Assembly: GCA_017541205.1 (NCBI GenBank) | Contig: JAFXZO010000020.1 | Location: 1 to 36,061 of the forward strand | Length of the DNA stretch: 36,061 nucleotides | Origin: Clostridia bacterium | GTDB taxonomy: Bacteria; Bacillota; Clostridia; Christensenellales; Aristaeellaceae | Reading direction: 5' to 3' | In this document: positions 1 through 36,061 of the stretch, one piece after another | How the letters are laid out: the number at the start of each line of letters is the position of its first letter | How positions within the stretch are numbered: the stretch's first letter is position 1 | Notes under the pieces: generated by a model | Seen by the model: only the letters and a program-made list of their open reading frames with translations | What the model was told of the DNA's origin: nothing | The model's database searches: none | Position numbers and translations under genes: made by a program

Positions 1-660
1 ATAACGGACCGTCACCCGCGCGATGACGGGCACGCGGGTGTAATAGAAGGTGATCTCGTTCATGGACGCGCCGCTTGCATCCACGGTCACGGTGTAGGCG
101 TCCTGGCCCCACAGCGTATAGCCGTCGATTTCGCGGGCGGCGATGGTCTGCTGGCCCTCGGGCACCTCGATGATTTCATCGGGCAAAAGGAGGTTCCCCT
201 GGTCGTCCGCATAACGGACCGTCACCAGCGCGGGCGAAACGGGTGTCTGCTCGGCGGGCATTTCCTGCGTGGAAATATACAACGTCAGCACAGGGCCGGA
301 ATTGCCCTGCGCGTCAAACATGAGGATGCTGATATACGCCTGGGGATTGAGCGACGCGTCAAATACGCCCGTCAGGTATTCCCCTGACCCGGGCGAAAAC
401 ATCGTGTACTGGCCGCTCAGATCGTTGATTTGCAGGATCAGCGCGTCCATCTGCGCGTCCGGCGGCACGGTCAGCCAATACCGCGTTTCATTGGGATCGC
501 CGCTCATGGGCAGGGCCACGGTGCTGGTCATCAGCGCGCCGGAGGGATCCGCCCACTGCACGGAAATGCTGATATCCTGCGCGGCCGCCAGCCCGTGGAT
601 GGGCAGGGCCAGGCAGATAAGCGCGGTGACGAGCGCGAATACCCGGAAAAAACCTTTCAT
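1..660 (-). CDS. Secreted/surface protein with MucBP-like repeats, N-terminal part only
   Basis: The frame reads 220 codons without a stop from an ATG at 660 to the left window edge, so the C-terminal part is missing. The protein begins with a signal peptide (MKGFFRVFALVTALICLALP, probable cleavage after GLAAA). A region rich in short beta-type segments follows to about residue 145. Then comes a roughly 70-residue unit that starts VTVRYADDQGNLLLPDEI, contains DGYTLWG and ends in ITFYYT. This is the look of MucBP-like domains found in Gram-positive surface proteins. A second unit begins VTVRY exactly at the edge; the DNA of positions 1–16 and 211–226 is the same. A GGAGG lies 8–12 bases before the ATG, and a near-consensus promoter lies upstream. 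The role is unknown; attachment to host or plant glycans is only a guess. Confidence 0.8.
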   Translation of the reverse strand, partial: MKGFFRVFALVTALICLALPIHGLAAAQDISISVQWADPSGALMTSTVALPMSGDPNETRYWLTVPPDAQMDALILQINDLSGQYTMFSPGSGEYLTGVFDASLNPQAYISILMFDAQGNSGPVLTLYISTQEMPAEQTPVSPALVTVRYADDQGNLLLPDEIIEVPEGQQTIAAREIDGYTLWGQDAYTVTVDASGASMNEITFYYTRVPVIARVTVRY

Positions 661-707
661 AAACGATGCCTCCTTCGGAATCCATCGGGAATCGTGAAGT
701 TATTTCA

Positions 708-736
708 ATTGTATTACAAAACCTTAACAATGTCAA
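708..736 (-). promoter_or_regulatory. Sigma-A promoter of the surface-protein gene
   Basis: On the minus strand TTGACA (731–736) is followed after exactly 17 bases by TACAAT (708–713). This is one of the best promoter matches in the window and lies about 50 bases upstream of the ATG at 660. Confidence 0.8.
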
Positions 737-896
737 TGCTTCTATCCAGGAAATCACTGGTTTGAGGGGCTTTTCCCCGATTTTTTTGCCGTCATAAATC
801 CGCGTGATTTTGACATCGTTTTCTTCGGGCAGGCAGGATTTGCCGGCCGGCAGGTGGAATATACCACAGGGACCAAGCAAAACGGAGGAAAAAGAG

Positions 897-1517
897 ATGC
901 GGGACGAAGAGCTGCGCGAAAGATTCCTGTCCGGCGAGGAAATATATCCCGGCAGGATCATCCGGGTGGAGAAGTGGCAGGTGGCCCTGCCCAACGGGCA
1001 GACAGCCATGCGCGAGATCGTAAAGCACAACGGCGCCGCGGCGGTCGTGCCGGTGGACGGGCATGGCCAGGTCACGCTGGTGCGCCAGTACAGGACGCCG
1101 GTGGATGAATGCACGTGGGAGATCCCCGCCGGCAAGCTGGACACCCCGACGGAAGACCCCTTCCACGCCGCCGTGCGCGAACTGGAGGAGGAAACGGGCC
1201 TGCAGGCCGAGCATTGGCAGCTGCTGACGGCCATGTATACCACCCCGGGCTTCAGCAACGAAAAGATCGCCGTCTATCTGGCGACGGGCTTGAGCCAGCA
1301 TCCCGCCCATCCGGACGAGGATGAATTTCTGGGCCTGAAGAAACTGCCCCTTACCGAAGCCGTCGCCATGTGCATGGACGGCGGCATCCGCGACGGGAAA
1401 ACGCTGGTCGGCCTGCTGCTGGCCCACCGCGCCCTCTGCGCCCAGGACGCGCCCTTCCTCGGCGCCTCAATGACAACCATACAACGGCGCGCGGCCGTTT
1501 CTTCATCCCCAAAATAA
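897..1517 (+). CDS. NUDIX hydrolase, ADP-ribose pyrophosphatase type
   Basis: A 206-aa protein of the ADP-ribose pyrophosphatase (NudF-like) branch, which hydrolyses ADP-ribose and related nucleoside diphosphate sugars in the cytosol. The Nudix box spans about residues 79–102, beginning GKLDTPTEDP and ending RELEEETGL, so the metal-binding REXXEE core is intact. There is one residue more than the textbook spacing between the Gly and the first Glu, a variant I believe occurs in this branch. Upstream of the box, WEIPAG is typical of these enzymes. I chose ATG 897 because GGAGG lies at 884–888; the frame stays open further upstream without another good ribosome binding site. A C-terminal tail after about residue 185 is low in recognisable motifs. 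The gene stands between a divergent surface-protein gene and a small membrane-protein gene. Confidence 0.88.
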   Translation: MRDEELRERFLSGEEIYPGRIIRVEKWQVALPNGQTAMREIVKHNGAAAVVPVDGHGQVTLVRQYRTPVDECTWEIPAGKLDTPTEDPFHAAVRELEEETGLQAEHWQLLTAMYTTPGFSNEKIAVYLATGLSQHPAHPDEDEFLGLKKLPLTEAVAMCMDGGIRDGKTLVGLLLAHRALCAQDAPFLGASMTTIQRRAAVSSSPK

Positions 1518-1533
1518 AAATTATCGGTATTGT

Positions 1534-1570
1534 CCGGCCGCTCCGCGCCATCCCCTGCGGAGCGGACCGG
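1534..1570. repeat. Intergenic GC-rich hairpin
   Basis: CCGCTCCGC (1538–1546) pairs with GCGGAGCGG (1557–1565) across a 10-base loop, and flanking CCGG bases extend the stem with a bulge. There is no T-run on the + strand, so it is at best a weak terminator or processing hairpin after the NUDIX gene. Confidence 0.4.
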
Positions 1571-1584
1571 CGGAAAGAAAAGCA

Positions 1585-1743
1585 ATGACGAACCAAAAAG
1601 AAAAGCATCCCGTATACTGGCTGGTGATGGCGCTGCTGCTCCTGGTGCTGGCGCTTGGCGTCGCGCTGCTGATCGTGGGCATTCAAAACGGCAGCGTATT
1701 CCTGTACCCGCTGTTGGACACCCCGCAGCGCCTGAACGCCTGA
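1585..1743 (+). CDS. Small single-pass membrane protein, 52 aa
   Basis: The 52-aa frame starts MTNQKEKHPVYW. A strongly hydrophobic segment of about 22 residues (LVMALLLLVLALGVALLIVG) follows, and then a short tail. The pattern predicts an inner-membrane peptide with a charged cytosolic N-terminus. The ribosome binding site is weak (purine-rich GGAAAGAAAAG just upstream). The stop codon is 13 bases before the acetyltransferase start, so the two are likely co-transcribed. I do not recognise a family. Support comes from the membrane segment and tight spacing only. Confidence 0.5.
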   Translation: MTNQKEKHPVYWLVMALLLLVLALGVALLIVGIQNGSVFLYPLLDTPQRLNA

Positions 1744-1756
1744 GGATGCGGGAGCC

Positions 1757-2323
1757 ATGCTGTTTTACCGGGAGATTTTTTCCCTGCTTCCCGTGCTGAC
1801 GACGGATCGGCTGATCCTGCGCAAAATGAAGCTGTCGGACGCGCGGGATCTGTTTGCGTACGCCAAAGACCCGGAGGTGAGCCGCCACGTGCTGTGGGAA
1901 ACGCACACCTCGATCCGCCAGTCGCGCCGGTTCCTGCGCGCGGCGAAACGGCAGTATCGCCTGGGCCAGCCCTGCTCCTGGGCGATCACGCTCAAAAATT
2001 CCGGCCGCATGATCGGCACGATCGGATTCATGTGGCTCAATACCGAATGGCTGAGCGCCGAGGTGGGGTACAGCCTAAGCCGCGAATACTGGAACCGGGG
2101 CCTCATGACCGAGGCCCTGCGCGCGGTGATCGCGTTCGGGTTTGACACCCTGCGCCTGCAGCGGATCGAGGCGCAGCACACCCTGGACAACCCCGCCTCC
2201 GGCCGCGTCATGCAGCACGTCGGCATGCAGTATGAGGGCACGCTCCGCCAGCGCGTCAAAAACAAGGGAAAATATGAGGATGTAAAATTATTCGCCATCT
2301 TGCGCACGGACCCGCGCTTATGA
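1757..2323 (+). CDS. GNAT-family N-acetyltransferase, RimJ/RimL-like
   Basis: A 188-aa protein with the layout of RimJ/RimL-type acetyltransferases, which transfer acetyl from acetyl-CoA to protein N-termini or small amines. Near the start, LTTDRLILRKMKLSDARDLF is the hallmark opening of this branch. The middle carries GTIGFMWLN and AEVGYSLSREYWNRGLMTEA, where the Gln/Arg-x-x-Gly-x-Gly/Ala acetyl-CoA loop appears as NRGLMTEA. The C-terminal half has the usual NPASGRVMQHVGMQYEG segment. GGGAG stands just before the ATG. The actual substrate cannot be read from the sequence. An extended –10 promoter for the next gene overlaps its stop codon. Confidence 0.88.
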   Translation: MLFYREIFSLLPVLTTDRLILRKMKLSDARDLFAYAKDPEVSRHVLWETHTSIRQSRRFLRAAKRQYRLGQPCSWAITLKNSGRMIGTIGFMWLNTEWLSAEVGYSLSREYWNRGLMTEALRAVIAFGFDTLRLQRIEAQHTLDNPASGRVMQHVGMQYEGTLRQRVKNKGKYEDVKLFAILRTDPRL

Positions 2324-2329
2324 TATAAT
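2300..2329 (+). promoter_or_regulatory. Extended –10 promoter for the TSCPD gene
   Basis: TGATATAAT at 2321–2329 is an extended –10 element that overlaps the acetyltransferase stop codon. A poor –35 (TTGCGC, 2300–2305) lies 18 bases upstream. The start codon of the next gene is about 55 bases downstream. Confidence 0.55.
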
Positions 2330-2384
2330 CCCCCAAGAAGCACCGTTTTTCCGGCGCTTTCCATCCGCAAGAGGAGGAATTCCT

Positions 2385-2633
2385 ATGTTCCATTACAAAA
2401 CCCGGGGAACCTGTTCCACCCAGATCGATCTGGAAATCGAAGACGGCGTCATCACTGCCTGCGCGTTTCATAATGGCTGCCGGGGCAATACCCAGGGCCT
2501 GGCAAAGATGGTCATCGGCCGTCAGGCGGATGAAGTGAAGGAGCTGCTGCGCGGGGTGCAGTGCCGCGGCGGCACCTCCTGCCCGGATCAGCTGGCCCAG
2601 GCCATCGATGCTTATCAAGCACAGCAAGCATAA
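2385..2633 (+). CDS. TSCPD domain protein (TIGR03905 type)
   Basis: An 82-aa protein that matches the small stand-alone TSCPD family. It opens MFHYKTRGTCSTQID, has GCRGNTQGL in the middle, and ends with VQCRGGTSCPDQL, which contains the family-naming TSCPD motif. The conserved cysteines (about residues 10, 32, 65 and 71) suggest metal or Fe–S binding. A related domain is found at the C-terminus of some ribonucleotide reductases, but the function of the stand-alone form is not established. A strong GAGGAGG precedes the ATG. A 37-aa membrane peptide gene follows 13 bases later. Confidence 0.88.
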   Translation: MFHYKTRGTCSTQIDLEIEDGVITACAFHNGCRGNTQGLAKMVIGRQADEVKELLRGVQCRGGTSCPDQLAQAIDAYQAQQA

Positions 2634-2646
2634 AGGAGAAATCAAA

Positions 2647-2760
2647 ATGACCACAAACAAACAGCGGGATCAAAAGAAATTTTGGATCCGTGTCCTGTGC
2701 ATCGCCATTGCTTTCATCATGATCGCTTCCACGATCATGGCTGCGCTGGGGCTGTTCTGA
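2647..2760 (+). CDS. 37-aa membrane peptide, possibly Prli42/DUF4044-like
   Basis: The frame starts MTTNKQRDQKKFWIRVL and ends with a hydrophobic helix (CIAIAFIMIASTIMAALGLF). AAAGGAGA stands at a good distance before the ATG, and a strong terminator follows the stop. A basic N-terminus plus one C-terminal membrane helix with an I/L-M-I-x-STI pattern resembles the very short DUF4044/Prli42 peptides of Bacillota. Listeria Prli42 anchors the stressosome at the membrane. The resemblance is by eye and no stressosome genes are in the window, so the family link is tentative; that it is a real gene is likely. Confidence 0.6.
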   Translation: MTTNKQRDQKKFWIRVLCIAIAFIMIASTIMAALGLF

Positions 2761-2775
2761 TAAACAGCGGAGCAC

Positions 2776-2809
2776 GCAAAAACGCGCCTTCTTTCGGCGC
2801 GTTTTTTGC
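2776..2809. terminator. Bidirectional intrinsic terminator
   Basis: AAAAACGCGCC (2778–2788) pairs with GGCGCGTTTTT (2796–2806), with a T6 run on the + strand and an A5 run on the left arm. It lies between convergent genes and can serve both the 37-aa peptide gene and the minus-strand operon. Confidence 0.88.
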
Positions 2810-2821
2810 ATAGGCATTCAA

Positions 2822-3007
2822 TCAAAGCACGTTCAGCAGCCCAAGGGCCTGGAAGGCCGCCAGCGCGAGCGCGCCGATGCCGCAGATCAGCAGCGGCAGA
2901 TGCAGGCGGGTGCGATTTTCTTTTTTTGTTTTGAGGAACGCCAGAAGATCCGTCGCGCCCAGCACGGCGCAGACGGAAAGCAGGATCCAATACGCGGTCA
3001 AACTCAA
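2822..3007 (-). CDS. Small two-helix membrane protein, 61 aa
   Basis: The 61-aa frame starts at a TTG and reads SLTAYWILLSVCAVLGATDL, then a basic loop (KTKKENRTR), then a second hydrophobic stretch (LPLLICGIGALALAAF). It is predicted to cross the membrane twice with the basic loop inside. AGGGGA lies about 10 bases before the TTG. The gene begins 17 bases after the yitT-like stop codon and ends just before a shared terminator, which suggests it is the last gene of that operon. I do not recognise the family. The non-ATG start is chosen for lack of an alternative with better signals. Confidence 0.55.
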   Translation of the reverse strand: MSLTAYWILLSVCAVLGATDLLAFLKTKKENRTRLHLPLLICGIGALALAAFQALGLLNVL

Positions 3008-3024
3008 CGCTTCGTCATCCCCTT

Positions 3025-3906
3025 TTATTCAGTCATGCCCCTAAAGCCCTTGCCTACGATCTCGCTGGTGGTGGTGATGGTGATAAAGGAATGCGGATCG
3101 GTGGCGCGGACGAACATTTGCAGGCGGATGGCCTGGGAGCGGTTCACCACGGTCATGATGATATGGCGCTTTTCGTGTGTGAAGCTGCCCTCGCCCTCGG
3201 TGACCGTGGCGCTGTGGTGCAGGTTTTCCATGATGTAGCGGCAGATCGGCTCATGGTTTTCCGTGATGATCTGGAACACCTTGTAGGTGCGCAGGTTTTC
3301 CATCACGGCGTCCACCATGTAGGATTTGAGGAACAGGCCGAAGAGCGAAAACAGGCCCGTTTCCATCCCGAAAGCGAAGCACGAGCCCAGGGCCACCACC
3401 AGATCGGCGATGGCCAGGGCCAGGCCGATGTTGATGTGCGAGTATTTCTTCACCAGCATGGCGATGATGTCCGTTCCGCCGGAGGAGGCGTCCACGTTGA
3501 ACAGGATCGCCGCGCCGATGGCGGGCAGGCCGACGGCGAACATCAATTCCAAGATCGGCTGGCTGGTCATGGGCGCGGAAAGGGGGATCAGCTTTTCAAA
3601 CAGCAGCGTCAAAAGCGAGGACGCTACCGCCGAATACGCGGTGCGCAGCCCAAAGCCCCGCCCCAGGAAGGCAAGACCCACGATCAAAAGCGCGATGTTC
3701 AGGATCAGGTTCAGCGTGGCGGTGGTCACGGACGGCAGATAGTGCGCCACCAGGATGGAAATGCCGCTGACGCCGCCGGTGGTAAAATGATTGGGAAACT
3801 TGAAAAAATATACGCCCGCCGCAACCAGAAGCGTGCCCAGGTTCAGCCAGCCCGTCTGCTTCCACCATTCGGCGGTAAAGCCCTTCCCCTCCCGCGTCGG
3901 CGTCAT
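3025..3906 (-). CDS. YitT family membrane protein (DUF161 + DUF2179)
   Basis: A 293-aa protein with the standard YitT architecture: about five to six membrane helices (residues about 20–190) followed by a cytosolic DUF2179 domain of ferredoxin-like fold. Signature segments are FPNHFTTGGVSGIS in the first half, NVDASSGGTDIIA in the middle, and TVTEGEGSFTHEKRHIIMTV in the DUF2179 part. Transport activity is suspected for the family but the substrate is unknown. I take ATG 3906 instead of the longer open frame, because this ATG overlaps the stop of the upstream esterase as ATGA and has GGAG and AGGGG before it. This indicates translational coupling in a diguanylate cyclase–esterase–YitT–small protein operon. 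Confidence 0.88.
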   Translation of the reverse strand: MTPTREGKGFTAEWWKQTGWLNLGTLLVAAGVYFFKFPNHFTTGGVSGISILVAHYLPSVTTATLNLILNIALLIVGLAFLGRGFGLRTAYSAVASSLLTLLFEKLIPLSAPMTSQPILELMFAVGLPAIGAAILFNVDASSGGTDIIAMLVKKYSHINIGLALAIADLVVALGSCFAFGMETGLFSLFGLFLKSYMVDAVMENLRTYKVFQIITENHEPICRYIMENLHHSATVTEGEGSFTHEKRHIIMTVVNRSQAIRLQMFVRATDPHSFITITTTSEIVGKGFRGMTE

Positions 3907-4688
3907 GCTCCAAACCCCTTTTCCAACAGATACCGGCAAAGGGCGCTGCCCCAGAGCGCCGCGGGGCCCATTTCCGCACCCAGGCCGATGCCGTGATGTC
4001 CTTTTTCGTAAATGTGCAGTTCATACAGGATGCCGTGGGCGGACAGGGCGCGGGCCAAGTCCAGGCTGTTTTGCGGCGGCACGGTCCCATCCTGCGAGGT
4101 ATGCCAGATAAAGGCGGGCGGCGTATCGTCCGTCACGTTTTCCTCGGCGGAATACCAGCGGGCGATTTCCTCGTTTTCCCAGTCCGCGCCCAGCAGGCTC
4201 TGCCTGCTGCCCAGGTGCGTGTTGGGCCCGAAGGACGCCACCGCGTAACAGGGAACGAACACGTCGGGACGGGAGGAAAACTTTTCGATCGGGTCCTCGC
4301 TCTTGGGGTCGCCGGCGTCATAATGCGTGGCCGCCGTGCAGCACACGTTGCCGCCCGCGGAAAAGCCCAGAATGCCCACTTTCTCATACCCCATCGAACG
4401 CACCAGCCGGATCGCGCGCGAAGCGTCGCTCCAGGGCGCGAGGCGATGGCAGGGCATGACGCGGTAATCGAGCACGAAGGCCGAAATGCCCTGGCTGTTC
4501 AGCATCCGGGCGATGGGCGCGCCTTCATGCTCCGCCTTCATCACGTAACCGCCGCCGGGCACGACCACCACCGCGCCCCGGGAAGCGGGCGCCGGATAGG
4601 CTGCAAGCGACGGCTGCGCCTGGCCCGGGCTGAACGCGGTATAAGGCGCGTCTCCCGGCCAAAGGAAAATCCTGTTTTTTTCATCCAT
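3903..4688 (-). CDS. Alpha/beta-hydrolase, acetyl-esterase type
   Basis: A 261-aa alpha/beta-hydrolase of the bacterial carboxyl/acetylxylan-esterase type (BD-FAE-like group). The oxyanion loop is VVVVPGGGYVM near residue 43. The nucleophile elbow is GFSAGG with Ser110. The acid appears in HTSQDGTVPP and the histidine in EKGHHGIG, so the triad looks complete. The protein is cytosolic, with no signal peptide. Start ATG 4688 has AAGGAGA about 11 bases upstream; upstream codons in frame are not supported. The gene overlaps the YitT gene by 4 bases and follows the diguanylate cyclase gene by 68. Deacetylation of imported oligosaccharides is plausible for the family, but the substrate is not shown by the sequence. 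Confidence 0.85.
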   Translation of the reverse strand: MDEKNRIFLWPGDAPYTAFSPGQAQPSLAAYPAPASRGAVVVVPGGGYVMKAEHEGAPIARMLNSQGISAFVLDYRVMPCHRLAPWSDASRAIRLVRSMGYEKVGILGFSAGGNVCCTAATHYDAGDPKSEDPIEKFSSRPDVFVPCYAVASFGPNTHLGSRQSLLGADWENEEIARWYSAEENVTDDTPPAFIWHTSQDGTVPPQNSLDLARALSAHGILYELHIYEKGHHGIGLGAEMGPAALWGSALCRYLLEKGFGA

Positions 4689-4756
4689 GGAAAAGGCGTC
4701 TCCTTTTTGTTTCGTGAAAAAAGCGGGCGGATCGCCGCGCTTTCCGATACGCCGGA

Positions 4757-5827
4757 TCACTGAGCCTTCACGTGCCGCCGGTTATGCCCGATATCCTCGT
4801 AATACTTGCGTTTTTCGATATACATATAGTGCTCGGCCTGCTTGACGAGCTCATCCATGTCCAATTCCTGTTTGGTCTGCAGGCTGGCGCCAACGGAAAC
4901 GCTGAACCCCTTTTCGCCCGTTTCCCGGATGAGCTTTGTGATGCGTCCGCGGATGTCCTCCAGGGTGGAATCCAGGCAGAAGGCCACGAACTCGTCCCCG
5001 CCGATGCGGTACGTATCGGCCTGCCCGAAATGATCGACGACGGCGTGCGCCACGGTCTTGAGCATGATATCGCCCGACTCATGGCCCTCGGAGTCGTTGA
5101 GCTCATGCAGGCCGTTCACGTCCACAAAAATGCAGGTCAGGTTTTCCTTGCAGCGATCGGCATAGCCCGCGCGTTTGCGTTCAAAGCTGTTGCGGTTCTT
5201 GACCCCGGTCAGCACGTCCGTTTCGCTCAGCACCTTGTTTTTCCGTTTCTGCGAAAGCAGGCGGAACTTGGTTTGCATCAGGTACACGGAAAGCAGGACC
5301 GCGATGGCGCCGAAAAACAGGCTGTTCCACAGGTCCAGCAGCGCGATGTCCATGGGCTTGGCCAGCGTGGACAGCCAGAAATGCCCAAAGATCGCCAGGA
5401 CGGTCATGAGGATCATATAGATCGGCTTGTAGGTGAACAGCGCGGGCATCACCAGCAGGATCGCGACCGCCGCCGTGGCCGGTATCGTCCCGTGCGCCAA
5501 GGATACGCTGAAGGAAAAGCCGTACATGGACAGCATATACAGGATCGACAGCAGCGTTGAAAGGCTCGGCCGCGCGGGCAGGAGCAGCCGCGCGCACGCA
5601 TACAGCAGGACGCTGATCACAACCATGACTGTGTACGTGAGCTGATTGGCTGTCAGCGCGCCGCCCGCGAGGAAGCTCATCAGCAGGCACGCGAAAAACA
5701 CGCCCGCCGAAATGCCCAGATAGATGCGGACACAGCGTCCGTTTTCCTCGCGCACCTCGGGCAGCAGCTGCTGGATTTCTTCTTTATCAAACCCTGCGTA
5801 CAGCAGGTACCGGTTCAGCTTCGTCAT
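4757..5827 (-). CDS. Membrane-bound diguanylate cyclase (GGDEF)
   Basis: A 356-aa protein. A soluble N-terminal stretch of about 33 residues is followed by about six hydrophobic helices (residues about 34–190) and then a GGDEF domain. DVLTGVKNRNSF opens the cyclase domain and RIGGDEFVAF carries the catalytic loop (GGDEF at about 276–280), so the enzyme should make cyclic-di-GMP from GTP. The RxxD inhibitory site normally just upstream is not present, so product inhibition by the usual route is unlikely. The membrane part has no sensor family I can name. The ATG has AAGGAA upstream and a strong promoter lies about 75 bases before it. The esterase and YitT genes follow on the same strand. Confidence 0.9.
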   Translation of the reverse strand: MTKLNRYLLYAGFDKEEIQQLLPEVREENGRCVRIYLGISAGVFFACLLMSFLAGGALTANQLTYTVMVVISVLLYACARLLLPARPSLSTLLSILYMLSMYGFSFSVSLAHGTIPATAAVAILLVMPALFTYKPIYMILMTVLAIFGHFWLSTLAKPMDIALLDLWNSLFFGAIAVLLSVYLMQTKFRLLSQKRKNKVLSETDVLTGVKNRNSFERKRAGYADRCKENLTCIFVDVNGLHELNDSEGHESGDIMLKTVAHAVVDHFGQADTYRIGGDEFVAFCLDSTLEDIRGRITKLIRETGEKGFSVSVGASLQTKQELDMDELVKQAEHYMYIEKRKYYEDIGHNRRHVKAQ

Positions 5828-5898
5828 TGGTTCCTTTCCTCGTTCCCACCGGGCGGATCCTATCGGCGGCTTTTTTTCGCGCCGGTCGGTACGGATCC

Positions 5899-5927
5899 AT
5901 TATACCGCGTTCCCAGACGCTTGACAA
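5899..5927 (-). promoter_or_regulatory. Sigma-A promoter of the diguanylate cyclase operon
   Basis: Minus-strand TTGTCA (5922–5927) and a perfect TATAAT (5899–5904) are separated by 17 bases. It sits between the prfA stop and the diguanylate cyclase start. Confidence 0.8.
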
Positions 5928-5945
5928 CCCCGCGCGGCGCGGATT

Positions 5946-7013
5946 TCAGGGCGTCTGGCCCATTTGCCTGAGCTTTTCGGCCTGCTCCTGAAGCGTCAGC
6001 GCGTCGATGATCTCGTCCAGGTCGCCGTCGATGACGGCGTCGATTTTATAGAGCGTGAGGCCCGCGCGGTGATCGGTGACGCGGCCCTGGGGAAAATTAT
6101 AGGTGCGGATGCGCTCGTTGCGCTCGCCGCTGCCCACCTGGGAGCGGCGGTTCTCGGCGTAGGCGGCGTCCTTTTGGGCGCGCAGCAGGTCGTACAGCCG
6201 GGAAGCCAGCACCTTCATGGCCTTTTCCTTATTCTTCAATTGGCTTTTTTCGTCCTGGCAGGTGACCACCAGGCCGGTGGGCAGATGGGTGATGCGCACG
6301 GCGGAATCGGTCCGGTTGATGTACTGGCCGCCGTGGCCGGAGGCGCGGTAGGTATCGATGCGCAGGTCCTCCTGCCGGATATCCACCTCCACGTCCTCCG
6401 CTTCCGGCAGGACGGCCACGGTGGCGGTGGAGGTATGGATGCGGCCCCCGGCCTCGGTGACGGGCACGCGCTGGATGCGGTGCACGCCGGATTCGTACTT
6501 CATGCGGGAATACGCGCCCACCCCGTTCAGGGTGAATACGGCTTCCTTGATGCCGCCCAGCTCCGTATCCGAAATATCCACGGCCTCAAACCGGAAGCCC
6601 TTGCGTTCGGCGTAGCGCTGGTACATGCGCAGCAGCACCGCGGCAAAGAGCGCGGCCTCCTCGCCGCCCGCGCCGGGGCGGATCTCCATGACCACGCTGC
6701 GGTCGTCGTTCGGGTCGTGCGGGATCAGGAACAGGCGCAGGCGCTGCCGTTCCGCTTCTTCCCGGGGCAGCAGCTCCTTCAGCTCTTCTTCCGCCATATC
6801 GGCCATGTCGGGGTCCAGGCGCATTTCCTTTGCCTGCTCGATCTGGGAAAGCAGCTGCCGGTATTCCCGCCAGGCGGTTACGGCGGGGGTCAGCTGCGCC
6901 GCTTCTTTGAGGATCTTTTGCCACTTGGGCACGTCGGCAATGATTTCCGGCTGCGCGGCGGCCACGCTCAATTCTTCAAGCCGGCCCTCCATGGCCTCAA
7001 ACTGCGCTTCCAT
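5946..7013 (-). CDS. prfA: Peptide chain release factor 1
   Basis: A 355-aa class I release factor that ends translation at UAA and UAG. The catalytic GGQ is at about residues 228–230 in [16 protein letters not shown]. The stop-codon recognition tripeptide is PVT (in [15 protein letters not shown]), the RF1-type PxT and not the SPF of RF2. The long acidic, helical N-terminal domain and a C-terminal [19 protein letters not shown] are as expected, and the length is normal. I take ATG 7013, which shares one base with the prmC stop (TGATG). A GTG one codon upstream (7016) is an equally possible start and has the better GGAGG spacing. The gene is coupled to prmC, whose product methylates the GGQ glutamine. 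Confidence 0.97.
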
Positions 7014-7849
7014 CACGGCTTCGTCCCCTCCTTCTTCCGGGCGCTGACCACCCGGGGCAGGCCCCCCAGGTCCGGCAGGATGCGGATGCCGTCAAAATCC
7101 TGCCGCAGCAATTGCGCGACGGCCTCGCTTTCTCCGTCGCCGGTCTCCAGGCAAAGAAAGCCGCCCTCCGCCAGATGAAGGGGCGCTTCGCGCGCGATCC
7201 GGCGGTAAAACTTTAGGCCGTCTTCTCCCGCAAAAAGCGAAAGCGGCGGCTCTTTTTCCACTTCGGGCTGCAGCGTCCCCCGCAGGCCCGATGGAATGTA
7301 GGGCGGGTTGCTCACGATCACGTCAAAGCTTTCATCCCCGACCGGCGCGAACAGATCCCCCCGCAAAAAACGCACCCGCGCGTTCAGCGCTTCCGCGTTT
7401 TCCCGCGCAAGCGCCAGGGCGTCCCCGCTGATATCCGTTGCCGTTACCTCCGCGCCGGGGCGCAGCTTTTTTATGCTCACGGCCAGGCACCCCGTGCCCG
7501 TGCACAGGTCCAGCACCCGGCTTCCGGGCCGGATGTGCCGGAGCGCTTCCTCGCACAGCGCTTCCGTATCGAACCGCGGGATCAGCGCCCGCGCGTCCGT
7601 TTTGAACGGAAAGCCCATAAAGCTCTGGCTGCCCAGGATGTATTGCAGCGGCTGCCGCGTTTGGCGAAGGGCGACGAGCCGCTCAAATTCCGCCGCTTCG
7701 CCGTTTGTCAATGCCCGCCCCTTGTCCATCAGCAGGTCCAGCCGGCCGATGTTCATCACATGCGAAAGCAGGCATTCCGCGTCCAGCTTGGGCTCGGGAA
7801 CGTCCCGCAGCCTTTCCCGCGCCGATTTCAGCGCTTCTTGTACCGTCAT
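7013..7849 (-). CDS. prmC: Release factor glutamine methyltransferase
   Basis: A 278-aa PrmC/HemK protein, which methylates the glutamine of the GGQ motif of release factors using S-adenosylmethionine. The N-terminal helical domain carries QPLQYILG. The methyltransferase domain carries [14 protein letters not shown] (SAM loop), ATDIS, and the catalytic NPPY at residues 181–184. The usual IPRPETE segment is IPRFDTE here. A strong GAGGAG stands before the ATG. The gene lies directly upstream of prfA and downstream of yqhQ, from which it is separated by a strong terminator, so it should have its own promoter; I could not place one with confidence. Confidence 0.96.
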
Positions 7850-7868
7850 GCTTTCTCCTCAAATACAC

Positions 7869-7926
7869 AAAAAACGCCTTCCCTTCGCGCCGCATATCCC
7901 AAACGGGGGCGCGCAAAGGGAAGGCG
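7869..7926 (-). terminator. Intrinsic terminator after yqhQ
   Basis: On the minus strand CGCCTTCCCTT plus GCGCGCC (7908–7926) folds back on GGCGCG plus AAGGGAAGGCG (7875–7891), followed by TTTTTT. The stem is about 17 bp with a loop of about 16 bases. It lies just after the yqhQ stop codon. Confidence 0.9.
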
Positions 7927-7932
7927 GCTTTT

Positions 7933-8964
7933 CTACGCCTTGGCGGGGTGCAGGATCACCCATCCCTCGGGCGTCTTTTCGCCTTCGGGCAGGCCGTGCA
8001 GCGCGGCGTTCATGGACGCGATGGCGACCTCGCACTGTTCGTCGCTGGGCTGGCGGGTGGTCAGGCGCTGCATTTGCAGGCCGGGCCAGCGCAGGGCGCG
8101 GGTAAGGGGCGTTTCGGAGTGCGCAAGGGCTTTGAGGCATTCATAGCTGATGCCCGCGACGCAGGGGAGCAGGATCACGCGGCTGAGCACGCGCAAAAGA
8201 TAATGCGCGCCAAGGTCAAACCCCGTGAGCTGCAAAACGAGCACGTCGATCACCGAATAAAAGAGGATCGACAGCAGGAAGGTGAGCAAAAGAAAGCTGG
8301 TGCCGCAGCGGGGATGCAGGGTGGTGAACTGCTGGGCGTTCTTGGGGGTCAGGGGCAGGTCATGCTCGTGGCAATAGACGGTTTTGTGCTCCGAGCCGTG
8401 GTATTGGAAGGTCTTGCGCATATCGGGGATGCGCCCGACGAGCGAAATATACCCCATCAGGAGCAGGATGCGGATCAGGCCGCTGACCAGGTTTTTGAGC
8501 AGCAGCGTCCCGCCTGCGGCGTTTTGCGGAAAGAGCATGATGACGGTGTTGGGCAGCAGCACGAACAGGCCGATGCTCATCGCCAGGGCCATCACCACGG
8601 CCAGCCCCATCATGACGCTGTCCGCCTTCTTGCCCAGCTTATCCGCCAGCCATTTGTCGAATTTGCCGGGCTCCTCCTGCGCGTCCTCGTTGCCGGACAT
8701 CTTCATGCTGTCCTCCAGCACGCGCATGCCAAGCGCCATCATATGCACCATATTGACCGAGCCGCGGATGAAGGGCAGGCCCATCCAGGGATGCTTTTTG
8801 GAGGGGGCCGTATATTCCTCCCGCTTCACCACGATATCGCCGTTGGGGCGGCGCACCGCCACGGCCACGGCGTCCGGCGCCTTCATCATCACGCCGTCCA
8901 GCACCGCCTGCCCGCCGATATCCACCCGCGGGCAAAGCGCGCCGTTATCCTGCTTTTTCGCCAT
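7933..8964 (-). CDS. yqhQ: DUF1385 membrane protein YqhQ
   Basis: A 343-aa protein of the DUF1385/YqhQ family. It opens with VDIGGQAVLDGVMMKAPD, a family hallmark. The middle has two hydrophobic helices (about residues 115–135 and 150–175). The conserved FQYHGSEHKTVYCHEH and TLHPRCGTSFLL blocks are also present; the His and Cys residues there suggest metal binding. Two more hydrophobic stretches follow. The molecular function is unknown. The family commonly lies next to rpmE, prmC and prfA in Clostridia, as here. GAGGAAAG lies before the ATG. A 108-bp gap with a hairpin separates it from rpmE. Confidence 0.92.
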   Translation of the reverse strand: MAKKQDNGALCPRVDIGGQAVLDGVMMKAPDAVAVAVRRPNGDIVVKREEYTAPSKKHPWMGLPFIRGSVNMVHMMALGMRVLEDSMKMSGNEDAQEEPGKFDKWLADKLGKKADSVMMGLAVVMALAMSIGLFVLLPNTVIMLFPQNAAGGTLLLKNLVSGLIRILLLMGYISLVGRIPDMRKTFQYHGSEHKTVYCHEHDLPLTPKNAQQFTTLHPRCGTSFLLLTFLLSILFYSVIDVLVLQLTGFDLGAHYLLRVLSRVILLPCVAGISYECLKALAHSETPLTRALRWPGLQMQRLTTRQPSDEQCEVAIASMNAALHGLPEGEKTPEGWVILHPAKA

Positions 8965-9029
8965 GTGCTTTCCTCTCTCTATGCTTTCAAATATCTACTC
9001 TTTTTTGACACTTTTTCCCCGAAAATGAG

Positions 9030-9068
9030 AAAAGCAGCACGCGCCTTGACAAGGGCGATACTGCTTTT
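9030..9068 (-). terminator. Hairpin after rpmE, partial terminator
   Basis: AAAAGCAG (9061–9068 read on the minus strand) pairs with CTGCTTTT (9030–9037), with a second inner pairing CGCC/GGCG. The T-run after the stem is short and interrupted, so read-through into yqhQ is likely. Confidence 0.55.
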
Positions 9069-9073
9069 GAGGC

Positions 9074-9271
9074 TTACATACCGAAGCGCTTCTTGAAGCG
9101 GTCGACGCGGCCGCCGCTGTCAACCAGCTTCTGCTTGCCGGTAAAGAAGGGGTGGCACTTCGAGCAGATTTCAACCCTCAGTTCCTTCTTGGTGGAGCCG
9201 GTCTCAAAGGTTTCGCCGCACACGCAGCGGACGATGCACTTTTCGTACTTGGGATGGATCTTTTCCTTCAT
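9074..9271 (-). CDS. rpmE: 50S ribosomal protein L31, zinc-binding form
   Basis: A 65-aa ribosomal protein bL31. It starts [12 protein letters not shown] and ends [12 protein letters not shown]. The cysteines at residues 16, 18, 36 and 39 (CVC and CSKC) make it the zinc-binding (C+) form, in contrast to the cysteine-free YtiA type used under zinc limitation. AGAGGTG precedes the ATG. A clear promoter and a 5' leader with a stable hairpin lie upstream. Downstream is yqhQ in the same direction. Confidence 0.97.
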
Positions 9272-9305
9272 TCGATTTCACCTCTTTTGCCCATGCAATT
9301 CGGAT

Positions 9306-9325
9306 TCATGGGGGGCTGCCCATGA
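9306..9325 (-). ncRNA. Hairpin in the rpmE leader, possible L31 leader
   Basis: TCATGGG pairs with CCCATGA across a 6-base loop in the 5' untranslated region of rpmE, shortly after the predicted transcription start. Ribosomal-protein L31 leaders that bind the protein are described in Bacillota. Only this hairpin supports the assignment here. Confidence 0.4.
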
Positions 9326-9337
9326 GCCGCATTTGAG

Positions 9338-9366
9338 ATTATAGCATGCTTCTTTCGGGAATGCAA
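9338..9366 (-). promoter_or_regulatory. Sigma-A promoter of rpmE
   Basis: Minus-strand TTGCAT (9361–9366), a 17-base spacer, and a perfect TATAAT (9338–9343). It leaves a leader of about 60 bases before the rpmE ATG. Confidence 0.8.
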
Positions 9367-9419
9367 GCGTTTTTTTCGATTGGCCGACAGCATATTTCTG
9401 ACCGGAAAGGAAAGCATGT

Positions 9420-10048
9420 ATGAACTATCAAGGCGTCATTTTTGATCTGGACGGAGTGTTCTGCTCCACCGACGAATACCACTATCAGGCCCGGAAGACC
9501 CTGGCGGAAAAGCTTGGCATCCCCTTTGACCGGGAGCGGAACAACCTGCTGTGCGGCGTCAGCCGGATGCAGAGCCTGGAAATCATTCTGGAAAAAAGCG
9601 AGAAAACCTACACAGACGAAGAAAAAGCCGCCTTTGCCGAAGAAAAGAACGCGCTGTACCGTCAGCTCTTGGGCCAGATGCGCCCTGCCGATCTGTCGGA
9701 CGATGTGAAAAGCGCCCTGTCCGCCCTGCGCCGGGAGGGAAGGAAGCTTGCCATCGGCTCGTCCAGCAAAAATACGCCTTTCATCCTGGAGCGCGTCGGC
9801 CTGAACGGTTTCTTTGACGCGGTGGCGGACGGCAACATGATCGCCCACTCCAAACCCCATCCCGAGGTTTTTTTGAAGGCGGCGGAGATGCTCGGCCTCT
9901 CCCCGCAAGCTGCCTGGTGGTGGAGGATGCCCACGCGGGCGTGGAAGCGGCCGTCGCGGGCGGGTTCGGCTGCGCCTCCATCGACGACGCCAAGGACGAT
10001 CCAAGGGCCGTTTATCATTTGAGCGCGTTTTCCGATCTGCTGCGGTAA
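9420..10048 (+). pseudogene. pgmB: Beta-phosphoglucomutase-like HAD gene, frameshifted
   Basis: The first about 163 codons encode a HAD phosphatase-fold protein of the beta-phosphoglucomutase type. They carry IFDLDGVFCSTDEYHYQA (catalytic Asp pair DLD), GVSRMQSLEIIL in the cap, IGSSSKN, and DGNMIAHSKPHPEVFLKAA. The frame then turns to nonsense at about 9906 (AAWWWRMPTRAW) and stops at 10022. In the –1 frame from the same point the expected end appears: SCLVVEDAHAGVEAAVAGGF, running to a TAA at 10046–10048. One missing base near CGCAAGC (an AAA shortened to AA) explains it. No slippery heptamer is visible, so a mutation or assembly error is more likely than programmed frameshifting. The intact enzyme would convert beta-glucose-1-phosphate to glucose-6-phosphate. 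AAAGGAAA lies before the ATG. Confidence 0.85.
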
Positions 10049-10075
10049 GGCTGAAAGCTCATCGGATCGCGTTTT

Positions 10076-13000
10076 TCACAGAAGCTTGAAGGTGCGGATG
10101 CCGAAAGCGGGCAGATCGAAGGTATACGCGTCGCCCTGGCACAGGGGCGTTACGTTGCTTTCGTCAAAATCGCACGCGCAGATGCGGGCGGCCTTGGGCA
10201 AATGCAGGGTGATATGCGCGCGGCTCCCCCGGTATTCCCACAGCCGGATCACGATGCCCTTCCCGTCTTCCGCCGGCTTCACGGTATCGATCAGGGCATT
10301 CTCTGCCCAAACGCCGTCCGCATCGCAGCCTTTTCCCGGCAGAACAAGCGGCGGGACGTTATACGCGGAAGCATCCAGGGTGACGGGGCTGAGCGCAAAC
10401 GGCATATCGTACGCCTGCAGGGCAAAGGCAAAGCGCTGCCGCCCCCGGTCACAGGTATCGTCCGGCACGCAGGGCGCGTGAAGCAGCGTCAGGGCCAGGC
10501 TGCCCCCTTCGCTGCTCACGCCCCAAATCGCGCGGTTCATCAGGACGATGCCGCGGCGCGCCTCAAACAGCGCGGAATAATGGTGATTGCACACTTCAAA
10601 CCGATCCCGGGCAAAGGAAGTGGAGGGATGCGCCGGGCGCTGCACGTGGCAGAACTGCATTTCATGCAGGGCGTTTTCGCAGTTCAGATTGCTTTCAAAA
10701 CGCACCTTCAGCAGCTTATGGCGCTCCTGCCAGTCGATCTCCGTTTCAAATTCAATGCGGGGGCAGCCGGCCCGGACGGTGATCCTTTCTTCGCAGGGGC
10801 TCTGGCCGATGGTCCGGCGCAGGAGAACGGTGAGCGCATCCGTGTTCTCGCCCTGCAGGATCATTTCCGTCGGCGGGGCCAGCTCCACCGGTTCCTGGCG
10901 GTAGTCGGGGGATAGCTCCCAGGCGTCGTACACCGGTTCCACGTCCCGATAGAGGCGGAAATCATTCATGCGCATGCCGGGCGCCTGCAGCGGCAGTCCG
11001 GAGCGCAGGTCAATCAGATCCCCAAGGGTGCCGTCACCGCGCAGGGTAAAGGATATAACGCCGTTGCTGATCGCAATGTCCTGCCCCTGCGCCGCGGCGC
11101 GCACCCTGCCTGTTTCCCCGCAAAGATCCGCGGCGCGTATCGCCCTGGCCCCCGAGGCGGGCAGGGTCACGATGCCGGATGAGCCGTCGGCCAGGGTGAT
11201 CCTTTCCTGCCGCGGGAAGGGCAGGGTGTTGACGACGGTCACATATCCCGGTTCATCAAAAATGCCATACGCCTCCCGGGCCGCTTCCTCGATCACGCCG
11301 CGCGTCTGCTCCTCCGCCCGGGCCAGGGCCTGCTCCGCTTCCCGGTGCACGTCCCGGATGCCCACGCCCGCGGCGATATCGTGGAACTGATGCAAAAGCA
11401 GGGTGTTCCATGCGGCGGTCAGGTCAGGCTTTTTCGCCGTGCGGATGTCTTCCCCGCATTGGGCCAGCAGGAATTCTCCGTCGTGCAGCGCCTGCTCCAG
11501 CGCGCGCAGCGCGGTTTTGGTTTTCCGCTGAGAGGTGTACGCGCCTCTGTGCCAGGAAAGATATAACTCTCCCCGCCACAGGTTTTCCCGGGCGTTCTCC
11601 CCGGCGGCTTCAAAATGCTCCCGGAGGGTGCTCCATGCCGTACGGGGCAGGCCCTCCAGATCCTTTTCCCGGCGCAGGTATTCCAGCATATCCCGGTCCG
11701 CGCCGCCGCCCCCGTCCCCGAAGCCGAAGGGATACAGCAGGGAATCGATGCGGCGCTGCTGGGAACGGTCCTTTTCCCAGCGCTGATGCAGGCTGTCCGG
11801 GTCGGTGCGGGCGTTGTTTTTGAAAAAGGACAGCGCCTGCACCCGGGAGCCGTCGGCGCCTTCCCAGATAAAATCCTGATAGGGAAAACGCTCGCACTCG
11901 GGATCGGCCCGCAGCAGCTTCTGCGTGGCAAAGTAAGGCACGTCAAAGGCCCGGAGCAATTGGGGCAGGCAGGGCGAAAAGCCGAAGGTATCGGGCTGCC
12001 AGGCCACGCGGGATTCCACGCCCAGGTTATCCCGGAACCATTTCTTGCCCCGCCACAATTGCCGGATCAGGCTTTCGCCGGAGGGGATGTTGGTGTCGCA
12101 TTCCACGTAAAACGCGCCGTCGGCGATCAAACGGCCTTCTTTTACCCGCGCCAGCGCCCGGGCGTATACATCGGGTTCGCTGATCCTGAGCATGTCCAGC
12201 AGGGCAGGCTCGCAGGCCAGGAAACGGTATTCCGGGTATTCCTCCATCAGCGCCAATTGATTGGCATAGGTGCGCGCGGCCTTATGAAAGGTTTCTTCCA
12301 GGGGCCACAGCCAGGCCAGGTCAATGTGGGACTGGCCGATCAGCCGCAGCAGCGGGGCGGTGGAGCCGTTGCGGCATGCCAGCGCCGGACGCAGGATCTC
12401 CCGGCCCCTGCGGTATTCTTCCTCGCGGTCTTTTGCCGGGCGTTCAAGATCCACACCGTGTGTGAACTGTTCCAGCGCTTCCTCAACGGTTTCCCGGCGC
12501 AGGCTCCCTTCCGGCAGTAGATCGTGCAGCCGGGCAAGGGTGTCCACATCCATGAACAGCTGATACGCTTCCTCGTTGAACAGGGCCAGGCAGCTGTCGC
12601 TTACCCTGCATTGGGGCCCGGCGACAGGCGGCAGCGGATCGCGTTCCGGAGGGCAGGGCCCCAAATTCTCCAGCCGAGGGCCGTTGCCGGCATAGCTTTC
12701 GATGAGCAAACGCGCGGCCGCTTGGGCCGGGGCCTGCTGAAACAGCGTCACATAGCGGTGCTCCCGGTCGATGGAGCCGGCTGCCCGGCCGTTCACATAC
12801 ACCAGCTGTTCCCCGCCGACGCCGCTGAGCAGCACCACCCGCTTTCCCTCGCAGGCCGCAGGCAGCGCGATATCGGCGGTGAACCAGGCGTATTCCCGGT
12901 ACGCGCCCCAGGGCGTTCCGGGCGGCATGGGCAGAAAGGAAAGGCCGGCCGCTTCCGCGGGCGTCAGCCGCCCGGAGGCAGTACAGCCGGAAAAGCTGAC

Positions 13001-13084
13001 GGAAGTTAGCGGCGTGAGGATCTGGTTTTTCAATTCTGTCCGCCAGGCGTCCAGACGCTGGCGGAATTTTCGTCTTTCGGGCAT
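10076..13084 (-). CDS. GH38 alpha-mannosidase
   Basis: A 1002-aa glycoside hydrolase family 38 protein, a retaining alpha-mannosidase that needs a divalent metal. A beta-rich N-terminal domain of about 200 residues precedes the catalytic domain. The metal site segment GQSHIDLAWLWPLEET has HIDLAW at 253–258. The nucleophile region is WQPDTFGFSP with the predicted catalytic Asp at about residue 365. The central helical bundle follows (LLHQFHDIAAGVGI), then large C-terminal beta-domains. There is no signal peptide, so it acts in the cytosol on imported material. AAGGAG lies before the ATG. It is the last gene of the inositol operon, 60 bases after iolE with a hairpin between. Linkage preference (1,2, 1,3, 1,6 or mannosyl-inositol) cannot be read from sequence. 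Confidence 0.93.
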   Translation of the reverse strand: MPERRKFRQRLDAWRTELKNQILTPLTSVSFSGCTASGRLTPAEAAGLSFLPMPPGTPWGAYREYAWFTADIALPAACEGKRVVLLSGVGGEQLVYVNGRAAGSIDREHRYVTLFQQAPAQAAARLLIESYAGNGPRLENLGPCPPERDPLPPVAGPQCRVSDSCLALFNEEAYQLFMDVDTLARLHDLLPEGSLRRETVEEALEQFTHGVDLERPAKDREEEYRRGREILRPALACRNGSTAPLLRLIGQSHIDLAWLWPLEETFHKAARTYANQLALMEEYPEYRFLACEPALLDMLRISEPDVYARALARVKEGRLIADGAFYVECDTNIPSGESLIRQLWRGKKWFRDNLGVESRVAWQPDTFGFSPCLPQLLRAFDVPYFATQKLLRADPECERFPYQDFIWEGADGSRVQALSFFKNNARTDPDSLHQRWEKDRSQQRRIDSLLYPFGFGDGGGGADRDMLEYLRREKDLEGLPRTAWSTLREHFEAAGENARENLWRGELYLSWHRGAYTSQRKTKTALRALEQALHDGEFLLAQCGEDIRTAKKPDLTAAWNTLLLHQFHDIAAGVGIRDVHREAEQALARAEEQTRGVIEEAAREAYGIFDEPGYVTVVNTLPFPRQERITLADGSSGIVTLPASGARAIRAADLCGETGRVRAAAQGQDIAISNGVISFTLRGDGTLGDLIDLRSGLPLQAPGMRMNDFRLYRDVEPVYDAWELSPDYRQEPVELAPPTEMILQGENTDALTVLLRRTIGQSPCEERITVRAGCPRIEFETEIDWQERHKLLKVRFESNLNCENALHEMQFCHVQRPAHPSTSFARDRFEVCNHHYSALFEARRGIVLMNRAIWGVSSEGGSLALTLLHAPCVPDDTCDRGRQRFAFALQAYDMPFALSPVTLDASAYNVPPLVLPGKGCDADGVWAENALIDTVKPAEDGKGIVIRLWEYRGSRAHITLHLPKAARICACDFDESNVTPLCQGDAYTFDLPAFGIRTFKLL

Positions 13085-13103
13085 ACGGAGCTCCTTGCGC
13101 GGC

Positions 13104-13138
13104 GGGAGCCCGAAAACCGCGCGGGTTTCCGGGCTCCC
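13104..13138. repeat. Palindrome between iolE and the mannosidase gene
   Basis: GGGAGCCCG (13104–13112) pairs with CGGGCTCCC (13130–13138), and inner AAACC/GGTTT pairs extend the stem to about 14 bp with one mismatch. No T-run follows on the minus strand, so it may stabilise or process the message, or reduce read-through into the mannosidase gene. Confidence 0.65.
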
Positions 13139-13144
13139 TGGGAA

Positions 13145-14041
13145 TCAAAGCCCGGTTTGCCGGGCGATATACTGGCGGGCCTTCACGGCGTACTCGAAGG
13201 GGTTGGCCTTGGCGGGGTCCTGTTCCGCCTCCACCACCACCCAGCCTTCGTAGCCGGATTCTTCGATGATCCGGAAGATGGGCGCAAAATCCACGTCGCC
13301 GTCCCCGGGCACGGTGAACACGCCATTGCGCACGGCGGTAAGGAAGCTCCAGCCCTCTTTCCGGGCCTGCTCCCGTACGGCCAGGCGCACGTCCTTCAAA
13401 TGAATATGGCGAATGCGGGAAATGTACTTTTTCAGTACGGGCACGGGATCGATGCCCGCGAAGGTGAGATGGCCGCTGTCAAAGAGCAGGAACACCTTTT
13501 CCGGGTCCACCGCGTCCATGAAGCGGTCGATCTCCTCCGCCGTCTGTACGCCGGTGCCCATATGGTGATGGCAGGTGAGCGTCATGCCCTTTTCCTGGGC
13601 CAGCGCGCCCAATTCGTTGTAGCCCCTGGCGATGAGCTTCCATTGCCCGTCTGTCCAAACGGCTTTCCTGTCGCCAAATATATTGACGTCCTTGCCCTGG
13701 ATGGAATCGCCCTGCTCGGACGCGCCGATCACCTTCGCGCCCAGCGCGTGCAGGCGGTCGCGGTGGGCGATGAAGTTTTTGACGGTCACTTCATAGGGTT
13801 CGGAGGTAAACAGGGTGGAAAACCAGGCGTTGCAGATCTGGAGCCCGCGGACGTCCAGCTTGTGCTTGAGCACGGCGGTGTCCTTAGGGTATTTGTTGCC
13901 GATCTCGCTGCCCTTGAAGCCCGCCAGCGCCATTTCGCTGACGCACTGCTCAAAGGTGTTTTCCCTGCCCAGATCCGGCATATCGTCGTTGGTCCAGCCG
14001 ATGGGCGCGATGGCGAGTTTTACTTTGTTGGGGTCAAGCAT
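13145..14041 (-). CDS. iolE: Myo-inosose-2 dehydratase
   Basis: A 298-aa TIM-barrel protein of the sugar phosphate isomerase/AP endonuclease 2 superfamily. It matches IolE, which removes water from 2-keto-myo-inositol to give 3D-3,5/4-trihydroxycyclohexane-1,2-dione. Typical segments are [18 protein letters not shown] at the start, [13 protein letters not shown] in the middle, [12 protein letters not shown], and the metal-site region [10 protein letters not shown] start at ATG 14041, which has AGGAGG about 8 bases upstream; a longer frame begins at a TTG within that ribosome binding site. It follows iolD by 18 bases. Confidence 0.95.
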
Positions 14042-14059
14042 AAAGCATTCCTCCTGCAA

Positions 14060-15913
14060 TCAGAATTTTCTGGTATCCTTTACGTGATCCTGCAGGCTTT
14101 GATACGCCGCCTGCACCCTTGGCTGGGCGGAAACCTCCGCGACGCCCACGCGCCACCAGCTTTCATAGCCGGGGGTCATGGAGCCGGGCAGCACCTTGAT
14201 ATCGTAAAGCACGGGCTTATCCTGGGTCAGCGCGTCGCAAAGCGCGGCCCTGAGTTCTTCTTCCGTATGGATGGAATAGGCTTTCAGGCCGTAGCCCTCC
14301 GCGTTTTTCGCAAAGTCCAGGGGCATGATCGGGCCGTCGAGCTCGCCCGTTTGAGGATTTCGGAAGCGGAACACCGTGCCGAAGGTGTCGTTGCCCTGGC
14401 TGTTCTGCAAATTTTCGATGCAGCCCCAGCCGGAATTATCGAACAGGCAAAAATGTACCCGCAAATGCTCCTGCAGGCAGGTGACCAATTCGGAATGGGC
14501 CATCAGATAGGTGCCGTCGCCGAAGAAGGCGTACACTTCGCCGTCCGGGCAGGCCAGCTTTACGCCCAGCGCGCCGTTGGTTTCGTAGCCCATGTTGGAA
14601 AAGCCGTATTCCATGTGGTAGGTATCCCGATCGCCGGGGCGGAACAGGCGCTGCATATCGCCGGGCAGGCTGCCCGCGCTGCCCACAGCCACGTCGTTTG
14701 CCTTCATGAATTCATTGATGACGCCAAGCGCCCTGGTCTGGGAAAGGCCGCGTTCGTCCTGCTGATGATACCATGCGTCCACAAGGGCGTTCCATTCATT
14801 CCGCGCCTGCTTCACCTTTTCGGCGTTCGGATAGCGGTAATCCCGGAGCGCTTCCGTCAGCGCGGCAAGGCCCTCCCTGGCGTCGCAGAGGATGGGCTCG
14901 CCGTCCATCTTCACCGCGTCAAAGGGGCATATATTGACGGAAACGACCTTCGCGTTTTCCCTGAACAGCCATTTGGAGCTGGTGGTGAAATCGGTCAGCC
15001 TCGTGCCCACGGCGATGATGGCGTCCGCGTCCCTTGCGATCACATTGGCGGCTTTTCCGCCGGTGACGCCGATACCGCCAAGGTTCAGCGCATGATCCCA
15101 GGGCAGCACGCCTTTGCCCGCCTGGGTTTCGGAGAAGGGAATGCCGGTTTGTTCACAGAACGCTTTCAGCGCGTCGCCCGCGAAGGAATAGCGCACGCCG
15201 CCGCCGCAGATCACGAGCGGGTTCTTTGCGCTGCGGATGATTTCCGCCGCCCGCTCCGTCTGCGCCTTGGTGGGCATGCGGCGGTCCATGTGCCATACCC
15301 GCCTGCGCAGGAAGGAAACCGGGTAATCGTACGCTTCGCCTTCCACGTCCTGGGGCATGGCCAGGCACACAGCGCCGGTATCGGCGGGATCGGTGAGCAC
15401 GCGCAGGGCGTGGATCGCGGCGGTCATGAGCTGCTCGGGCCGCTCGATGCGGTCAAAGTAATGGCAGACGCCCCGGAAAGCGTCCGTCACCGTCTGTCCG
15501 AAGGAGGAAAAGAATTCCGCCTGCTGCAATACGGGATCGGGCTGGCGGCAGGCAAAGGTATCGCCGGGCAGCAGCAAAAGCGGGATGCGGTTGGCCGTGG
15601 CGCAGCCCGCGGCGGTGACCATGTTCATGGCGCCGGGGCCGATGGAGGAAACGCAGGGAATGATTTCCAGCCGGTTCTTCTGTTTGGCGAACGCCATCGC
15701 GGCCAGGGCCATGTTCTGCTCGTTCTTGCCCTGCAGGAAGCGGATGCCGTGGCCGCCCTGTGAAAGCGCCTGGCCCACGCCCACCACGCAGCCGTGGCCG
15801 AACACGCCGAACAGATGGTTCACAAACTTATGCTCCCGGCCGTCCAGTTCCACATACTGCTGATCCAGGAACCGCACCAGCGCCTGCGCCATGGTCAGGC
15901 GAATGGTCTCCAT
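14060..15913 (-). CDS. iolD: Trihydroxycyclohexane-1,2-dione hydrolase (ThDP enzyme)
   Basis: A 617-aa thiamine diphosphate enzyme of the acetolactate-synthase fold. It matches IolD, which opens the ring of 3D-(3,5/4)-trihydroxycyclohexane-1,2-dione to give 5-deoxy-glucuronate. The N-terminal domain has the ThDP glutamate region FLQGKNEQNMALAA and a GPGAMNMVTAA segment. The C-terminal ThDP/Mg motif begins FFGDGTYLMAHSEL and ends LFDNSGWG. ATG 15913 (METIRLTMAQALVRF) is preceded by AAGGAGG; upstream in-frame codons lack a site. It sits between iolB (88-base gap carrying a short repeat) and iolE. Confidence 0.96.
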   Translation of the reverse strand: METIRLTMAQALVRFLDQQYVELDGREHKFVNHLFGVFGHGCVVGVGQALSQGGHGIRFLQGKNEQNMALAAMAFAKQKNRLEIIPCVSSIGPGAMNMVTAAGCATANRIPLLLLPGDTFACRQPDPVLQQAEFFSSFGQTVTDAFRGVCHYFDRIERPEQLMTAAIHALRVLTDPADTGAVCLAMPQDVEGEAYDYPVSFLRRRVWHMDRRMPTKAQTERAAEIIRSAKNPLVICGGGVRYSFAGDALKAFCEQTGIPFSETQAGKGVLPWDHALNLGGIGVTGGKAANVIARDADAIIAVGTRLTDFTTSSKWLFRENAKVVSVNICPFDAVKMDGEPILCDAREGLAALTEALRDYRYPNAEKVKQARNEWNALVDAWYHQQDERGLSQTRALGVINEFMKANDVAVGSAGSLPGDMQRLFRPGDRDTYHMEYGFSNMGYETNGALGVKLACPDGEVYAFFGDGTYLMAHSELVTCLQEHLRVHFCLFDNSGWGCIENLQNSQGNDTFGTVFRFRNPQTGELDGPIMPLDFAKNAEGYGLKAYSIHTEEELRAALCDALTQDKPVLYDIKVLPGSMTPGYESWWRVGVAEVSAQPRVQAAYQSLQDHVKDTRKF

Positions 15914-15936
15914 AGGCAAAACCTCCTTATTGTGGG

Positions 15937-15973
15937 TTCCCCCAGACCCCCATCCGAGAAAGCTGTATAAGGG
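15937..15973. repeat. 37-bp intergenic repeat, copy 1
   Basis: This 37-base segment between iolB and iolD matches 17899–17935 at 30 of 37 positions without gaps, with the core CCGAGAAAGC identical. Both copies lie in non-coding gaps of the iol operon. Confidence 0.55.
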
Positions 15974-16001
15974 AACTGTTTGATTCACGCTCTGGTGTCC
16001 C

Positions 16002-16814
16002 TTATTTGTTATCCCCGAAATACACGCTGTCAGGCTCCATCACCCAAAGATGTTCTTTCAGGAACACGGGGCACTCCGGCTGCTTGTAGGGCTGTCCCGG
16101 CAGATGCCGGATGGCCCACAGATACCAAAGCGCGTAGCCGGGGGCGGTGCAGTGGGGATGGGTGAGGCCGGGCGCGATGAACACGGTGTCGTTGTTCTGC
16201 ACCTTCACCACCTCGTCGCCCAGCTCGCCGTAGCCGAAGCCGTTTTCCGGGTTGGTTTTGTAGTAATAGATTTCAGGCTGGGGATGATGGTGGGGCGGGT
16301 AGCTGCTCCATTTGCCGGGGAAGCCGATCACTTCGCCCAGCACCAAATTCGCGTCCGGGGCGTTGGTGTGATCGAAGATCGTGCGCACGATGCGCGTGCT
16401 GGTTTCCCTCATCAATCCCGCGCCGCGGAATTCGTCCGGCGTGTCGGCGGGCAGGTAGAGCTTCGCGCCGAACAGCTTTTCATTGTCCGTGCGCAGGATA
16501 TTGATTTCCGCCTCGTCGGACAGGCAGGTGATCTTCACGGGATGCTTTTGATCGGCGTGCAGGGCGGTCGGCGGCGCGTCGAAGCAGTTATCGCGGTTTT
16601 CGATGTGCGTTTTTCCGTCCCATTCCAGCTTTACTTCGCCGTACACCAGCAGCGCGGCCTTTTCCAGCTTCGCGCTTTCTTCCCATACGTCGCCCTTCCT
16701 CATCCGGTACACGCCGAAATCCATGAGCATATCGGCGTGGGGGCCGTCCGTGCGCGAAAGCCATTTGAGGCCGAAGGGATGCGCGCCGCGGGCCTTGATG
16801 ATGCTGTCGTTCAT
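16002..16814 (-). CDS. iolB: 5-deoxy-glucuronate isomerase
   Basis: A 270-aa double cupin that matches IolB, which isomerises 5-deoxy-D-glucuronate to 2-deoxy-5-keto-D-gluconate. The metal-binding cupin motif is YPPHHHPQPEIYYYK, with the partner histidine in APGLTHPHCTAPGY. The segment ANLVLGEVIGFPGKWSSYPP is typical of the family. The ATG comes one base after the iolG stop codon, and the ribosome binding site (GAGGCG) lies inside the end of iolG, so the two are translationally coupled. Confidence 0.96.
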   Translation of the reverse strand: MNDSIIKARGAHPFGLKWLSRTDGPHADMLMDFGVYRMRKGDVWEESAKLEKAALLVYGEVKLEWDGKTHIENRDNCFDAPPTALHADQKHPVKITCLSDEAEINILRTDNEKLFGAKLYLPADTPDEFRGAGLMRETSTRIVRTIFDHTNAPDANLVLGEVIGFPGKWSSYPPHHHPQPEIYYYKTNPENGFGYGELGDEVVKVQNNDTVFIAPGLTHPHCTAPGYALWYLWAIRHLPGQPYKQPECPVFLKEHLWVMEPDSVYFGDNK

Positions 16815-16815
16815 G

Positions 16816-17835
16816 TTACGCCTCGCAGATCTCGCTGATTTTCACGGGCCGGTGCTCGTCCAGCGATTTTTTCGCGGCCTTGGCCAGCACCACGCTCATG
16901 AGCCCCGCGTGAATGCCCACGGGCACGTCCCTGTCCTCCCGGATGGCGGCGATGAACTGCCGCATTTCCTCGGTGAAGGACTGCATGTAGCGCTCTAAGA
17001 AGAAGAACTGGGGCTTGTCGCCCACCACGCCCGCGGCGGTGGACACCTTCACGGTGCTGTCCCCGTCGTTTTCGTCCGCTGCCATGCCTAAGGACCCGAA
17101 CACCTCCACCCGCTGGTCGTAGCCGTAGGCGGCCCGGCGGCTGTTGTCAATGACGCCGAGCGCCCCGTTTTCAAAGGTCAGCGTCACGATGGCGGTGTCC
17201 ACGTCGCCCGCTTCGCCGATGCGCTTGTCCACCAGGCTCGTGCCCATGGCGTAAACCTCCGTAACGTCCGAGCCGGCCAGGAACATGGCCATATCAAAGT
17301 CATGGATCATCATGTCGATGTACAGCCCGCCGGAGGAGGCCGCGTATTCGGGGGACGGCGGCTCGGGATCGCGGGAGGTGATCTTGATGATCTCGATATT
17401 GCCGAGCGTTCCGTTCTGCGCCAGCTGCTGCACGCGGCGGTGGTTGTGATCGAAGCGGCGGTTGAAGCCGATCTGCAGCTTCTTGCCCGTTTCCTCAGCG
17501 GTTTTCGCCACTTCTTTGATCTGCTCGATGGAGGTGTGCACCGGCTTTTCGCAGAACACGTGCTTGCCCGCTTTCAGGGCGGCGATGGTGATTTCCGCGT
17601 GGGTGGGGGTGGGCGAACAGACCAGCACCGCGTCGATCGCGGGATCGTTGATGATGTCCAGATAGTTGCCGGAATACTTGGGGATGCCGAAGCGCTCCGC
17701 CAGCTTTTTCGCGCTTTCTTCGATCACGTCCGTCACCATCACGACGTCCGCCTCGGGGATGTGATAGGTGATGGATTCCGCGTGCACGTTGCCGATGCGC
17801 CCCGCGCCGACGATGCCGATGTTGAGCTTACGCAA
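16816..17835 (-). CDS. iolG: Inositol 2-dehydrogenase, Gfo/Idh/MocA family
   Basis: A 339-aa NAD(P)-dependent dehydrogenase that oxidises myo-inositol (or a close cyclitol) to 2-keto-myo-inositol, the first step of the pathway. The Rossmann loop is IGIVGAGRIGNVHA at the start, the catalytic lysine is in HVFCEKPVHTS, and the substrate part carries GGLYIDMMIHDFDMA with the usual D-x-x-x-H-D pattern. I choose TTG 17835 as start because AAGGAG lies 9 bases upstream; a TTG three codons earlier lies too close to that site. Position next to iolB supports inositol as substrate, though family members also act on scyllo- or D-chiro-inositol. A 21-bp palindrome lies just upstream. Confidence 0.9.
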   Translation of the reverse strand: MRKLNIGIVGAGRIGNVHAESITYHIPEADVVMVTDVIEESAKKLAERFGIPKYSGNYLDIINDPAIDAVLVCSPTPTHAEITIAALKAGKHVFCEKPVHTSIEQIKEVAKTAEETGKKLQIGFNRRFDHNHRRVQQLAQNGTLGNIEIIKITSRDPEPPSPEYAASSGGLYIDMMIHDFDMAMFLAGSDVTEVYAMGTSLVDKRIGEAGDVDTAIVTLTFENGALGVIDNSRRAAYGYDQRVEVFGSLGMAADENDGDSTVKVSTAAGVVGDKPQFFFLERYMQSFTEEMRQFIAAIREDRDVPVGIHAGLMSVVLAKAAKKSLDEHRPVKISEICEA

Positions 17836-17862
17836 GAGAAACAACTCCTTTTTTATTTTTTT

Positions 17863-17907
17863 GCGGGGGGAACCGCTCTTTGGAGGCCAAAGAGCGGTTT
17901 CCCCCGC
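17863..17907. repeat. 21-bp palindrome upstream of iolG
   Basis: Bases 17863–17883 and 17887–17907 are inverted copies with a single mismatch and a 3-base loop, forming a very stable hairpin. In the minus-strand message it ends about 11 bases before the iolG ribosome binding site and is followed by A-rich sequence, so it is not a terminator in that direction. Confidence 0.8.
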
Positions 17908-17935
17908 ACCCCTTTCCGAGAAAGCCCTATCAGGG
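17899..17935. repeat. 37-bp intergenic repeat, copy 2
   Basis: This is the second copy of the segment at 15937–15973 (30 of 37 identical). It overlaps the right arm of the 21-bp palindrome and lies upstream of iolG. Confidence 0.55.
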
Positions 17936-17974
17936 CGTCAGGAGAAGAAGCTCTTTTCCTCATGGATCAAAATT

Positions 17975-18385
17975 TCACAGCTCCAGATACTTTTCGCCGG
18001 ACTGCATGGCGTCCTTGATTTTGAGCAGCGCGGCGGCCGCTTCTTCCTCGGTGGCGTACCAGCACAGGCTTTGCCAGCTGCTGATCCTGGTTTGGATCAC
18101 CAGGGTTTTTCCGTCCGCCTTCAGCCCGCCGTAGCAGGGAAGCAGCTTCCGTTTATCCGGGCTCAGTACCTTCAGGTATTCTTTCGGCCGGATCACCGTA
18201 CCGTCCGCCATGGCAAATTCGTGGGAAGCGAAATACGCTTCCAGGGCTTCGGTCACGATTTCGGAAATGGAATCATTGACGGCTTCCTGAACGGTTTCGT
18301 TCATTTCATCCAGAAGCTCGTCCTTCATATCCTCCAGCGCGTCTTCGAGCATGTCCCGCAATTCATCCGTTCTGTCATGATCCAT
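17975..18385 (-). CDS. Uncharacterised 136-aa acidic protein inside the iol operon
   Basis: I do not recognise this protein. The first about 60 residues are acidic and helical (ELRDMLEDALEDMKDELLDE), with a heptad-like pattern suggesting a coiled coil. The second half looks like a small alpha/beta domain, containing GTVIRPKEYLKVLSPDKRK and TRISSWQSLCWYATEEEAAA. There is no signal peptide or membrane segment. AAGGAG lies 8 bases upstream of the ATG. It sits between iolA (93-base gap) and iolG (139-base gap with a palindrome), unlike the tight spacing elsewhere in the operon, so it may be an insertion with its own weak promoter. A regulatory or oligomerising role is only a guess. Confidence 0.75.
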   Translation of the reverse strand: MDHDRTDELRDMLEDALEDMKDELLDEMNETVQEAVNDSISEIVTEALEAYFASHEFAMADGTVIRPKEYLKVLSPDKRKLLPCYGGLKADGKTLVIQTRISSWQSLCWYATEEEAAAALLKIKDAMQSGEKYLEL

Positions 18386-18437
18386 GGGCGCCTCTCCTTC
18401 CTGTCATTTGCAAGCATTCGGCGCAGTTTTTTCTGTG

Positions 18438-18466
18438 TATAAACGCTATATAACGCCGCGCGCCAA
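18438..18466 (-). promoter_or_regulatory. Possible internal promoter before the 136-aa gene
   Basis: Minus-strand TTGGCG (18461–18466), a 17-base spacer, and TTTATA (18438–18443). The match is weak; the 93-base gap in an otherwise compact operon makes it worth noting. Confidence 0.35.
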
Positions 18467-18478
18467 ATTCCACGCCGT

Positions 18479-19990
18479 TCACAGCGAGCCGTCCCAGGTG
18501 GACACCTGCTCTTTTTTCATTTCTTCCTCATCGAACCAGCGGACGGTGACGGTCTTGCTTTCGGTGTAGAAGCGGAAGGCGTCCTTGCCGTGGCAGTGCA
18601 GATCGCCGAAGAAGCTTTGCTTATGGCCGCTGAAGGGGAACACGCCCATGGGCACGGGGATGCCCACGTTCACGCCCACCATGCCGCCGTCGGTACGCCG
18701 GGCGAACTCCCGGGCGTAATAGCCGCTCTGGGTGAAGATGACGGAGCCGTTGGCGAAGGGGTTGCGGTTCATCAGCCGGATGCCCTCTTCAAAATCCTTC
18801 ACCCGTTTGATGCACAGCACCGGGCCGAAGATTTCCCGGGCGCCCACGGTCATCTCCTCGGTGACGTGATCGAAAACGGTGTGGCCGATGTAATACCCGT
18901 CCTCGTAGCCTTCCACCTTCACGCCCCGGCCGTCCAGCACCAATTGCGCCCCTTCGCTGACGCCCTTTTCGATCCAGTCCAGGATGAACTGCTGATGGCC
19001 CTTGCTGCCCACAGGGCCGAGCTTGCTGGATTTATCGTAGGCGGGGCCGACCTTCTGCTGCCTGCACAGGCGCACGATCTCGTCCACCAATCGATCGGCG
19101 ACGGCTTCTTCCGCCACCACCACCGGCAGGGCCATGCAGCGCTCGCCCGCGCAGCCGAAGGCGGAATTCATGATGCCGGCGGCGGTGCGGGTGATGGGCG
19201 CGTCCCGGAGCACCAGCGCGTGGTTTTTTGCTTCGCACAGGCACTGCACCCGCTTGCCGTTCGCGGCGGCGGTTGCGTACACGTGCCGGCCCACGGCGGT
19301 GGAGCCCACGAAGGTGACGCCTTTCACGTCGGGATGGGTGAGGAAGATTTCGGCTTCGTTCCGCGAGCAGGGCACGATATTGAAAATGCCGTCGGGGACC
19401 CCCGCCTCCCTGTACAGCTCCGCGATTTTCAGGCTGGTCATGGGCGTGGTGGAGGCCGGCTTCAAAACGAACGCGTTGCCGCACACGATGCACAGCGGGG
19501 CCATCCAGCCGACCGGGATCATGGCGGGGAAGTTCCAGGGCGCGATGCCGGCGAACACGCCGATGGGCTCGCGGTACAGGGTGGTGTCATAACCGGCGGA
19601 GGTGTTCATCAGGCTTTCGCCCATGAGCAGGGAGGGGGCGGAGCAGGCCAGCTCCGTCATTTCCAGGGCTTTGCCCACGTCGCCGGCGGCTTCGCTCCAG
19701 CATTTGCCGTTTTCGGTTGCGCACAGAAGCGTCAATTCGTCCATATGCGCTTCGATCAGGTTCCGCAGCTTCATCATGATGGCGGCGCGCTTGCGCACCG
19801 GCGTGTCCCGCCAGGCGGGATAGGCTGCCTTGGCGCAGGCGATGGCCTGCTCCACTTCTTTCTTCGTGCAGCACGGCACCTGGGCGATGGGCCTGCCGGC
19901 GGAGGGATCGTAAATGGTGTTGAATTTGCTGGATTCGCTTTCGACGAACTGACCGTTGATGAAGGGGCGCATGACTTTCAATTCTTCCAT
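18479..19990 (-). CDS. iolA: Methylmalonate/malonate-semialdehyde dehydrogenase
   Basis: A 503-aa aldehyde dehydrogenase of the CoA-acylating MMSDH type. In the inositol pathway it converts malonate semialdehyde, CoA and NAD+ to acetyl-CoA and CO2. Typical blocks are REPIGVFAGIAPWNFPAMIP, VLKPASTTPMT, GVTFVGSTAVGRHVY, and the catalytic cysteine in FGCAGERCMAL. GREIFGPVL is replaced by GAREIFGPVLCIKR, as normal for this branch. Near the C-terminus, GVFPFSGHKQSFFGDLHCHG is a hallmark of MMSDH. CAGGAG stands before the ATG. It follows iolC by 37 bases. Confidence 0.95.
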   Translation of the reverse strand: MEELKVMRPFINGQFVESESSKFNTIYDPSAGRPIAQVPCCTKKEVEQAIACAKAAYPAWRDTPVRKRAAIMMKLRNLIEAHMDELTLLCATENGKCWSEAAGDVGKALEMTELACSAPSLLMGESLMNTSAGYDTTLYREPIGVFAGIAPWNFPAMIPVGWMAPLCIVCGNAFVLKPASTTPMTSLKIAELYREAGVPDGIFNIVPCSRNEAEIFLTHPDVKGVTFVGSTAVGRHVYATAAANGKRVQCLCEAKNHALVLRDAPITRTAAGIMNSAFGCAGERCMALPVVVAEEAVADRLVDEIVRLCRQQKVGPAYDKSSKLGPVGSKGHQQFILDWIEKGVSEGAQLVLDGRGVKVEGYEDGYYIGHTVFDHVTEEMTVGAREIFGPVLCIKRVKDFEEGIRLMNRNPFANGSVIFTQSGYYAREFARRTDGGMVGVNVGIPVPMGVFPFSGHKQSFFGDLHCHGKDAFRFYTESKTVTVRWFDEEEMKKEQVSTWDGSL

Positions 19991-20027
19991 GGCTGATTCT
20001 CCTGTTCTTTCAATGAGGGCGGGGTGG

Positions 20028-21041
20028 TCACAGGGCGGTGACCACGTTTTCGCATTGGGTTTTCTTTTCCCGGATAAACTGCATAAGCGCGTTTTCCGTG
20101 GGCATATCCCGGCTGCAGGCGTGGCTGGCCACCAGCATGGCGGCGGAGGCGCTGCCCATTTCCAGGGCTTCGGGCAGGGCTTTTCCGCTCATGAGCCCGT
20201 GCAGGAAGGCGCTGGCATAGCCGTCCCCGCCGCCAAAGCCCTTCATGGCGTTTACGGGGAAGGGCCGTACCTGATAGGCCCCTTCGCGCGTGTAGCAGCG
20301 GCTGCCTTCTTTTCCATGCTTGATCACCAGGATCCGGGGCTTTTGCGTGAGCCACCAGGCGGCGGAGGCTTCGTCCGTGCCGTCCAGGCCGACGAGCCTT
20401 TCCATCAGGTCGAATTCCTCCCGGCTGCCCAGCACGATATCGGCTTTCCGCGCCGCCAGGGAGGTGTATATCGCGATTTCGTCCTTGTTTTTCCAGGTGT
20501 ATGCCCGGTAATCGGCGTCAAAGATCACGGTGACGCCGTTTTTTTCCGCGAAGGTCAGGGCTTTGAGTGCCGCTTCCCGGGTGGGGCTTGCGCACAGGGA
20601 AGTGCCGCTGATGAGCAGGGAGCGGGAGGAGGCCACGTACGCTTCGTCTACGTCGTCCGGATGCAGCATCAGGTCCGCCGCGCCTTCCCGGTACATCAGG
20701 ATGGAGCTTTGGGTGGGGCTCAGGATCTCCGTAAAGGTGAGCCCCAGCTTTTCCCCGTTCCTGCAGCGGGTGATATGGGAGCAGTCGATGCCCTCCTCGC
20801 GGAAATAATCCGTCACAAAATCCCCGAAGCTGTCGTCGCTCACCTTGCCCAGGAACCCTACCCTGCGGCCGAACCGAGCCATTCCCACGGCGATGTTGGC
20901 GGGCGAGCCCCCCAGATACTTGTTGAAATGGGCGCTCTGGGACAAGGGACGGTTCATGTCCGTGGGATTGAAATCAATGGCCACGCGCCCCACGGGAATG
21001 ATGTCCAGGCTCGCGCCCCGCCGATCAAACAAATCGTTCAT
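20028..21041 (-). CDS. iolC: 5-dehydro-2-deoxygluconokinase
   Basis: A 337-aa PfkB-family sugar kinase that matches IolC, which phosphorylates 2-deoxy-5-keto-D-gluconate with ATP. The opening IIPVGRVAIDFNP and the YLGGSPANIAVGMARFG block are the PfkB N-terminal signature. The ATP/anion-hole motif appears as KGFGGGDGYASAF near the C-terminus; the GGGD in place of GAGD is, as I recall, usual for IolC. GAGGAGG precedes the ATG. It lies 24 bases after iolJ and 37 before iolA. Confidence 0.95.
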   Translation of the reverse strand: MNDLFDRRGASLDIIPVGRVAIDFNPTDMNRPLSQSAHFNKYLGGSPANIAVGMARFGRRVGFLGKVSDDSFGDFVTDYFREEGIDCSHITRCRNGEKLGLTFTEILSPTQSSILMYREGAADLMLHPDDVDEAYVASSRSLLISGTSLCASPTREAALKALTFAEKNGVTVIFDADYRAYTWKNKDEIAIYTSLAARKADIVLGSREEFDLMERLVGLDGTDEASAAWWLTQKPRILVIKHGKEGSRCYTREGAYQVRPFPVNAMKGFGGGDGYASAFLHGLMSGKALPEALEMGSASAAMLVASHACSRDMPTENALMQFIREKKTQCENVVTAL

Positions 21042-21065
21042 TGCATCCTCCTCAAAAGCGGCGCT

Positions 21066-21890
21066 TCACGACAGAGAAAACGCGCCGAATACGCCGATAT
21101 GCCGTTTGGCCACCTGGCAGGCGGCTTCTTCCATCCGGTCGCTCATGTGAAAATAATCGGAAGCGTTCCGGGCCGCTTCGTACACGGCCCCGTAGGCGGC
21201 GGTGGCGATGTTGATTTTTCGCACGCCGTTTTCGATGCAGCGGCGGAAATCTTCATCGCTGATGCCGGTGCCGCCGTGAAGCACCAGGGGCGTTCGGTCC
21301 TGCCGCCGGATCGCCGCCAGGATATCGAAATGCAGCTTAGGCGCGCCGGTGTAGACCCCGTGCGCGTTGCCGATGGCCACCGCCAGAGCGTCCACCCCCG
21401 TTTCCTTCAGGAAACGCAGGCTGTCTTCCACGGAAGCGCAAACAGCGGCCCGCTCTTGCCCGCCTTCCGTTTTGCCGATGACGCCGATTTCCGCTTCCAC
21501 CGAAGCGCCGTAAGGCCGCGCCATGGCGATCACCCGGCGGGTCGTCTGCATGTTTTCCTCTAAGGGCAGGCTGCTTCCGTCAAACATGACGGAGGTGAAG
21601 CCCATTTCCAGCGCTTCGCGGATGCAGGGCAGGGCAACGCCGTGGTCCAGGTGCACCGCGACGGGCACCCGGGCGTGGCGCGCGGCCGTCAGCATGGCGC
21701 TGCCCAGCAGGTACAGCGGGGCATGGGGCAGCCGCACCTGGGCTACCTGCAGGATGACGGGGGTGTTCATTTCCTCCGCCGCCCGCACCGTGCCCCGGAT
21801 CATTTCCAGGGAGGATACGGAAAACGCGCCCACGGCTTTGGAACGCTCCTCCGCGGCCCGCATAAGGTCAGTCATATTGCATAGAGGCAT
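21066..21890 (-). CDS. iolJ: 6-phospho-5-dehydro-2-deoxygluconate aldolase, class II
   Basis: A 274-aa class II (zinc) aldolase of the fructose-bisphosphate aldolase superfamily. In this setting it should be IolJ, which splits 2-deoxy-5-keto-gluconate-6-phosphate into dihydroxyacetone phosphate and malonate semialdehyde. Metal and substrate motifs are VAVHLDHG, SVEAEIGVIG, GNAHGVYTG, LVLHGGTGIS and KINIAT. AAAGGAG lies before the ATG, which is 12 bases after the iolR stop. The operon context separates it from true FBP or tagatose-bisphosphate aldolases, which look similar. Confidence 0.92.
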   Translation of the reverse strand: MPLCNMTDLMRAAEERSKAVGAFSVSSLEMIRGTVRAAEEMNTPVILQVAQVRLPHAPLYLLGSAMLTAARHARVPVAVHLDHGVALPCIREALEMGFTSVMFDGSSLPLEENMQTTRRVIAMARPYGASVEAEIGVIGKTEGGQERAAVCASVEDSLRFLKETGVDALAVAIGNAHGVYTGAPKLHFDILAAIRRQDRTPLVLHGGTGISDEDFRRCIENGVRKINIATAAYGAVYEAARNASDYFHMSDRMEEAACQVAKRHIGVFGAFSLS

Positions 21891-21902
21891 ATGCTTCTCC
21901 TT

Positions 21903-22682
21903 TTAGGAATGGATGGGTTCGGCGGGATCGGGCAGGATCAGCGCTACGCCGTTTTCCCGAAGCAGGGCCTGATAGACTTCGTCAGGCGCTTCATTGGTAA
22001 CGACCGCGTCAAAGCTGTCTACCCCCGCGAAGGTCATCATGCCGGTGACGCCGAATTTGCGCCGGTCCACCAGCAGATACACCCGGTCGCTGCACTCCAC
22101 GGCGGCCTGCTTGATATCGTATTCCTGGGCGGAGGAATTGGTGGCTCCGTGAACGGACAGGCCGGTGGCCGCCATGAAGGCGGAACGGATGTTGTATTTT
22201 TTCATGGCCTTCACGCTGTCGCTGCCGGTCATGGAATTGGTTTTCCGGCGCAGCGAACCGGGCAGCACGATCACATGAATGTTCTCATAGGGCAGCGCCC
22301 GAACGATGGCGCCCAGGTTGTGGGTGATCACGGTCACGTCCCGCTTGTCCTGCAGATAGTCGATCACGTGCAGCGTGGTGGTGCCGGAATCGATAAAAAT
22401 CACGTCGCCGTCGCCGACCAGCGCCGCGGCGGCCCGGCCGATCTGCTCCTTGGCTTCCTCGCCGCTGATGCGGCGCATTTCATAGGGGGTCAGCGCCTGG
22501 CCGGTATGCTTGGCGCACACGCCCCCATAGACCTTTTCCACGGCGTCCCGCCGCAGCAGCTCCGCAATGTCCCGCCGCACGGTGTTGGCGGATACATGGA
22601 ACTGGCGCTGCAACTCCTCCATGGAAACGGTGCCTTTTACGGTAATATATTTTTCCATATCAAGAATACGGCTTGCCTTCAC
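21903..22682 (-). CDS. iolR: DeoR/GlpR-type repressor, probable IolR
   Basis: A 259-aa DeoR-family regulator. The N-terminal winged helix carries QFHVSANTVRRDIAELLRRD, the family recognition helix. The C-terminal sugar-phosphate-isomerase-like sensor domain carries IFIDSGTTTLHV and LVDRRKFG. I place the start at GTG 22682, with AAGGAGG about 8 bases upstream; the frame is open further but into the promoter. It is the first gene of the iol operon and sits beside an intergenic region full of TTTGA-like direct repeats, so autoregulation and control of the divergent operon are likely. In Bacillus, IolR is released by 2-deoxy-5-keto-gluconate-6-phosphate, the IolC product; the same inducer is an inference here. 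Confidence 0.9.
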   Translation of the reverse strand: MKASRILDMEKYITVKGTVSMEELQRQFHVSANTVRRDIAELLRRDAVEKVYGGVCAKHTGQALTPYEMRRISGEEAKEQIGRAAAALVGDGDVIFIDSGTTTLHVIDYLQDKRDVTVITHNLGAIVRALPYENIHVIVLPGSLRRKTNSMTGSDSVKAMKKYNIRSAFMAATGLSVHGATNSSAQEYDIKQAAVECSDRVYLLVDRRKFGVTGMMTFAGVDSFDAVVTNEAPDEVYQALLRENGVALILPDPAEPIHS

Positions 22683-22712
22683 GGAGCTTCCCTCCTTATG
22701 ATCCTGTTCTCT

Positions 22713-22740
22713 ATTGTACAACTTTTTTGGAATTTGTAAA
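22713..22740 (-). promoter_or_regulatory. Promoter of the iol operon
   Basis: Minus-strand TTTACA (22735–22740), a 16-base spacer, and TACAAT (22713–22718). It reads into iolR about 30 bases downstream. Confidence 0.7.
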
Positions 22741-22787
22741 GTAATTTTGAGCAAGTTTTGATAAAATTATTTGATTATTGGTTGAAT
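22741..22787. promoter_or_regulatory. Candidate IolR operator, phased direct repeats
   Basis: T-rich TTTGA/TTGA units have their G at 22749, 22760, 22773 and 22784, a spacing of 11, 13 and 11 bases. On the minus strand these are YCAA units. Two of them (around 22773 and 22780) fit the Bacillus subtilis IolR 11-mer WRAYCAADARD at 10 of 11 positions by my count; that consensus is from memory. The array abuts the iol promoter and overlaps the –35 of the divergent promoter. Confidence 0.55.
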
Positions 22788-22810
22788 TGTTCTGGTCAAT
22801 CTGGTATAAT
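22782..22810 (+). promoter_or_regulatory. Promoter of the GH105 gene
   Basis: TTGAAT (22782–22787), a 17-base spacer, and a perfect TATAAT (22805–22810). The start codon of the GH105 gene is 32 bases after the –10. Confidence 0.78.
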
Positions 22811-22841
22811 CGCCATGAAAATGGGAAAAGGAGCAAACAAA

Positions 22842-23933
22842 ATGTCCATTTATCAGGAAATTGCCCATCGGGTCATGGATCGATTGCTGTCCGTGCGGGG
22901 CGACGGGGATCTTCACGACCATCTGACGCTGGACACCTGGGAATGGCCCCAGGGCGTGGCCCTGTACGCCATGATGAAGGTGTATCTGGCCGGGAAAGAA
23001 CCGGCGCTGAAGCGGCAGATCGCCGCCTGGTACGATCGGCGGCTGGCCTTGGGCCTTCCCTCCCGCAACATCAATACCACGGCGCCCATGCTGGGCCTGG
23101 CCTTCCTCTATGAAATCACGCGGGAGAAAAAGTATCGCGGCGTCATCGCGGAATGGGCGGAATGGATCATGAACGGCCTGCCCCGAACGGAGGAGGGCGG
23201 CTTTCAGCACGTCACCTCCGACGATTTCAACGCGCAGCAGATCTGGGACGACACGCTGTTCATGACCGTGCTGTTCCTGTACCGGGCCGGCGAGGCGCTG
23301 GGCCGGCAGGACTGGCAGGAGGAGGCAAAATATCAGTTTCTGCTGCACATCAAATACCTGCACAGCCAGAAGGATCATCTGTGGTATCACGGCTACTGCT
23401 TCCGGGGCGGCCATCATTTCGCGGGGGCTTACTGGTGCCGGGGCAACAGTTGGTTCACCGCCGGCGGCGCGGATTTTCTGGAATGGCTGGAGGAAGGCAG
23501 CGTGAAAACGCTGATCCGCAATACCTTTGTCAGCCAGTGCGAAGCCTTGAAGGCCTGCCAGGATCCTCAAAGCGGCCTATGGCACACGCTCCTGGACGAT
23601 CCCGAGTCTTACCTGGAAACCAGCGGCAGCGCGGCGATCGCCTACGGGCTCTTGAAGGGCGTGCGGCTGGGGATTCTGCCCCGGGCGGAATACGGGCCCT
23701 GCGCCCGCCGGGCGGCGGATGGCGTGCTGAAGCAGGTGGCGGAAAACGGCGAAGTGCAGGGCGTTTCCTACGGCACCCCCATGGGCCGCGACCGGGATTT
23801 CTACCGCCATGTGCCCATTCAGCCCACCGCCTACGGCCAGGGGCTCACCTTCCTGATGCTGACGGAGCTGCTGCATGAAGCGGAAGAAGGCTCCGAGGAA
23901 GGGCAAGAAAGGCAAAAGTTATCCAATTCATGA
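22842..23933 (+). CDS. GH105-type unsaturated uronyl hydrolase
   Basis: A 363-aa (alpha/alpha)6-barrel protein matching glycoside hydrolase family 105. These enzymes hydrate the double bond of a 4,5-unsaturated uronic acid at a non-reducing end and so release it from an oligosaccharide. Characteristic blocks are LDTWEWPQGVALYAMMKVY, QIWDDTLFMTVLF with the predicted catalytic Asp at about 136–137, YWCRGNSW at about 197–204, and SGLWHTLLDDPESYLETS. It has no signal peptide, so it works in the cytosol. AAAGGAG lies 8 bases before ATG 22842; an in-frame upstream ATG falls inside the expected transcription start region. It is divergent from iolR across a shared regulatory region. GH88 is the nearest alternative, but the motifs fit GH105 better. 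Confidence 0.85.
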   Translation: MSIYQEIAHRVMDRLLSVRGDGDLHDHLTLDTWEWPQGVALYAMMKVYLAGKEPALKRQIAAWYDRRLALGLPSRNINTTAPMLGLAFLYEITREKKYRGVIAEWAEWIMNGLPRTEEGGFQHVTSDDFNAQQIWDDTLFMTVLFLYRAGEALGRQDWQEEAKYQFLLHIKYLHSQKDHLWYHGYCFRGGHHFAGAYWCRGNSWFTAGGADFLEWLEEGSVKTLIRNTFVSQCEALKACQDPQSGLWHTLLDDPESYLETSGSAAIAYGLLKGVRLGILPRAEYGPCARRAADGVLKQVAENGEVQGVSYGTPMGRDRDFYRHVPIQPTAYGQGLTFLMLTELLHEAEEGSEEGQERQKLSNS

Positions 23934-23940
23934 GTAAGTT

Positions 23941-23957
23941 TTTGTAATTTTTTTGAA
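23941..23957. promoter_or_regulatory. Second candidate IolR-like site
   Basis: Two TTTTTG units have their G at 23946 and 23957, 11 bases apart, echoing the spacing in the iolR intergenic region. They lie 10 bases upstream of the next –35. The match is poorer than at the main site. Confidence 0.3.
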
Positions 23958-23966
23958 AACCCCGTT

Positions 23967-23995
23967 GCAAAAATCCCAAGCGTCTGCTATAATCA
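23967..23995 (+). promoter_or_regulatory. Promoter of the 550-aa gene and downstream transporter
   Basis: TTGCAA (23967–23972), a 17-base spacer, and a perfect TATAAT (23990–23995). It sits between the GH105 gene and the 550-aa gene. Confidence 0.78.
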
Positions 23996-24055
23996 GGGTA
24001 CAAGTGAGGATCGTTGGCGGATAACCCCGTCGGGGGATAAAGGCGGACAAAAAGC

Positions 24056-25708
24056 ATGGCACATCTGAAAGCATTGCTGCGGGACCTGGACGGGCGCATC
24101 GCCCGGCTGCTGCCCCGGCAGATCACCGAAGAAGGGGACGGCCGTTTCGGCGGATTCTGGACGGAGGAGTTCCATGTGGAGCCCCGCCAAAGCGGTTTTT
24201 ATCTGGGCGACATGGTGGCCGCTTACGTTACGAAGGCCAGCCGCTGGTATTTGAATGAAACGCTGAAGGCGGCCATTGCGCGGGATCTGGTCTATATGGA
24301 GCGGCATCAGCGGCCCGACGGCTGCTTTGATCTGTCCCCCTGCAATTTCGCGTCCCCGCCCGATACGGCGTTCATGGTGAACGCCATGCTGAACGGCTGG
24401 TGGCTGCTGGAAAAATGCGAAGCGGAAGGGTTGGAGGAGATCCGAAGCGCCATGTACGCGCTGATCGACAGCGCGTCCCGGGGCATTGCGGCGGGGGGCT
24501 TCCACACGCCCAACCACCGCTGGGCCATCGCCGCGTGCCTGAAAAGCTGCGAAAAAATCACCGGGAACCGGGAATTGGGCCTGCGGGCCGACCAGTATCT
24601 CCGGGAAGGGCTGGATATCAACGCGGACGGCGAATTTGCCGAGCGCAGCGCCGGAAATTACAACCAGGTGAACGACGATCAGATGATCCGGCTGTATCTG
24701 GCCACGGGGGACAAAGCCTTCCTGGAGGCCGCCGCCCGGAACTTGGAAATGATGTACTGCTATTTTGATCCGGATCATTCCGTGTTCACCAACAATTCCA
24801 CCCGCCAGGATATGGGCAAAAAGGTCTATGCGGACACCTACTATATCCTCTATTTGCTGACGGGCTATCTTCTGGGCCGGGAGGACCTGGGCCGCATGGC
24901 GGGCTTCATCTGGCAGGATTGCGAACGCCGCGGCGCGATACCGCCCGGCGTGGAATGGGTGCTGCTGTTCCCGGAAATGGACGGGTACGGCGAAAAGGAG
25001 GGGTACGCGCCCCCCATCGACAGGATCGACCGGTTGTTTGAGGACAGCTGCATCGCCCGCATCCGTCAGGGAAGCTGGAGCTGCTCCCTGCTCAAGGGCA
25101 AGGCCAATTGCCTGTACTTCCAGCACGGGGCCTTCAGCCTGTACATGACCGTTTATTCCAACCTCTGCGACCGGCGGAATTTCCTGGCGGACACCCTGGA
25201 AAAAACCGAAACGGGCTACGTGATGAAGGCGCACGCCGCCGGCTGGTACTACCTGCCCTTCCCCGAAAAGCCCGCCACCAGCGATTGGTGGGCCATGGAC
25301 AACCCGCATACGCGGCCAAAGACGGAGGGGCTGCCGCTGGACACAGCGTTGGAAATCGTAAAGCAGGCGGACGGCGTCGATCTGTACATCCGCACGTCCG
25401 GCATCGATCAGCTGCCCTTCCGCTGCGAGTTTTCCTTCCTTCCCGGCGGGTACGTGCGCACCGAGCATTTTATCCAGCGCACCAAAGCGGGGGAAAGCAT
25501 CAACGTGCTCAGCGGCACGGTGGAAGCCGCGGGGCCGGGCGGGGAAACCATCGTGCTGGAGAGCGCCTTCGGGGCGCACGACGTAAGAGACCGGATGGGC
25601 GGGGCCTATCCGCTCAGCGAGCATCACTACACGGTGTTCTTTACCGCCTACACGCCTGTAAACCAAAAAATATCCATTCGCGCGGCCCGCCTGGACCGCC
25701 ATCCCTGA
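24056..25708 (+). CDS. Uncharacterised 550-aa protein, probable alpha/alpha-toroid carbohydrate enzyme
   Basis: I do not recognise a named family. Residues about 1–390 look like repeated helix pairs with aromatic and acidic loops, as in alpha/alpha-toroid enzymes such as uronate lyases, GH88/105-type hydrolases and epimerases. Notable conserved-looking stretches are GFHTPNHRWAIAA, AGNYNQVNDDQMIRLYLATG, FTNNSTRQDMGKKVYADTYY and FQHGAFSLYMTVYSN; His, Asn, Tyr and Asp in such loops often form active sites. Residues about 400–550 are beta-rich, as in the sandwich domain of polysaccharide lyases of this fold. There is no signal peptide. AAAGGCGG precedes the ATG. Its place between a GH105 gene and an oligosaccharide-type importer supports action on an imported glycan, possibly a uronide lyase or hydrolase. 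Confidence 0.8.
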   Translation: MAHLKALLRDLDGRIARLLPRQITEEGDGRFGGFWTEEFHVEPRQSGFYLGDMVAAYVTKASRWYLNETLKAAIARDLVYMERHQRPDGCFDLSPCNFASPPDTAFMVNAMLNGWWLLEKCEAEGLEEIRSAMYALIDSASRGIAAGGFHTPNHRWAIAACLKSCEKITGNRELGLRADQYLREGLDINADGEFAERSAGNYNQVNDDQMIRLYLATGDKAFLEAAARNLEMMYCYFDPDHSVFTNNSTRQDMGKKVYADTYYILYLLTGYLLGREDLGRMAGFIWQDCERRGAIPPGVEWVLLFPEMDGYGEKEGYAPPIDRIDRLFEDSCIARIRQGSWSCSLLKGKANCLYFQHGAFSLYMTVYSNLCDRRNFLADTLEKTETGYVMKAHAAGWYYLPFPEKPATSDWWAMDNPHTRPKTEGLPLDTALEIVKQADGVDLYIRTSGIDQLPFRCEFSFLPGGYVRTEHFIQRTKAGESINVLSGTVEAAGPGGETIVLESAFGAHDVRDRMGGAYPLSEHHYTVFFTAYTPVNQKISIRAARLDRHP

Positions 25709-25774
25709 TCCGCCGCCGAACACCATCGTATCGATCCGCATCCATTGCGGTGAAAATAAAGGAGGAAACGAACC

Positions 25775-27679
25775 ATGAAGACCCGGAGAATCATTTCCGC
25801 GCTGCTGGCCCTGGTGATGCTGATGTCCCTGGCATCCTTTGCATCCGCTGAGGAAGCAGCTGCCTACACCCAGTCCCCCTATCTGGACGGTCAGGATCTG
25901 CCCGCCGTGGCGGAGCGGCTTCCCATCGCTTCCGACGTCATGGTGGAGGAAGTGGCGGACATCGGCCAGTACACGGATTATATCACCCTGATGCAGGGCG
26001 GCTCCTCCAAGTGGGGCCCCGGCAAGCCCACCGAAGAAGCGCTCTTCCGTTTCCGCACCGACGGCACCGTGGAGCCCAACGTGGCCAAGGGCTATGAAGT
26101 GAACGAAGACTGCACCGTGTGGACCATCCACCTGCGCGAAGGCATGAAGTGGTCCGACGGCGTGCCCTTCACCACCGAAGACTGCCGCTTCTTCTATGAA
26201 GACTGCCTGCTCACCGGCTTCACCGGCAAGAGCGCCTGGGAAGCCGTGAAAGCCGCCGATGAAAACGGCGAAATGCAGCTTGCCAAATTCGAGGCCGTTG
26301 ACGATTATACCTTTACCATGACCTTCGCCTCCTCCAAGCCGGAATTCCTCCGCGAGCTGGCCATCAACGGCAAATGGTTCTTCGCGCCCAAGCATTGGCT
26401 GGAAGAGCACGTGGCCGTATACAAGGATGAGAACAAGACCGCCGAGGAAAAGGACGCCTACGCCCAGGCGCTGGGCTTCTCCGACATGAAGGCCCTGGGC
26501 AACAGCTACACCTACTACTACTGGATCGTGGTCGGCCGGCCCACCCTGCGCGCCTGGCAGATCGACGGCGATTTCAACGCCGAAATGTGCGTATGGAAGC
26601 GCAATCCCTACTACTGGAAGGTGGACGCCGAAGGCAAGCAGCTGCCCTACATCGACGAACTGCACTTCCGCCGCTACAGCGATGATTCCCAGGCCCTGCT
26701 GTGGATCATGGACGGCACCGCCGATATCGGCTCCGTGGCCCTGGCCGACGTGGACACCATTCTGGCCTCCGACGCCAAGGTGAACCTGGTCGAATGGTCC
26801 TCCACCAGCTGGACCAGCCAATCCATGCAGCTGAACCTGGCCGTCAAGGACGATCTCAAACGCCCCCTGTTCCAGAATGTGAACTTCCGTCACGCCCTGT
26901 CCATCCTCGTGGACCGCGCGCAGATCGCTTCCCTGATCGACAACGGCTACACCGATCCCGCCCAGTCCGCGCCGCCCGAAGGCGCTCAGGGCTATGATCC
27001 CGAATGGACCAAGAAGTGGACCGAGCAGAACCCGGAAGAAGCGGCTGCCCTGCTGGAAGGCTGCGGCCTGGTCAAAGGCGCGGACGGCTTCTGGGCCTTC
27101 GCGGACGGCACGAAGCTGACGCTGAACCTGCAGTACCAGAACGAAGCGGACGCCGCCCTGGCCGAGCTGCTCAAAAACGACTTCAATAAGGCCGGCCTCG
27201 ACGTGACCACCCGTATGTATGACCGCTCCATCATGGAAGAAATGCGCGCGGCCAACGAGCATGAAATCGTGCTGAACTACGAAAACTTTGACACCGTGTC
27301 CATCTCCCTGCGTCCCGACTACTTCGTGCCGCTTCGCGACTACTGCGTATGGGGCACCGCGTTCGGCCTGTGGTATCTGAATTCCCTGGACGGCAAGGGC
27401 CGCGAAGGCGCCGTGGAGCCGCCGGAAGACGTGAAGGCCATGCTGGAAATCTACACCAACATGAAGAACGCCACCACCTCCGAACAGAAGGAAGAGCTGG
27501 CGCTGCAGCTGCTCGAATGCTTCCGGGAAGGCATCTACGAGATTGGCTTCACCTCCGCCAACCCCGCCGTGTACGCCGTCAATTCCGCGATGCATAACTT
27601 CCGCGAGGACGGCATCGCCTGCGACGAATTCCGTGATCTGGGCCTGGCGAACTTCGCCTGCCTGTGGGTGGAAAAATAA
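25775..27679 (+). CDS. Family-5 extracellular solute-binding protein
   Basis: A 634-aa binding protein of the SBP_bac_5 (peptide/nickel/oligosaccharide) family, the receptor of the adjoining ABC importer. A type I signal peptide (MKTRRIISALLALVMLMSLA, cleaved near SFASA-EE) lacks a lipobox cysteine, so the mature protein would not be lipid-anchored; this is unusual for a Gram-positive receptor. The family signature region is seen in GYEVNEDCTVWTIHLREGMK, WSDGVPFTTEDCRFFYEDC and NVNFRHALSILVDRAQIA. Strong codon bias and a full AAAGGAGG suggest high expression. A terminator-like hairpin between it and the permease genes would keep receptor levels above those of the membrane parts. In Thermotoga and Clostridia such receptors often bind oligosaccharides; the locus suggests that here. 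Confidence 0.92.
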   Translation: MKTRRIISALLALVMLMSLASFASAEEAAAYTQSPYLDGQDLPAVAERLPIASDVMVEEVADIGQYTDYITLMQGGSSKWGPGKPTEEALFRFRTDGTVEPNVAKGYEVNEDCTVWTIHLREGMKWSDGVPFTTEDCRFFYEDCLLTGFTGKSAWEAVKAADENGEMQLAKFEAVDDYTFTMTFASSKPEFLRELAINGKWFFAPKHWLEEHVAVYKDENKTAEEKDAYAQALGFSDMKALGNSYTYYYWIVVGRPTLRAWQIDGDFNAEMCVWKRNPYYWKVDAEGKQLPYIDELHFRRYSDDSQALLWIMDGTADIGSVALADVDTILASDAKVNLVEWSSTSWTSQSMQLNLAVKDDLKRPLFQNVNFRHALSILVDRAQIASLIDNGYTDPAQSAPPEGAQGYDPEWTKKWTEQNPEEAAALLEGCGLVKGADGFWAFADGTKLTLNLQYQNEADAALAELLKNDFNKAGLDVTTRMYDRSIMEEMRAANEHEIVLNYENFDTVSISLRPDYFVPLRDYCVWGTAFGLWYLNSLDGKGREGAVEPPEDVKAMLEIYTNMKNATTSEQKEELALQLLECFREGIYEIGFTSANPAVYAVNSAMHNFREDGIACDEFRDLGLANFACLWVEK

Positions 27680-27718
27680 TTGCCCTGAAAACGTTATTTG
27701 ACGAGTAAACCTTAAGGG

Positions 27719-27758
27719 GCGGGAAGGCGGCAGCTCGCCTTCCCGCTTCGCTTTTTTT
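27719..27758 (+). terminator. Leaky terminator between receptor and permease genes
   Basis: GCGGGAAGGCG (27719–27729) pairs perfectly with CGCCTTCCCGC (27736–27746), followed after 5 bases by T7 (27752–27758). It lies inside the transporter operon, so partial termination with read-through is expected. Confidence 0.8.
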
Positions 27759-27824
27759 GCGCGGGAAACCCCGACGGCCTTTGTCCCGCTGCCGTGATAC
27801 ATGAACGCAAGGAGGCGTGCGCAT

Positions 27825-28847
27825 ATGGGTCAGTATATCCTTAAGCGCGTCCTGACATTCATTCCGATCCTGCTGATCATGTCCCTGGTGATTTTCTTCA
27901 TCATCCAGCTGCCGCCCGGCGACTACCTCACCTCGTACGTTGCGGGCCTGAAGGCGGAAGGACAGATCGTGGACGAGAGCGAACTGGACAGTCTGAAGGA
28001 GCGCTATGGCCTGGATCAGCCTTGGTTCACCCAGTACTTCAAGTGGATGTGGAACATCATCACCCGCTTTGACTTTGGCTACTCCTTCAAGTTTGAGGCG
28101 CCTGTGTGGTCCACCATTGCCTCCGTGCTGCCGATGACGATCGTGGTGTCGCTGGTCACGATGCTGTTCAACTACCTGGTCGGTATACCGATCGGCATTT
28201 ACAGCGCGGTGCACCAGTATTCCATCGGGGATTACTGCTTCACCTTCATCGGCTTTATCGGCATGGCCATCCCGAATTTCCTCTTCGCGATCCTGCTGAT
28301 GTACGGCACGTATATATGGACGGGCACCGCCTTCATCGGGCTGTATACCAGCGAAGTGCTGGTCGGCCTGCAGCAGGGCACCATGCAATGGTGGGAGGTG
28401 CTGGGCCGGGGTGATTTCTGGGGCCGCATGGCGATCCCGATCATCGTGATCGGCACCTCCGGCACCTGCGGCACGCTGCGTTCCATGCGCGCCCAGATGC
28501 TGGACGAATTGGGGCGGAATTACGTGCTGTGCGCCCGGGCCAAGGGCGTTTCCGAGCGCCGCATCGTATACAAATACTGCCTGCGGGCGGCCCTGAACCC
28601 CACCGTTTCCGGCCTGAGCGGCGTGCTTTCCCATATTTTCAACGGCTCCACCATTTCCGCCATCGTGATGAACCTGCAGCTGGTCGGGCCCATGCTGTAT
28701 GAGGCGCTGAAGGCGCAGGACATGTACCTGGCGGGCACCATCCTGCTGGTGATGGGCTTTTTGATCGTGCTGGGCACGCTGCTGTCGGATATCCTGCTGG
28801 CCTGCCTGGATCCGCGCATCCGCTTTTCCGGAAGGAGGGCTGAATAA
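27825..28847 (+). CDS. ABC importer permease, DppB/OppB type
   Basis: A 340-aa inner-membrane permease of the peptide/oligosaccharide ABC class. It starts MGQYILKRVLTFIPILLIM, the classical DppB opening. The ATPase-docking EAA loop is ELGRNYVLCARAKGVSERRI. About six membrane helices are visible, with a soluble stretch of about 60 residues after the first. I take ATG 27825, which has AAGGAGG at the right distance, instead of the ATG at 27801 that overlaps that site. Its stop codon is 2 bases before the second permease start. Confidence 0.93.
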   Translation: MGQYILKRVLTFIPILLIMSLVIFFIIQLPPGDYLTSYVAGLKAEGQIVDESELDSLKERYGLDQPWFTQYFKWMWNIITRFDFGYSFKFEAPVWSTIASVLPMTIVVSLVTMLFNYLVGIPIGIYSAVHQYSIGDYCFTFIGFIGMAIPNFLFAILLMYGTYIWTGTAFIGLYTSEVLVGLQQGTMQWWEVLGRGDFWGRMAIPIIVIGTSGTCGTLRSMRAQMLDELGRNYVLCARAKGVSERRIVYKYCLRAALNPTVSGLSGVLSHIFNGSTISAIVMNLQLVGPMLYEALKAQDMYLAGTILLVMGFLIVLGTLLSDILLACLDPRIRFSGRRAE

Positions 28848-28849
28848 TC

Positions 28850-30067
28850 ATGTCCGAGCATGAAAATCAGGCCGTTCTTGATAAAAAAGCGCTTCGCGCG
28901 CAGAAGAAGGCGGAGAAGGCCAGAAAAAAAGAAGAAAAATACTATCTGGCCTCCCAATGGCAGCTCATGGCCAGGAAGCTGGGGCGACATAAGCTGGCCC
29001 GGATCTCGCTGGTCATCCTGGGCTTTCTCTATTTCGTCGCCCTGTTCGGGGATTTTCTGGCCCCCTACAGCCTGACCGATTACGACGCCAACTCCAAAGA
29101 CCTGCCGCCCTCCGCCATCCATTTCTCCCACGACGGGAAATACGTCGGCCCCTTCATTTACCGGACGGAAAAGCAGACGGTCAAAATGAGCGTGGCGGAA
29201 AAAAGCGCCGCCCAGCGCGCGGCCAAGGAACGCGGGGAACAGTACGTGCCGCCCACCAACATCGTAACGGACGAAACCACGCCGCTTCGCATCCGCTGGT
29301 TCGTTCACGGCGCTTCGTACAAGATCCTGGGCATCTTTGAATCGGATCTGCATTTATTCGGGGTGGAGGGCAGCGCAAAGGTCTTCCTCTTCGGCGCGGA
29401 CAGCATGGGGAGGGATCTGTTCAGCCGCATCATCCTGGGAAGCCAGGTTTCCCTGACCATTCCCTTCGCAGGCACGATGATCAGCTTCGTGCTTGGCCTG
29501 CTGATCGGCTCCGTCTCCGGCTACTTTGGCGGCTGGATCGATAACGTGATCCAGCGCATCATCGAGGTGCTCAACTCCCTGCCCTCCCTGCCCCTGTGGA
29601 TGGCCCTTTCCGCCGCCATCCCCGCCGGTATCCCGCCGGTGCAGATGTATCTGCTTATCACCGTCATCCTGTCCCTGATCAGCTGGACGGGCCTCGCGCG
29701 CGTGGTGCGCGGCAAGTTCATGTCCCTTAAGAACGAGGATTATGTGATGGCCGCCAAGCTTGCCGGGGTCAGCGATATGAAGATCATCCTCAAGCACATG
29801 GTGCCCGGCTTTATGAGCTACCTGATCGTAAACCTCACGCTTGGCATCCCCTCCATGATCATCGGCGAAACCAGCATGAGCTTCCTGGGGCTTGGCATCC
29901 AGGCGCCGGCCACCAGCTGGGGCGTGCTGCTCAAGGAAGCCCAGGACGTATCCAGCATCGCCATGCATCCCTGGTGCCTGATCCCGCTGTTCTTCGTTGT
30001 GCTCACGGTGCTTGCCTTCAATTTCCTGGGCGACGGCATGCGTGACGCCGCGGATCCCTATAAGTAA
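28850..30067 (+). CDS. ABC importer permease, DppC/OppC type
   Basis: A 405-aa permease, longer than the usual about 300. The extra length comes from a very basic N-terminal tail (KKALRAQKKAEKARKKEEK) and a large loop of about 110 residues between the first and second membrane helices. The core has the DppC features FGADSMGRDLFSRIILGSQV (transition into the transmembrane domain), the EAA loop NEDYVMAAKLAGVSDMKII, and GETSMSFLGLGIQAPATSWG near the end. AAGGAGG lies within the end of the previous gene, so translation is coupled. Confidence 0.93.
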   Translation: MSEHENQAVLDKKALRAQKKAEKARKKEEKYYLASQWQLMARKLGRHKLARISLVILGFLYFVALFGDFLAPYSLTDYDANSKDLPPSAIHFSHDGKYVGPFIYRTEKQTVKMSVAEKSAAQRAAKERGEQYVPPTNIVTDETTPLRIRWFVHGASYKILGIFESDLHLFGVEGSAKVFLFGADSMGRDLFSRIILGSQVSLTIPFAGTMISFVLGLLIGSVSGYFGGWIDNVIQRIIEVLNSLPSLPLWMALSAAIPAGIPPVQMYLLITVILSLISWTGLARVVRGKFMSLKNEDYVMAAKLAGVSDMKIILKHMVPGFMSYLIVNLTLGIPSMIIGETSMSFLGLGIQAPATSWGVLLKEAQDVSSIAMHPWCLIPLFFVVLTVLAFNFLGDGMRDAADPYK

Positions 30068-30080
30068 GGAGGTGCCTAAA

Positions 30081-31097
30081 ATGAGCGAGCAGCAAGAACC
30101 CATCATCCAGGTCCGGGATTTGCATGTCAGCATCAAAATGGACGAGGGGACGCTGACCCCGGTCCGGGGCGTCTCCTTTGATATCCGCCCGGGGGAAACG
30201 CTGGGCCTGGTCGGGGAATCCGGCTGCGGCAAGAGCCTGACCAGCAAAGCCATCATGGGCATCAACGAAAAAAAGTGCCATTCCGACGGCGAGATCCTGT
30301 TCCGCGGGGACGGCGGCCAGGTGATCGACCTGCTGAAGCTGGATCCCCGGGGCAAGCCCATCCGCGCCATCCGCGGCAAGCAGATCTCGATGATTTTCCA
30401 GGAGCCCATGGTGGCCTTTTCGCCCATGTACACCATCGGCAACCAGATCAACGAATGCACCATGCTGCACATCACCAGGGACAAGAAGGAATCCAAGGCC
30501 ATCACCCTGGAAATGATGAAAAAGGTCGGCATCGCCAACGCGGAAAAACGCTATGACCAATACCCGCATGAGTTTTCCGGCGGCATGCTGCAGCGGGCGC
30601 TGATCGCCATGGCCCTGGTGTGCAAGCCCCGGCTGCTGATCGCCGACGAGCCGACCACCGCCCTGGACGTGACCATCCAGGCCCAGATCCTGGAGCTGAT
30701 GCAGCAATTGCAGAAGGAGCTGGGCATGGCCATCCTGTTTATCACCCACGATCTGGGAACGGTGGCCAAGATGTGCGACCGGGTCGCGGTGATGTACCTG
30801 GGCCGCATCGTGGAAACGGGCACCGCCCGGGAAATCTACAAGTATCCGCGGCATCCGTATACCCGCGGCCTGATGGGCAGCGTGCACAAGATCGGCAGCC
30901 GCAAGCTGGACCGGCTGTATTCCATCGAGGGCACCGTGCCCCTGGCGCTGAACCTCAAACCCGGCTGCGGGTTTTATGACCGGTGCGACGCGCGGGTGGA
31001 AGGAACCTGCGATCAGGCCGAGCCTGACCTGTACTGCCTGGAGGGCACCCACTGCGCTGCCTGCGTGCATTGCCGAAAGGAGGAAAAAGCGAAATGA
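30081..31097 (+). CDS. ABC importer ATPase, DppD/OppD type
   Basis: A 338-aa ATPase of the DppD branch. The Walker A is GESGCGKS at about 45–52, the Q-loop is [13 protein letters not shown], the signature is [12 protein letters not shown], and the Walker B is [15 protein letters not shown]-terminal oligopeptide-transporter extension is rich in cysteine ([15 protein letters not shown] and CVHCRKEEK), as often in this subfamily, where it may hold an Fe–S cluster. ATG 30081 with TAAGGAGG upstream is chosen over longer frames overlapping the permease gene. It overlaps the second ATPase gene by 4 bases (ATGA). Confidence 0.94.
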
Positions 31098-32182
31098 GCG
31101 GGAAAGAAACGGCCGCCGCCAACGAATCCAAAAAGCCGTCCCCGGGAGAAAAGGACGTGATCCTGCGGGTCAGCCACATTTCCAAACGCTTTACCTCCAA
31201 GGGCGTGTGCGTCCGCGCGGTGACGGACGTATCCTTCGATGTGAAAAAAGGCGAAACCATCGGCATCGTGGGCGAATCCGGCTGCGGAAAAACCACCCTG
31301 GGCCGCTGCGTCGTGCGGGCGATCGAAGCCAGCGAAGGCGACGTGCTGTACACCGCCCGCGACGGCCGGACCTATGATTTCCTGCGCCTGAACAAGGCGG
31401 ACATGAAAAAGGTGCGCAAGGATATCCAGATGATCTTTCAGGATCCCTATTCTTCGCTGGATCCCCGAATGACGGTCATTGATATCATCGCGGAGCCCCT
31501 TCGGGCCAACTACCCCAAAATGCCCAAGGCAGAGGTGGAAAAAAAGGTCATTGAAATCGCAAAAAAGGTGGGGCTCAATACCACCTATCTCAAGCGTTAT
31601 CCCCATGCCTTTTCCGGCGGCCAGCGCCAGCGCATCGGCACGGCCCGGGCTTTGATCCTCAACCCGCAGGTGATCGTATGCGATGAGGCCGTCAGCGCCC
31701 TGGACGTGTCCATCCAGGCCCAGATCATCAATCTGCTCAAAGACCTGCAGAAAGAGCTGGAGCTGACCTACATTTTCATCAGCCACGATCTGAGCGTGGT
31801 GGAGCATATCAGCGACAAGGTGGGGGTCATGTACCTGGGACGGCTGGTGGAGTTCGGCGAAACGGAACAGCTGTTTTCCCGCCCCCGGCACCCCTACACG
31901 GAAGCGCTGCTTTCCGCTGTGCCTGTGGCCGATCCCGATATCAGGATCGAGCGCATCCCCCTCCAGGGCGAGATCCCCAACCCCGCCAATCCTCCCTCCG
32001 GCTGCTATTTCCATGAGCGCTGCCGCTACTGCCAGGAAAAATGCGCCCGGGAGGTGCCCCAGCTCCAGGAGGTGGACGGCCGCATGGTGGCCTGCCATTT
32101 CGCGGAGGAACTGCGCCTGCGCGGCTTCGATTACGATCAGGACGCGATAGATAAGAAGAAGACAGCTGCTGAAAAGGAGTAA
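31094..32182 (+). CDS. ABC importer ATPase, DppF/OppF type
   Basis: A 362-aa ATPase, the partner of the preceding one. The Walker A is GESGCGKTT, the Q-loop is MIFQDPYSSLDPR, the signature is AFSGGQRQRIG, and the Walker B reads VIVCDEAVSALDVS with DEA in place of the usual DEP, as commonly seen in OppF-type subunits. A C-terminal cysteine cluster (CYFHERCRYCQEKC) is present. The start overlaps the stop of the DppD-type gene as ATGA, with AAGGAGG about 10 bases upstream. The next gene follows after 6 bases. Confidence 0.94.
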   Translation: MSGKETAAANESKKPSPGEKDVILRVSHISKRFTSKGVCVRAVTDVSFDVKKGETIGIVGESGCGKTTLGRCVVRAIEASEGDVLYTARDGRTYDFLRLNKADMKKVRKDIQMIFQDPYSSLDPRMTVIDIIAEPLRANYPKMPKAEVEKKVIEIAKKVGLNTTYLKRYPHAFSGGQRQRIGTARALILNPQVIVCDEAVSALDVSIQAQIINLLKDLQKELELTYIFISHDLSVVEHISDKVGVMYLGRLVEFGETEQLFSRPRHPYTEALLSAVPVADPDIRIERIPLQGEIPNPANPPSGCYFHERCRYCQEKCAREVPQLQEVDGRMVACHFAEELRLRGFDYDQDAIDKKKTAAEKE

Positions 32183-32188
32183 CGAAAG

Positions 32189-33118
32189 ATGTCCTTTGCC
32201 AAAAAGGATCTGGCCCTGTCCACCATGTGGAACTACCGGAAGGCTGCTTCCGGCGAGGAGCTGATGGATCAGCTGCTGGCGCTGGGGTTCCGGAAAACGG
32301 AGCTCAACTACCGGGTGAAGCCGGAATGGCTGCCCGCCATTCAGCGGTATATCGGGCAGGGCCTCATACAGGCGGTCAGCGTGCATAACGTATTTCCGGA
32401 AGTAGGGGACGAGCGCTTCGGCACCGATTCCGTGCTGCTGGGATACGAAGACGAGACCCTTCGCGCCCAGTCGGTGGAATGGAGCAAACGCTCCATCGAC
32501 TGGGCCTGCCGTCTGGGCGCCCGGGCCGTGGTGTTTCACCCGACGGAGGTGCCCCTCCCGCCGGCGGAATATGATATCCCGTTGAAAAAACTCATCGCCG
32601 CGCATCAGACGGACGGCGAACAATACCGCGCGCTCCGGGAGGAGATGGTCCTTAGACGCGCGTCTGCGCCGTATATCAGCCGGATGCTCAAAAGCGTGGA
32701 AGAACTGTGCGATTATGTCGTCCGGGATCATCTGCCTGTGAAGCTGGGCATGGAAAACCGGGCCATGTGCCATCAGGTGCCCGTTTTCAGCGAGTTTGAG
32801 ATCATCGCGGAGCGGTTCGAGGGCAGCCCGGCCGGGATCTGGCTGGATACGGGCCATGCCATTATGATGATCGAAATGGGCCTGCAGCAGCTGCCCCTGA
32901 GCGGCCGGGTGAAACGCAATATTGTGGGCATGCATATCCACGACGCCGCGAACGGATTGGACCATTATGCGCCCTGCACCCTGCCCGGCAACGTGCTGGA
33001 GGGCTTCCGGGAATACATCCAGGCATCGCCCATCCGGGTGCTGGAGCTGTCCGGACGCCTTTCCGCGGAAGAAATTCTGACAGGGACGGACCGGTTCGTG
33101 GCGCAGTACGGCGGATAA
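32189..33118 (+). CDS. Sugar isomerase/epimerase-like TIM-barrel protein
   Basis: A 309-aa protein that looks like a xylose-isomerase-type TIM barrel (AP endonuclease 2 superfamily), the group that includes IolE, IolI and various ketose epimerases. Supporting stretches are LLALGFRKTELNYR, GARAVVFHPTEVPLP, KLGMENRAMCHQ (a glutamate at the expected metal site), GIWLDTGHAIMM, and NIVGMHIHDAANGLDHYAP with the HIHD metal ligands. No signal peptide. AAAAGGAG precedes the ATG, 6 bases after the ATPase stop. The substrate is unknown. In this context it could isomerise a keto-inositol (IolI-like) or epimerise a hexose or uronate. Confidence 0.8.
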   Translation: MSFAKKDLALSTMWNYRKAASGEELMDQLLALGFRKTELNYRVKPEWLPAIQRYIGQGLIQAVSVHNVFPEVGDERFGTDSVLLGYEDETLRAQSVEWSKRSIDWACRLGARAVVFHPTEVPLPPAEYDIPLKKLIAAHQTDGEQYRALREEMVLRRASAPYISRMLKSVEELCDYVVRDHLPVKLGMENRAMCHQVPVFSEFEIIAERFEGSPAGIWLDTGHAIMMIEMGLQQLPLSGRVKRNIVGMHIHDAANGLDHYAPCTLPGNVLEGFREYIQASPIRVLELSGRLSAEEILTGTDRFVAQYGG

Positions 33119-33160
33119 TCATGAAAAAAAATCGGTTTTCGCAGCCGCGGAGAAAAGAAA

Positions 33161-34081
33161 ATGAAGATACTGGGCATCGATTTGGGCGGTTCCAGGGTCA
33201 AATTGGCCATTGTGGACGCGGGCCGCGTGCAGGAGATGACTATTTTTCCCATCAGCCACGATATCCCCATGCGGGCGGTGCTGGAGACCGTTGAAGCGCA
33301 GGCCCGCAGGATGGCCGGCATTTCCGGCTGCAGGGGGATCGGCTTTGCGTATCCCGGCATCGTGGATATGCAAAACCGGCGGGTGCTGTGCATCAACGAT
33401 AAATACACGGACGCGGCGGAGACGGATTTTGCCCGCTGGGCGAAGGAGCGGTTCGGGCTGGAGCTGATCCTCATCAACGACGCGGCGGCGGCCCTCTGCG
33501 GGGAAATGGCCTACGGCGCGGGCCGGGGCGCGGACAGCGCGGCGCTGCTCATGGTGGGTACCGGCGTGGGCACGGCGGTTTGGTCTGAGGGACGGCTGCT
33601 GACCGGAAAGCACGGGAGCATGGGAATCCTGGGCGGCCACATCGCCATCGCCCATGAACAGCCGCGCAGATGCACCTGCGGCAACGCGGGCTGTCTGGAG
33701 GCGTATGCGGGCACCTGGGCGCTGCCCGGCCTTGCCCGCGAGCATCCGGGCTTTGAACGCAGCGTCCTGCAAAAAGCGGAGCGCATCGATTACCGCACGC
33801 TGGCGGAAGGCGTTGAGGCGGGCGACGCGGTGTGCAAAGACGTGTTCCATAGCGTCTGCCGCGCGCTGTGCGTGGGCGCGGCCAATCTGGTGCACGCTTA
33901 TGATCCCGAGCTGCTGATCTTAAGCGGCGGCGCTTCCCGCATCGGCGCGCTGCGGACGGCCATCCAGGAGCATGTGGATCGGTACGCCTGGACGCCCGGG
34001 GGCCGCGTGCGCGTCACAGCCGCGGAAAACCCGGAAGCCTCCGTTGCGCTGGGCCTTTCCAGTCTGTTTGAAAAGAGGTAA
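33161..34081 (+). CDS. ROK-family sugar kinase
   Basis: A 306-aa ROK kinase without the DNA-binding domain of ROK repressors, so an enzyme. The ATP loop is ILGIDLGGSRVKLAIVD at the start, a second phosphate loop is LMVGTGVGTAVW, and the ROK zinc motif is CTCGNAGCLEAY from about residue 171 with the upstream histidine in GGHIAI. The probable substrate is mannose, fructose or glucose. Lying 2 bases before a mannose-6-phosphate isomerase gene, mannokinase (or fructokinase) is the best guess. GCGGAG lies about 10 bases before ATG 33161. Confidence 0.9.
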   Translation: MKILGIDLGGSRVKLAIVDAGRVQEMTIFPISHDIPMRAVLETVEAQARRMAGISGCRGIGFAYPGIVDMQNRRVLCINDKYTDAAETDFARWAKERFGLELILINDAAAALCGEMAYGAGRGADSAALLMVGTGVGTAVWSEGRLLTGKHGSMGILGGHIAIAHEQPRRCTCGNAGCLEAYAGTWALPGLAREHPGFERSVLQKAERIDYRTLAEGVEAGDAVCKDVFHSVCRALCVGAANLVHAYDPELLILSGGASRIGALRTAIQEHVDRYAWTPGGRVRVTAAENPEASVALGLSSLFEKR

Positions 34082-34083
34082 GC

Positions 34084-35838
34084 ATGCGCTTTCAGAGCAA
34101 TTATGATTTATATCCCCAGATTCATGTGGCGGCGGACGAAAAGGCCTATGCCCTCGCGGGCTGGGAAGCGATCGGCCGGGAGCTTCGGGAAGCGGTCCGG
34201 GCGCGGGACGCGGACAAAACGGTGCTGTGCGTGGATTGCTATCACGGCGTATGGGAAAAAGAGATCCTGGCGAAGCTTAGAGAGCTTCTCCGGCCCGACG
34301 CGGTATTTTGCGCGTCGGACGCGGCAATCAGCAGGGAAAAAGCGCTGGATATGCTGCGCTTCCATATTACGGACGACCGGGTGTTCGGGGTGCTGTCCCA
34401 TCATCGTTTGGCGGATTTTTTCGAGCCCGAAAAGGCGGACGCCCTGCGCGCGGCAGCGGCCCACGCGCGGGGCCTCGTGCTGGTGTTCGGCGTAGGCGCG
34501 GCGTACCTGTGCCGGCCGGACGTTCTCGTGTACGCGGACATGGCCCGCTGGGAAATCCAATTGCGGTTCCGTTCCGGCCGCCTCGCCAATTGGCTGGATG
34601 ACAATTACGGGGAAGATTTTCTGCGGAAATACAAGCGCGCTTTTTTTATTGACTGGCGGGTTTTGGACAGGCACAAGCGGGATCTGTTTGCCCGCATGGA
34701 TTATGTGCTGGACGCCAACGACGAGGCCGAGCCCAGGCTGATGACGGGCGAAGCCTTCCGCCGCGGATTGGATACGGCGGCGGCGCGGCCCTTCCGGGTC
34801 AAGCCGTATTTCGATCCGGGCGTTTGGGGCGGCCAATGGATGAAAGAAAAATTCGGCCTGCCGCAGGAAACGAAGAATTACGCCTGGAGCTTCGACTGCG
34901 TTCCGGAAGAAAACAGCCTGCTGCTGGAGGTCGGCGGCGTCGTGCTGGAGATCCCGGCCATTGATCTGGTGTTTTATCACCCCCGCGAGCTGTTGGGGGA
35001 TAAAACCCACGCCCGCTTCGGCGCGGAATTTCCCATCCGGTTCGACCTGCTGGATACCATGGGAGGCGGAAACCTGAGCCTTCAGGTGCATCCCCTGACC
35101 GAGTACATCCAGGATCGGTTCGGCATGCACTATACCCAGGACGAGAGCTATTATCTGCTGGACGCAGGGGAAAACACCTGCGTCTATTTGGGGTGCAAAA
35201 ACGGCGCGCGGCGGGAGGACCTGCATCGCGCCCTGGCGGAAAGCCAAACCACGGGCCGGTTTGACGCGGAAAAGTTCGTCAACGCCCTCCCCGCGCACAA
35301 GCACGATCATTTTCTGATCCCCGGCGGCACCGTCCATTGCTCCGGGAAGGACTGCATGGTGCTGGAAATCAGCGCCACGCCCTACATCTTTACCTTCAAG
35401 CTGTGGGATTGGGGGCGGCTGGGCCTGGACGGCAGGCCGCGGCCCATCCATCTGGAGCATGGGATGCGCAATATCCAGTTTGACAGGGATACCGACTGGG
35501 TGAAGAGGAATCTGGTCAACCGCGTGGAGACGCTTTCGCAGGACGCCCACGTGACGGAGGAGCGCACCGGCCTGCACGAACGGGAGTTCATCGAAACGCG
35601 GCGGCACTGGTTTGACGCGCCGGTTCAGCATGACACCCGGGACAATCTGAACGTGCTGAATCTGGTGGAGGGGCGGGAAGCCGTGGTGGAGAGCCCGACA
35701 GGCGCGTTTGCTCCCTTCCCCGTGCATTACGCGGAAACCTTCATCGTGCCCGCGGCGGTCGGGGCGTATACGATCCGGCCCCTCGCATACGGCGAAAGCG
35801 GCAAAATGGCCACCGTCAAAGCGTTCGTGCGCGTTTGA
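34084..35838 (+). CDS. manA: Two-domain class I mannose-6-phosphate isomerase
   Basis: A 584-aa protein. The C-terminal part (about 245–584) is a class I mannose-6-phosphate isomerase, converting mannose-6-phosphate to fructose-6-phosphate. It opens PYFDPGVWGGQWMKEKFG and has the zinc site LSLQVHPL (QVHP at 334–337) and HDHFLIPGGTVHCSG. The N-terminal part (about 1–240) contains KTVLCVDCYHGVWEKEI and VFGVLSHHRLADFFEPEKA. It recalls a nucleoside-kinase-like fold but has no GxxxxGK P-loop, so it is probably not an active kinase. This long form is known to me from Bacteroides and gut Clostridia. GAGGTAAGC precedes the ATG. It is the last gene of the + strand locus. Confidence 0.9.
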   Translation: MRFQSNYDLYPQIHVAADEKAYALAGWEAIGRELREAVRARDADKTVLCVDCYHGVWEKEILAKLRELLRPDAVFCASDAAISREKALDMLRFHITDDRVFGVLSHHRLADFFEPEKADALRAAAAHARGLVLVFGVGAAYLCRPDVLVYADMARWEIQLRFRSGRLANWLDDNYGEDFLRKYKRAFFIDWRVLDRHKRDLFARMDYVLDANDEAEPRLMTGEAFRRGLDTAAARPFRVKPYFDPGVWGGQWMKEKFGLPQETKNYAWSFDCVPEENSLLLEVGGVVLEIPAIDLVFYHPRELLGDKTHARFGAEFPIRFDLLDTMGGGNLSLQVHPLTEYIQDRFGMHYTQDESYYLLDAGENTCVYLGCKNGARREDLHRALAESQTTGRFDAEKFVNALPAHKHDHFLIPGGTVHCSGKDCMVLEISATPYIFTFKLWDWGRLGLDGRPRPIHLEHGMRNIQFDRDTDWVKRNLVNRVETLSQDAHVTEERTGLHEREFIETRRHWFDAPVQHDTRDNLNVLNLVEGREAVVESPTGAFAPFPVHYAETFIVPAAVGAYTIRPLAYGESGKMATVKAFVRV

Positions 35839-35860
35839 TTTGCGGAAATCATCTCCGTCC

Positions 35861-35899
35861 TTTTTTGAATCATAGAACGGCAAACAGAATCAAAAAAGG
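35861..35899. repeat. AT-rich inverted repeat after manA
   Basis: CCTTTTTTGA (35861–35870) and TCAAAAAAGG (about 35890–35899) are perfect inverted copies with a loop of about 19 bases. The arms end in A- or T-runs on either strand, so it may act as a weak terminator for manA, but the AT-rich stem is unlike the other terminators in the window. Confidence 0.4.
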
Positions 35900-35946
35900 C
35901 AAAAAAAGTGGCTCTTCACGGAAACTTAGGGAAAGAGAGCCCTCAA

Positions 35947-36061
35947 ATGTCATCCCGAGCGAAGCGGAGCTGAGAGGCGAAGCGCAGCCGAGGGATCTCA
36001 GAGTCAATCGCCCAGCAGGGAGGGAGATCCCTCCACTCCGCTTCGCTGGCGCTCCGCTTCG
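35947..36061. repeat. Palindromic intergenic repeat cut by the window edge
   Basis: The non-coding end of the window contains GTCATCCCGAGCGAAGCGGA, then GAGGGATCTC, then the inverse GAGATCCCTC and several CGCTTCG/CGAAGCG units. The arrangement is an imperfect inverted repeat whose right arm is incomplete. Similar GTCATCCCGAGCGAAGCG elements occur as dispersed intergenic repeats in many bacterial genomes. No coding sequence is visible here. Confidence 0.65.

Follow-up and report, generated by a model that had tools for sequence, protein, structure and literature searches.

A two-operon locus of a Clostridia bacterium predicted to use a glycosyl-inositol

We analysed a window (the whole stretch of 36,061 nucleotides) from the metagenome-assembled genome (MAG) of a gut or rumen bacterium, 84.9% complete, and found two divergent operons which probably work as one system. 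We put at about 0.6 the probability that they import a small inositol glycan bearing a uronic acid and mannose, and burn its parts, the inositol included, the head group of the plant GIPC being the best fit. That this is a glycosyl-inositol system, as the original prediction proposed, is well supported by the linkage of its genes in relatives and by an operator-like site at both halves; the substrate and all the enzyme activities are predictions from sequence. The hub of the system is a lyase-like gene which that prediction overlooked.

The two operons of the window

Pfam and NCBIfam profiles recover every gene named beforehand, the iol enzymes and an alpha-mannosidase on one strand and the glycan genes divergently from them; that inventory was nevertheless incomplete, as the DeoR-family regulator and a 550-aa gene had been overlooked. 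The seven iol enzymes claimed are all present on the minus strand, in the order IolJ-C-A-G-B-D-E. Five score above the curated cut-offs of NCBIfam: IolC, 5-dehydro-2-deoxygluconokinase (20028..21041; TIGR04382, 379 bits for a cut-off of 300), IolA, methylmalonate-semialdehyde dehydrogenase by the MMSDH model (18479..19990; TIGR01722, 571 for 448.5), IolG, inositol 2-dehydrogenase (16816..17844; TIGR04380, 460.6 for 355), IolD, THcHDO hydrolase (14060..15988; TIGR04377, 866.6 for 715), and IolE, inosose dehydratase (13145..14059; TIGR04379, 398.7 for 290). The other two match their Pfam families and stay below the NCBIfam cut-offs: the IolB-like 5-deoxyglucuronate isomerase, of divergent sequence (16002..16814; PF04962, 169 bits; TIGR04378, 95.5 for 205), and the IolJ-like class II aldolase (21066..21890; PF01116, 287 bits; best NCBIfam model, 361 for 396). 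The GH38 alpha-mannosidase (10076..13084, minus strand, 1002 aa) is indeed the final gene of this strand; its four Pfam domains (GH38 N, mid, C and C2) are above cut-off, and no signal peptide was seen by eye. A HAD gene at 9420-10022 was rejected as a member of the system, its identity to the recurrent HAD of relatives being only 28.7% over 101 residues.

In its seven pathway enzymes and its DeoR-family regulator (21903..22754, minus strand; PF00455, PF08220; start likely near 22682, by eye against the relative G001), this half is like a bacterial iol operon with an IolR-type regulator. It differs in being arranged, and probably regulated, jointly with glycan genes, and in that no IolT-type porter was found in the 84.9% complete MAG: PF00083, the MFS sugar porter family, has zero matches across it. 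Hence the earlier remark that no inositol permease of the known type is present is upheld for the MFS type.

On the plus strand, the putative GH105/88 unsaturated uronyl hydrolase (22758..23933, likely ATG at 22842; PF07470, Glyco_hydro_88, 304 bits) resembles the solved structures 3qwt (E 4.7e-91), 3pmm and 4xuv, and YteR-like structures more weakly. It belongs to the same family as the YteR-type unsaturated rhamnogalacturonyl hydrolases, and its QIWDDTLFM aligns with QIWLDGLYM of the YteR-like 4wu0, but it is closer to 3qwt, 3pmm and the NCBIfam subfamily labelled beta-galactosidase BglB (425 bits for a cut-off of 420), a GH105 BglB on which we found no publication in the open-access literature searched. 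In some relatives GH105 is fused to a HAD-family domain, perhaps for inositol-phosphate glycans. After the lyase-like gene (24056..25708) comes the family-5 ABC importer that had been claimed, made up of a solute-binding protein with a signal peptide by eye (SBP5, 25775..27679; PF00496, 190.6 bits), two permeases (27801..28847, PF00528 and PF19300; 28850..30067, PF00528 and PF12911) and two ATPases (29997..31097 and 31070..32182, each with PF00005 and PF08352).

The gene previously called an epimerase exists as an AP_endonuc_2-type TIM barrel (32189..33118, plus strand; PF01261, 44 bits), which may be an isomerase or an epimerase. It is followed on the same strand by the expected ROK sugar kinase, possibly a mannokinase (33161..34081; PF00480, 149 bits), and by the protein which had been called ManA (34084..35838). 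The latter is a distant relative: its similarity to B. subtilis ManA (1qwr, E 1.4e-13) is confined to residues 235-460, its 234-aa N-terminal part lies outside this match, and it has no Pfam or NCBIfam match at thresholds of 1e-5 and 1e-3. Among the best 80 of 460 lyase-like loci of relatives, the TIM barrel gene occurs in 11, ROK in 12 and ManA in 1, so that the last two are weakly conserved. KduI is encoded elsewhere in the MAG. No phospholipase for the release of a head group was recognised among the scanned window genes (those beyond bases 1-3024). As a whole, the locus shares with Gram-positive glycan utilisation loci an ABC importer, a local regulator and glycosidases without a signal peptide by eye; it differs from them by a cyclitol pathway in the same locus, and by a lyase-like enzyme in no family named by Pfam or NCBIfam.

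The lyase-like gene

The 550-aa gene is real, since it is found with 86% identity in two relatives. Pfam, PL8 domains included, yields nothing for its protein even at E 0.1, and NCBIfam gives no match either. The AlphaFold (AF2) model (pLDDT 93.9) was compared to the PDB with Foldseek, where its matches resemble lyases of the PL8, PL33, PL17 and PL12 types, chondroitin AC and xanthan lyases among them. Within the 50 matches listed, ranks 1-45 are uronate lyases and a GH127 first appears at rank 46; the lyases among these 50 have E 2e-10 to 3e-6 and TM 0.43-0.60 normalised to the query. By this model, the protein is of the uronate-lyase fold, a toroid plus a beta-sandwich, and may act as such a lyase. 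The fold is what it has in common with the PL8 chondroitin AC, hyaluronate and xanthan lyases and with PL33, PL17 and PL12; it differs from them in sequence (8-13% identity in the Foldseek alignments), at 550 aa and with no signal peptide by eye.

In an alignment of 62 family members, the putative catalytic residues N153, H154 and Y202 are invariant, and weak Lyase_8_N matches occur in 15 members (best 3.3e-6). The spacing of H154 and Y202 along the sequence resembles that of H202 and Y258 of Alg17c as given in PDB titles. Comparisons by hhalign with one heparinase II/III protein and with family c22 gave no convincing relation, and both kinships were set aside. PF16889 and PF08124 were matched in 1 and 0 of 81 genomes of the order; these counts are uninformative because the control genomes gave no match to either.

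Linkage and a shared operator-like site in relatives

The search for the same gene combination elsewhere, which had been suggested as a check, found five genomes, the window counted, from four genus codes in which a single contig carries GH38, seven iol genes, DeoR, GH105 and the lyase-like gene. A conserved separation of iol from the mannosidase and GH105 genes, which would speak against a joint system, is not what is seen in relatives. At least two iol genes lie within 10 kb in 22 of the best 80 lyase-like loci (of 460), which belong to Christensenellales-like MAGs, Lachnospiraceae and Oscillospiraceae; L152 is excluded from this count, its look-alike enzymes being at 27-43% identity. The linkage extends to Butyrivibrio, one more Lachnospiraceae bacterium, an Oscillospiraceae bacterium and SZUA-610, and further lineages show the combination in a different gene order and with different importers. 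Relatives also have the DeoR gene next to iol and to GH105 or the lyase-like gene. This repetition does not bear out an insertion of iol peculiar to the window. On the tree, which contains L152 falsely labelled as linked, the linkage label switches 11 times.

Across 200 genomes of the family, treated as independent, IolD and the lyase-like gene occur in 43 each and together in 23 (hypergeometric 9e-8), and in 11 of these 23, the window included, they are less than 20 kb apart, where about 0.3 would be expected. The remaining 20 of the 43 genomes carrying the lyase-like gene have no IolD match. In nine genomes (the window, G203, G168, G213, G092, G216, G114, G140 and G161), GH38 comes right after IolE or is separated from it by one gene or gap. 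GH38 is however not an exclusive member of the iol operon: in the closest relatives, G010 and G020, it is transcribed divergently from the glycan genes, with no iol present, and hence it belongs to both halves. These two genomes carry GH38 and the lyase-like gene, G020 also GH105; they have no IolD match genome-wide, nor a DeoR gene or an operator in the stretches read.

A TTTTGA-type repeat with 11-bp spacing was picked by eye from 8 loci. In the window it occurs in the divergent promoter (22743..22765, plus strand), with a leave-one-out score of 25.0; loci held out score 27.2 (L077), 26.9 (L107) and 25.0 (L083). A weaker predicted site (23926..23948, plus strand) lies upstream of the lyase-like gene, with a score of 17.4 which 1 in 300 local-composition shuffles reaches and which falls inside the range of the whole-window null (maximum 18.0). 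A control with random windows (0 of 933 reaching 16) was too easy, because these are mostly coding whereas promoter stretches are AT-rich, and was replaced by 300 local-composition shuffles per locus. By this measure a site stands out (at most 3 of 300) before the lyase-like gene in 14 of 30 loci and does not in the other 16; L169 and L178, outside the family, have none either. The predicted operator also precedes iol or DeoR genes in relatives, and in G107 a site scoring 22.7 is found in trans, before IolJ of an iol locus unlinked to the lyase-like gene. Hence one operator-like site recurs at both halves, iol and glycan, where the regulator would bind.

Proposed pathway and rival readings

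The head of plant GIPC is described as D-Man-a(1->4)-D-GlcA-a(1->2)-myo-inositol (PMC12498067). Of the substrates named in the original prediction, it is the one that fits best, because the mannosidase, the lyase, the unsaturated-uronyl hydrolase and the inositol pathway match Man-GlcA-inositol; it is the lyase-like gene, unseen before, that lets a uronate-bearing inositol glycan make chemical sense. There is one candidate enzyme, by predicted activity, for each bond: the alpha-mannosyl bond, O-4 of GlcA, GlcA-inositol and the inositol ring. A plant GIPC-PLD could free the head from ceramide (PMC12498067), and the ABC importer would take it up. In the cytoplasm, the lyase-like protein would beta-eliminate the sugar at O-4 of the glucuronate, GH105 would cleave the unsaturated uronyl residue to leave free myo-inositol, and GH38 would take off alpha-mannose. 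ROK and the ManA-like protein may convert mannose to fructose-6-phosphate, KduI may take the uronyl product, IolG-E-D-B-C-J-A would oxidise inositol, and the DeoR/IolR-type regulator would act on both operons. As the lyase requires the sugar at O-4 as its leaving group, prior removal of mannose by GH38 would stop it. On a simple Man-GlcA-Ins the two enzymes would thus compete, so that a different linkage or a longer head may be the target of one of them.

The locus might instead serve a uronate-mannose oligosaccharide, such as glucuronomannan or a xanthan side chain, and merely lie beside an iol operon. Xanthan lyase, which cleaves the mannosyl-(1->4)-GlcA bond, is third in the Foldseek ranking, and several genomes and loci (G010, G020, G227, L157, L160, L163 and others) combine GH38 with the lyase-like gene, and in most cases with GH105, with no iol nearby; we think this unlikely, however, given that the iol linkage is repeated over several families and layouts and that the operator-like site is common to iol loci, even in trans in G107. 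The glycan half kept without iol in some genomes would also suit co-regulation of the two halves because inositol signals plant debris, the glycan itself being free of inositol. IolR of B. subtilis responds to an iol intermediate, and the present regulator could do likewise. We also give this little credence: the lyase-like gene shares its strand with the iol genes in L131 and in the Butyrivibrio loci L176 and L177, and the MAG has no MFS sugar porter. The mannosyl-inositol head of a fungal lipid or a PIM head of mycobacterial type, also among the substrates first named, would put both GH38 and iol to use, in keeping with the recurrent IolE-GH38 order. To our knowledge these heads have no uronic acid, so that the lyase-like gene and GH105 would be left without work, and we regard such a substrate as improbable.

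We thus retain the plant GIPC head as the best fit; inositol-bearing head groups of plant glycolipids are probably what the locus serves to consume. Tentatively, and at somewhat less than even odds, we suggest a widespread pathway dedicated to the GIPC head, in which the lyase-like protein founds a new polysaccharide-lyase family eliminating the O-4 sugar from GlcA-inositol, followed by the unsaturated-uronyl hydrolase, one DeoR regulon spanning both halves. Several points sit against the GIPC reading: ROK and ManA are weakly conserved, the two nearest relatives hold the glycan half but lack iol, as do, by IolD, 20 of the 43 genomes with the lyase-like gene, and 16 of 30 lyase-like loci have no site beyond shuffles. 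To these are added the competition of lyase and GH38 for mannose, the lack of a recognised phospholipase among the scanned window genes, and the BglB name that NCBIfam gives to the GH105.

In plants, GIPCs are described as a major sphingolipid class (PMC12498067); any leaf-eater, herbivore or human, therefore takes them in. By title or abstract opening, we found no report in the open-access literature of bacterial use of GIPC heads, nor an account of their handling by gut microbes. The question is directly testable, since the locus has been named, the lyase-like family is open to assay and carriers of the gene are in culture (Butyrivibrio, Lacrimispora). Three Butyrivibrio strains were scored as non-growing on free myo-inositol (PMC5716241, Table 2), and other Butyrivibrio hold iol genes within the lyase-like locus, a combination that would be understandable if inositol is taken up in glycosidic form.

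Linkage of the iol block to the glycan genes

The gene list of the original prediction was borne out in the window: iol genes, GH38, GH105 (its NCBIfam name is beta-galactosidase BglB), an ABC-5 importer, a TIM-barrel protein, a ROK kinase and a distant ManA, with the iol block placed between GH38 and GH105. Two genes were absent from that prediction: a DeoR-family regulator, which sits between both halves of the locus, and a gene for 550 residues (24056-25708, plus strand), here named the lyase-like gene. The host MAG (3.0 Mb, 121 contigs, 84.9% complete) has as nearest named relatives in a wide genome scan uncultured Clostridiales RUG563 and RUG14706, and relatives in its family bear names such as Candidatus Limiplasma, Candidatus Onthenecus and Christensenella sp. 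UBA2853; on this basis we assign it to Christensenellales.

We surveyed 200 genomes of the family, the window's included (G numbers below). IolD and the lyase-like gene each occur in 43 of them. Chance would bring the two together in 9.2 genomes, and they are together in 23 (hypergeometric, 9e-8). Of these 23, 11, counting the window, have both on one contig at most 20 kb apart, where placing them at random in 3 Mb would give about 0.3 (binomial, 3e-15); these statistics treat the genomes as independent, although they are not. The iol block is no chance neighbour of the glycan half. The gene combination sought in other genomes, a single contig carrying the lyase-like gene, GH38, GH105, DeoR and seven iol genes, was recovered in the window, G203, G168, G213 and G092; these five span four genus codes, and ABC-5 genes were seen in four, G092 being the exception. 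All of the set except GH38 is together in G001, and in G216 it is divided between two contigs. An IolD match is missing in 20 of the 43 family genomes carrying the lyase-like gene.

As a protein query, the window GH38 has matches in 37 of 80 genomes (its own counted). Its two closest orthologues (71% identity) belong to G010 and G020, where GH38 diverges from the lyase-like gene, SBP5 and ABC genes, and in G020 from GH105 too; iol genes were not found at this GH38 locus in either, nor was an IolD match at E 1e-100 in their genomes (81% and 91% complete). Since these two pair GH38 with glycan genes without iol, we assign GH38 to the glycan set; that the closest relatives lack iol is a limit on any coupling of the two halves. 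ROK and ManA are seldom conserved among relatives' loci.

We read 18 further IolD loci (16, with G006 and G003), so that, counting the 11 linked genomes and G216, 30 of the 43 are covered. Seven of the 18 carry GH38, GH28 or one of the families HAD, c17 and c22 (described below): GH38 adjoins IolE in G114, G140 and G161, and iol has HAD, c17, c22 or GH28 in its vicinity in these genomes or in G107, G134, G157 and G231. The remaining 11 have none of these (G103, G179, G126, G146, G047, G045, G135, G184, G167, G006, G003), six of them being of a more distant iol type (G146, G047, G045, G135, G184, G167). Within the window block 13145-22754, IolE, IolD, IolB and IolG are closest to the unlinked G006 (86-94%) and G003, while for IolC, IolJ and DeoR the nearest of the loci read is G179 (86, 74 and 77%). 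By these comparisons the iol block looks mosaic, so that the coupling may have been rebuilt in the window's own genome.

Scanning 84,980 species genomes gave 460 confirmed places encoding lyase-like relatives, and the loci read here (L numbers) are the best 80; this survey overlaps that of the family (L103 and L104 are apparently G020 and G010), hence neither is independent of the other. When iol is called from 40% identity upwards in fetched flanks of up to 10 kb, many of them cut short by contig ends, at least two iol genes stand beside the lyase-like gene in 22 of these best 80 of 460, and IolC alone in one more. We took 16 of the 22 for Christensenellales-like MAGs; the other six are L155 (SZUA-610), L169 (Lachnospiraceae), L176, L177 and L179 (Butyrivibrio) and L178 (Oscillospiraceae). 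GH105 or GH38 is also present in 17 of the 22, both in six, and neither was found in the fetched flanks of L118, L119, L142, L143 and L145. Gene layouts vary: one strand of L131 carries GH105, DeoR, c17, GH38, the lyase-like gene, an SBP_bac_1-type ABC importer and IolJ-C-A-G-B-D, the opposite strand HAD and c22, and Butyrivibrio L176 and L177 have, on one strand, GH105, ROK, the lyase-like gene, IolC, an ORF, IolD, IolB, IolE, IolG, an ORF and SBP5 (the extra ORFs of L176 being an HTH protein after IolC and an iron alcohol dehydrogenase after IolG). On the tree of 62 sequences the iol-linked label changes 11 times against a shuffled mean of 14.4, one false label (L152) included, so that the linkage was repeatedly gained or lost.

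An operator-like site at both halves

Eight loci share a similar site, containing an 11-bp repeat, in the DeoR-GH105 intergenic stretch; by eye, the window copy (22743-22765) is flanked by TTTACA...TACAAT towards iol and by TTGAAT...TATAAT towards GH105. The eight-locus matrix scores held-out L077, L107 and L083 at 27.2, 26.9 and 25.0; the leave-one-out scores of the eight are 13.9 to 25.0, and the maxima of Markov shuffles (20 for each of 11 loci) 16.0 to 23.6. We infer that DeoR would bind this site. In the 420 bp around the lyase-like start of 30 chosen from the fetched loci, the site scores at least 16 in 17 and at least 20 in 7. At most 3 of 300 local-composition shuffles are as high in 14 of the 30 loci, against 0.3 expected (1 of 300 for the window), the stretch tested being in several of them the DeoR-divergent promoter itself. 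The 16 loci of 30 without a site beyond shuffles include L025, L026 and L081, which are without DeoR or iol, as well as L070 and L073, where iol stands next to the lyase-like gene; outside the family, the site was not found in L169 and L178.

At iol loci without a nearby lyase-like gene, the site stands before IolJ in G107 (22.7), G006 (19.7) and G003 (19.3), with a weak case in G134 (16.2); DeoR is preceded by it in G157 (25.0), G231 (24.1) and G179 (22.9); the counter-cases are G103 (14.0) and G126 (16.2, but elsewhere). The separate lyase-like locus of G107 has a site scoring 25.0, and no DeoR was found in the G107 iol stretch read; judged by predicted sites, this genome offers the clearest example of a single regulon in trans. 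Conservation and the recurring site together support the glycosyl-inositol system originally proposed, to which, in its general form, we give a probability of about 0.75.

The lyase-like protein and its candidate substrate

The window protein has no Pfam or NCBIfam match, and its gene is 86% identical in two relatives. In its AlphaFold model (62 sequences; pLDDT 93.9, pTM 0.90) residues 3-304 form a helical part, beside which there is one rich in beta structure. In Foldseek against the PDB, uronate lyases fill the first 45 of the 50 hits listed (chondroitin AC lyase at E 2.2e-10, xanthan lyase at 3.9e-10, also hyaluronate lyase, PL33, PL17 alginate lyase and heparinase III), and GH127 enters at rank 46. 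Support from sequence for the putative lyase assignment is thin: Lyase_8_N is touched by 15 of 62 family members (best 3.3e-6), the window protein not among them, and a PDB profile search gives chondroitinase AC at E 0.07. N153, H154 and Y202 are invariant and lie where helices begin in the model; their spacing resembles that of the His/Tyr pair named for Alg17c in PDB titles. Judged on Pfam and NCBIfam alone, we could not place the family within any family named there. A signal peptide was not seen in the lyase-like protein nor, by eye, in GH38 and GH105, and SBP5 has one, so that cleavage would be intracellular.

According to PMC12498067, the head of the plant inositol sphingolipid GIPC is D-Man-a(1->4)-D-GlcA-a(1->2)-myo-inositol in cabbage, O-4 of GlcA bearing Hex, HexN or HexNAc according to the plant; the free trisaccharide of the head occurs in cultured rose cells, and the plant enzyme GIPC-PLD releases the head group. 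Each bond of this head would be matched by one candidate enzyme in the window locus. YteR-type GH105 takes an a1,2-linked unsaturated uronyl residue, and a 4,5-unsaturated uronyl joined a1,2 to inositol would be similar to it. For the simple trisaccharide, the lyase-like protein and GH38 would be competitors. KduI is found, above cut-off, elsewhere in the genome, beside a short-chain dehydrogenase. We consider the mechanism, as stated for the window locus, rather probable, and GIPC heads, at about even odds, the leading substrate. PMC11496612 describes inositol phosphate glycans whose release is most likely due to a fungal phospholipase C. Three Butyrivibrio strains scored negative on free myo-inositol in PMC5716241.

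Recurrent neighbours and other genes

Family c17 (about 240 aa, e.g. L131:6020-6781) occurs in 26 of the best 80 of 460 lyase-like loci and was not found in the window. The one member tested has no Pfam family at E 1e-4, and 1 of 20 members grazes NPP1 at E 0.075; NPP1-type proteins bind GIPC heads. A short HAD-family protein, putatively a phosphatase, whose first motif looks unusual, recurs in 21 of the 80, and three loci (L157:4958-6580, L169:12708-14411, L182:2943-4628) have GH105 fused with a HAD-family domain. Family c22 (about 570 aa, L079:9341-11056 and relatives), one member of which had no Pfam or NCBIfam match, adjoins iol or DeoR in several genomes.

Left of the window locus (3025-10022) lie ordinary genes: YitT, an esterase resembling pectin acetylesterase PaeX with a score below cut-off, GGDEF, PrfA, PrmC, DUF1385 and a HAD protein. 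The N-terminal 234 residues of the ManA-like protein (34084-35838) are without assignment. A metallo-beta-lactamase-fold gene (L064:16519-17289) lies within the iol operon of G203 and has a relative in G001. Between IolG and IolA of the window, a small acidic ORF of 136 aa (17975-18385) has a counterpart of 52% identity at the same place in L189 (G103).
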